A DNA stretch of 40,264 nucleotides from a virus. The stretch is taken from the IMG/VR virus record IMGVR_UViG_3300035180_004110, positions 1 to 40,264 of that record. One strand, 5' to 3'. Under the pieces are notes generated by a model, which was not told the DNA's origin, made no database searches, and worked only from the letters and a program-made list of their open reading frames with translations. Shown piece after piece: positions 1-40,264 of the stretch (position 1 is the stretch's first letter; the number at the start of each line of letters is the position of its first letter). Position numbers and translations under genes: made by a program.

Positions 1-216
1 ATGAGACATTGGGCCAGAAATCTACCCGCATTCGGAAGGTCAATATTGGTAGACAGTATCGAGAACCGATACGATGAGATAGCAAAAATCAACAAGCGAA
101 AAGAGCAATTGGAGATGGAGATTAAAGCCTTCGAATCTGAATTGTACTTAGAACAAATAAATCCTTATTGGCCTCAGGATGAAATAAAAGCCGCAAAAGA
201 AAAGGGCAATCAATAA
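1..216 (+). CDS. Small hypothetical protein, possibly 5'-truncated by the window edge
   Basis: The reading frame is open from the first base and ends with TAA at 214-216, giving 71 residues. The ATG at position 1 may be the real start or an internal methionine, because nothing upstream can be seen. Residues about 25-50 are rich in K, E, R and I with heptad-like spacing, so a short coiled coil is likely. I do not recognise a family. It is the first visible gene of the rightward early operon and is followed after 14 bases by the next gene, so it is probably co-transcribed. Confidence 0.55.
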   Translation: MRHWARNLPAFGRSILVDSIENRYDEIAKINKRKEQLEMEIKAFESELYLEQINPYWPQDEIKAAKEKGNQ

Positions 217-230
217 TCAAAACTATAACA

Positions 231-485
231 ATGACCAACAGAGAAATCGAACTCGCAAAACTACGTCGCGCTCATATCGAGGCACAGAATGCAGATCTAC
301 GTCGCGATAACGGTACCAGCCGTGCATTGATTGAAAAGAGCTACAACGATCACATGACTCTTTCCAAGCGTGAGAGGAATGCCATCCTCGCTAATGAGAA
401 TACGCTGATCAAGAATCAGGAAGAGTACAACAAACTCGGCGATCAGATCGCCAAGCATCAGAAGTCAATTACCTCACATTCATAA
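231..485 (+). CDS. Small helical hypothetical protein
   Basis: The product has 84 residues, is highly charged and predicted by eye to be almost entirely helical, with a run of E, K, R and N residues compatible with a coiled coil. There are no cysteines and no membrane segment. It lies 14 bases after the previous gene and 10 bases before the zinc-motif gene, which supports membership in the same early operon. No family is recognised and no function can be given. Confidence 0.6.
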   Translation: MTNREIELAKLRRAHIEAQNADLRRDNGTSRALIEKSYNDHMTLSKRERNAILANENTLIKNQEEYNKLGDQIAKHQKSITSHS

Positions 486-495
486 ACTGTACTCT

Positions 496-783
496 ATGCC
501 TAGCAACAGACTTGTCAAATGCACTACCTGCAAAGGAACCGGAGAAGATCCCGACTATCCTAAAGCACCATACAGCAAGCCGTGTACGGACTGCAATGGA
601 TCGGGCACGATAGAATCAGAAATTAATCTGACGGTCCATGTAGAGACACATCCACAGGATGAACACAGCTACTATCGGAGACACCGACATGATGTATATA
701 TAACCGTGACCACACAGGGGAGTTGCGCTGTGAAAGCGTGTCGTTCTTTTTCGGTGAGATCTATAGCGGACTGCTATGGTTAA
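496..783 (+). CDS. DnaJ-type (CXXCXGXG) zinc-binding small protein
   Basis: This 95-residue protein carries two CxxCxGxG motifs, at residues 9-16 (CTTCKGTG) and 30-37 (CTDCNGSG). They are the zinc-ligating half-pairs of the DnaJ central domain. In a single chain two such motifs can form one zinc site. No J domain is present, so this is not a chaperone of the usual kind. Phages often carry small proteins with this motif of unknown role. The C-terminal third (after about residue 60) has no recognisable match. The gene is 10 bases after its neighbour and is followed by a non-coding stretch with two hairpins before the ParB-like gene. Confidence 0.65.
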   Translation: MPSNRLVKCTTCKGTGEDPDYPKAPYSKPCTDCNGSGTIESEINLTVHVETHPQDEHSYYRRHRHDVYITVTTQGSCAVKACRSFSVRSIADCYG

Positions 784-825
784 GCCCAGAATCTTAACAC
801 TCATCCCTCCCCTGTTTGGTGACTA

Positions 826-880
826 GTTGCCCTGGTAAAGCAACAAGGTAAGTGGACCGCCTAAGCGTCCACACCTTTTA
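826..880 (+). other. Two tandem hairpins upstream of the ParB-like gene
   Basis: The 131-base gap between 783 and 915 holds two inverted repeats. GTTGC (826-830) pairs with GCAAC (840-844). GTGGAC plus GC (852-860, one bulged C) pairs with GCGTCCAC (865-872) around a CTAA loop. A weak T-run follows (876-879). This could be an attenuator or terminator after the first three small genes, or a structured leader of the ParB-like gene at 915. No clear TTTG/TAnnTTTG promoter was found in the gap. Confidence 0.4.
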
Positions 881-914
881 GATTTTCCTTTCATCACTAT
901 AAAAATCAAACGTC

Positions 915-2834
915 ATGCCTAAAAAGTCAAGCGACAAAAAACAAGGAGTTGAGCCACAGAGTGAGCTCAATGACCTGCTCAAAAAAACTAGCACTACCAG
1001 CAAAGATGTTGTAGCGCCTGTGATCAGTGAGCCGGTGCTATTAAGTACCGTAGAGCGTTTCAAGGATGGAGATCCACGAAACGAAGAGCAGCCGGAAACG
1101 GCTACCCGCTACGAAGAGCTCCAGCTGATCCATATCAAACTGTCTCCTACTAACCCGCGCAAAACCTACGACTCCAAAGACACGGAAGAGCTAGCTGAGT
1201 CTATCAAGTCTGAGGGAGTCATACAGCCCGTACTCGTGCGTCCCCATGGCAAGCCGGGTAAGTATCAACTCGTATTCGGTGAGCGCCGATACAAAGCCTC
1301 ACAGCTCGCAGGAAAGACAGCGATCCCCGCGCTGATCAGAGTACTCACCGACGAGCAGGTCCTGAATATGCAGATCACTGAGAACCTCCAGCGCAAAGAT
1401 GTACGGCCCATCGAAGAGGCTGTATCATACAAGCTGCTCATGGATATGAAGGGATGGACCGTCACGGAGCTGGCTCACCGTCTCGGCAAGACACCAATAT
1501 TCATAGCTGGCCGTCTCAAGCTGAATGATCTGATAGAAGAATATCAGAAGGCCATGTATGAAGAGCGCCTGACCATCGTCGATGCACTCAAGGTCTGCAA
1601 ACTCACATCTGATGATCAGCGTGACTTATATGTCACACAGGAGTTCGAAGAGGGATTTATCCAACTCTACCCTTATCACCTCAGCAGATACATGTACGAC
1701 CTCACCAATGCGCCCTTTGATATCACAGATGATACGCTACTGGCAGATATAGGAATCAAAGCATGTACTACATGCCAGTTCAATACTGCATGTGCCAATC
1801 TGCTATTTGCTGAAGATGACGGCAAAGCTCGGTGTACATATACCGGATGCTTTAAAAACAAGTCAAATGCTTGGTTTGATCGTGAACTCACCAAAGCAAA
1901 AGAGGATCCTGCTATCGTACTCGTTTCTAATACGTACTCATCCAAGATAGCTGATGAAATCATGAAGGATGGCAATAAAGTCTACAACCTGGATGAGTTT
2001 GAAGAAATAGAACACCCAGGTGAATTTGAGTCATATTCAGAGGAAGGAACTGAAGAATATGGAGAGGATCTACAGGAGTGGCAGGAAGACATTGATGAGC
2101 ATGCAAAAGAGATCCTGACAGCTACGAAAGCATTTGTCGTCGATGGTCAGGATGTCGGCAAATATATCTATGTAAAACTCGAATCTGAATCATCTGCTGC
2201 TAAAGGTAGCTCCGAAGAAGAGGTGAAAGCTAGTCAGATCAAAACTGAGATAGCCCGTATCGAGGACAAAGAGAAACGTCAGCAGGATCTCGACTGGATG
2301 AAAGTACTGCCTGATGCATACAAGTGGTTTGATGACTCCAAGACGCATAACAACAATCCTGTTAGCCTCACTATCATCGAACTGGCCGCGGTCATCACTA
2401 AGCTCAATAGCAGCCTCTATTCATGGGATATATCAAAGAGCCTGAAAGCGCCCGATTCGATCATGCACAATGATCTCAAATTCTATCACTGGCTCAAGAC
2501 AAAGCCGGAAGAATTCCTTCACAAAGCCCTCAACATGGTTTTGCGCTATGAGCTGATACAACTGATCAGACCGACAGCAGAGCACACACCGGTGAAGAAC
2601 TATGATGCAGCTGCGCTGATCGATCAGGCTAATGCATACTTCCCTGAGAAGACAAAGGAGCTGATCAAAGCCCTCGATGACAAGAAGGAGAAGCGTAACA
2701 AGAAACTCACTCCACGCCTCACCGAGCTGCGCGATGAGCTGAAACTACTCGAAGGTACCGGCCTCGATAAGGCGATCAAGAAGGCTGGTGGCAAAAAGGT
2801 GGTCAAAACTGTCACTGACAAATCTAATATATGA
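915..2834 (+). CDS. Large ParB-like DNA-binding protein with cysteine cluster
   Basis: The 639-residue product has a ParB/Spo0J N-terminal domain at about residues 70-165. It includes NPRK near 80, GERRYKAS at 122-129 and ENLQRKDVRPIEEA at about 156-169. A helix-turn-helix follows at about 180-205 (WTVTELAHRLGKT). A cysteine cluster lies at C284, C287, C293, C307 and C312 and probably binds zinc. The remaining 320 residues are charged and mostly helical. It is about twice the length of chromosomal ParB, and no ParA lies beside it. Such long ParB-like proteins with the CxxC cluster are, in my recollection, common in Bacteroidota phages and ICEs. The role is more likely in replication or regulation than classical partition. 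It overlaps the next gene by 4 bases (ATGA). Confidence 0.88.
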   Translation: MPKKSSDKKQGVEPQSELNDLLKKTSTTSKDVVAPVISEPVLLSTVERFKDGDPRNEEQPETATRYEELQLIHIKLSPTNPRKTYDSKDTEELAESIKSEGVIQPVLVRPHGKPGKYQLVFGERRYKASQLAGKTAIPALIRVLTDEQVLNMQITENLQRKDVRPIEEAVSYKLLMDMKGWTVTELAHRLGKTPIFIAGRLKLNDLIEEYQKAMYEERLTIVDALKVCKLTSDDQRDLYVTQEFEEGFIQLYPYHLSRYMYDLTNAPFDITDDTLLADIGIKACTTCQFNTACANLLFAEDDGKARCTYTGCFKNKSNAWFDRELTKAKEDPAIVLVSNTYSSKIADEIMKDGNKVYNLDEFEEIEHPGEFESYSEEGTEEYGEDLQEWQEDIDEHAKEILTATKAFVVDGQDVGKYIYVKLESESSAAKGSSEEEVKASQIKTEIARIEDKEKRQQDLDWMKVLPDAYKWFDDSKTHNNNPVSLTIIELAAVITKLNSSLYSWDISKSLKAPDSIMHNDLKFYHWLKTKPEEFLHKALNMVLRYELIQLIRPTAEHTPVKNYDAAALIDQANAYFPEKTKELIKALDDKKEKRNKKLTPRLTELRDELKLLEGTGLDKAIKKAGGKKVVKTVTDKSNI

Positions 2835-3373
2835 GCAGATATTTGGAATTAGCTAAAAAGCTTAAAACCCTGTCAGACCAAGCCAAAAGCGAAGGTGAGC
2901 GCAAAAATGCTTCAGCATTATTATCAAAAATAATGCTGAAGCATAACATAAGCATTGATCAGGTAAACGAAGATGAGAATCTACAGGAGTACGTTTTTGA
3001 TATCAAGGCTGCAAAGAATAGAAAGCTATTCGTACAGGTCTGCTGTGCACTGTTTGACAGGGATGTAATAATCTACACCTGTCATTCACCTAGAAAAATG
3101 CGTGTAGTCCTCAATATGGCGCAAAAGCTAGAGCTGGAAGTTTCCTTTGAAGTATATCTGCGCGCTCACAGTAAGCAACTAAAGCAAATGCAAAAGGATT
3201 TTTACCAAGCATTTCTTATTGCCAATCATCTCTTCCCTAAGACTCCCAATCCTACAGCTATAGGCAAAGAGACACCGCTGACGCTAGAGGAAAAGCAAGA
3301 GCTACGTCGGCAATTCTCAATGGCTAAAGGTTTGGAAAAAACAGTAGTCCATAAAAGCTTAACCACAGGATAG
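2831..3373 (+). CDS. DUF2786-like protein
   Basis: The product has 180 residues. The first 45 (LAKKLKTLSDQAKSEGERKN and on to the KHNISIDQV region) match the DUF2786 pattern: a helix of L/K residues, an alanine-rich helix, then a KHGLS-like turn. The rest resembles the second half of phage DUF2786 proteins, with a charged helix containing HSKQLKQMQKDF. The biochemical role of this family is unknown. The start ATG sits inside the stop of the ParB-like gene, implying translational coupling. The two proteins probably act in the same early process. Confidence 0.7.
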   Translation: MSRYLELAKKLKTLSDQAKSEGERKNASALLSKIMLKHNISIDQVNEDENLQEYVFDIKAAKNRKLFVQVCCALFDRDVIIYTCHSPRKMRVVLNMAQKLELEVSFEVYLRAHSKQLKQMQKDFYQAFLIANHLFPKTPNPTAIGKETPLTLEEKQELRRQFSMAKGLEKTVVHKSLTTG

Positions 3374-3405
3374 ATCCATTCAGTCACCATACCAAAGCAT
3401 CACCA

Positions 3406-3855
3406 ATGCAACCATTTCTCAAATACCTTCAGGAAAATCTCCCTCCGGAGAGCCAGTGGATTCTATTCACTGGCTTAAACTTCCATTCTGAGTTAAATAT
3501 CTATCGTGCTCTCCTGCAGCTGGAGGAGGATATCCTTCGCCCACTGCACAAAAAAAACGGCGCAGCGGATCCCACATACATCTTCATGATGTCGATCAAG
3601 GATATGCTGTACCAAGCTGCCGAGTCCATCGCAGTGATAGAGCATCTGAAATTGAAGTACCAATACGAGTACGAGCAATCAGAGTTCTTCAAAGATCGCT
3701 CAGCGAAACTTCAGCAGCTCCTTACGCGATTTGAACTACTTGAAGATATCCCGGATACCGAATATCTGCAGATGGTCATGACTAGACTGCGTAAGTCAGC
3801 CAGAGAGAATAGAACCCATTTTGAAAAACAAGTGAAGGAGGAGAAGAACAAATGA
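3406..3855 (+). CDS. Hypothetical protein upstream of the helicase
   Basis: The protein has 149 residues, is mostly helical and has no recognised motif. It ends in a lysine/glutamate-rich tail. Its stop overlaps the helicase start by 4 bases, so it is probably translated together with the helicase and may be a loader or accessory subunit; that is inference from position only. The 32-base gap before it contains no obvious promoter. Confidence 0.65.
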   Translation: MQPFLKYLQENLPPESQWILFTGLNFHSELNIYRALLQLEEDILRPLHKKNGAADPTYIFMMSIKDMLYQAAESIAVIEHLKLKYQYEYEQSEFFKDRSAKLQQLLTRFELLEDIPDTEYLQMVMTRLRKSARENRTHFEKQVKEEKNK

Positions 3856-5969
3856 GCTTAGACCTGGACGGAATTAATATATCAAAGCGCACGGAGAGCA
3901 CAGAGCTGATCCCGACAGACTTCATTGCCAATCTACCTGATGCATACGAAGAGTGCTATGAGGATCCTACTGCACTGGCTGACACAGTTACCCGCCTTTG
4001 TGATATGATATCACGAGAGATCAATCCATTCCGGAGACAGCTCCTGATTGATGCACTGGCAGATACTTTCAAGCGGAAAAAGGTCGATATCAAAAAGCAC
4101 GTCGACGCGCTGATCAGAGTGAGGGAGAAAGAAGCGAAGCAGGTCAGCAAAAAGGAAGAAGACTCCAACACTGACCTCGGAACTGTCTGGTACAAGGGTG
4201 ATAACTCTATTTGGATCCGCACTAAGACAGGATGGGATATCGTGGCCAGCAACTTCCATATCTACATCATGTACGTCGCGGAGGACGAAAATGAAAACCT
4301 GACCTGGGTACTACGACTGGAGCATGAGAGCGGGGAGAATATCTATCTGGAGGTGCTGCACGATGACTTCAACTCACCGTCCCGTTTGGCAAAGATAGTA
4401 GCGACTAAGCAGCTTGCACTTAAGATCGGCAACGCACACCTGCAGGAGCTACACGAATATTTATTTAATGAAACAACATTTATGAAAGCAATCAAAATCA
4501 CACGCTACGGCTATCATGAGGCCAGCGGCGCATTTATATTCAGCAATGGAGCTGTAGTACCCTGCGAACCCGGAGAGGATGGCAAAGCGTACAAGATCCT
4601 TCGCCCTGATGAGTTCGGCATGATCAAGACGGATACACATTCACTCTCCATGCCAAAGCTCAAAAAGAACTCCCGCGAGTCATTCACCATTACGGATTTC
4701 GATATCTCCTTTGATGACTGGTATCTGATCTTCTGCCGGACGCACCTGGTGCAGCATGCTTTCATCACAGTGTGCTGGAAGATCATGTCTTTATTCCGCG
4801 ATATCGCTTTGAAGCATCAGTCTATCAGTCCTATCCTTTTCCTAAAAGGCGGTGCCGGATCCGGCAAGTCCAGTATCGTGCGCTCCATGACCTGCCTCAA
4901 TGGCTATGCGCCAAAGGAGATCAACCTGAAAGGAAAGAATAGCGAACCCGGTATGATCAGGACCATGAGCGCCACGAGCAACGGCGTAATATGGGGTGAC
5001 GAGTTTGTCAATCAGCATCCCTTCGAGGGGATCATGCAGGCTGCCTATGACAATGCCGGTCAGGTCAAGGCCTCGGGATCCTCAGGGCTGGAGCTGGACA
5101 ATGTAGAGTTGAAATCTGCCCTGGCGCTGACCTCAAATTTCCAGCCTGAGAACCCGATCTTCTTTTCCCGCTGTATATACAATACTGTGCTCGATCAGAC
5201 CAAGACAGCGGATCAGAAGCTGAATTTTGATAAGCTCAAGGATCTGGAGGACAAAGGCCTTGCACAGGTCACTATCGAGATCATCCAGCACCGGCCACTG
5301 ATCGACAAACACTACGGTGAGTATTTCGGCACACTGTACAAAGCGCTCAAGTCTGATCCGACATTCAGAGGCGAGTCGGTACCGGAGCGTCTGTTTAGTA
5401 ATATGGCTCAGACGATGACAGCGGCCTTCATATTGGCACGAGCTGGCAAGATCCATATCACTGAGGCTGCCGACGCTAAAGGGATCTTAGCGGAGTTCGT
5501 AGAGCGCGGAGTAGGCTATATACAAAAGCAGTTCCGGATCCAGACCGAAAAGACCTCCCTGCATGAGTTCTTTGAGATCATCCAGATGTGCTATGAGAAG
5601 AGCGAGATCTTCGAGCTCGTACACTTCAAGCTCGAAGAGAATGACAGTATTGCTTTCAAGTTCGGTAGCCTCTATGCCATATTCAAACTCCGGTACCGCA
5701 ATATGTACTTCCGTGATGCACCGGATAAGGAATCTCTGAAAGACGAGATCTGTAAACTCATAGGTCAGGACGAAAGCATAGTATTCAGTGCACAGATCCG
5801 GTTCATGAGCGACTTTGATACCAATACCAATAGCAAGACAGTGCCGACTAAAGGATGCTTCAGGTGCAGCTATACGCTACTGGAAGAGAAGTTCGGCATA
5901 GACTTCAAATCAAGGAAAATCGATACCGGTATCAATGCATGGAAATCTAAGGAAGCAAGCAAAAATTAA
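3852..5969 (+). CDS. SF3/AAA-type phage replicative helicase (DUF927-like)
   Basis: The 705-residue protein has a Walker A motif GGAGSGKS at 333-340, a Walker B-like GVIWGDE at 378-384 and a sensor-1-like stretch ALALTSNF at 423-430. This arrangement fits superfamily-3/AAA+ helicases such as D5-type or DUF927 proteins of phages and mobile elements. The N-terminal 300 residues show no CHC2 zinc finger or Toprim motif, so a primase activity is not evident and may come from elsewhere. It probably unwinds the phage origin. An iteron-like repeat cluster with an A+T-rich tract begins within 35 bases of its stop codon, as expected for a replication gene next to its origin. Confidence 0.82.
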   Translation: MSLDLDGINISKRTESTELIPTDFIANLPDAYEECYEDPTALADTVTRLCDMISREINPFRRQLLIDALADTFKRKKVDIKKHVDALIRVREKEAKQVSKKEEDSNTDLGTVWYKGDNSIWIRTKTGWDIVASNFHIYIMYVAEDENENLTWVLRLEHESGENIYLEVLHDDFNSPSRLAKIVATKQLALKIGNAHLQELHEYLFNETTFMKAIKITRYGYHEASGAFIFSNGAVVPCEPGEDGKAYKILRPDEFGMIKTDTHSLSMPKLKKNSRESFTITDFDISFDDWYLIFCRTHLVQHAFITVCWKIMSLFRDIALKHQSISPILFLKGGAGSGKSSIVRSMTCLNGYAPKEINLKGKNSEPGMIRTMSATSNGVIWGDEFVNQHPFEGIMQAAYDNAGQVKASGSSGLELDNVELKSALALTSNFQPENPIFFSRCIYNTVLDQTKTADQKLNFDKLKDLEDKGLAQVTIEIIQHRPLIDKHYGEYFGTLYKALKSDPTFRGESVPERLFSNMAQTMTAAFILARAGKIHITEAADAKGILAEFVERGVGYIQKQFRIQTEKTSLHEFFEIIQMCYEKSEIFELVHFKLEENDSIAFKFGSLYAIFKLRYRNMYFRDAPDKESLKDEICKLIGQDESIVFSAQIRFMSDFDTNTNSKTVPTKGCFRCSYTLLEEKFGIDFKSRKIDTGINAWKSKEASKN

Positions 5970-5999
5970 AATCTATGGAATCTAAAGAGCCAAAAAGCT

Positions 6000-6191
6000 A
6001 CTACACCAACTACAGAGATCATAAAGCATTGAGTAGTAATAATATAATAAAAAATAAGTGTAGTAATCAGTGTAGTTAGAGTGTAGTAGTGTAGTAAGTG
6101 TAGTAGCTAGGATACATGCCAACTACACTAAAATGAATCTAAAGTATTGAAAACGTGATAATTAGCTAAGTGTAGTATCTGTATCCGATAC
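6000..6191. repeat. Iteron-like cluster of GTGTAGT repeats, candidate replication origin
   Basis: Eight exact copies of the 7-mer GTGTAGT occur in about 180 bases. On the + strand they lie at 6058, 6070, 6081, 6089, 6098 and 6170. On the - strand (ACTACAC) they lie at 6000 and 6122. Near copies lie at 6031 and 6184. Five consecutive copies are spaced 12, 11, 8 and 9 bases. An A+T-only tract (about 6037-6056) lies beside the array. The location directly after the helicase and downstream of a ParB-like gene suggests an origin or a binding array for one of these proteins. An operator array for the following operon is the alternative. A 34-codon frame starting at 5975 runs into the array and is probably not a gene. 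Confidence 0.6.
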
Positions 6192-6244
6192 ACTAGCCAT
6201 TTTTTCAGAGAAATATTTTTTCATCAACCCAATAAAATCAAAAC

Positions 6245-6775
6245 ATGTCACAAGAATTTTTATTTACAAAGAGAGACGTATCCTGCTATCGGTTCACAGA
6301 AAAGAGTGGCCTATGGGCTAACATCTATCTCGACCTATCCAGTGAGACATCCGGCAGATTAATAATAGCATCTGACTACGGCAGCTGGCAATATTACTGG
6401 CCGTCGACCGGACGCATCTTTAAGCAGTTCCTTATAGATCTATCGAAAGATCTTCCCTACATGATGGGGAAGTTGGAGCGCGCAGATTTTTACGATCATA
6501 GCAAATTCATACATGCGCTCATGAATAAGCTTGGAAATATCAGGATACAGCGCAAATCCCTGATCAGAGAAATTGAAGACCTGCAGCACGAAACTCCTCG
6601 TACTTCAAACGAAGCATATCTAATGCTCACCGCTGAGCGATATCCTGAGATATTGGATCTGATGAATGGTGAGTATGATATGATATCAGATGCAAATGGT
6701 CACTCTCAGCAGCTACAGAGATTTATTGCTGAGGTATGGCCGGTATTTACAGCCGAACTGCAGAAGGAACTCTAA
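6245..6775 (+). CDS. Conserved phage protein with DYGSWQYYW motif
   Basis: The product has 176 residues. The N-terminal part is predicted to be beta-rich and contains SDYGSWQYYWPST at about residues 43-55, followed by FLIDLSKDLPYMMGKL. I recognise this layout (SDYGxxxYxW then a 'F-L...YxxGKL' helix) from small conserved phage proteins of unknown function found in early regions of many temperate phages. The C-terminal half is helical and lacks motifs. It is the first gene after the repeat cluster and could be controlled from there. One base separates it from the next gene. Confidence 0.65.
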   Translation: MSQEFLFTKRDVSCYRFTEKSGLWANIYLDLSSETSGRLIIASDYGSWQYYWPSTGRIFKQFLIDLSKDLPYMMGKLERADFYDHSKFIHALMNKLGNIRIQRKSLIREIEDLQHETPRTSNEAYLMLTAERYPEILDLMNGEYDMISDANGHSQQLQRFIAEVWPVFTAELQKEL

Positions 6776-6776
6776 C

Positions 6777-6968
6777 ATGGCATCAGGTCCACAATACAAC
6801 TTCGAGTACTGGCTGAACGAGCTGGTAGAGTGCGGCAAAAAGATCGAGCCGGAGAAATACACTCGTGACTATGTGGCACACATGCGCCGTCAATGGCTGT
6901 GTGTGCCATTCACCAAGCTCCATAAGAAAGTACTGGAGCGCAGATCTGAACTTTTATCAATCAAATAA
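6777..6968 (+). CDS. Small hypothetical protein
   Basis: The product has 63 residues. The ATG at 6777, one base after the preceding stop, is preferred over an upstream in-frame ATG at 6690 that lies within the previous gene. The sequence is basic and helical (MRRQWLCVPFTKLHKKVLER). No family is recognised. The tight spacing on both sides shows it belongs to the early operon. Confidence 0.6.
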   Translation: MASGPQYNFEYWLNELVECGKKIEPEKYTRDYVAHMRRQWLCVPFTKLHKKVLERRSELLSIK

Positions 6969-6981
6969 TCAAAACAACAAA

Positions 6982-7419
6982 ATGAAAATTTATATCGCTA
7001 GCAGCTGGAAGAATCAGCACGGAGTCGAAATGCTTACCGCTCTCCTCAGGGCAAAAGGCCATGAAGTAGTTTCATGGGTCGAAAACAATTACGGAGAGGA
7101 TCACAACCATGTCACTAAGAAATTCGATTTCGAGACATGGGTAAACTCAGATGAAGCCAATCAGTCATTTGACTTTGATACCAGGGGCGCTACCGAATGT
7201 GATCTCCTGATCTACTACGGTCCGGCCGGAAAGGATGCATGTGCAGAGATGGGCGCTGCATACGGTGCCAAGGTGCCAATCATCGGACTGGCCGCCAAAG
7301 GTGAAGATATCGGCCTGATGAGAAAAATGGCTATCTGTTGGTTCTCTCGATACACTCACCTGATAGAGCAGATAGATCAGTTTGAGGGATGGAATTTAAA
7401 AGCATTTAAACGCGCATAA
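6982..7419 (+). CDS. Nucleoside 2-deoxyribosyltransferase-like protein
   Basis: The 145-residue protein begins MKIYIASSWKN, the first beta strand and loop typical of the nucleoside 2-deoxyribosyltransferase/DUF4406 fold. It continues with CDLLIYYGPAGKDACAEMGA and a KVPIIGL strand. Glu89 in AEMG is at the place of the catalytic nucleophile of this family. The fold would exchange or hydrolyse bases on deoxynucleosides or nucleotides, which fits phage nucleotide metabolism. Which base is used cannot be told. The ATG at 6982 is chosen because the family starts with this strand; an upstream in-frame ATG at 6865 overlaps the previous gene. The stop shares one base with the next start. Confidence 0.72.
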   Translation: MKIYIASSWKNQHGVEMLTALLRAKGHEVVSWVENNYGEDHNHVTKKFDFETWVNSDEANQSFDFDTRGATECDLLIYYGPAGKDACAEMGAAYGAKVPIIGLAAKGEDIGLMRKMAICWFSRYTHLIEQIDQFEGWNLKAFKRA

Positions 7420-7907
7420 TGACAACATCACACATAATATTTGTAAAAGGTGAAAACACTATCAAGTGTAATCATTGCGGCCTGAGTAAGAAACTTGCTG
7501 ATGGCTTCTTACCTATACAGGAATTTCTAAAACTCGGAGAAGAGTTTGCAGAGAAGCATAAAGAATGCAAAGAGGATGATCAGCTACAGGATCGAACCTG
7601 TCGCGTCTGCGGATGCACAGATGATGATTGCCGCCAGTGCATTAACAAAACCGGAGAGCCTTGCAGCTGGATTGAGAATGACCTGTGCAGTGCTTGCGAA
7701 ATAGAAGGCAAAATCATTACAGCACTGCAACGCCTGAGAGGTGTATTGCTCAGTACTCAGGCTGAGATAGACATCATGCGCTCTATAGATCTGCCGAAAC
7801 TTATAAGCAAAAAAGGTGTCAAGTTGCTTGCACAGGCCTCAGGACACATAGACAATGCAGATACAAAGGTATCTCATGCTATTGCTGAGTTTAACACTAA
7901 TTCTTGA
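7419..7907 (+). CDS. Zinc-finger phage protein with two cysteine clusters
   Basis: The product has 162 residues. A first putative zinc site is C17-x2-C20 with H47-x2-C50. A second, dense cluster spans C61, C64, C66, C71, C74, C82, C90 and C93 and includes the pattern CRVCGCTDDDC, then GEPCSWIENDLCSAC. I recognise this second pattern from many phage and mobile-element proteins, where its function is unsettled. The C-terminal third is helical. It overlaps the deoxyribosyltransferase-like gene by one base (TAATG), so the two are co-translated. Confidence 0.72.
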   Translation: MTTSHIIFVKGENTIKCNHCGLSKKLADGFLPIQEFLKLGEEFAEKHKECKEDDQLQDRTCRVCGCTDDDCRQCINKTGEPCSWIENDLCSACEIEGKIITALQRLRGVLLSTQAEIDIMRSIDLPKLISKKGVKLLAQASGHIDNADTKVSHAIAEFNTNS

Positions 7908-7909
7908 TC

Positions 7910-8188
7910 ATGCTAACAGCCGAGAAAATACAGGTCCTCGAAAAAGCGAAGGAGTACATCAATGATCACACCGGTATGTGCAAGATGATAGAGGTAGCTC
8001 TTCGCAATGACTTCCTGAAGCCGAAAGAAGATGTCTCTCGCCTCAGCAAGCAGGTACTCCGCGAGCTGTGGAAAGACTATCCATACACCGGTGCAAACTT
8101 CGATTCGTTTTGGTATGCCATCCCTGATAAGAAGAGCAGACTACAGCACTTCGATAAAACTATCACTCGTTTAAAATCTATACTCTAA
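7910..8188 (+). CDS. Small hypothetical protein
   Basis: The product has 92 residues, with ATG at 7910 preferred over a TTG two codons upstream. It is helical, with WKDYPYTGANFDSFWYAIP in the middle. No motif is recognised. The stop and the next start share one base (TAATG). Confidence 0.6.
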   Translation: MLTAEKIQVLEKAKEYINDHTGMCKMIEVALRNDFLKPKEDVSRLSKQVLRELWKDYPYTGANFDSFWYAIPDKKSRLQHFDKTITRLKSIL

Positions 8189-8508
8189 TGCTGCATGATA
8201 CCTACATCCGGATCTCCGGAAAGAAAAAACAACAGCGCAATCTCGTGATCACCGGTGTGATCAATCCTGATCGCGAAGAGTGCTCGTATGAATTCACCGA
8301 TATGGATACCGGTGAGGAATTCGATATCAGCCAGGCTAATCTCAGGGATTACGTGAAAGATACAATCCTGCGTCGCTTCGATACCAGCTACGTACGTCGC
8401 AAGTACGAGCGCCGCTATGTCGAAGAGGATCAGTACGAGCCTATCATCAAGCATCTGAAAGAATTCGGCCTATTCCCTTTTCACCTTTTAAAAAATAAAG
8501 CAGCATGA
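8188..8508 (+). CDS. Small charged hypothetical protein
   Basis: The product has 106 residues. It is strongly charged, with a basic centre (RRFDTSYVRRKYERRYVEE). The pattern suggests a beta-rich N-terminus followed by helices. No family is recognised. It overlaps the next gene by 4 bases (ATGA). The position in the early operon is the only clue to function. Confidence 0.6.
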   Translation: MLHDTYIRISGKKKQQRNLVITGVINPDREECSYEFTDMDTGEEFDISQANLRDYVKDTILRRFDTSYVRRKYERRYVEEDQYEPIIKHLKEFGLFPFHLLKNKAA

Positions 8509-8870
8509 TGAAAAGGGAGCGCCTATTAGTTTCTTTCAGTGGGGGAAGAACATCAGCCTTTATGCTGTATTGGATATTGAATAACTGGTATGATGGTAAT
8601 TGCGATAACTGTTGGAAGAAAAACTATAACCTGTTAATCCGGAATGCTAAAAGACGTCCTGAGTCTTATTTGTGGTGGCAGGATATGACAAAGAAGTACG
8701 GCCATCTTAATCCGCGAAATTTGAGGCTCAAGCCTCCGTTTAATTTTTATAGAGGAAACAAGTCTCCAATTGATATTATTGAGATGGCAAGAAATGGAAT
8801 TAGTAATAGCGAGATCGAAGCACTTATGTCAGGTACTGGCCATTGCGGAGAGACTTGTGAGGCTTTTTAA
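8505..8870 (+). pseudogene. PAPS-reductase/ATP-pyrophosphatase-like protein with internal deletion
   Basis: The 121-residue product starts with LLVSFSGGRTSAFM, whose SGGRTS (12-17) is the PP-loop of the PAPS reductase/adenine-nucleotide hydrolase fold. Directly after about residue 30 it jumps to GNCDNCWKK (31-39), a motif that in full-length phage relatives sits after a further stretch of roughly 100 residues. Paired cysteines (33/36 and 114/118) remain. The central part of the fold is therefore missing, while the frame is kept, so this reads as an in-frame deletion or a reduced variant. Base composition is more A+T-rich than in its neighbours. Enzymatic activity is doubtful, and the annotation as a pseudogene is my judgement. 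Confidence 0.6.
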
Positions 8871-8889
8871 AATCAGTAAATTAGCAGCA

Positions 8890-9114
8890 ATGAAAGAAGG
8901 TCCAGCATTCACCCTCAGCGGTGATATCATCACAGAAACAAAGACCGGCAGCACTGGCCGCGTCGTTAAAGCATTTGGAAATAATCCCGGTCCATTCCAG
9001 AGTGTCAAGGTCGATCAGGTAGAGTACAAAGGGAAGCCGGGTAAAGAGCAGGTGCTTTATAGCCGCATGGCTAATTGGTATTTCTATAGCGGATCCAAAA
9101 CCGAAACGAAGTAA
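8890..9114 (+). CDS. Small hypothetical protein, last gene of the early operon
   Basis: The product has 74 residues, is probably beta-rich, and shows SGDIITETKTGSTGRVVKAF and a K/G-rich middle. ATG at 8890 is preferred to an in-frame ATG at 8770 buried in the previous gene. It is followed 6 bases after its stop by a strong terminator, so it closes the rightward early unit. No family is recognised. Confidence 0.55.
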   Translation: MKEGPAFTLSGDIITETKTGSTGRVVKAFGNNPGPFQSVKVDQVEYKGKPGKEQVLYSRMANWYFYSGSKTETK

Positions 9115-9120
9115 AATAAG

Positions 9121-9161
9121 AATCCCCCTGCAACGAGCGTATACAGGGGGATTTCTTTTTT
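9121..9161. terminator. Strong bidirectional rho-independent terminator
   Basis: AATCCCCCTG (9121-9130) pairs perfectly with CAGGGGGATT (9144-9153), followed on the + strand by a T-rich tail to 9161. On the - strand the same stem is followed by TTCTTATTTT. It therefore separates the rightward early operon from the convergent secreted-protein gene ending at 9175. Confidence 0.9.
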
Positions 9162-9174
9162 CAATCTATGCGAC

Positions 9175-9516
9175 TCAGCAACTACTTCGCGCGTAGAAAG
9201 CATCCACAGCCTTGACATACGGCGCGGAGTAGATAGGGTCGATCACATCCACATGGGTCCAGCTTCTCAGCGGAGCATCATAGATGATCATCGGCATCTT
9301 ATCGATGCATACGATCGTCAGCAATGTCAGACCTGACGGTCCGGCGCCATTCGCCACGATCTGGATCTGTGGGCTAGTGGTACCGAGTGCTGTGAGATAG
9401 GGGCATTCTTTCTTTGTCGGTTCCTTCACATCCCCATGCCGGTAGGATGCAGTAGCGGAAACGCTTACTGTGAAAGCAAAAGCTGTCAACAGTAAGATGT
9501 GCTTAAATTGTTTCAT
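9175..9516 (-). CDS. Small secreted hypothetical protein, candidate moron
   Basis: The 113-residue product begins with a typical signal peptide (KQFKHILLLTAFAFTVSVSA, cleavage after about residue 22). The mature part is about 90 residues with cysteines at 38, 69 and 113 and no recognised domain. It is transcribed against its neighbours. A TAGCTTTG box (9521-9528, minus strand) sits exactly four bases before the ATG, a match to the Bacteroidota -7 box, though no clear -33 TTTG is seen. It shares the terminator at 9121-9161. An isolated, opposite-strand exported protein in a phage suggests a lysogenic-conversion gene. Confidence 0.65.
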   Translation of the reverse strand: MKQFKHILLLTAFAFTVSVSATASYRHGDVKEPTKKECPYLTALGTTSPQIQIVANGAGPSGLTLLTIVCIDKMPMIIYDAPLRSWTHVDVIDPIYSAPYVKAVDAFYARSSC

Positions 9517-9579
9517 GCATCAAAGCTATAAATGATTCCGATAAAGATTCTATTAGGAACTTTTATTTATATTCGGCAC

Positions 9580-10113
9580 ATGCTTCAGCCGCATGTTATC
9601 CTACCTTGCAAACCGCGTGTTCTCCAGTACCTGGTCAACAAATATCCTCACTCGATAGTAGCTCCGACATCCCGTGTTGTCGAGCTGCCGGTGCGGGATC
9701 CCTATCTTCTCCTGATCTATAATTTTCTCGAACGCGGCACAGCTCGCAACGATATGATGCACTCCCTGCAGCACTATACATCAGAGGCTCGTATCCCCAT
9801 CATGTACGAGTCATACGAGCGCTACGGCATGGAGCTGAGCAAAGATGCCATCGTAGCAGTCAATAACCGTATCGAAGAGGTGATAGAGGATCAGCTCGAT
9901 ATGGTATTGCAGTTCTATACCAGCCTTGGCTATGAGCTGAAAGATGCCGTGCAGATCTTTCGACGCGCGTACAACTTCACAGAGGAATCATACACCACAG
10001 ATGCCATCGCTAAACACTGGCAGAGACACACCCGTCAGTCGGTCACAGTGCACAATATTATTGGCAAAACTGTCCGGTTAAACAGATTTGCAAAAAATGA
10101 CGGCATACAGTGA
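9580..10113 (+). CDS. Conserved Bacteroidota phage protein, candidate late regulator
   Basis: I take the ATG at 9580 (177 residues), because a TATATTCG box at 9568-9575 ends four bases before it, as at other starts in this window. An in-frame ATG at 9532 would add 16 residues. The sequence starts with a CKPRVLQYLVNKYP segment and has PVRDPYLLLIYNFLERG, then a helical C-terminus (GYELKDAVQIFRRAYNFTEE and AKHWQRH) that could hold a helix-turn-helix. I associate this general layout with small proteins of unknown role in Bacteroidota phages. It stands alone between the early and late operons, and a late promoter follows about 100 bases later. Transcription activator is an inference from position. 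Confidence 0.55.
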   Translation: MLQPHVILPCKPRVLQYLVNKYPHSIVAPTSRVVELPVRDPYLLLIYNFLERGTARNDMMHSLQHYTSEARIPIMYESYERYGMELSKDAIVAVNNRIEEVIEDQLDMVLQFYTSLGYELKDAVQIFRRAYNFTEESYTTDAIAKHWQRHTRQSVTVHNIIGKTVRLNRFAKNDGIQ

Positions 10114-10201
10114 TGTGATCCTATTGCTATCACATAGTTTCACGCACTTTTATATTTCCAAATCCACAGTTTTATTGATGCTGCATATACATGGTATGTG
10201 C
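10113..10201. other. Two inverted repeats upstream of the first late promoter
   Basis: ATGTGAT (10113-10119) pairs with ATCACAT (10129-10135), directly after the stop of the preceding gene. GCATATAC (about 10183) pairs with GTATGTGC (ending about 10201) across an ATG spacer. The first may be a weak terminator. The second lies 18 bases before the CTGTCCTTT element and could be an operator. Neither has a long T-run. Confidence 0.3.
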
Positions 10202-10218
10202 TTCATTGCTTGATTTCA

Positions 10219-10255
10219 CTGTCCTTTCTACGGGCTTGTTCCGGTTGCACCTTTG
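10219..10255 (+). promoter_or_regulatory. Phage late promoter A (protease-capsid operon)
   Basis: CTGTCCTTT at 10219-10227 is followed after the shared fixed spacing by a TTTG box at 10252-10255 (CACCTTTG, fitting nAnnTTTG). The distance from the end of the first element to the start of TTTG is 25, the same as in four other copies. The predicted start point leaves a leader of about 15 nucleotides before the ATG at 10275. It also shows that the in-frame ATG at 10191 cannot be the used start. Confidence 0.75.
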
Positions 10256-10274
10256 TGTCACTAAAGCGCAAGCA

Positions 10275-11516
10275 ATGCCTAAAACATCAGAAGTAAAATT
10301 ATATGCATTCATCGGTCAGGCTAAGAATGGCTATGACAAAGCTCCCTATATGACAGGAGCGCAGGTAGATGCTATGATCTCTGCCGCAAATGCAGATCCT
10401 GAGACAGATGAAGTATTGTTTAGCGTGAATAGCGGAGGCGGTGACGTGATGCAGGGCAATATCATAATCAGCTCACTGCAGAAATGCACCAAGCCGACTA
10501 CGGCCGTGATAGATGGCTTCGCCGCTTCTATGGGATACTTCGTATGTCTCGGTGCCAATAAGATCCTCGCTTCTAAGAATGCAATGATCATGCCTCACGG
10601 TGTGCAAAGCGCAATCTCGGGATCTGTGCAGGAGATCGAGGCTCATGTAGAGGTTGTCAAAAAATTCAATCAGTCGATGGCTACGCTGCTCACAGCACGT
10701 ACCGGCCTGACTGAAGATGAAGTGATCGCAAAGTATCTCAGCGCAGATACCTGGCTCACCGCTCAGGAAGCTCTCGAACTGAAACTCTTAGACGGTATCA
10801 CCGACTACGAGTCTGATATGGTAGATATGCCGGTAGCCAGCATGAGCTATGGTGAATTCTACGCAGCATACAGCGCCAAACTCTCTGAAGAGCCTGCTGA
10901 GGATTGGTTTGCTAAGATGACTGCAAAGGTCGGTGCCTACTTTGGCATAGCACCCAAGGCAGCAAAGCCAACAGCAATAGTGGTAGAACTCTCCGATAGC
11001 GAAGAGTACTCCCTGCAGAGCATCATAAACTATCTCTCCTATGCCAATGAGTGTGCTGACTATGTATGTGATCAGACCAGCAATCCGGCTCTGAAAGAAC
11101 TGGCAAAGAAGGTCCTGAGCGCTACATCACAGTTCATCATTGACTCTACTGTCATGCTCTACACAGAGGAGAGCGCCGACGCATCCGGAATGGAGGCTCG
11201 TGTCAAGACGATCCGTGCAGACTTCGCAGCTAAGCAGACCGGTACCATCATGGCTGCCATCAAGTCGGATATCGACAGCCAGGTATCAGCAGTCGCTGAG
11301 CCGCTGAAAGCTCAGCTGGCAGAGATTACCCTGAAGTATAATGCTGTGAAAGATCTGCCGGCGGCAACAGCATCGGGTATCAAAACCCAGGTGATACTGA
11401 GTAAGAATCCGGTAATCAAGGCTATCGATGAAAATACAAGCCTGACAGAGGATGGCAAAGTGCTGGCCAAACTCAACACATTCGATTTCGCCACAGCCAG
11501 AGTAGACAATAATTAA
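10275..11516 (+). CDS. ClpP/S14-like head maturation protease with C-terminal extension
   Basis: The 413-residue protein has a ClpP-like fold in its first 180 residues: VNSGGGD at 51-57 (oxyanion-hole glycines), GFAASMG with catalytic Ser85, and IMPHG with His108. D158 in SADTWLTAQEALE matches the position of the third catalytic residue of phage ClpP-like proteases. The remaining 230 residues are alanine- and lysine-rich and helical. They may act as the scaffold during head assembly, as in fused protease-scaffold proteins. It cleaves capsid precursor and itself in relatives. The start at 10275 is set by the promoter at 10219-10255. The capsid gene follows after 25 bases. Confidence 0.85.
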   Translation: MPKTSEVKLYAFIGQAKNGYDKAPYMTGAQVDAMISAANADPETDEVLFSVNSGGGDVMQGNIIISSLQKCTKPTTAVIDGFAASMGYFVCLGANKILASKNAMIMPHGVQSAISGSVQEIEAHVEVVKKFNQSMATLLTARTGLTEDEVIAKYLSADTWLTAQEALELKLLDGITDYESDMVDMPVASMSYGEFYAAYSAKLSEEPAEDWFAKMTAKVGAYFGIAPKAAKPTAIVVELSDSEEYSLQSIINYLSYANECADYVCDQTSNPALKELAKKVLSATSQFIIDSTVMLYTEESADASGMEARVKTIRADFAAKQTGTIMAAIKSDIDSQVSAVAEPLKAQLAEITLKYNAVKDLPAATASGIKTQVILSKNPVIKAIDENTSLTEDGKVLAKLNTFDFATARVDNN

Positions 11517-11541
11517 TTATCAATTTTTTAAATAAAAGACT

Positions 11542-12477
11542 ATGCCATCAGTAGACGTTTCCCAGTTAGCCTCCTTTGCGTACAAATACCAGAAGGAGAT
11601 CATTACTCAGGTTTACCTGAAGCTCGAAAACCAAGGGCTCACCGTCATAGAGGACGTATCTGTCTCTATGAAGTTCCCGAAATTCGTAGTCGGTAATACG
11701 CTGCAAAAGTACAACAGTACTTTCACCGGCTCCGGTACGATCGTATTCAGCGACAGGGAGCTGATCGTACATGACGCTAAAGCTGAGTACAGCATAGACT
11801 CGTATGCTTTCGAAAGCTCCTACCTGCGTCTCAATCGCAAGGATGCGACGCTGATCGAGATCCCGTATGAGAACTACTTCTGGCAGAAGATCGTCGAGAA
11901 GCTGGCCGATGAGATCGTGAAGTCCGTGATCTGGAGCGGTGACACTACCGATACCTCCGGCAACCTCGCACTGAGGATCACAGACGGATTCGCTAAGATG
12001 ATCGCCGCTGCAGTCACTGCCGGTAGCGTGACTCCGATCGTGACCGGGACACCTACCAGCTCAAACGCTGTAGCAAAATTTGAGCTGCTCTATACCTCAG
12101 CTATGGCTACCTATCCTGCACTGGATGGTGCTGAGGACCTCACCATCTACGCGTCTAAAACGCAGGTGAGAAACTACATCATCAACTACAGGAGTCAATT
12201 CCCATATGACCCGAACATCTATTCCAATGGCGAAAAGGATCTCGATCTGAAGATCGCCAATGGAAAGTGTAAGATCATGGGTGTGGACTGGCTGGCAGGT
12301 AGCAATAAGCTCATCCTGACTCCACAGCTGAACCTCAAGTTCGGTACGAACAAGATGAGCGATATGAACGCTATCCGCATCGTAGAGAAGGAATGGACTC
12401 AGAACGTCGGTATCCGTTTCGTGATGGGCCTCCAGATCGCAGACACAGAAGTACTCTTCGTAAACGACGCAACATAG
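11542..12477 (+). CDS. Major capsid protein
   Basis: The 311-residue product follows the head protease, the usual position of the major capsid protein. It shows features of the HK97 fold: a charged N-terminal helix, a long beta-rich region (FTGSGTIVFSDRELIVHDAK), the E-loop-like and spine-helix-like segment (NYFWQKIVEKLADEIVKSVI) and a C-terminal strand series ending RIVEKEWTQNVGIRFVMGLQ. No clear N-terminal scaffold is present, consistent with the extension on the preceding protease. I infer capsid function from position, length and fold pattern rather than from a diagnostic motif. A hairpin with a short T-run follows (12502-12522). Confidence 0.8.
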   Translation: MPSVDVSQLASFAYKYQKEIITQVYLKLENQGLTVIEDVSVSMKFPKFVVGNTLQKYNSTFTGSGTIVFSDRELIVHDAKAEYSIDSYAFESSYLRLNRKDATLIEIPYENYFWQKIVEKLADEIVKSVIWSGDTTDTSGNLALRITDGFAKMIAAAVTAGSVTPIVTGTPTSSNAVAKFELLYTSAMATYPALDGAEDLTIYASKTQVRNYIINYRSQFPYDPNIYSNGEKDLDLKIANGKCKIMGVDWLAGSNKLILTPQLNLKFGTNKMSDMNAIRIVEKEWTQNVGIRFVMGLQIADTEVLFVNDAT

Positions 12478-12491
12478 TCACCTACTCACAT

Positions 12492-12527
12492 AACCTCTTT
12501 GCCCCGCTTCGTGCGGGGTTTTGAGGT
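12492..12527 (+). terminator. Hairpin after the capsid gene, probably partial terminator
   Basis: CCCCGC (12502-12507) pairs with GCGGGG (12513-12518) around TTCGT, followed by TTTT. Flanking ACCTC and GAGGT can extend the stem across the T-run. The T-run is short, so it may only reduce transcription into the following genes, giving extra capsid mRNA. No promoter was seen downstream before 13996. Confidence 0.6.
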
Positions 12528-12559
12528 ACAGAAAGTCAACACTAAAAAAGCAATCAGCC

Positions 12560-12952
12560 ATGGGAGAGATCAAGCCAATCAGCACACCGGAGACTACATT
12601 CAAAGTAGATGGAGCGAACTACAGGTTCCTCATTCCTCAATTCTATCATGGTACTGTCATCACTGCTGAGGAGGCACTGGACAATCCTGCGCTGCTCAAG
12701 GAGCTCGTGGATATCCATCGCAAGGCCGAAGATAAACCCGAAGTCGGTGACGGCCTCCTGCAGCTCGTAGAGGTAGAAGATGAAGATGCAGGTAGTACTA
12801 CCAAACTCGCACCATGGCAGACCGTAGTTAAGTCTATCCAGGATGCAGCTACCGTGGATGAGGTCAATGCACTGACTGTCGGTGATAACCGCAAATCAGT
12901 CACAGATGCAGCTACTGCGCGCATCGCGATCATCAATAAAGCAGGTAAGTAA
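12560..12952 (+). CDS. Small head/tail-region protein with RKxVTDAAT C-terminal module
   Basis: The product has 130 residues from the ATG at 12560; a TTG 13 codons upstream is rejected because it lies in the hairpin region after the capsid gene. Residues about 87-126 (SIQDAATVDEVNALTVGDNR, then KSVTDAATARIAI) form a small helical module. The same module is found in the protein at 13591 (KIAAATTAEEVTAIVGTDTR, then KTVTDAATTKIAS). The N-terminal part has YRFLIPQF. Function unknown; a minor structural protein is likely from position. Confidence 0.6.
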   Translation: MGEIKPISTPETTFKVDGANYRFLIPQFYHGTVITAEEALDNPALLKELVDIHRKAEDKPEVGDGLLQLVEVEDEDAGSTTKLAPWQTVVKSIQDAATVDEVNALTVGDNRKSVTDAATARIAIINKAGK

Positions 12953-12996
12953 TTTTCGTCACTGGCAAACAAGCAGCAAAGCAAATTTTCGTCACT
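12951..12996 (+). repeat. 13-bp direct repeat AATTTTCGTCACT
   Basis: AATTTTCGTCACT occurs at 12951-12963 and again at 12984-12996. The first copy overlaps the stop of the preceding gene and the second lies 20 bases before the next ATG. It may be a trace of a small tandem duplication or a paired binding site. Confidence 0.6.
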
Positions 12997-13016
12997 CGTT
13001 ATAAATTCTTTTTACC

Positions 13017-13529
13017 ATGGGTCCATACAACACACTCACCAAGCCGCTCAATCACTTCCCTGGATTGTCCGACTTCTTTTTCTGCGAACTGTCTCAGTTT
13101 GATGTGATCGCAGATGTCGCTACTCCGGGAGCACAGACGATCAGCGATACACACACATTCCTGACCGGTGAAGGCTTCAAGAAAGCATTTATCATACCTG
13201 AGAAGCATACAGGTAAGGCCAGTACTGCCGGTACGCTCGGTAGCCAGACTCTGAAAAACGAGTTTGAGGTATTCATACCTGGTATCGATGACGCGACGCT
13301 GACCTTCATCAAGAATGCGCTGAACGATGTCTTCATCACCATCCACACGGATGCTGACTGTGACAATCCTCAGAAGTATCAGCTCGGTAATGCATGCCGT
13401 GGTGTACGTATGACCTGTGATCTGACCATCGGTACATTCGAACCTACCGGTGACAAGGGCTTCACATGTAAGTTCACATGGGCTGGTATCCCGTACATCT
13501 ACGATGGTGCGGTGACACTGAAGGTCTAG
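13017..13529 (+). CDS. Structural protein, possible tail tube protein (paralogue 1)
   Basis: The 170-residue product is beta-rich and has a close paralogue at 31027-31563; by eye about two thirds of positions are identical. Shared blocks include PGLS-FFF-ELS, AEKHTGKASTAG-like, GSQTLK, EVFIPGID, FIKNALND, GNACRG-RMTCD and IGTFEPTG-KGFTCKFTWAGI. The strong conservation and length fit a repeating structural subunit such as a tail tube or decoration protein. The sequence itself does not decide which. It lies between two small proteins that share a C-terminal module. Confidence 0.62.
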   Translation: MGPYNTLTKPLNHFPGLSDFFFCELSQFDVIADVATPGAQTISDTHTFLTGEGFKKAFIIPEKHTGKASTAGTLGSQTLKNEFEVFIPGIDDATLTFIKNALNDVFITIHTDADCDNPQKYQLGNACRGVRMTCDLTIGTFEPTGDKGFTCKFTWAGIPYIYDGAVTLKV

Positions 13530-13590
13530 TGACCAGGCTCGGATGAGCCCGAAGAGATAACGATTTTTAAACGTCAAAATATTTTTTGCT

Positions 13591-13935
13591 ATGGCACTCA
13601 ATCCCGAAGTAGGCGCAGCTTACAACCTTGGTTCTAAATTCGATGCAGATGATCAGCGCCCGATGATATTCCCGGGTCTGAACGGTCGCAGGACGCTGGC
13701 TCAGTTCACAGTAGCTGATATTCAGAAGCTCCATGCCAAAGGTCAGGCTAAGGACATCTTCATTCTGAAGGTGCCGGTGATCAATGTACCTGCTCCGCCT
13801 CCTACTATCCAGGAGCAGCTCACTAAGATCGCAGCTGCTACTACTGCAGAAGAGGTGACAGCTATCGTCGGCACAGATACCCGCAAGACGGTCACTGATG
13901 CTGCCACTACCAAGATCGCATCATTCAGCAAATAA
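13591..13935 (+). CDS. Small structural-region protein with RKxVTDAAT C-terminal module
   Basis: The product has 114 residues. The N-terminal half contains PMIFPGLNGRRTLAQFTVAD and a strand DIFILKVPVI. A proline linker (VPAPPPT) follows, then the helical module KIAAATTAEEVTAIVGTDTR, KTVTDAATTKIAS. The same module ends the protein at 12560. Both flank the possible tail tube gene, so the three probably work together in the virion. A strong terminator follows 25 bases after the stop. Confidence 0.6.
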   Translation: MALNPEVGAAYNLGSKFDADDQRPMIFPGLNGRRTLAQFTVADIQKLHAKGQAKDIFILKVPVINVPAPPPTIQEQLTKIAAATTAEEVTAIVGTDTRKTVTDAATTKIASFSK

Positions 13936-13960
13936 CTCTTTTAGGGTTGAAAGGAAAAGC

Positions 13961-13988
13961 AAAAGCCCCTGTGATAGGGGCTTTTGTG
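13961..13988 (+). terminator. Rho-independent terminator of the protease-capsid operon
   Basis: AAAAGCCCCT (13961-13970) pairs perfectly with AGGGGCTTTT (13976-13985) around GTGAT. The run of T at the end of the stem completes a classical terminator. Late promoter B begins 8 bases later. Confidence 0.9.
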
Positions 13989-13995
13989 TTAGGTA

Positions 13996-14032
13996 CTGTC
14001 CTTTCTGCCGGCACTGGTCCGCTATACATTTG
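13996..14032 (+). promoter_or_regulatory. Phage late promoter B (portal-lysis operon)
   Basis: CTGTCCTTT lies at 13996-14004 and TACATTTG at 14025-14032, a perfect TAnnTTTG box, with the common 25-base step. The ATG at 14037 follows the box by four bases. The element directly follows the terminator at 13961-13988, so it starts a new transcription unit. Confidence 0.8.
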
Positions 14033-14036
14033 ACAC

Positions 14037-14318
14037 ATGGTTAAGCATAAAAACATGATGACAACAATTAATGCCGGAGTAGCATTCGATTGTCAGTATG
14101 TCAAGCATAGCAGCGGTGAGATCCGTGAGTTCGCACAGATGCGCAAACTCACTCATGGCCCTAAGCAGTCGCTCTACTCAGCAGCCGGATCCAAAGCGAA
14201 AAGAAGAGTCGGAACCAACTATACTTCACTGACTCCTTTCGTCTGTCAGGATGGATCAGTAGTCGAGCTATACACACGTTTATTTATCAAGTTCAATGGA
14301 GAGGACGTATCACTATGA
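14037..14318 (+). CDS. Small hypothetical protein upstream of the portal gene
   Basis: The product has 93 residues from ATG 14037. ATGs at 14055 and 14058 are alternatives if the mRNA starts later. I keep 14037 because it lies four bases after the TTTG box, as in other genes here. The protein is probably beta-rich and basic (SAAGSKAKRRVG). No family is recognised. It overlaps the portal gene by 4 bases (ATGA), so it is coupled to it, and may be a minor head or connector protein. Confidence 0.58.
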   Translation: MVKHKNMMTTINAGVAFDCQYVKHSSGEIREFAQMRKLTHGPKQSLYSAAGSKAKRRVGTNYTSLTPFVCQDGSVVELYTRLFIKFNGEDVSL

Positions 14319-15634
14319 TAGAGCAGATAGGAGACAATGAGGTTTATATCAGCGTAGATACCCGTAGCTTCTTTGCTAAGGCTACAAAGGTAAAGGAGAT
14401 ACCTAAGCCATCGCCGGTACTGACACGCCGCTATATGTCCGGCCGTCCGTGGATGCCCTGGTCCGATGACAATCTCTATCCGGTCACGCTCCAGAACCTG
14501 CTCAATAAATCACCTGAGGCTGAGGTCTGCCTTGATATCCTCAATAGCTATACATACGGCAACGGCCTCGGAGTATTTGATACATCCGAGGTAAATGGCA
14601 AAAAGGCGAAGATACCCGTCTACGATGCGAAACAGCAAGCATGGCTCCGTCAGATCAATGCCTTTGACTATTGTGTCAAAGCCATTACGGACTACTGGCA
14701 GCTCGGTAACTTCTTCCCTCAGTTCATCCCCTCACTGGATCGTAAGACGATCGCTAATGTCCGCATCTTTGATGCGCCCTTTGTCCGTCTGCAGAGATGG
14801 GGTGAGGAGACCTGTGGTATCAATAATGCATACATCTCCGGAGCCTGGCATACACTGCCGATAGATCAGTACATCACCGTAGTACCTTTCACGGATAAAT
14901 GGAATGCAGCTGAGGCTATCGCTACCAGCTCCACGCCACGGTTTATGTATCAGGGCTACAGGTATACACCCGGAGAGCAGTTCTATCATCGTCAGCCATG
15001 GCATGCGATGGTAGACAATGGTACGATGGATATAGCCGGTAAGCTGCCATCTATCCGGAAGCGGATGATCGACAACTCTATGTTCATCAAATATCACGTA
15101 GAGATCGAGCAGGACTATTGGGCTATCATGTACGGAGCTAAATGGCCATCAGATCCTAAAGAGCAGAGAGTGCTGAAGATGGCATTCTACGAAGAGATCG
15201 AAAAGAAACTCACGGGATCTGCCAATGCATTCAAATCCGTATTCAGTGAGAAAACTACTGATGTCCGCACCGGTAATACCCGAAATCTGATCTCTATCAA
15301 GAAGATCGAAACCGATGCCGGCAAGGATGCCGCGTTCTGGTCTGATATCATGGCCAGTACCGCGCAGATCTTCGTCGGTATGGCGGTCCCGCCGCCGCTG
15401 GTCGGCCCCGTGCTCAGCGATGCGAAGAGTCAGGGAGGAGGAAGCGATATCGCAGAGAGTCAGAATGCGCTCATCTCCCGCCTCAAGATACACCGGGCTA
15501 ATATCCTGGAGCCGCTTGACTTCGCCATGCGCTACAGCGGCCTCCTGTCACCTACACAGACACTTGAGTTCGAAGATACATTGCTCACCACGCTGGATGT
15601 CAACCCTACCGGCCAACAAAAAGTAGTAACCTGA
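14315..15634 (+). CDS. Portal protein
   Basis: The 439-residue product has the composition and layout of a phage portal: an N-terminal arm, a mixed stem and clip region, then the C-terminal pattern VPPPLVGPVLSDAKSQGGGS followed by IAESQNALISRLKIHRANI and LEPLDFAM. The proline/glycine loop followed by a long helix is typical of portal wing and crown helices. Portals form the dodecameric ring at the head vertex, through which the terminase packages DNA. It shares one base with the next gene (TGATG). The order portal after capsid, with terminase elsewhere, is unusual. Confidence 0.8.
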   Translation: MIEQIGDNEVYISVDTRSFFAKATKVKEIPKPSPVLTRRYMSGRPWMPWSDDNLYPVTLQNLLNKSPEAEVCLDILNSYTYGNGLGVFDTSEVNGKKAKIPVYDAKQQAWLRQINAFDYCVKAITDYWQLGNFFPQFIPSLDRKTIANVRIFDAPFVRLQRWGEETCGINNAYISGAWHTLPIDQYITVVPFTDKWNAAEAIATSSTPRFMYQGYRYTPGEQFYHRQPWHAMVDNGTMDIAGKLPSIRKRMIDNSMFIKYHVEIEQDYWAIMYGAKWPSDPKEQRVLKMAFYEEIEKKLTGSANAFKSVFSEKTTDVRTGNTRNLISIKKIETDAGKDAAFWSDIMASTAQIFVGMAVPPPLVGPVLSDAKSQGGGSDIAESQNALISRLKIHRANILEPLDFAMRYSGLLSPTQTLEFEDTLLTTLDVNPTGQQKVVT

Positions 15635-16662
15635 TGCCACTAATCACCACCATAGAGGAGCTGAAGAGCTTCACCAATGCCGTATCGCTCGCTACATTCC
15701 CCGATGATCTGGCTCCGAGCCTGGCTACGATCGAGGATTCTGTCATAGCGGATATCATCGGCACTGCTCAGCTCGCAGATCTGCAGGCTGCATATGCTGC
15801 ATCTATAGCTGATCCGGGTCCCGTACCGCTGTCAGATCGGAATATGAAGCTTTGGACAGCGATCAATAAAGTATTGGTACCACTGGCTATCATTGATTTC
15901 ATCAATAATACGATGGCGAGTACCAGTGCTGCAGGTACCGGTGAGTCTTCTGCCAGTGGTATGGCCTCCGCTCGTATGTGGGTCACGGTCCAGAAGAAGG
16001 AGAATTTGCAGCGTACTGCGCAGCGGGCTATAGACAATCTATATGTCTTCCTGGAGACTAACAAAGCTGACTATGAGTTGTGGACTGCCAGTGATCAGTA
16101 CACAGAGTTTAAGGAGCTGCTGGTACAGACTACCAAGCAGTTCAATGATATCGTAGAGATCGGCGGCAGTCGTAAGCTCTTCCTTCGCCTCCGTGCGAGT
16201 ATCTCAGAGGTCGAGAAGATGTTCATCATCCCGCTCATCGGCCAGCCATTCTATGACGCGCTGATCACGGCACTCAAGGGTACACCTGATGCGAATCAGA
16301 TAGCAGCCGTAAAAGCCCTCAGAGAGGCTATCATACGTTTGTCTATGTCACGTACTCCCTTGCCACTGATGTTTGATGAGCACGGAGTCTACTACATCAG
16401 CAGCGATGCTACCAATACCGGAGAGGCGATATCCCGCAATCCATCCCGCAATGCAGTCAATGAACAAACGATGGATGCATACAAGCTGCAGCTGATGCTC
16501 ACCGGTCAGGGCTTCCTTGCCCAGGCTAAGAAGTATCTCAATGCCACAGCATCAGATACCATATTTCCGGAGTACTTCAATAATCCGGCTGTCTATTCAG
16601 ACCCTACGACTCAGGACCTGTCCTCTGTCAATGATCGCTTAAACAACACATTTGTACTATGA
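15634..16662 (+). CDS. Head-tail connector-like protein with internal duplication (DUF6712-like)
   Basis: The 342-residue product appears to contain two related helical domains, about 1-100 and about 165-270. Each has an acidic or polar helix followed by a segment of the type IEDSVIADIIGTAQLADLQ, or VEKMFIIPLIGQPFYDALI, then a helix with residues close to LAIIDF or REAIIRLSMSR. This resembles Bacteroidota phage proteins of the DUF6712 type, located next to the portal and thought to act as head-tail connectors. That family name is from memory. The position directly after the portal supports a connector role. Confidence 0.62.
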   Translation: MPLITTIEELKSFTNAVSLATFPDDLAPSLATIEDSVIADIIGTAQLADLQAAYAASIADPGPVPLSDRNMKLWTAINKVLVPLAIIDFINNTMASTSAAGTGESSASGMASARMWVTVQKKENLQRTAQRAIDNLYVFLETNKADYELWTASDQYTEFKELLVQTTKQFNDIVEIGGSRKLFLRLRASISEVEKMFIIPLIGQPFYDALITALKGTPDANQIAAVKALREAIIRLSMSRTPLPLMFDEHGVYYISSDATNTGEAISRNPSRNAVNEQTMDAYKLQLMLTGQGFLAQAKKYLNATASDTIFPEYFNNPAVYSDPTTQDLSSVNDRLNNTFVL

Positions 16663-16913
16663 GTGATGAATTAAAAGGAGTGATTTTAATAATCGTAGCC
16701 GGAGCAATGGGATGGCTCTGGAATGAACTGCAGAAGCTGATGAAAGCAAATGATGTGCTGGTAGTCCGTATCGAGCATCTGGAGGCTGACAACTCAAAGC
16801 ATAAGGACAACCATGTTCAGGTGATGGACCGCATCTTTGAGATGGTCACTGAGCTGAAGCAAGACATCTCCGATCTGAAAGAAACTGTAAACCGTCAAAA
16901 TCCACGTATATGA
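16659..16913 (+). CDS. Holin-like membrane protein with N-terminal anchor and coiled coil
   Basis: The product has 84 residues with one transmembrane segment at about residues 6-22 (GVILIIVAGAMGWLW). A charged coiled coil follows (about 30-80; VVRIEHLEADNSKHKDNHVQ). This matches the layout of XhlA-like lysis accessory proteins, which sit in the inner membrane with the coiled coil in the cytoplasm. It overlaps both neighbours by 4 bases and starts the lysis cassette. Confidence 0.65.
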   Translation: MSDELKGVILIIVAGAMGWLWNELQKLMKANDVLVVRIEHLEADNSKHKDNHVQVMDRIFEMVTELKQDISDLKETVNRQNPRI

Positions 16914-17269
16914 TAAAGAAAGTACTTGCCTTCGTAAGCCTCTGGGATGGCTATTGGTCTATACCTTTGGCATTCCTCATATTCCTGCTCTTCGAATACC
17001 TGGGTAGATGGTTTTTCGGTCAGGGCTTCGGAGCCTATGACCCATCTACCTTTCAGGCTGCGATCATGACATCAGTAGTGATGATCATGTTCAATACAGC
17101 CGTGCAGTATGCCATCAAATTCAACTTCCCTACCCTCTGGGAAATCTATCACAAGAATTTTTTAGAACTCTCTAATCAGCTAACGCCATGGCAAAATATC
17201 TTACTCACAGTATTTATTTACTGCTTTTTCTTTGTGGTGCATGTAGTGGTTTTTCTCAAACTAATATAG
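16910..17269 (+). CDS. Putative holin with three membrane segments
   Basis: The 119-residue protein has hydrophobic stretches at about 17-36 (SIPLAFLIFLLFEYLG), 48-70 (FQAAIMTSVVMIMFNTAVQY) and 93-118 (ILLTVFIYCFFFVVHVVVFL). The length and three segments fit a class I-type holin. The gene sits between the coiled-coil membrane protein and the endolysin gene, whose first 82 bases overlap its end in another frame. Holins time lysis by opening the inner membrane. Confidence 0.7.
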   Translation: MIKKVLAFVSLWDGYWSIPLAFLIFLLFEYLGRWFFGQGFGAYDPSTFQAAIMTSVVMIMFNTAVQYAIKFNFPTLWEIYHKNFLELSNQLTPWQNILLTVFIYCFFFVVHVVVFLKLI

Positions 17270-17733
17270 TCCCGCCTCAGAGCTGCATCGAGCATACCTA
17301 TATTTCGCAGGTCGGAGTCCGGGAGCTGACTAACCACAACGACGGCCGCGAGGTCGAGATGTATCTGCATACATGTGGCCTCGGCAGAGGTTACGCATGG
17401 TGTGCAGCATTCGTGAAGTGGTGCTATCTGCAATGCGGTATCGAGACAAAGGGAATCACCGCATGGGCCGCTACCTGCATCAATTGGAATCATCTGATAT
17501 ATGCCCAGGGCAAACAGACAGCGGAGCCTCAGGCGGGTGATAATATCACCTTCTGGGACTACTACAATAAGCGCGTCTGTCATACCGGCCTCTATCATCG
17601 ACGTGTCAATGATATCTTCTACGAGTCCGTAGAGGGCAATACCAATGAGGGCGGTAGCTCAGAGGGTGATGGTGTCTACCGCAAAAAGAGAAGTTTCAAA
17701 GCCACATATATCATATCAAGATGGACAAAATAA
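17188..17733 (+). CDS. CHAP-like endolysin with signal peptide
   Basis: The 181-residue product has an N-terminal hydrophobic signal (SIYLLLFLCGACSGFSQ; cleavage after about residue 24, or lipidation, is possible). A CHAP/NlpC-like domain follows: Cys72 in RGYAWCAAFVKWCY, His132 in VCHTGLYHR and the acidic site SVEGNTNEGG. The Cys-His pair would hydrolyse peptidoglycan peptide or amide bonds. A signal peptide implies export independent of, or in addition to, the holin. The gene starts 82 bases inside the holin gene, in a different frame, and overlaps the spanin-like gene by 13 bases. Confidence 0.82.
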   Translation: MAKYLTHSIYLLLFLCGACSGFSQTNIVPPQSCIEHTYISQVGVRELTNHNDGREVEMYLHTCGLGRGYAWCAAFVKWCYLQCGIETKGITAWAATCINWNHLIYAQGKQTAEPQAGDNITFWDYYNKRVCHTGLYHRRVNDIFYESVEGNTNEGGSSEGDGVYRKKRSFKATYIISRWTK

Positions 17734-18356
17734 AAACCGGATCGCTGATCACCAATGCAGTACTATTTGTCATAGTACTGATTCTTTTGCGCTTTGCATG
17801 CTGCAATGGCGGCAAGTATTCACCTTGCCCTGAGGTAGGTAGGAAAACCGATACAGTTGTGATCGTCAAAAAATCAACGGATACTCTGCACACCATTGCC
17901 CAGGGTAAACCAACTATCCGTGAAGTGCATGTCGTGGATCCGGCAGAGCCGAAACACGATACAGTACAGATCCTGTATAATGGTAAACCCGAAGCTATGC
18001 CTATCAGCTCATGTGATACACTCTACTACTATGACAGTATCATGAAGCGTGACACCTGCATCATCACCATCAGAGAGCAGGTCGCAAACAATGTCCTCAT
18101 ATGGCGTGAGCTGAAGTATCAGGACCTGCATCCGGACAAATGGAAGGTAGTCACCAATACGATCACGGTCCAAAAGAAGTCCGCGCTATTCAAGGTATAT
18201 CTGGGAGCTGAGGCCAGTGGTGGTAAGTCTCACATAGATGTGGGGCCAGGTGCATTCGTCATCATCAAAGATTGGGTCGGGGTCAATTACAATTACCAGG
18301 TACTGACCGGCCAGCACAATGCCGGAGTGTACGTCAAACTCAGCTTCAAAAAATGA
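17721..18356 (+). CDS. Spanin-like envelope protein with N-terminal anchor and beta C-terminus
   Basis: The 211-residue product has one transmembrane segment at about 9-27 (ITNAVLFVIVLILLRFACC). A polar region follows, and then a C-terminus of alternating residues (FKVYLGAEASGGKSHIDVGP and GVNYNYQVLTGQHNAGVYVK) that looks like outer-membrane beta hairpins. The position after holin and endolysin fits the spanin slot. An inner-membrane anchor joined to an outer-membrane-type C-terminus in one chain could bridge the envelope, as a u-spanin does. This function is inferred. It overlaps the next gene by 4 bases. Confidence 0.55.
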   Translation: MDKIKTGSLITNAVLFVIVLILLRFACCNGGKYSPCPEVGRKTDTVVIVKKSTDTLHTIAQGKPTIREVHVVDPAEPKHDTVQILYNGKPEAMPISSCDTLYYYDSIMKRDTCIITIREQVANNVLIWRELKYQDLHPDKWKVVTNTITVQKKSALFKVYLGAEASGGKSHIDVGPGAFVIIKDWVGVNYNYQVLTGQHNAGVYVKLSFKK

Positions 18357-19201
18357 CACCGGTACTCATACCACATACTGGCAAAACCTATCAGATGCCG
18401 AATGCATGGAATGAACTGACTCCGCTGCAGCTCATCGCGATCGCGCCGGTCATCCTCAGCACGGTCCGTCCCGAAGATGCCACTCCATACATCATTAACT
18501 CCCTGCTCGGATGGAATCGGGATATCAAGAAGGTGATACGCAGGACAAAGGATGTCAGCGTTCTCTTTACCGATATCAGAAATAAGCTCTACCCGCTCGT
18601 AGATTGGATTTTCAAGTCCAATAATCTCACTAAGAATATCCTGCCGGTCATCAATATCCCTGCCGGATTTAAGTATCTGTCAGCAGACAAGCTATACGGT
18701 CCCGCTGACAGCTTCAATAATCTGACCATAGGTGAGTTCGATGATGCGGAGTACTGGTTTGATCTCTATCATACCGGTGGTATGCAGGACATGCATGCAC
18801 TGGATATGATGATAGCTATCCTTTACCGTGCCCCGATGCCAAAGTATAAGCCGGAGATGGGAGATATCAGACAGCCCTATAATATCCATCTGAACGAGCT
18901 GCGAGCTGCACAGCTGGCGAAAGTATCAGTCGGTATCAAGAAGGCTATTCTGCTCTGGTATATGGGCTGCAGATCGGAGATAGTAGAGTCCTATCCCTTT
19001 CTTTTTAAGAAGTCAGACAAGGGTGGCGCTGCCGGACTGAAAGGATGGACACCCATTATCTATGATCTGGCCGGAGGTAAGTTTGGCACACTCAATGAAA
19101 CTGCCAATACTCCTCTGAAGACGATCCTCTATGAGCTGCAGCTGAGTGACATCAAACTGGCAGAGATGAAAGCAAAGCATCCGGAACTATTTAAAAAGTA
19201 A
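18353..19201 (+). CDS. Tail-region protein, possible tail assembly chaperone
   Basis: The 282-residue product starts at the ATG at 18353 in the ATGA overlap; an upstream in-frame ATG at 18272 lies inside the spanin-like gene. It has a beta-rich N-terminus (LIPHTGKTYQMPNAW) followed by helices (LTPLQLIAIAPVIL), then several aromatic helices and the lysine-rich end ELFKK. Genes in this place, upstream of the tape measure, often encode tail assembly chaperones. No programmed frameshift could be recognised near its end. No family is recognised with certainty. Confidence 0.5.
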   Translation: MTPVLIPHTGKTYQMPNAWNELTPLQLIAIAPVILSTVRPEDATPYIINSLLGWNRDIKKVIRRTKDVSVLFTDIRNKLYPLVDWIFKSNNLTKNILPVINIPAGFKYLSADKLYGPADSFNNLTIGEFDDAEYWFDLYHTGGMQDMHALDMMIAILYRAPMPKYKPEMGDIRQPYNIHLNELRAAQLAKVSVGIKKAILLWYMGCRSEIVESYPFLFKKSDKGGAAGLKGWTPIIYDLAGGKFGTLNETANTPLKTILYELQLSDIKLAEMKAKHPELFKK

Positions 19202-19204
19202 GCT

Positions 19205-19420
19205 ATGACAAAGAATCGCAAGGATCTTGTAATAACAATACTCACCGTAATTGGATTTTCTCCGACATTGCTTGCTGCTTGTATATTCAGCCTTATCTTC
19301 CTGGTCAATAGCTTTGTCTTTGCTCTGACCATTAATTGGTATAAATACGGATTCAAAAAGGCAATGCGAATGTGGTACCGCACAGGACTTGAATTCTTTA
19401 AGCAAAATATCAATCAGTAA
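19205..19420 (+). CDS. Small membrane protein
   Basis: The 71-residue product has one long or two short hydrophobic segments at about 8-44 (ITILTVIGFSPTLLAACIFS and LIFLVNSFVFALTI), then a basic end. It is separated from its neighbours by 3 bases and 1 base. A membrane protein in the tail module may act in DNA injection or superinfection exclusion; that is a guess. The base composition is more A+T-rich than its neighbours, so it may be a late insertion. Confidence 0.55.
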   Translation: MTKNRKDLVITILTVIGFSPTLLAACIFSLIFLVNSFVFALTINWYKYGFKKAMRMWYRTGLEFFKQNINQ

Positions 19421-19421
19421 C

Positions 19422-19934
19422 ATGTATACCATCGCCAACATCAATACCTATTTTGAGAATACTGCTCATTCACTGAAATACGTGAATCATACTATCGGGG
19501 GCACTAAGAATGCTAATCGCTATGCGCGTTTCAATGATGAGGAAACCATGACGGCCATACTCGGCAATATGGGATTTCCTCGCCTGGTACTCTCCGGACT
19601 GCCCTCCGGCAGTATGAGCGGCAATAGCAGCACTATCTTCGATAAGCTGTCTATGGCACTGGAGATAAGTAATACATGCAAGAAGGATGATTTCAATGCA
19701 GAGATGCAGATCTGGGATGATACCCGGCTGGCTATCGATCAGATCGTAGCCAGGATACAGAAGAATAAAGCCGATGGATCTGACTGCGATGAGCTGGAGA
19801 AACGCTTTGATTTCAACAGTATCAGATATGAGCTATTCAAAACTGTAGATGCTACCGGCGTGACAGTCGGTACGCGCATGAGCTTTTCTTTAGCCTCTTC
19901 ACTACCTGCATTCGATGATACAGCATGGCAGTAG
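19422..19934 (+). CDS. Tail-region hypothetical protein
   Basis: The product has 170 residues from the ATG at 19422, one base after the previous stop. A TTG 11 codons upstream is in the previous gene and is less likely. It is mostly helical with a C-terminal part that ends SFSLASSLPAFDDTAWQ. Its position before the gp10-like gene suggests a head-tail joining or tail-terminator protein. No family is recognised. Confidence 0.5.
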   Translation: MYTIANINTYFENTAHSLKYVNHTIGGTKNANRYARFNDEETMTAILGNMGFPRLVLSGLPSGSMSGNSSTIFDKLSMALEISNTCKKDDFNAEMQIWDDTRLAIDQIVARIQKNKADGSDCDELEKRFDFNSIRYELFKTVDATGVTVGTRMSFSLASSLPAFDDTAWQ

Positions 19935-20305
19935 ATTTCAAACCGGTCAATGATGCCGCTGCCAAATGGGCGCGTGAGACACTGGCTACTGTGAAGCAAA
20001 GAGGCCATCAGCTCAATATACAGCATCGCCAGAATAGCCCTAGTCAGGTCAGTAGCCTCGATGCTATGACTGCCCGTACCAAGCGTACCAACGGACTCGT
20101 CAGCCGGATCTCATTCGGATTCCCGAAGCATATGGCATATGTGCACTATGGTGTAGGACGTAACCGCCCGATCGGTAGTGGTAAGGAGTCACCTAAATAC
20201 ATCTTTGATGTTGTCAATAAAGAAATGCCAAAGCTCGTAGCAGCTCTGTCAGATACTACTCTGCAGATCGCGCAGCGGGGTATCTTCAAAGGCTTTCTGA
20301 AATAG
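19925..20305 (+). CDS. HK97 gp10-like tail completion protein
   Basis: The 126-residue product has the layout of the HK97-gp10-like family: an N-terminal helix, an alpha/beta middle with GFPKHMAYVHYGVGRNRPIG, and a C-terminal helical end with DVVNKEMPKLVAALSDTTLQ. In relatives the HYG or E-YGT motif marks the conserved core. These proteins complete the head-tail interface. It overlaps the previous gene by 10 bases and is followed by late promoter C. Confidence 0.62.
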   Translation: MAVDFKPVNDAAAKWARETLATVKQRGHQLNIQHRQNSPSQVSSLDAMTARTKRTNGLVSRISFGFPKHMAYVHYGVGRNRPIGSGKESPKYIFDVVNKEMPKLVAALSDTTLQIAQRGIFKGFLK

Positions 20306-20306
20306 C

Positions 20307-20343
20307 CTGTCCTTTAGTCTGAGTCTATCCATGCCGACATTCG
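20307..20343 (+). promoter_or_regulatory. Phage late promoter C (tape-measure operon)
   Basis: CCTGTCCTTTAGT begins at 20306 (the core CTGTCCTTT at 20307-20315). The box ACATTCG ends at 20343 with TTCG at 20340-20343, 25 from the end of the first element. The ATG of the tape-measure gene follows after four bases at 20348. The third T of TTTG is C here. Confidence 0.72.
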
Positions 20344-20347
20344 TATC

Positions 20348-23300
20348 ATGAGCGCAGGACAAAATGTAAATGGCGGTGTCAATATCTACATCAATGAGGC
20401 CGATCTTCAGGCTCAGATGCAGCGTCTGACCGTGACGGCTGACAAATTGCAGAATGCTATAGCCAGCGGTAGCAATGCCGCTCAGCTCACAGCTGATGCA
20501 CTGAAGAAGATGGCAGACAAGGAGTCTGATCTGAAAGCTTTGCAGAATGCAGCCTCAGCACTCAAGACAGAGATAGATAATGTCACCAAGACAGGAGGCA
20601 ATGCCACTGATCAGATCAAGCAGCTCGGCACTACTACAGCCGCGATCAATAGCGTAGAGAAGCAAATCAGCCAGCTCGGCAATACCATCACATCCACGGC
20701 CAGAAATCAGAGTGACCTAAATGACAACATGTCCAAGCTCGCTGATGTCAAGGATAAGATCTCAACTATAGAGAAGCAAATGTCCGGCCAAATCTCACCA
20801 TCACTGAGACAAGCAGGTGATGCCGTTCGTAAGCTCTACAATGAGCTATCCAACCTGCCCAACGGATCCGCTGCATTCCTCGCTAAGAAACAGCAGTTCG
20901 ATGAAGCCAATGCCACATTCGTAAAGATGCAACAGCAGGTCAAAGGAGTCAAGGAGAGTCTGCATGAAGCCGGAGAGGAAGGAGGTATATTCGGTCACAT
21001 CTTCAAAGAGGCATTCGCCGCGATCACCGTCGAGAAGGGAATAGAGAAAGCACTAGAAGTAGTCACTGATTTCTTCAAAGAAGCTATAAAGGAATCTCTG
21101 GAGCTCGAGGTGACACAGACACGTCTCAAAAATATCCTCAACAACTTTGGTAAGGCTGAGGATCTGGAAAAATTCAATGAGAAGGCTGAGGAGCTAAGCA
21201 AGAAATTTGGATACCTCTATGCTCCGGAGATCACTAAGGTCCAGACGCAGCTCGTTGTATTGGGTAAGCTTAATAACGAGCAGATCAATCAGCTCATACC
21301 TACCATCGCAGACTTCGCAGCATATACAGGTAAGAGCATGGAGGAGTCCGGCCAGATCGTAGTCAAAGCCCTGGAGGGATCCCGCCGCGAGCTGCACAAT
21401 CTCGGCATCGAGGTCAAACAGGGTAGCGGATTCGCGGAGAATTATGGCATCGTGACTCAGCAGCTGGCTCAGAAGGTAGCGGGATCCGCTGAGACTTTTA
21501 GCAAGACCGGAGCCGGAGCGATCGCTGCGTACAATACACAGCTGAAATATCTGCAGGAGCAATTAGGCAATGCCTTGCTTCCTTCCATCACAAGCTCAGC
21601 ACGTAGCGCCACACAGTTTATACAAGTGCTCGGTACACTGCCCAAATTCGTCAATGATAACCGTCAGGCCATCATCGCCCTGGCAGGTGCTTATGTCATC
21701 ATGAACTCTGCCGTCATCGCTGAGACGGCTACCACTCAGTTTAATACAGCTGCCAAGATCTACAATACCGTAGTGGAGCGCGCATCTACCGTCGCGAAGA
21801 CAGCGGGCTTCATAGCCGTAGGTTTATATCAGGTCGCATACGCAGTGCTCACCGGAGAGATCGGACTGGCTACAGCTGCTACGGCTGTATTCGGTACCGT
21901 GACGGCAGCAGCTACCGGAGGACTCACACTGATCATAGCTGCCATAGCTGCCATCGGCACAGGATTGGCGGTATATGCCGCCAGAGCTACCGAAGCCGAA
22001 AAAGCAGAGGAGAGCCTGGCTAAGGTCCGTCTGAATGCTGAGCAGTCTATACAGAAGGAAAAAGCACAGTTGGATCTGCTCGTGCAGACTGCAAAGAATG
22101 AAGCCCTGTCAAAGGAGAAAAGGATAGCAGCCATCCAGAAGATCAATGAACTCAATCCGGAGATGCTCAATGGCATCACCCTGGAGAATATCGCTACCAA
22201 GGAAGGTACCGCGATCCTGAACGAGTATATCGAAGCATTGGGACGTAAAGCACAGAAGGAAGCATTAGAGCAGCAGCTGGTAGAGATCTACAAGCTCCGC
22301 AATGAAGCACTAACCAAATCACAGAGTGACCTCGTGAGCGGGATGGACATCATGAAGCAAACCCTGCTCGGTATCATCACTGTAGGTATCCATGAGTCAG
22401 ACTATGATAAGATAGCCGCGGCCAATAAGAAGGAGTTGGTCAATGGCTACAATGCACAGATAGCTGCTGTGCTCAATCTCGCCAAAACACTGGAAGGTAA
22501 AGAGGGCAAAGATTCAAAGAAGGATGATCTCAAGAAGCTGGAAGAGTTCTATGCGAAGGCTGCACAGTATCAGAAGGACTTTAGCGCCCTGACGCTTGAC
22601 TCCACTACTGCCGAGGTCAATCATGTGAAGTCTACCTACGAAGAGCTGAACAACGAGCTGGCAAAATATCAGTCTGAGGGAGTCATCACCCTGCAGAAAT
22701 ATATCGAGATCAAACAGCAGCTATCTAAAAACGATGCTGTCAAGGAGTTTGAGGATGCACAGAAGCGCGCCGAGGAGAGAGCTAAAAAGGAAGCCGAACT
22801 GAGAAAGAAGAAAGAAGAGCAGGAGAGGAAGGATCTGGAAACATTCATGCAGCAACTCGCTACTCTCAGAAATGAAAATGGCGTACTCGAGTTGGATGAA
22901 AATGCCAAAGCAATAGCCGCATCCCGGGAGAAGTTTGAGAAGCTCTACATCTTCGCTAAAGAGCATTGGGGAGAGAATGGCAAGATCACTCAGGAACTGG
23001 AGCGATACTATGCTGATGAGGTCAACCGGCTCGGAGACAAAAATACAGAGAAGAAATACAAAGACGGCTATGACAATCGTGTCAAGCTCGTCACTGCTAT
23101 GTATGATGAGCTGCGCTCCAAAGCGGAAGGGGACAAGGCCGCTGTCATCGCTATAGATATCGCTGAGTTCGATGCCAAGGCGAAAATAGCTCACGACTAT
23201 GTAACCGTAGTCAAGGGTGCAAAGGCTGATGAGGCTAAAGCGAATGATGATGCAGCCAAAGCGCGTGTCGCCCTGGAGAAACAACTACAGGCCGATCTCA

Positions 23301-24424
23301 AAGCTGCTGACTCTATCAATGACAATACTGCCCTGCTGGTAGCGCAGATCAATAAAGATGTAGAGGCTGAGACTAATGCAAAGCTGGCAGCACTCAAGCA
23401 TCGCTATCATGAGGAGCAGGTCCTGTACAAAAATAATGCCGCTGCACTGGAGGCCCTGGCTAAGAAATATGCCATAGATCAGCAGCAGATCATCGAGAGC
23501 GGTACCAAAGCTACTCTACAGCAGGCTACCGGCTACTACAATAAGTTTGCCAGCACACTCAATCAGGTAGTCAGCACTATCGTTGCATTCCAAAATCAAG
23601 CGGATGAGGCTACACTAGCCTCAGCGAAAAAAACTACGGATGATAAGAATGCCCTCTATCAGGATCAGCTCGACAAGCATCAGATATCCCAGGAGGAATT
23701 TAATGCAAAGGTAGCGGCCAATAATAAGCAGTACTCTGATCAGGAGAAGGCTACCAAGCGCAAAGAGTTCGAGAGCAACAAACAGGCTCAGGTAGTATCA
23801 GCTATCGCTACCGGTATCACCTCTGTGCTCAATGCCTATGCTGATGGTCTGGAGACAGGCGGTCCCGCTGGCCCCGCTGTCGGTGCCGCATTTGCAGCAT
23901 TGGCGGGAGGTTTTGTCGGTGCCCAGGTAGCACTATTAGAATCACAACCTACGCCACAGTTTGCGAAGGGAGGTATCGCTAACGGCCCGAGCCATGCAGA
24001 CGGCGGTATAGCGATGGTAGACAGTCGCACCGGGCGCAAAGTCGGAGAGATGGAAGGAGGAGAGGCCTATATGATCCTCAGCAAGAATACTACGCGCAAT
24101 AATGCCGGTATCATCAGTGCATTGCTTCGCTCCAGTATGTCCGGAGGAGGTGAACCTGTGAGTTGGGCAGCTGCCGGAGCACTGCCTAAGTTCAATCTCG
24201 GTGGCATCATGGATACTATGAACGTGTTGAAGTTCGCTAATGGCGGTGTATTCCAAGCCATGAACTCGCAGAGCACGATACCGGATCCACGCTACTATGA
24301 GCTGATGAATAGGATGCTCACCATGGCACAGCAGCCACCACGCGCATACATCGTGTACGATGATGTCGCTACAGGAGCCACACGGGTCAATAACGCACGA
24401 GCAAGGGCTACATTCCAATCATAA
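20348..24424 (+). CDS. Tail tape measure protein
   Basis: The 1358-residue protein is by far the longest. Its first 240 residues are coiled coil with many A, N, Q and K. Hydrophobic segments lie at about 440-460 (AIIALAGAYVIMNSAVIAE) and 505-545 (LATAATAVFGTVTAAATGGL, then LIIAAIAAIGTGLAVYAA). A second, long K/E/A coiled coil covers 550-1150. A glycine-rich C-terminus follows (AKGGIANGPSHADGGIAMVD, then MEGGEAYMILSKNTT). These features are those of tape measure proteins that set tail length and help DNA cross the inner membrane. At roughly 0.15 nm per residue a long, siphovirus-type tail is expected. It is the first gene after late promoter C. Confidence 0.9.
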   Translation: MSAGQNVNGGVNIYINEADLQAQMQRLTVTADKLQNAIASGSNAAQLTADALKKMADKESDLKALQNAASALKTEIDNVTKTGGNATDQIKQLGTTTAAINSVEKQISQLGNTITSTARNQSDLNDNMSKLADVKDKISTIEKQMSGQISPSLRQAGDAVRKLYNELSNLPNGSAAFLAKKQQFDEANATFVKMQQQVKGVKESLHEAGEEGGIFGHIFKEAFAAITVEKGIEKALEVVTDFFKEAIKESLELEVTQTRLKNILNNFGKAEDLEKFNEKAEELSKKFGYLYAPEITKVQTQLVVLGKLNNEQINQLIPTIADFAAYTGKSMEESGQIVVKALEGSRRELHNLGIEVKQGSGFAENYGIVTQQLAQKVAGSAETFSKTGAGAIAAYNTQLKYLQEQLGNALLPSITSSARSATQFIQVLGTLPKFVNDNRQAIIALAGAYVIMNSAVIAETATTQFNTAAKIYNTVVERASTVAKTAGFIAVGLYQVAYAVLTGEIGLATAATAVFGTVTAAATGGLTLIIAAIAAIGTGLAVYAARATEAEKAEESLAKVRLNAEQSIQKEKAQLDLLVQTAKNEALSKEKRIAAIQKINELNPEMLNGITLENIATKEGTAILNEYIEALGRKAQKEALEQQLVEIYKLRNEALTKSQSDLVSGMDIMKQTLLGIITVGIHESDYDKIAAANKKELVNGYNAQIAAVLNLAKTLEGKEGKDSKKDDLKKLEEFYAKAAQYQKDFSALTLDSTTAEVNHVKSTYEELNNELAKYQSEGVITLQKYIEIKQQLSKNDAVKEFEDAQKRAEERAKKEAELRKKKEEQERKDLETFMQQLATLRNENGVLELDENAKAIAASREKFEKLYIFAKEHWGENGKITQELERYYADEVNRLGDKNTEKKYKDGYDNRVKLVTAMYDELRSKAEGDKAAVIAIDIAEFDAKAKIAHDYVTVVKGAKADEAKANDDAAKARVALEKQLQADLKAADSINDNTALLVAQINKDVEAETNAKLAALKHRYHEEQVLYKNNAAALEALAKKYAIDQQQIIESGTKATLQQATGYYNKFASTLNQVVSTIVAFQNQADEATLASAKKTTDDKNALYQDQLDKHQISQEEFNAKVAANNKQYSDQEKATKRKEFESNKQAQVVSAIATGITSVLNAYADGLETGGPAGPAVGAAFAALAGGFVGAQVALLESQPTPQFAKGGIANGPSHADGGIAMVDSRTGRKVGEMEGGEAYMILSKNTTRNNAGIISALLRSSMSGGGEPVSWAAAGALPKFNLGGIMDTMNVLKFANGGVFQAMNSQSTIPDPRYYELMNRMLTMAQQPPRAYIVYDDVATGATRVNNARARATFQS

Positions 24425-24442
24425 CCTAAACCTGCTATACAT

Positions 24443-26434
24443 ATGTCAGTAGTCGTCACACAAACCTTACCGAAGAAATGGAGCTGGTCAAAGAACCCGA
24501 TGACCATTTCTTTTTTCAATCCCGGAGACAGGACCGCACGTTTGCGTTTCGAAGTATATATCGCCGATCGGTATTCCCCGAGCGGCTGGACCATGGTATT
24601 TGACGGATCTCAGACCTTCAGCCAGCGACTCACGATAGTGGAGCTGCAGCGGATCCTAGATAGTAATCTGAAATTCTATCACAACCATCCGCTCACCAAT
24701 GCATCAGGATACACAGACGGCATCATACCCGGTGTGATCTATGAGGGTCAGACCTGCCGGTATAAGGTCAGATACGGCCTCTCGTCTGAAGCATATAGCA
24801 CATGGAACGAGACTGTCGATCAGTGGTGTGTGAAGGGCGGTGTATCCATCGACGGCTTTCAGAAGAACCTCACAGCGCTCAACGATACAAGTGTAGCGCC
24901 CATAGTACTGCATCAGGGTCTCTATATGCAGTATACTGAGGCACCGGTACAGATCAGCCTCCTGTATCGCGGGGGTATAGATACTATTCAGGTGCAAACG
25001 CTGGATGCATCCACGTCTGTCATCGATACCTATACTTTTGATATGCCTGCATCTATCACAGAGGGCGTAGTGATTCACCTGAGTATGAAGCTGGATCTGG
25101 CGGGAGTCGCTTTCGTGCAGATCAACTATGGCCCGACTCCTACCGGTATGATCACACCTCCCTATCAGATACTGGCATGTCCTGCTGTGATGACTCGTAT
25201 GGCTAACTACAGGCTCTACAGCTACATCAATAGTCTCGGCGGTACCGATGCCGTGGTGATGCTCTGGAATCGCATCGAGACGCTCAACTATGATGAGCAG
25301 GTCACCGAGCGGGCCGCTCCGATCACAGCGGACAACGCACTGGATCCACTGATCTATTCTGAGATGAATTCAGACCGTCGCGAACGCATCGTGATGAATG
25401 GCGATGTCGCTCAGCTGATGCAGTTCTACGGTACGAAGTACTACGGCCGCGTATTCAATCAGCTCCGGCAGATGTGCCTCAGTCCTGATATCCGCGAGTA
25501 TGAGTGGGGCTTTTATGAGCTGGGCAATATCAACCGCGATGCTGAGCTGATCGGGACCAATGCCTGGAGCGGATACTACCTGAGGCATGTGCCCGTCACA
25601 ATCACCAATACCAACACGCAGAGTATCGTGATAGGAAACGTGGACAATCAGCCCGATCCGTTCACTATCGAGGTGACCAAATCAACGAGCAATAGCCAGT
25701 ACCAGGCACAGGAGCGCCGCTCGTGCATAGACCATGACTACGCGCTGATGACAGGCGGTGAGCGCTATGCTCGACTGACCTTTATGATCGATAGCAATCT
25801 GTTTAACTATACGCTGGCCACCACAGATACATTTGCGCCCCGTGTCGGTATCGATGCCGGAGACGGTCGCTATCTATGGAATACGGCAGCGCTGGCATAT
25901 GGCACGGTCGCATACCGCGTCATACATGTAGACTTCTACTATCAGCCACAGATCCCACAGTATACCATCACGATCAATCAGGCTGGCCAGACTATTAAGG
26001 CCATCAGTGGACAGATCCCACCGGGTACGACCATTTTTACAGCGGTCAGCGGCCCGATCACCGTATTCGATGCCATACTGCCCGTAGGACTGCTGGAGCT
26101 GCATCTGGCTAGTAATAGCATCGGAGCTATGCCGCTGCTGATACCCGGCATGACTACCGTCGATCTCTCTGACAATGGGATCATAGATCTCACGACCGAG
26201 CAGATCAATGCAATAGTATCGGCATACTCTGCCGGCGTATGCGTGATCGTGCTCCAGGGCAATGCGCTGCAGGAGGTCGATATGGATACTCTGCTGGTGG
26301 CGCTCGATACCAGCGGCTATACCGGTGGCCACCTCGATATACGATTTCAGGGCGGCGGCATCAACCCTACATCTATTGGCTTCGCGGCCGCTGCAAACAT
26401 GACCGGCACCAAAGGATGGACCATAAATATCTAA
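24443..26434 (+). CDS. Tail-tip protein with C-terminal leucine-rich repeats
   Basis: The 663-residue product follows the tape measure after 18 bases, the place of the distal tail protein. The N-terminal 540 residues are beta-rich. The last about 115 residues hold leucine-rich-repeat units: LLELHLASNSIGAM, TTVDLSDNGIIDL and VIVLQGNALQEVD. These are followed by a cap with GHLDIRFQGGGINPTSIGF and KGWTINI. A similar tip ends the protein at 31566. Leucine-rich repeats on a phage tail suggest binding to host surface proteins or glycans. No reverse transcriptase or variable repeat was found nearby. Confidence 0.72.
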   Translation: MSVVVTQTLPKKWSWSKNPMTISFFNPGDRTARLRFEVYIADRYSPSGWTMVFDGSQTFSQRLTIVELQRILDSNLKFYHNHPLTNASGYTDGIIPGVIYEGQTCRYKVRYGLSSEAYSTWNETVDQWCVKGGVSIDGFQKNLTALNDTSVAPIVLHQGLYMQYTEAPVQISLLYRGGIDTIQVQTLDASTSVIDTYTFDMPASITEGVVIHLSMKLDLAGVAFVQINYGPTPTGMITPPYQILACPAVMTRMANYRLYSYINSLGGTDAVVMLWNRIETLNYDEQVTERAAPITADNALDPLIYSEMNSDRRERIVMNGDVAQLMQFYGTKYYGRVFNQLRQMCLSPDIREYEWGFYELGNINRDAELIGTNAWSGYYLRHVPVTITNTNTQSIVIGNVDNQPDPFTIEVTKSTSNSQYQAQERRSCIDHDYALMTGGERYARLTFMIDSNLFNYTLATTDTFAPRVGIDAGDGRYLWNTAALAYGTVAYRVIHVDFYYQPQIPQYTITINQAGQTIKAISGQIPPGTTIFTAVSGPITVFDAILPVGLLELHLASNSIGAMPLLIPGMTTVDLSDNGIIDLTTEQINAIVSAYSAGVCVIVLQGNALQEVDMDTLLVALDTSGYTGGHLDIRFQGGGINPTSIGFAAAANMTGTKGWTINI

Positions 26435-26449
26435 ACAACCCCTACACAA

Positions 26450-29200
26450 ATGAAAGCTCCACAGGTATGGATCAATGATGAACTGATAGACACGGACGGC
26501 AATCCGCTCAAGCTACAGCGTGCTAACAGCCTATTCGATGGCGAACCGATCAAGGGTGAGTATAGCTACCCTTTCACCTGGCCACTGACTGAGCGAAACC
26601 GGAAGTTACTCGGCAACCCTCAGGAGTTCGGGCTGCTCGATGAGCCGCTGATATTCAAAGCACGATACATGAGCCTCGGCGAGCTCGTCGATGGCCTGCT
26701 CTATGTCGATATCATCACATGGGATAGCAACGCCCAGACGGGTACCATACAGGGCAATCTCAACGGCACAGAGGGCATACTAGCCAATGCTTTCGGCATG
26801 AAGAAACTGTCAGACCTCAAGTATGGCGGTGTGATATCGCTGCCTGATAGTCCTGTGCGTACTGGTATAGATAGCCTGCCGAGTGTAGGGCCTCCTCCGC
26901 CGATCAGCGGAGGAGGGGTGCCGATCAAGAGCCGCGCCTGTGAGTTCGCGACAGGTGTCACAAACGGGACCTATACAGGGTATCCTTTCTTTTTTCCTAT
27001 GATCAAATGGCTGGACTACCGTGACCGAGCTACATGGGAGTCATTCCATGCACCAGAAACTGTCCCAGACGCACACTATTGGGAGAAAGACAGCATAATA
27101 GAACTGCCGAATGACTGCGTGAACTACTGGGCTAACAATAACGTCATTTTCGGTACGACGGAGTTTTATTCTGCACAGGGAGCCTATGTCGGCTGCTGGT
27201 CAGGTCCGTATCATGATCATCTATCCTCCAATTTCGCCTATGCAGCAGCATGCTATCCTATGATGATGACGCAGACAGACAGTTACCCCTTTGGCAGCGG
27301 CAGCGGCGGTCGGGAGGCTGATACACTCAATAGGATCATCCCTATGTTTAAAACCAAATGGCTATTGACTCAGATATTTGCAGAGGTAGGTTATGCACTG
27401 GACGGTACGATCCTCGATGACCCATCATTTGAAAAACTCTTTGTGCTCAATAACTACTCCATCAACCGTTGGGTATTGACGGATTGGAATCTCTCACCGA
27501 CTATCGTGATAGAAGATACCTGTGACAGTATCAATCCATCTAACCATGTCCCTGACATGAAGGTCATAGATTTTCTCAATCAAATATTCTCATGGCTCGG
27601 GCTCAATATGAAAACAGGGGCCGGTAAAGTAACGCTGTATACTATCAATGAGATACTGGCAATGAATGACTATCCTATCGCGTGCCCGCGTGCCCCTCAG
27701 GTCATCAAAACCCTCACCGATACCTATAGCACTGGCCTGAGTATGACATATACCTGGACGAAGCTGACCGCGGCCAGCAATCTGGGAGCCGGGAGGGAAA
27801 TCAGCGATAACCTGTCTCGTGCCGGATCACTTGTTCAGCAGCTACCTACACCGGTATCTTTCATCGAGGTAGCAAATCATGCAGCCCTGCCTGCACCGTC
27901 ACCGGACAATATAGACCAGGTAGCACTAGTAGTGAATGAACAGGCCTACTACCAAAATGCACAAGGTGTATGGACACTATACGGGCAGAATCTGGTAGAC
28001 CATATAGAGGATAATAGCAAGGACCGCGTGATCAATGGCAGTCCGCTACCCATGATCACTGAGTCGTGGCGTGAAAACTCCGTCGATCCTTTGACTCCCG
28101 ATTTCCCGTTTTCTCATGACCTTACTTTTCGCCTTCCTGTGATATTGGCGCCAGGCTCCTACCGTACAGATACCTATATCAACTATGAATACAGTGCGGG
28201 GAATACCTCGCCTATAACAGGTCGTGTGGCTTTCGAGTTTTTAAATCAGCACGGCAAGGATAAATTTAATTCATTCCCGCTGCATATGCTATTCTATCAT
28301 GGCATGATGGGACTCACCACTGCCGGTTCTCCACAGACTATCCCCTTTTCATCCCCCTACCAGATAGATCCCAACCAAAATATAATCGGCCCATGGGATC
28401 TCGCACTGGAAGGTACCAGGTCCCTGTATGCTCATTTCTTCGCTTTATGGAACTCCATAGTCAAGCGGCTGGTCAAATACACCGTGGTCCTATATCCTGA
28501 GCTGACAGATAGGATGGCTACAGACCTGCATAGCCCTAAGTCACTCCTGCAGCAGCGTATGATCCCATACTCAGCTACCTATTATGAGCCATTTGATGGA
28601 CAGGTATCAATGGACGTATACAAGGTCAAGGATATCGCACCGAATATCATCACGGCGCTGAGTCTGGCCTTCGGCTGCGATCGGGATATATACGGATACT
28701 ATGAGCTGACACTGATCGGATCCAGCGTCTCCGGAGGCAGTGGCACCTATGTATGGCATATCGGATATTCGGCAGACTCATCTGTGCAGAATGTATACGG
28801 GCCATCTACAGGGGCGATTATGGCTACCTCTATATTCAGAGCGGCAGATTACGGGACTACCGTGTCTGCATACCTCAGCGATGATACGAACAAGGTGAAG
28901 AGCAATCTCGTGCGTATCACGCTACCCAATCCTAACACATCGGGATCCATCGTGCTCACACTGGCCTCATCCGGAGGCAATCTGATCCTGACCGGCACCA
29001 CGATGACAGGGACCAGTGGCCACTATAGACTAGAGGTCAGAAATGCATCTAATGTCATAATCAGTCTGTATAGCTGGGTAGGGACTATGCCTTCGTCCAT
29101 CTCTCTCATCGTGCTGATGCTGACCGCGGGCACTACCTATCACTTCACACTATATGACAGCAGCCTGATCATCAGCAATGATGTCACGCTGACGGTATAA
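26450..29200 (+). CDS. Large tail/baseplate protein with Ig-like C-terminus
   Basis: The 916-residue protein follows the tail-tip gene after 15 bases. It has an N-terminal beta-rich domain beginning VWINDELIDTDGNPLKLQRA and a proline/glycine-rich loop (PPPPISGGG). The middle is long and aromatic-rich. The last 180 residues are predicted to be two Ig-like domains (ITALSLAFGCDRDIYGYYEL, GSGTYVWHIG, then TGTSGHYRLEVRNASNVIIS). This layout fits a tail hub or baseplate protein with adhesion modules. The stop is followed after 22 bases by the lipoprotein gene. Confidence 0.68.
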   Translation: MKAPQVWINDELIDTDGNPLKLQRANSLFDGEPIKGEYSYPFTWPLTERNRKLLGNPQEFGLLDEPLIFKARYMSLGELVDGLLYVDIITWDSNAQTGTIQGNLNGTEGILANAFGMKKLSDLKYGGVISLPDSPVRTGIDSLPSVGPPPPISGGGVPIKSRACEFATGVTNGTYTGYPFFFPMIKWLDYRDRATWESFHAPETVPDAHYWEKDSIIELPNDCVNYWANNNVIFGTTEFYSAQGAYVGCWSGPYHDHLSSNFAYAAACYPMMMTQTDSYPFGSGSGGREADTLNRIIPMFKTKWLLTQIFAEVGYALDGTILDDPSFEKLFVLNNYSINRWVLTDWNLSPTIVIEDTCDSINPSNHVPDMKVIDFLNQIFSWLGLNMKTGAGKVTLYTINEILAMNDYPIACPRAPQVIKTLTDTYSTGLSMTYTWTKLTAASNLGAGREISDNLSRAGSLVQQLPTPVSFIEVANHAALPAPSPDNIDQVALVVNEQAYYQNAQGVWTLYGQNLVDHIEDNSKDRVINGSPLPMITESWRENSVDPLTPDFPFSHDLTFRLPVILAPGSYRTDTYINYEYSAGNTSPITGRVAFEFLNQHGKDKFNSFPLHMLFYHGMMGLTTAGSPQTIPFSSPYQIDPNQNIIGPWDLALEGTRSLYAHFFALWNSIVKRLVKYTVVLYPELTDRMATDLHSPKSLLQQRMIPYSATYYEPFDGQVSMDVYKVKDIAPNIITALSLAFGCDRDIYGYYELTLIGSSVSGGSGTYVWHIGYSADSSVQNVYGPSTGAIMATSIFRAADYGTTVSAYLSDDTNKVKSNLVRITLPNPNTSGSIVLTLASSGGNLILTGTTMTGTSGHYRLEVRNASNVIISLYSWVGTMPSSISLIVLMLTAGTTYHFTLYDSSLIISNDVTLTV

Positions 29201-29222
29201 GGGAATTTCATATATTTGATCT

Positions 29223-29615
29223 ATGAAAAACATTCTCCTACTGATAGTGATCGCTGCATCACTGGCATCGTGCAAGAAAGATAATACAGGCCCCACATCA
29301 GGCCCATCTACGTACAATGCATGGTTTGCAGAAGCTGATGGTGCCCATGGGGAGATTGCCGCATGGGGATCTAGCAGCCAGCATCCTTCTGTGGTAATTA
29401 ATTATCTACCTTGTAGTCATGAGTTTGGCAATATTTATAACATTCAGATCGGCGATACCATTATGGCTTTCTCAACTGGCGCTACATCGTGCGCTTCCAC
29501 ACCCCAGAGTGCTACTATAGGAGCTGTCAGGAGCGATGGGACACGAGTGACATTCAAAACTGACACATCTATAGTTCCCGCATCATTGCGTATCACGTAT
29601 ATCGTCAAAGAGTAA
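29223..29615 (+). CDS. Small lipoprotein, candidate moron
   Basis: The 130-residue product has a signal peptide with a lipobox (LASC, Cys17; KNILLLIVIAASLASC). It would be lipidated after export and, in Bacteroidota, may reach the cell surface. The mature sequence has four more cysteines and no recognised domain. A TATATTTG box at 29211-29218 lies four bases before the ATG, matching nAnnTTTG, but no CTGTCCTTT or -33 TTTG is seen at the expected distance. A surface lipoprotein inside the late region suggests lysogenic conversion or receptor masking. Confidence 0.68.
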   Translation: MKNILLLIVIAASLASCKKDNTGPTSGPSTYNAWFAEADGAHGEIAAWGSSSQHPSVVINYLPCSHEFGNIYNIQIGDTIMAFSTGATSCASTPQSATIGAVRSDGTRVTFKTDTSIVPASLRITYIVKE

Positions 29616-29635
29616 CCAACACCTAAATCTATATC

Positions 29636-30172
29636 ATGAAAAAACAATTTTTGACCTTCGTATTGGCTCTGATTGCTTTATACTCCGCAGCTCAGCAAAC
29701 TAAAGAAAAAGACGTAAGCAATTCAGACAAGTTTGCTCTTAAAACTGGAGTTCTCTTACAAAGGAACTTCGTTGAGATCGGTAAATTTAAATCGGTTACA
29801 ATTGAGTATTTGGAGACCATAGACCTGACAGATAAGGCCAAAGCAAAATGCCTACGTCTTACCTTACCAGCTAAAGGGGAGTATGATAGCGATCATATCG
29901 GTGTAATCGATAATGATGAGGTAGATGGGCTAATTAAATCTCTTGGACTTATCAAAAGCAATGCACTAACTATAATTCCATCTGTATATACTGAGGTGTC
30001 CTATAAAACGAGAGGCGGTTTTGAAGCCGGAGCATATTATGATGAAAAAGATAAGGAATGGAATTACTTTCTGAAAATGAGCAAATATGATAGTAAATCA
30101 CAAATGTTTTTTACCCCTCCTCAGTTGGATGATCTTCTTACTTTGCTGAATACTGCAAAAGCTAAATTCTAA
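29636..30172 (+). CDS. A+T-rich exported hypothetical protein, candidate moron
   Basis: The 178-residue product has a signal peptide (KKQFLTFVLALIALYSAAQQ, cleavage after AAQ or nearby). The mature part is charged, probably alpha/beta. The gene is clearly more A+T-rich than the structural genes around it, with many A/T-ending codons. It resembles host-like secreted proteins of Bacteroidota and may have been acquired recently. It lies 20 bases after the lipoprotein gene and is probably co-transcribed with it. No function is known. Confidence 0.65.
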   Translation: MKKQFLTFVLALIALYSAAQQTKEKDVSNSDKFALKTGVLLQRNFVEIGKFKSVTIEYLETIDLTDKAKAKCLRLTLPAKGEYDSDHIGVIDNDEVDGLIKSLGLIKSNALTIIPSVYTEVSYKTRGGFEAGAYYDEKDKEWNYFLKMSKYDSKSQMFFTPPQLDDLLTLLNTAKAKF

Positions 30173-30277
30173 CTTTACTCTTTTTAACAAATTTATTTTT
30201 TATCAGCTACAGTACCTGAAACTCAGGTATATATGCCTGTCCATAAACGAGTGTTCCTATTGGAATCTTTATTGTCA

Positions 30278-30309
30278 TTTGACAGCTGCGCTTTATCAGC
30301 TTACATTTG
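30278..30309 (+). promoter_or_regulatory. Canonical Bacteroidota vegetative promoter
   Basis: TTTG at 30278-30281, 20 bases, then TACATTTG at 30302-30309 match the Bacteroidota consensus TTTG-N19-21-TAnnTTTG exactly. It lacks the CTGTCCTTT element of the phage late promoters, so it should be read by the host vegetative sigma factor, also in the lysogen. It would start transcription near 30314 and produce the structured RNA downstream. A direct repeat GTGATGTA (30315-30322 and 30325-30332) lies just after it and could be an operator. Confidence 0.75.
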
Positions 30310-30313
30310 GCAA

Positions 30314-30465
30314 TGTGATGTAAAGTGATGTAGGTTTGCATTGCACACCGATATTAGAAATAGTATCACAATTACATATCGAAGAATAACCCGCGCCGGA
30401 CAGTTGGCGGCTGTCAACTCTTACCTTAACTGGTATCGGTGTGCAGGGCGCGGGCGTTCTTCAAA
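30314..30465 (+). ncRNA. Structured RNA or leader with pseudoknot-capable segments
   Basis: Between the promoter and the next gene lie several complementary segments. A is TGCACACCGATA (30342-30353). B is CCCGCGCC (30390-30397), preceded by GAAGAA (30381-30386). C is the small hairpin GACAG/CTGTC (30399-30415). A' is TATCGGTGTGCA (30434-30445), a perfect complement of A. B' is GGCGCGGG (30447-30454), followed by TTCTTC (30457-30462), complementary to B and GAAGAA. The order A-B-C-A'-B' allows an H-type pseudoknot. A second copy of A (TGCACACCGA, 30482-30491) overlaps the start codon of the next gene, so A' could instead mask that start. This could be a translational switch or a free RNA. The 3' end is not defined. 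Confidence 0.6.
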
Positions 30466-30480
30466 ATTAAACTTTGTCAA

Positions 30481-30927
30481 ATGCACACCGACAAAAAAGG
30501 AGTAAAGCCCAGCTCAGGCGCAAAAGGAGCACAGACAGATCTCAATGAGGAGATCATTTTTAGCAAGAAGCAAATGGGGGACATAGAGATGCTGATCGAG
30601 ACGACCATAGATCATCCTGATCTGATGAAGTTTCCCCAGGGATCTGTATTCGTCTGTGAGCGGCGGAAGCGGAGACCATCGATGAGCCTGCACATGATGC
30701 GAATGTTCGTAGGTGAGCATCCTCGGGAGTCGGCGCTTGATTTCCTAATGGACCTTTTTAACGCTTACCTGCTGGAGGGACGTGATCACAAAACCAACTT
30801 CTGTACTATAGCCTATCAGGATTGGGAGCACTGGAGAGAGCTGTATATGCTCATAGACACGATATATGAAGATTCAGCCAATGGCATACCTGATACAGAG
30901 CTTGTATCCATAGCCTGCCTACAGTAA
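30481..30927 (+). CDS. Hypothetical protein controlled by the structured leader
   Basis: The 148-residue product starts at ATG 30481. An in-frame GTG at 30439 would read through the RNA stem and is less likely. A TTTG (30473-30476) lies four bases before the ATG, as at other starts here, so a local leaderless transcript is possible as well. The protein has a basic N-terminus, a short basic patch (ERRKRRPS) and acidic helices. No family is recognised. It is followed by a strong terminator and is a single-gene unit. Confidence 0.6.
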   Translation: MHTDKKGVKPSSGAKGAQTDLNEEIIFSKKQMGDIEMLIETTIDHPDLMKFPQGSVFVCERRKRRPSMSLHMMRMFVGEHPRESALDFLMDLFNAYLLEGRDHKTNFCTIAYQDWEHWRELYMLIDTIYEDSANGIPDTELVSIACLQ

Positions 30928-30946
30928 TTTCAGCTAGTCCCCTCAG

Positions 30947-30974
30947 AGCCGTACCGATTTGGTGCGGCTTTTTT
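30947..30974 (+). terminator. Rho-independent terminator
   Basis: AGCCGTACC (30947-30955) pairs with GGTGCGGCT (30961-30969), with one G-U pair, and is followed by TTTTTT. It ends the single-gene unit at 30481 and is followed within 15 bases by late promoter D. Confidence 0.88.
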
Positions 30975-30985
30975 CATGCCTATAC

Positions 30986-31022
30986 CTGTCCTTTAGTCCG
31001 TCAGCTGCTCTGCTGATATTTG
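30986..31022 (+). promoter_or_regulatory. Phage late promoter D (second structural unit)
   Basis: CCTGTCCTTTAGT begins at 30985 (core 30986-30994), and GATATTTG ends at 31022 (TTTG 31019-31022), with the shared step of 25. The ATG at 31027 follows four bases after the box. It drives the duplicated structural gene and the leucine-rich tip gene. Confidence 0.8.
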
Positions 31023-31026
31023 TGAC

Positions 31027-31563
31027 ATGGGATATAACTCACTCACGAAAGCGGCCAACTACTTCCCGGGGCTTTCTACCTTCTTCTTCTCAGAGCTGTC
31101 ATCATTTGACACGCTGGCCGATCCGCTAGCCGATAGCCAGCTGATCATCGGTGACCACACCTTCTTATCGGGAGAGGGATGGAAGAAAGCCTATATCATC
31201 GCTGAGAAGCATACAGGCAAAGCCAGTACTGCCGGATCTATCGGCAGCCAGACACTCAAGTATGAAATGGAAGTATTCATACCGGGCATCGACGAGCAGG
31301 TACTGGACTTTATCAAGAATGCACTGAATGATCAGTTTATCACTATGCACCGGGATGCTGACTGCAGCAATCCTATGCTGTATCAGATCGGCAACGCCTG
31401 CAGGGGAGCGCGTATGACATGTGACATGGTGATAGGAACCTTCGAGCCTACGGGTGAGAAAGGATTCACCTGTAAGTTTACCTGGGCAGGGATCATGTAT
31501 CTCTATACCGGTGTGATGACCATGCAGCCAGAGATTTCTATTTCTATCACATATAATCCTTAA
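31027..31563 (+). CDS. Structural protein, paralogue 2 of the 13017 product
   Basis: The 178-residue product is a close paralogue of the protein at 13017: both begin MG-(P)YN-LTK and share PGLS-FFF-ELS, EKHTGKASTAG, GSQTLK, EVFIPGID, FIKNALND, GNACRGARMTCD and FEPTG-KGFTCKFTWAGI. It has about ten additional C-terminal residues (EISISITYNP). It has its own late promoter and is followed after 2 bases by a tip protein gene, so this copy may act as the anchor or adaptor for that protein. Such a duplication could also make a mixed tail tube. Confidence 0.65.
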   Translation: MGYNSLTKAANYFPGLSTFFFSELSSFDTLADPLADSQLIIGDHTFLSGEGWKKAYIIAEKHTGKASTAGSIGSQTLKYEMEVFIPGIDEQVLDFIKNALNDQFITMHRDADCSNPMLYQIGNACRGARMTCDMVIGTFEPTGEKGFTCKFTWAGIMYLYTGVMTMQPEISISITYNP

Positions 31564-31565
31564 TC

Positions 31566-32924
31566 ATGTCAAACCAAAACACATTCGTCATCGGCAAGGG
31601 TACCGCTAAACTATTGGTATCGCTACGCCCACTGACAGCAGAGGAAGATGCTGCTGTCAATACAGATAATTCATATGTCACCGATCAGCTGGAGGTAGAA
31701 ACCGTAGATGGTTTTAAGCTCCAGCTGATGGCGCTCGATCCCGGTACCGGTGATATCACCGTCTACCCGCATAGCATAGATCTGCTACCGCTATCTGCCC
31801 TTATTTATATCACCGTAAAACTGTCAACAGACATGAGAATACTGACCGTCACTGAGACGATAAATCAGGGAATAGTATCCGGCAACTATAAACTGCAGGC
31901 CAAAGGCGCCAACCTCGGCACCGATTTTATCGATATTGCAACAGTGACCGGCCAGCCTACGAGCGGCAGCTTCGATCTGCCTACACTGCCGGTAGGACCA
32001 AGTGAGCAATTCATCAATGGCAATAGCTATACATTCCGCGTACTCGATACTACGACCGGTGCGGTATCTCAGGAGGTCATCTTTATGATACCTGCAGACG
32101 CAGTATTCTCACTTACTCTGGCACCGGGTAATTTCAGGGTAAATAATGAAAATCTACCTGTAGCAAATATTGCCGGAACTGTTTTCACTAATGGCAACGG
32201 GCTATACGATGTGCGGATGATCTGCGCAGCTGTAGGCTATGATAATACTACTACGGTAGCGGGTCCTGCTAATGGTATATGGGGCACTAATGGCAGGATA
32301 GTAGTACCATCTGATGTGTATGGCCAGACTATAGAGATCATCGTATCTCAGAATGGCCTGCCAGGTACATTTACGGCATCTATCTTTATCAATATCCCTG
32401 TCTGCACGCTTATCACATTTGTCACCACAGACCCGGCGCAATCATGCGACCTGCAGATAGATGGAACCGGCAATATCTCATGGGGAGATGGCGCAAACGA
32501 CACCTATACGAATCCTGTAGGACCTACCAGCCATGTATTTGCCAATCCGGGCACCTACAACATACTCCTGCATGATATCGACGGCATGACTACGTTTACA
32601 GTCAATGGTACTACCACTGCATATGTGACAGGAGTAGATGCGGTGCCTGATACTATTACTAACCTAGATCTGTCGCACAACCAAATAGCGGATCAAACTC
32701 CGGTAGACAATAATCCAGCGCTTATAGCCGTGATAGATTTATCGTATAATGTCATGGATTCTGCATTCATCGACCAGGTGATCAACAGCCTTAACTTTGC
32801 CGGACTCTCTGCACCACTAGTCATGAATATCAACAATCAGACACCGCCAGCACCTCCTACACCGGCTAGCATGGCAGGATTGCTAGGACTACGCGGCAGA
32901 GGAGTGACTGTCAATACAGATTAG
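31566..32924 (+). CDS. Tip/adhesin protein with PKD-like and leucine-rich C-terminus
   Basis: The 452-residue product has a beta-rich N-terminal region of about 280 residues. A PKD-like domain follows (about 290-340; ISWGDGANDTYTNP then FANPGTYNILLHDIDG), then leucine-rich units at about 363-405 (TITNLDLSHNQIADQ and IAVIDLSYNVMDS). The end is a cap with MNINNQTPPAPPTPASMAGL and RGVTVNTD. The same leucine-rich cap ends the tail-tip protein at 24443. PKD and leucine-rich repeats commonly mediate surface adhesion, so this is a likely receptor-binding component. The preceding gene 2 bases upstream probably anchors it. Confidence 0.66.
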   Translation: MSNQNTFVIGKGTAKLLVSLRPLTAEEDAAVNTDNSYVTDQLEVETVDGFKLQLMALDPGTGDITVYPHSIDLLPLSALIYITVKLSTDMRILTVTETINQGIVSGNYKLQAKGANLGTDFIDIATVTGQPTSGSFDLPTLPVGPSEQFINGNSYTFRVLDTTTGAVSQEVIFMIPADAVFSLTLAPGNFRVNNENLPVANIAGTVFTNGNGLYDVRMICAAVGYDNTTTVAGPANGIWGTNGRIVVPSDVYGQTIEIIVSQNGLPGTFTASIFINIPVCTLITFVTTDPAQSCDLQIDGTGNISWGDGANDTYTNPVGPTSHVFANPGTYNILLHDIDGMTTFTVNGTTTAYVTGVDAVPDTITNLDLSHNQIADQTPVDNNPALIAVIDLSYNVMDSAFIDQVINSLNFAGLSAPLVMNINNQTPPAPPTPASMAGLLGLRGRGVTVNTD

Positions 32925-32956
32925 TTTCGGTGTGATGTGCTATGATCCACACCATC

Positions 32957-32984
32957 AGCCCTGCGCCGTAACGCAGGGCTTTTT
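32957..32984 (+). terminator. Rho-independent terminator at the end of the rightward late genes
   Basis: AGCCCTGCG (32957-32965) pairs perfectly with CGCAGGGCT (32972-32980), followed by TTTTT. It ends the rightward unit just before the convergent terminase operon. Confidence 0.88.
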
Positions 32985-33025
32985 ATGGGCATTACAGTAA
33001 CCCGTTCCGGTAGGTTAGTCAGGCA

Positions 33026-33043
33026 CTTAACTTAAAAGTTAAG
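33026..33043. other. Palindrome after the terminase operon, possible terminator or operator
   Basis: CTTAACTT (33026-33033), AA, AAGTTAAG (33036-33043) is a perfect inverted repeat directly after the terminase stop codon (33045-33047 on the minus strand). It is A+T-rich with a two-base spacer and no clear T-run on the minus strand. It may help end the leftward transcript or bind a protein. Confidence 0.4.
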
Positions 33044-33044
33044 T

Positions 33045-34664
33045 TTATGCAATAGCGGAATCAGACCAGGTAGATGACGGACTGAGTATATCAAAGTATT
33101 TCGCAAATACAATGATATCAACAGCATCAGAGAAGTGAGTAGCCTGACGCTGATCGAAGTTTTTATTTTTCTCACTGGACTTATCCTTTTCAAATCCATC
33201 CTTCCGGCCTTGCTTCAGTGGAGCTTTGAGCATAGAGATCCAGGTGAATTTGCAGTTGTTTCTATTCATTCTGAACTTAGGATATGTAGGATCTTCTTCA
33301 CTCAGTATATTCTGAAACAGCAGATGCTTATCATGATAGTGCGGATTGGTCGTGACATTATTTACGATCGTGACCTTCCATCCAGACTCACGCAGCAGGC
33401 GTGAAAACTCCTGAGCATATGTCTCATTACTGTCTGCCCTGGCATTGTTGCCTGATGGGTCATAGTACATCGTCACAGCCTTATCTACACGCTTCTCATA
33501 GTATGAGGTAAACTTGACAATCAATGCATGCATCGTCTCCGTCGGAGAGGTATAGAATTCATTGATCACCTTGAATACATTATTGGGCATAGTCTGTGCT
33601 ACCACCATCGTATTAATACTACCACCCCAATCTACTGAGATATCGAGCGGACGGCCCTGAGCGTGATCAGAGTCATCTTCGCAGCTCCGCTTTGCTATCT
33701 GCGCGAAGTCATACTGCAGATTATCGATCCGGCTATAGTTATCTGCATAGTAGCCATGTCTATCCTCATCCAGCAGCGGATAAAATCCGCCCTCGATCTT
33801 CGCTACATCTTCATTCATGATCGCCATCCTGAATTCGAGCGGAGACATGTTCCTTTTCATTTGCTCTATATATCGCACACCGATATTGGGAAGATTTTCA
33901 AGTGTAGAAGCCTCGAAGACAGATACACACTTCATCCTTAGAGCAGTGATAAGTTTTTGTGCTGTAGCGATAGATGCAGGATTACTTTTAGCTGCTATAG
34001 CATCATTGATGGCCAGCTGCATCTTGATGATCTTGTTTGTGCGGTCATTATTGGCTAATAGTCGCTTTTTTAATATCCAGTCTGATCCTTTAGTCGTGAA
34101 GTACTTGTCTGAAAACCCTACGATAGAGTGATGTTCCGGCAGATGCTCGAAGTAGCGATCATTGCCTCGATTAGTTTTGATAGTTTCATTAAATAGATCT
34201 TCCGGCAGCAGTTTCATCTCATCAGCAGTGATACCATCAGTCTCAGTACCGTTATTTGTCACCTTACGATCGAGGCTCGTCATTCTGATCGCTGCACCGG
34301 TGTACCAATGTATCATAAACTCACGTGCAGTCTTTTCAGGTGCTATGTATGGGTCCTTCCATCCATTTTTTTGAGGAATATCACTTTTGCCGATCACAAA
34401 ATGCTTATCTCGCTTGTATCCCATTTCTTCCCAGGTGCGTACGAGAGGAGCGACGAGATCCGTCATGAGTTTTCTATAATTCGGCGCCAACATCATACGA
34501 CTACAGCGAGGCATAGAATGCATATTGTCGCGCTCATATTTAGCAAGCACTTTTGTCTTACCAATACCACGGCCGGCGAAGAAATACATCTCCTTAGTAT
34601 TAGCAAGAAGAAACTTGGCCTGTGTGGGACCTAGATAGATCTGGTTAACCTTTGTTTCGCTCAT
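33045..34664 (-). CDS. Terminase large subunit
   Basis: The 539-residue product has the large-terminase ATPase and nuclease domains. The Walker A motif FFAGRGIGKTK spans about 28-38 (GRGIGKT 31-37), and the Walker B ITADE spans 145-149. The C-terminal RNase H-like nuclease shows DISVDW at about 343-348, YYDPSGNNARAD in the middle and HFSDAVD at 510-516. It packages DNA into the head through the portal. It is encoded on the strand opposite to the head genes and is the last gene of a leftward operon. It overlaps the preceding gene by 20 bases. Confidence 0.9.
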   Translation of the reverse strand: MSETKVNQIYLGPTQAKFLLANTKEMYFFAGRGIGKTKVLAKYERDNMHSMPRCSRMMLAPNYRKLMTDLVAPLVRTWEEMGYKRDKHFVIGKSDIPQKNGWKDPYIAPEKTAREFMIHWYTGAAIRMTSLDRKVTNNGTETDGITADEMKLLPEDLFNETIKTNRGNDRYFEHLPEHHSIVGFSDKYFTTKGSDWILKKRLLANNDRTNKIIKMQLAINDAIAAKSNPASIATAQKLITALRMKCVSVFEASTLENLPNIGVRYIEQMKRNMSPLEFRMAIMNEDVAKIEGGFYPLLDEDRHGYYADNYSRIDNLQYDFAQIAKRSCEDDSDHAQGRPLDISVDWGGSINTMVVAQTMPNNVFKVINEFYTSPTETMHALIVKFTSYYEKRVDKAVTMYYDPSGNNARADSNETYAQEFSRLLRESGWKVTIVNNVTTNPHYHDKHLLFQNILSEEDPTYPKFRMNRNNCKFTWISMLKAPLKQGRKDGFEKDKSSEKNKNFDQRQATHFSDAVDIIVFAKYFDILSPSSTWSDSAIA

Positions 34665-35205
34665 TCTTCAGCTCGTTTTGTGCCCTTTCTATCCACTCAT
34701 CCAGATCTACAGTTTTGTCATCGTCGATCTTGAGCTGATTGCTCTGTATGAAATAATTGTTGGTGATCTTAAGCGCCATTTCTTCCGGAGACTCTGTGAA
34801 TACATCCGGACGGTCCAGCCGATAGAGCTTGATCCATTGCTCTATGAGTTTTGGCACCGGCCGCATATCGTCATTATCATAGCAGTTCTTTATAGCCTTG
34901 CCGATCTGATTCTTGATCAGTATACGCTCAAAGCTACGATCTACTTTGTCCAGCTGGCCGTATATGGCTTTTGTGTCACGTACATATGTATAGAGCGTCC
35001 CATCCGTCAGCTCAGGATATACAGACTTGATGCGATTGCGGATCTTGTCTATGGTATCAAAGGGATATTCTATCAGCTGTGCAGCGATGAGCACATATGC
35101 ATCAGCACGGCGCTGCAGATGCTCAGGGAGATCTATACTACCCGGAGGACTGCTGATGTATGCCGATATGGTATCAAGATCGGTCGATTGACTAAGTTGT
35201 CTCAT
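34645..35205 (-). CDS. Probable terminase small subunit
   Basis: The 186-residue product is mostly helical and lies directly before, and overlaps, the large terminase gene. A helix-turn-helix-like region is at about 45-85 (IRNRIKSVYPELTDGTLYTY). The C-terminal helices contain acidic residues and a basic end (NELKNERNKG). The assignment comes from position and size; the sequence has no diagnostic motif. It would recognise the packaging site on phage DNA. It overlaps the upstream gene by 14 bases. Confidence 0.62.
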   Translation of the reverse strand: MRQLSQSTDLDTISAYISSPPGSIDLPEHLQRRADAYVLIAAQLIEYPFDTIDKIRNRIKSVYPELTDGTLYTYVRDTKAIYGQLDKVDRSFERILIKNQIGKAIKNCYDNDDMRPVPKLIEQWIKLYRLDRPDVFTESPEEMALKITNNYFIQSNQLKIDDDKTVDLDEWIERAQNELKNERNKG

Positions 35206-35845
35206 TGTTTTCCAGTTTTATTATTTCAGCCTCTTTTTCTGCCATCTGAGCGAGTTTCTTTGTTTGCTTGCCTCTTAGCCGATGGAGCAGAGTTTCGTCC
35301 TTAGTGACCAGTATCTGTGCCTCCAGCGATGCCAGTTCCCTCTTATTGATGCTCACATACGTACGGAGATTGGTCAGACGCTTATGATCATTCGCTGACA
35401 GATCACCGGCCTTTGTGACTTTCTTAGGTTTGTGGGTTTTGGCGGGCATGATAGTCTGATGCTGTATAAAGTAGTCACGCCCCTCCCAGTGCTCAGCGCA
35501 TTCCTTCTCCAGTGCTACTACCTTGTGAGCCAGCACACGGCGCTCAGCATCTGTACTGACAGCAGCCATACGTGCATGATACATACTCATCTCAGCGAAG
35601 AGGGGATACCATGCTGCATCTATCTGCTTGAGCTGTGGTGATACCTGCGGTGAGACAGGGACAGGAGTGGAGGTGACAGCTGGCTGCTTTGCCTTTAGGT
35701 CACGCAGTACGGCCTTGAGCTTATCGGGGTTAGGGTGATTGGTCAGGAGTATCACGACAGACTTATACCCCCCATACATCTCATATAGATGGACCCCTTT
35801 ATGATAGTCCCGAGGATCGTTCAGCCAGTCGATGATATCTTTCAT
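35192..35845 (-). CDS. Hypothetical protein, first gene of the terminase operon
   Basis: The 217-residue product begins MKDIIDWLNDPRDYHKGVHL. It has a proline linker at about 60-72 and a helical, charged C-terminus (about 150-217; coiled coil with many E, K and A). The N-terminal segment WLNDPRDYHKGVHLYEMYGG recalls proteins I associate with Bacteroidota phages, where their role is unknown. It starts 7 bases after the box of late promoter E, and overlaps the small-terminase candidate by 14 bases. A packaging accessory role is possible. Confidence 0.6.
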   Translation of the reverse strand: MKDIIDWLNDPRDYHKGVHLYEMYGGYKSVVILLTNHPNPDKLKAVLRDLKAKQPAVTSTPVPVSPQVSPQLKQIDAAWYPLFAEMSMYHARMAAVSTDAERRVLAHKVVALEKECAEHWEGRDYFIQHQTIMPAKTHKPKKVTKAGDLSANDHKRLTNLRTYVSINKRELASLEAQILVTKDETLLHRLRGKQTKKLAQMAEKEAEIIKLENNETT

Positions 35846-35852
35846 ACAATTG

Positions 35853-35889
35853 TAAATCTCGGATAGTCTTATCGCATACTAAAGGACAG
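35853..35889 (-). promoter_or_regulatory. Phage late promoter E (leftward terminase operon)
   Basis: On the minus strand CCTGTCCTTTAGT begins at 35890 (core CTGTCCTTT 35889-35881), and GAGATTTA follows with TTTA at 35856-35853, again a step of 25. The ATG at 35845 follows after 7 bases. The same element on the opposite strand shows it is a directional promoter and not a random repeat. Confidence 0.75.
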
Positions 35890-36235
35890 GGGAGTTACCT
35901 ACGGTCGGGCTATCCGTGGTACATGGTACCTTACTACTATCCCTAACTCATACCAACAGACCCATGCCGGATGCCTATGCATGGTACAGTTGGTAACCAA
36001 TACAGCAGGCCCATGCACACAAGGGGATACGCTCGCGAGAGAATAGCACAGAGACGCGGCTAGTCCCTTGTATGCATTCACCTACCCCTGATGGAACCGT
36101 ATACATATAGGCAGGGAATACGGCTCATTTATAGGCAGGGGATTTTCATATTTCACTCAAAAACCTTGTTTTTATAATTGTAAGCTTTTCAGGCGCAAGC
36201 CTGATGTCCTTTATATTACCTCTTTTATCTTAGAT
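35890..36235. other. Non-coding region with repeats, candidate packaging site
   Basis: Between promoter E and the next rightward promoter no gene is evident. The stretch holds an inverted repeat GGTACATGGTACC (35918-35930), a second CATGGTAC at 35980-35987, two CCCATGC copies (35961 and about 36011), an 11-bp direct repeat TATAGGCAGGG (36106-36116 and 36130-36140), and a hairpin TCAGGC-GCAA-GCCTGA (36189-36204). Its place directly upstream of the terminase operon makes a pac or cos site possible. Minus-strand open frames such as 35899-36081 look spurious. Confidence 0.4.
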
Positions 36236-36263
36236 AAAATCATAGCTATTAGCTATGATTTTT
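36236..36263. terminator. Hairpin with T-run upstream of the 36408 gene
   Basis: AAAATCATAGCT (36236-36247) and AGCTATGATTTT (36251-36262) form a perfect 12-bp stem around ATT, followed by T. The A/T flanks work in both directions. It would insulate the rightward unit at 36408 from upstream transcription, or end a short RNA arising in the non-coding region. Confidence 0.65.
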
Positions 36264-36295
36264 AACACTTTATACATTATTTTTCCAATCGAATA

Positions 36296-36348
36296 CTTGC
36301 AAAGCATCAGTAATTTATGTACATTTACGTCAGTTAAGTAATTAACTA
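36296..36348 (+). promoter_or_regulatory. Bacteroidota promoter with overlapping inverted repeat
   Basis: CTTG at 36296-36299, 20 bases, TACATTTA at 36320-36327 is one mismatch per box from TTTG-N20-TAnnTTTG. Just downstream, AGTTAA (36333-36338) and TTAACT (36343-36348) form an inverted repeat over the expected start point, a likely repressor site. It drives the gene at 36408 with a leader of about 75 bases. Confidence 0.62.
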
Positions 36349-36407
36349 TCAATCATTTGTAACATAAAAAGCGGAGAGCAACCGCGATAAAAACAGGCAA
36401 AAACACC

Positions 36408-36869
36408 ATGGAAAAGAATTCCAACAAGAACGGCGTAGCGACTGCCAAAAATGGCGCAACAACCTCAGCTGATGCCAAAGCAGCGGGACAAATTTTAATA
36501 GTCAGACCAAGCCACGGGAAGACAGAACCGCCAAAGGTAGAACCCGCAAAGGTCGAAACTGAATCCAAGACCGAACCCCCAAAGGTCGAACCTCCCCAAC
36601 CCGTAACACTCACATCACAGCGGGACAAAACCGAAAAGCTCAATCTTCTTTTTGAGCGTGAGGAAAAACTTTCATCTACAAAGAAGGAAATCGACCGCTT
36701 CAAAATTGCCACAGACGAAAGCACCAACTCACTAGAGCTGAGGGATGGCAAAGGCGCAAGCTTCCGCACATCTAATCCCATGCTGATCAAATCAGTGATA
36801 GACCTCGTAGTGCAGGAGCTGACCGTTAGACAGGCTCACATTGCTAATGAGATCATAGCCGTAGGCTAA
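36408..36869 (+). CDS. Hypothetical protein with PPKVEP repeats
   Basis: The 153-residue product has an N-terminal low-complexity part with repeats of the type EPPKVEP at about 44-65, where the DNA also shows imperfect direct repeats. The C-terminal part is helical (TEKLNLLFEREEKLSSTKKE, IDRFKIATDESTN, MLIKSVIDLVVQEL). I recall similar small proteins from Bacteroidota conjugative elements, without known function. It is the first gene of a rightward unit of ICE-like genes and is closed by its own terminator. Confidence 0.62.
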   Translation: MEKNSNKNGVATAKNGATTSADAKAAGQILIVRPSHGKTEPPKVEPAKVETESKTEPPKVEPPQPVTLTSQRDKTEKLNLLFEREEKLSSTKKEIDRFKIATDESTNSLELRDGKGASFRTSNPMLIKSVIDLVVQELTVRQAHIANEIIAVG

Positions 36870-36878
36870 TCCACTCAT

Positions 36879-36909
36879 ACAGGGGTGTAACATCTTACAC
36901 CCCTGTTTT
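36879..36909 (+). terminator. Rho-independent terminator
   Basis: ACAGGGGTGTAA (36879-36890) pairs perfectly with TTACACCCCTGT (36895-36906) around CATC, followed by TTT with A/T-rich sequence. It separates the 36408 gene from the 36933 gene, which therefore probably has its own promoter or is read by partial read-through. Confidence 0.88.
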
Positions 36910-36932
36910 ATTAACACATTTAAATATATCAT

Positions 36933-37262
36933 ATGTCAAGTAATCCAAGAAGGGACGAGCTGAAAGCTCTGTCTCAAGGCTTAGCCGTGCTCAAAAAGCA
37001 GGGAGCCATCGAAACGATCAATGAAGCGTTAGTGCAGATGTACAGCGACAACGGATTTAAGGAATTGAAATCATTGTACCAATGGAATCAGCTAGGACGC
37101 TTAATAAAGCAGGGTGAGAAAGCTCTGTTATTGTGGGGTAGACCGAGAGGTAAGAAGCGCGAACCCGTAGCAGCTGGCAGCAGCAGCCAGGACCAGGAGG
37201 ATGAATACAGCTTCTTTCCCCTTGCCTATGTATTTGATATCACTCAAACACGTGAAAAATGA
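36933..37262 (+). CDS. ArdC N-terminal-domain-like protein
   Basis: The 109-residue product shows YQWNQLGRLIKQGEKALLLW near the middle and SFFPLAYVFDITQT at the end. These match the core of the ArdC N-terminal (PF08401-type) single-strand DNA-binding domain: a W-x-x-L/G-R-x-x-K-x-G-E-K block and a V-F-D-x-x-Q-T end. The C-terminal peptidase domain of ArdC is absent. ArdC proteins protect incoming DNA against restriction in plasmids; a lone N-terminal domain could do so by binding single-stranded DNA, which is inference. It overlaps the next gene by 4 bases. Confidence 0.68.
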   Translation: MSSNPRRDELKALSQGLAVLKKQGAIETINEALVQMYSDNGFKELKSLYQWNQLGRLIKQGEKALLLWGRPRGKKREPVAAGSSSQDQEDEYSFFPLAYVFDITQTREK

Positions 37263-37468
37263 TAGAGCTGATAATAGAACCCGCACAATTTCTTATTGAT
37301 GCATTGCGGAGTAAGACGGCATCTCAGCTCATTGATATCATTGATGAGTCGGCAGGGTGCGAAAGCATTGCCACAGTATCAATACACCTGACAGCAATGG
37401 GTATTTTAATGCAGAAGTATCCGAATGATTTTGAAATTTTGATAACCCCGAGCCATAGACACAACTGA
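37259..37468 (+). CDS. Small hypothetical protein coupled to the ArdC-N-like gene
   Basis: The product has 69 residues, alternating hydrophobic and charged, without cysteine motif or membrane segment. It starts in an ATGA overlap with the previous gene, so it is translated with it. No family is recognised. Confidence 0.5.
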   Translation: MIELIIEPAQFLIDALRSKTASQLIDIIDESAGCESIATVSIHLTAMGILMQKYPNDFEILITPSHRHN

Positions 37469-37549
37469 TATAAATTACAATACATGCATTGTAATGCACA
37501 TATTATTTGTTGGTAATTACGTTCTTAGCTCCATAACCATTTGTAACCA

Positions 37550-37945
37550 ATGAGTCCTATAAACAACAAATCGACATCAATATTTTATAAACTATTAATC
37601 AGAGCCAATCAGACAGAAGAGAAAAGCCTAAAGCTAGACAGCGAACGCGGATACATGCCATTGTATTTGGAGCGTATAGGCATCCTAAGCATAGGGGAAA
37701 TCTGGAGCATGGCACACTATGGAAAACAGAACGGAGACGCAATGCGGGACCCTGATGTTACATTCCTTGTGTATCCTGATGGCAGGCTATTCCCTTGTTC
37801 ATTTCGGAATGATTATCTAGGTATCGACTATGAAGCCGTCATTTTTGAAAAGGGAATACCTGTGAAATACAGAAAACGCCAATACGATGATTTACGCAGC
37901 TTCTGCCATGACTGGCTAAATAACATCAAGCACCAACAGCTCTAA
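37550..37945 (+). CDS. DUF6908-like protein
   Basis: The 131-residue product has FYKLLIRANQTEEKSLKLDS, YMPLYLERIG, MAHYGKQNGDAMRDPDVTFL and FRNDYLGIDYEAVIFEKG. This pattern (the MRDP-x-V-x-F segment, then NDY-x-G) resembles DUF6908 proteins of Bacteroidota mobile elements; the name is from memory. The function of these proteins is not known to me. They often lie near ArdC-type genes, as here. It ends the rightward ICE-like unit. A terminator hairpin follows. Confidence 0.58.
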   Translation: MSPINNKSTSIFYKLLIRANQTEEKSLKLDSERGYMPLYLERIGILSIGEIWSMAHYGKQNGDAMRDPDVTFLVYPDGRLFPCSFRNDYLGIDYEAVIFEKGIPVKYRKRQYDDLRSFCHDWLNNIKHQQL

Positions 37946-37951
37946 CAACAG

Positions 37952-38008
37952 CGGGCACCTATTGAAGCCACAGCCACATTGCAGCGATGCAGTGGGGCTT
38001 TTTGCCCG
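37952..38008 (+). terminator. Terminator after the DUF6908-like gene
   Basis: CCACATTGCA (about 37974-37983) pairs with TGCAGTGGGG around GCGA, with one mismatch and one G-T pair, and is followed by TTTTT (38000-38003). An outer CGGGCA/TGCCCG pair (37952 and 38003-38008) can close over it. It ends the rightward unit. Confidence 0.62.
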
Positions 38009-38010
38009 TG

Positions 38011-38042
38011 CAAACTTTTTGTCATGCTCACAGAAAAGTTTG
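38011..38042. terminator. Inverted repeat between convergent units
   Basis: CAAACTTTT (38011-38019) pairs with AAAAGTTTG (38034-38042), 9 bp with a 14-base loop. It lies just after the stop of the leftward gene ending at 38064 and may serve as a leftward terminator. Confidence 0.5.
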
Positions 38043-38063
38043 ATCAAAAAAGAGCTCCGGGAT

Positions 38064-38342
38064 TTAATCCGTCTCTATATCAGCCTTCCCCATCATATCC
38101 GCCATCATCTTCTGAGATGGCCCCGACCCTCTGAAGGCTAACTCTGCTACACTCTCGCGCAACTTGATCACGCTGCCCAGGTATCCCTTACAATAAGCTT
38201 TAAATGCTGCGCTGTCTCGATCCTGCATCACCTTCCTAAATGCCATCAGCTCCTTCTCCAATATAATAGCACAGTCCGCTATTTTCATTCCTACGCTGCC
38301 GAGCTTTTCAAGCATGGCCAGCTCCTCACTTGTTAGATTCAT
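38064..38342 (-). CDS. Small helical hypothetical protein
   Basis: The 92-residue product is helical and rich in A, E and K. It starts 17 bases inside the end of the PLD-like gene on the same strand, so the two are co-transcribed. No family is recognised. It is the last gene of the leftward integrase unit. Confidence 0.55.
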   Translation of the reverse strand: MNLTSEELAMLEKLGSVGMKIADCAIILEKELMAFRKVMQDRDSAAFKAYCKGYLGSVIKLRESVAELAFRGSGPSQKMMADMMGKADIETD

Positions 38343-38895
38343 TGATTTTTCTTTTTATGTATTCTATTCTGTAGTCAGCTATAGTTTTATCGCAGGTGAT
38401 CACTCCGGCATCACAGCGCGTATTAGCGGTGAGATTAGCACTACCTGTCAGTACCACACCCCATTTCTCATTACGGATCACTATGAGCTTCGCATGTGTC
38501 CGTATCATACCGAGGCTATCCGTATTTACTTTCAGTATCTGCAGCGCATCTGCATGCTGCACTCCAGACCGGTAGTCCAGAAGAGCATGAACCTGCCTTA
38601 TGGATTGCTGTTTTTTCATGGTCCCGATTAGTCCTGCCTGATATTCCTTGATGGCATACATGCAGATATATACATCAGCAGGACCAGTCTGCCGGATACA
38701 GTATACCAGCAGATCATGTAGATTCCATCTACCCTCAGTCATGTAGTGTATTGATTCACCATCTCGCAGATCTCCGAGCTGTACAGCCATCTCCAGCCGC
38801 ACATCTTCGTTGATATATCGTGAGCACCTATCCTCATGGCTGAGGGCTTTATACGCCTCCTTTTCCCGCTGCAAATTGTCTAAGCTCAGTAGCAT
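38326..38895 (-). CDS. Phospholipase-D-like (single HKD) protein
   Basis: The 189-residue product carries one PLD-type motif: H134-x-K136 in MIRTHAKLIVI, then GSANLT at 151-156 and N158. The classical aspartate after HxK is not at its usual position. A dimer would be needed to build a full active site, as in Nuc-type PLD nucleases. Members of this superfamily hydrolyse phosphodiester bonds in DNA or lipids. The residues before the motif (about 70-125) form the alpha/beta core. The start lies 1 base after the integrase stop, so the two are in one unit. Nuclease, exclusion or defence roles are all possible. Confidence 0.68.
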   Translation of the reverse strand: MLLSLDNLQREKEAYKALSHEDRCSRYINEDVRLEMAVQLGDLRDGESIHYMTEGRWNLHDLLVYCIRQTGPADVYICMYAIKEYQAGLIGTMKKQQSIRQVHALLDYRSGVQHADALQILKVNTDSLGMIRTHAKLIVIRNEKWGVVLTGSANLTANTRCDAGVITCDKTIADYRIEYIKRKINESNK

Positions 38896-38896
38896 C

Positions 38897-40060
38897 TTAC
38901 TTATAATTTAGGTCAAATAATTTCATCTCTCTGTCGATCCGGTCATCTATCATGCCCACATACTTCATTGTCGTTTCTATCTTCGAGTGGCAGAGGATGC
39001 GCTGGAGCACTTCGACAGATCCGCCCATCCTGATGAACGTAGTCGCAAAGGTATGTCGGGCCATATGAAAGTGCAGTTTAGGATTGATCGTAACCTGAGT
39101 AGCGATTTTCTTTAGGTCATCATTGATGTTTTGATCACTTTTCATTTTACCTCCGCCATCCATATAGTGCAGCACATCGAGGATGATACGCCGTGCTACA
39201 TTCGACATCTCAAGTCGCACTATCTTCTCATGCTTCTTTGTCTTGTTAGGAGTATAGATCAGTTTGCCCTGAGCGATCATTTTATACCCAAACTTCTTTA
39301 CATCCATCAGCCTCATACCGGTGAAGGAACTCAACAGGAAATACATCGCTGAGATATGCAGATGCTCAGGGAACTCTCTTTTATCATATACCTCCAGCAG
39401 TGCCGTCAGCTCCTCAGGCTTCAGAGATTCGCGCGTATCCACTTCCGGAGGGATGTGGTATGCATTGAAAGGATCCTCCATTGCGATCTTCGCATTCTCC
39501 ATAGCCCGGAGGATATATGTATGCAGTACCTTCAGAGAGGTCCGGCGCGTATTCACACCATTACCTATCTTGATCAGATATGCTTCGTACGACTCTATCG
39601 TACTACGACTGATATCTGAGATAGAGGTAGTATGGCGAAACCGCTTAAACTTCATTGCCTGAGATCTGTGCGTCTTGTGTGTATCCGGACTGAGCTGCCC
39701 ATCCTGATACCGTAGCTCGACCTGGTTGATGAAGTAGTCCGTGAAATTATTGCCAAACATCAGATAGAACTTCTCTCTGAAGATCTTCTTTGTCAGAGTG
39801 ACCCCTGATTTATTGGCATCCCTCAGGATCTCTTTTGCCTTACTTCTGGCCAGATCTATTATCTCATTATTCAGATCGGCATCAGGGTGCCGGTAGGTGC
39901 ATTCCTCCTTATTCTGATTCCAGTACGCAGGTTGGATATGAATGCTGAGAGGAATATAATCCCGCTCCTTATTCACAAACACCTGCAGATACACCGGCAT
40001 CTCACCCCGCTTATTGATGGCATCCTTCCTGGGCACGATAGTATACGTCACAGAGTTCAT
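38897..40060 (-). CDS. int: Tyrosine recombinase/integrase
   Basis: The 387-residue protein (ATG at 40058-40060) has the catalytic residues of tyrosine recombinases: R250 in SSFTGMRLMD, K273 or neighbour in TPNKTKKHEK, H332-x-x-R335 in HFHMARHTF, H358 in LCHSKIETT and Y367 in MKYVGM. The N-terminal part has an SAM-like core-binding domain (about 100-190), preceded by the Arm-binding-type domain typical of Bacteroidota integrases (TYTIVPRKDAINKRGEMPVY). An in-frame ATG at 40123 is an alternative start; the open frame beyond it crosses a terminator and the tRNA and cannot be coding. Next to the tRNA-Lys 3' end, it should integrate the phage there. Confidence 0.88.
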   Translation of the reverse strand: MNSVTYTIVPRKDAINKRGEMPVYLQVFVNKERDYIPLSIHIQPAYWNQNKEECTYRHPDADLNNEIIDLARSKAKEILRDANKSGVTLTKKIFREKFYLMFGNNFTDYFINQVELRYQDGQLSPDTHKTHRSQAMKFKRFRHTTSISDISRSTIESYEAYLIKIGNGVNTRRTSLKVLHTYILRAMENAKIAMEDPFNAYHIPPEVDTRESLKPEELTALLEVYDKREFPEHLHISAMYFLLSSFTGMRLMDVKKFGYKMIAQGKLIYTPNKTKKHEKIVRLEMSNVARRIILDVLHYMDGGGKMKSDQNINDDLKKIATQVTINPKLHFHMARHTFATTFIRMGGSVEVLQRILCHSKIETTMKYVGMIDDRIDREMKLFDLNYK

Positions 40061-40127
40061 AGTAGTGTGACGTTTCGTGAAGAAATAGCCCTGAATGGCG
40101 GTACTGTGTGACGTGGTTTGCATAAAT

Positions 40128-40167
40128 AAAAAAGTCCAACCCGGTTGATAATCAACCGAATTGGACT
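40128..40167 (-). terminator. Terminator of tRNA-Lys
   Basis: On the minus strand AGTCCAA and TTGGACT flank an inner GGTTGAT/ATCAACC stem, followed by TTTTTT. It ends tRNA-Lys transcription and separates it from the integrase, which must have its own promoter. Confidence 0.8.
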
Positions 40168-40185
40168 GCTTGCTTGTTTTTTCTG

Positions 40186-40258
40186 TGTTCCCGTCGGGAT
40201 TCGAACCCGAGACCCATACATTAAAAGTGTATTGCTCTACCAGCTGAGCTACGGAAAC
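40186..40258 (-). tRNA. tRNA-Lys (anticodon UUU)
   Basis: The minus-strand sequence folds as a full tRNA of 73 nt. The acceptor stem is GTTTCCG/CGGGAAC with one G-U pair. The D-arm (GCTC/GAGC), the anticodon stem ATACA/TGTAT with loop CTTTTAA (anticodon TTT, plus-strand 40223-40225) and the T-arm TCGGG-TTCGAAT-CCCGA follow, with discriminator A. CCA is not encoded. The integrase gene lies directly after its 3' end, so this tRNA is the probable attachment site. Confidence 0.95.
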
Positions 40259-40264
40259 GTCCAT

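Follow-up and report, generated by a model that had tools for sequence, protein, structure and literature searches.

In phage Mu, where late transcription depends on the C protein, an activator site near -35 is common to several late promoters, and the activator gene lies just before the late genes. The middle promoters of phage T4 are of a related kind, with a phage element that replaces the -35 region, a host -10 element that is kept, and a phage activator (PMC2988021). The T4 MotA box, (a/t)3TGCTTtA, lies 12 bp from the -10 element, is centred at -30 and is tolerant of change. In the Bacteroidota, the primary (sigma-ABfr) promoter comprises TTTG at -33, a variable spacer and TAnnTTTG at -7, and leaderless mRNAs are rare (PMC7366714).

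The window analysed here, a 40,264-nucleotide stretch of viral DNA, had been proposed to carry CTGTCCTTT at five places, each followed by a TTTG-type box from the 25th base after the element and each located before structural or terminase genes. The search returned exactly those five sites, where 0.21 would be expected and 100 shuffles never gave five, with 24 bases between element and box in all of them and a late unit behind each: protease/capsid, pre-portal/portal, tape measure, second tail-tube protein and terminase for P1 to P5, respectively. The boxes in register read TTTG, TTTG, TTCG, TTTG and TTTA.

10219..10227, + strand: P1 element CTGTCCTTT, preceding the unit for head-maturation protease and capsid; top-scoring with a matrix derived from motif-independent relatives
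10249..10255, + strand: P1 putative -7 box ACCTTTG; predicted +1 at 10260, start codon at 10275, 15-base leader
10275..11516, + strand: head-maturation (ClpP-type) protease gene behind P1 (PHROG head maturation protease, 9.8e-34; Pfam CLP_protease, 8e-22)
13960..13986, no strand assigned: stem-loop with a T-rich tail on the - strand, followed on the + strand by TGTGTT (by eye)
13996..14004, + strand: P2 element, before the pre-portal/portal unit
14026..14032, + strand: P2 putative -7 box ACATTTG (TACATTTG from 14025); ATG 14037 at predicted +1
16618..16626, + strand: P6 candidate element CTGTCCTCT, one mismatch, within the 3' end of the upstream gene and before lysis genes
16648..16654, + strand: P6 putative -7 box ACATTTG (perfect); ATG 16659 at predicted +1
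20307..20315, + strand: P3 element, before the tape-measure unit
20337..20343, + strand: P3 putative -7 box ACATTCG; ATG 20348 at predicted +1, opening a 1358-aa tape-measure-like protein
30278..30309, + strand: canonical host-type promoter TTTG-N20-TACATTTG without the element (contrast), before gene 30439-30927
30986..30994, + strand: P4 element, before the second tail-tube-family gene
31016..31022, + strand: P4 putative -7 box ATATTTG; ATG 31027 at predicted +1
33045..35845, - strand: P5 unit, comprising a 217-aa gene, a 186-aa gene (small-terminase position) and the terminase large subunit gene (33045-34664)
35853..35859, - strand: P5 putative -7 box AGATTTA; predicted +1 at 35848, ATG 35845, 3-base leader
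35881..35889, - strand: P5 element, before the terminase unit

The start of the P1 gene was placed at 10275 by inference from its homologues, which align from MPKTSEVKLY, and the unit upstream of P2 may end at the stem-loop. The P5 unit shares its families with all 31 near-complete relatives, and its terminase assignment also rests on relatives annotated as terminase. The host-type promoter at 30278 lacks the element, as had been noted. Comparison with relatives narrowed the element itself: the sites are real, but the constant core is the 8-base TGTCCTTT, and the first C of CTGTCCTTT is lineage-specific and free in relatives. Likewise, the G claimed as common, six bases past the element, is present at all five sites in the window but is weak outside it (20 of 43 sites selected without regard to it; 21 of 73 terminase-selected sites). 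The resulting consensus is TGTCCTTT-N21-A-N2-TT(T/C)G-N4-[ATG]. The A three bases 5' of the box (A-n-n-TTTG) is found in 85 of 94 core-selected sites and is as conserved as the box, and the leading T of TAnnTTTG is weak (29 of the 73 sites in the terminase-selected set).

A sixth exact TGTCCTTT core in the window, at 36205, was rejected as a site because it has no -7 box in register. Sites with one mismatch followed by A-n-n-TTYG-N4-ATG and an open reading frame numbered eight, against 0.2 expected. At P6, the gene opening at ATG 16659 encodes a small membrane protein, and a CHAP endolysin-like gene (17188) comes next. The sixth site, the 8-base core and the occurrence of a start codon at the predicted +1 were not part of the original prediction.

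A search of related phages had been suggested as a check, and the spaced motif was found there before late genes and confined to one phage group, the hosts of the motif-bearing phages being Bacteroidota. A pattern scan returned 38 stretches in 36 phage contigs, with about six expected by estimate, and A-n-n-TTYG stood in register at 30 of the 57 non-selected core-only sites outside the window. Overall, 68 of 99 core-only sites presented an in-register box, compared to a mean of 0.05 and a maximum of 1 for 300 shuffled cores. In a set defined independently of the motif, consisting of 73 loci picked by terminase homology, 73 in-register sites were identified in 37 loci (shuffled cores, 0.1; max 3). 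Separately, the core, which had not been supplied, was recovered de novo, in register, upstream of A-n-n-TTYG-N4-ATG. A broader scan added 69 new loci, 65 of them with genes of the window's phage group, and at least 53 of 75 ATGs opened a known late-gene family. The motif, its rigid spacing, its late-gene position, its restriction to one phage group and its fixed distance to the start codon are thus properties that can be read directly from the compared sequences.

An element that recurs many times per genome at conserved positions next to late genes, and often abuts start codons, could in principle be a DNA or RNA signal unrelated to initiation, acting for example in packaging, RNA processing or translation. 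This is highly improbable, since all 73 in-register sites of the motif-independent set carry the host-type -7 box at a fixed distance (offset 33), with nothing comparable at other offsets (one site each at five of them). Furthermore, a single genome can have as many as six copies, in front of different operons; P5, which is on the other strand, faces its own operon; and folding analysis gave no sign of a general hairpin at the predicted 5' end. Such 5'-terminal hairpins had been considered as a second type of leader after visual inspection of sites that lack ATG at +1, and were discarded as a general feature on a mean folding z of -0.05 over 28 sites.

The sites resemble the sigma-ABfr promoter in their A-n-n-TTTG box at -7 and in the implied distance to +1, and differ from it in lacking the -33 TTTG, in presenting TGTCCTTT at -40 to -33 with rigid spacing, and in belonging to one phage group only. 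The comparative data therefore support the original reading of a phage-specific late promoter that keeps the host -7 box and replaces the -33 TTTG, although transcription starts are unmapped. A phage or ECF sigma factor promoter was rejected, as the -7 box is host-type and the candidate regulator described below has no sigma match. It remains conceivable, if unlikely, that host sigma-ABfr itself contacts TGTCCTTT as a strong, extended version of its -33 element, with no phage factor and with timing set otherwise; the TTT of the core does sit at the place of the host -33 TTTG, next to a host-type -7 box. Nevertheless, the host promoter combines TTTG with a variable spacer (PMC7366714), whereas here the spacing is rigid and G follows the TTT at only 7 of 94 core-selected and 3 of 73 terminase-selected sites, and no enrichment of the element was seen beyond this phage group. 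In addition, the variants TGTCACAA and GTCCTAAA keep the register. Flavobacterium phage laban6-1 carries the different element TGTCACAA four times in the same register and encodes a diverged member of the candidate activator family. A change of element between phage lineages at fixed geometry favours a phage-encoded factor. The original prediction had left undecided whether an activator or an altered sigma contact was involved, and the data favour the former in the shape of a phage-encoded factor.

In the proposed mechanism, the A-n-n-TTTG box at -7 would be read by RNA polymerase carrying sigma-ABfr, the primary sigma factor of the host, and a sequence-specific phage factor would bind TGTCCTTT at -40 to -33, the usual place of the host -33 TTTG, holding the polymerase in one rigid register; without the phage factor, these promoters should be weak. 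It is very likely that a large group of tailed phages infecting Bacteroidota uses this system as its late promoters, served by host sigma-ABfr and a phage factor. Promoter function, the +1 position and the role of sigma-ABfr are all inferred, no transcription data being available. This arrangement would be of the same kind as T4 middle and Mu late promoters, with a phage-specific element in the -35/-33 region, a host -10/-7 box that is kept and a co-expressed class of genes. TGTCCTTT differs from the MotA box in its end point, some 20 bases from TAnnTTTG, in its near-invariant sequence and in being used for late genes. A T4-like middle promoter was discarded on the differences in element sequence and spacing; the candidate shows no MotA-family match. 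The likeness to Mu lies in several late promoters having a common element near -35 and in a candidate gene just upstream of the late genes.

9532..10113, + strand: candidate late-gene activator; homologues suggest a start at ATG 9580

The phage factor would most plausibly be the family of this protein, whose gene is the last before the first late unit and would be expressed from early transcription. The family is present in 29 of 31 near-complete genomes; structural families and the integrase aside, it is the only conserved one (no other exceeds 23 of 31), and in 26 of 32 cases its gene lies on the same strand, at most 3 kb upstream of the protease. Across long terminase loci, candidate and motif are associated (18/4/2/6, Fisher P = 0.007), in a comparison confounded by shared ancestry. 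The candidate occurs without an in-register motif in four long terminase loci and in phage 6H, and it was not found in two motif-bearing genomes, G024 and G031, only parts of which are covered.

The AlphaFold2 model of the candidate has a pLDDT of 86.9, yet no recognisable DNA-binding domain or structural relative was found. No relative was detected in Pfam, PHROG, NCBIfam or the PDB: none of 24 family members matched Pfam, neither of two AlphaFold2 models returned a PDB fold match with E below 0.1, and comparison of the candidate protein with MotA and AsiA likewise rested on its lack of any Pfam or PHROG family. The Mu C/Mor family was rejected for the candidate in the absence of any Pfam match (Mor included) or PDB fold match. 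Its only strong viral match is the homologue in Leef_1. That this family reads TGTCCTTT is hence an inference of moderate confidence, without data on activator function.

It is possible, though we consider it the lesser prospect, that the promoter is real and its factor a different one, be it some other protein of the phage, a sigma-ABfr that the phage has altered or a host regulator that it has co-opted. The candidate's lack of detectable DNA-binding homology and the two motif-bearing genomes without it in the parts covered leave room for this, as does a LuxR-like family, so annotated in cultured relatives, which is the only alternative regulator-like family found. This early gene was rejected as the activator, since it occurs in only 14 of 31 genomes, with the window and 16 others lacking it. 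Beyond the candidate, no non-structural, non-integrase family is present in more than 23 of 31, and the variation of the element by phage lineage again points to a phage-encoded factor. A host regulator would be expected to have its motif in host genomes. An equal frequency of the spaced motif in host regions would have spoken against the original prediction; a collection of 84,980 bacterial and archaeal genomes yielded only 30 matching stretches, approximately the chance expectation, 14 of which adjoin genes of this phage group, all 14 in Bacteroidota, and no excess was seen outside prophages.

Taking the promoter reading as preferred, the position of the start codon bears on how the late mRNAs would be translated. 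Bacteroidota are not reliant on Shine-Dalgarno pairing. In P2, P3 and P4, the distance from the first base of the element to ATG is exactly 41 bases, which puts the codon at the predicted +1, and leaderless mRNAs are therefore predicted; relative to that position, ATG lies 3 bases further in P5 and 15 bases further in P1, using the homologue-matching start. ATG coincides with the predicted +1 at 17 of 73 motif-independent sites (P = 1.5e-15) and at three of the five exact window sites, the +1 being unmapped. At about three quarters of the motif-independent sites ATG is not exactly at +1, which counts against this reading. With a start codon at the predicted +1 in many sites, the late transcripts would have little or no leader, and leaderless translation of late mRNAs is considered likely, as an inference from unmapped starts.

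Among described phages, members of the Helgolandviridae and Duneviridae (Polaribacter phage Leef_1, Cellulophaga phage Ingeline and laban6-1) encode a homologous terminase and candidate activator, and all three keep the promoter register, which in laban6-1 goes with TGTCACAA; their terminases are only 24-28% identical to that of the window. No promoter description for these three phages, and no published description of this late promoter, was found in the open-licence literature searched, an absence that is not proof. We lean slightly towards a broader interpretation, in which an undescribed system extends across a whole, deeply diverged group of Bacteroidota tailed phages, with an orphan-fold activator, an element that drifts between lineages (TGTCCTTT, TGTCACAA, GTCCTAAA), a constant register, a start codon at +1, and leaderless mRNAs for capsid, portal, tail, lysis or terminase genes.

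The late-gene switch of temperate phages of the Bacteroidota, a dominant gut phylum, is seemingly undescribed in the literature searched, and this work names a testable activator family without known relatives. The near-invariant motif provides a one-line annotation tool, capable of indicating the phage group, its operons and true start codons from raw sequence. If the interpretation is true, an inducible promoter with a single activator would be useful for Bacteroidota genetics, and these phages would offer naturally leaderless late mRNAs for study in bacteria that do not depend on Shine-Dalgarno pairing.

The original prediction had placed five copies of the nine-base element CTGTCCTTT in the window, each at a constant distance from a promoter box, and both claims were borne out. 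All five copies are present (0.21 expected; five reached by no shuffle) and, with the sites aligned on the element, 24 bases separate it from the box in all five:

P1, 10219, plus strand: protease/capsid; homology-supported start codon 56 bases past the element start
P2, 13996, plus strand: pre-portal/portal; ATG exactly 41 bases past
P3, 20307, plus strand: tape measure; ATG exactly 41 bases past
P4, 30986, plus strand: second tail tube; ATG exactly 41 bases past
P5, 35889, minus strand: terminase unit; ATG 44 bases past

Judged from sequence, the box is better described as A-n-n-TT(T/C)G, which is the core of TAnnTTTG, the -7 box associated with sigma-ABfr in Bacteroidota (PMC7366714). Centring it as in B. 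thetaiotaomicron puts the predicted transcription start (+1) at position 41 or within about one base, and hence on the ATG of P2, P3 and P4. The last eight of the nine predicted bases stood as a conserved core, TGTCCTTT; the first is free in relatives.

When viral contigs were scanned for exact matches to CTGTCCTTT-N5-G-N18-TTTG-N4-ATG (17 fixed bases), 38 stretches in 36 records were returned, against about 6 expected by our own estimate. In the contigs of nearly all these records, retrieved mostly at full length, and in the window, there are 99 copies of the bare core (14 for shuffled cores), of which 68 have A-n-n-TTYG in register, that is, at a fixed offset after the core (0.05 for shuffled cores; maximum 1). 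With contig-selecting sites and the window excluded, 30 of 57 core sites remain in register. To avoid selecting loci by motif, 80 viral loci were picked by terminase homology, leaving 73 (1.07 Mb) after removal of 7 seen earlier. These contain 130 copies of TGTCCTTT, of which 73, spread over 37 loci, are in register, against 0.1 for shuffled cores (maximum 3 in about 400); all 73 lie at offset 33, and five other offsets hold one site each. When the hexamers preceding each A-n-n-TTYG-N4-ATG of these loci were counted without supplying the core, the top three were TCCTTT, GTCCTT and TGTCCT, all at the register of the core. An ATG occupies the predicted +1 at 17 of the 73 motif-independent sites (1 in 64 expected, P = 1.5e-15).

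Sites of the first set precede protease/capsid, pre-portal/portal, terminase, tail-tube and tape-measure units. A wider scan (TGTCCTTT-N21-A-N2-TTTG-N4-ATG) yielded at least 69 new loci; among the matches listed, 65 of 69 encode structural proteins of the same phage group, and genes of recognised late families (pre-portal, first gene of the terminase unit, tail and others) begin at no fewer than 53 of 75 ATGs. Equal frequency in unrelated host regions, which would have refuted the prediction, was not found: 84,980 bacterial and archaeal genomes hold 30 stretches of the 17-base pattern, roughly the chance number, and the 14 adjoining genes of the phage group are all in Bacteroidota (including Pedobacter, Flavobacterium, Zunongwangia and Hymenobacter), indicating that hosts do not carry the motif as a general feature. 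What the sequences show is a motif with a register, a late-gene placement, a restriction to one phage group and a preferred fixed distance to the start codon; promoter function is inferred with near certainty and use of sigma-ABfr with high confidence. Separately, Microcystis phage Mea-Yong924-1 (locus L209) bears a cyanobacterial host label, yet its terminase, candidate activator and late promoters are those of the Bacteroidota phage group described here; the label may be wrong.

Further features of the window are as follows:

16618-16659: P6, probably a separate promoter for lysis; element CTGTCCTCT, with perfect -7 box ACATTTG in register and ATG 16659 at +1
36204-36212: exact TGTCCTTT core without a -7 box in register, directly after a terminator-like stem-loop, between the terminase promoter and early genes
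13017-13529 and 31027-31563: two tail-tube-family paralogues
30278-30927: gene within the late region that lacks the late element and has promoters of host type
31027-32924 and 33045-35845: convergent P4 and P5 units, meeting at a strong terminator-like stem-loop (32957-32980)

A scoring matrix built from motif-independent sites only ranked the five known sites and added P6, which lies within the last part of the preceding gene. Its score alone is reachable by shuffled sequence; across 37 contigs, however, 8 one-mismatch sites have the box, then N4 and an ATG that opens a reading frame, against 0.2 expected. The genes that P6 would drive encode a small membrane protein and an endolysin-like protein with a CHAP domain. 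Leaderless or near-leaderless mRNAs are likely, by inference, at P2, P3, P4 and P6. The core at 36204-36212 may be the remnant of a decayed site or may match by chance. Many relatives also carry a duplicated tail-tube family (66 members in the set searched), and here the second paralogue is preceded by a late promoter of its own and followed by a repeat-like protein of 452 aa. The gene at 30278-30927 looks like inserted cargo (a moron).

In cultured relatives the element drifts. Polaribacter phage Leef_1 has four in-register sites, each reading ATGTCCTTT or TTGTCCTTT, whose boxes are relaxed (ATCTTGC, for example); one of them lies exactly 41 bases ahead of gp05. Ingeline and BT-TP2 have two in-register sites each. 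In two further loci, L177 and L180, the in-register element is GTCCTAAA or GTCCTATT, with an ATG at +1. No in-register TGTCCTTT was found in Flavobacterium phage laban6-1 (L211), where ATGTCACAA occupies that register four times (10123, 26975, 30996, 32738 minus strand) ahead of genes including protease and tape measure; no clear in-register repeat was seen in phage 6H. An element that varies at a constant position argues against its final TTT being the host -33 contact, and fits a co-evolving phage-encoded factor atop a fixed host sigma.

Late activators in phages are often encoded just upstream of the late genes. The family of the window gene at 9532-10113 is present in 29 of 31 near-complete genomes (seven from GenBank) by profile search, being the only conserved family neither structural nor integrase. 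In 26 of 32 cases its gene is found no more than 3 kb ahead of the protease, in the same orientation; laban6-1 encodes a diverged member. Sequence conservation among members is low (24% mean column identity), but one Arg in a final helix, FDxLKKxxYRxR, is invariant. By eye, the C-terminal extension of one member (G010, L057 18552-19310) resembles the DnaA domain IV DNA-binding domain. AlphaFold2 models are confident (pLDDT 86.9 and 84.6); Foldseek found no PDB relative and, among viral proteins, one clear match, from Leef_1. Pfam, PHROGs and NCBIfam searches gave no convincing match; the homologue in Bacteroides phage BT-TP2 was named a transcriptional regulator by its depositors. Long terminase loci show an association of the protein with the motif (18 both, 4 protein only, 2 motif only, 6 neither; P = 0.007), which shared ancestry would also produce. 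That this protein is the activator is an inference we moderately favour.

No published description of these late promoters was found in the open-licence literature searched. On the tests made, they belong to neither the T4 middle nor the Mu late promoters; the likeness to both is that a phage activator would stand in for the -35 contact.
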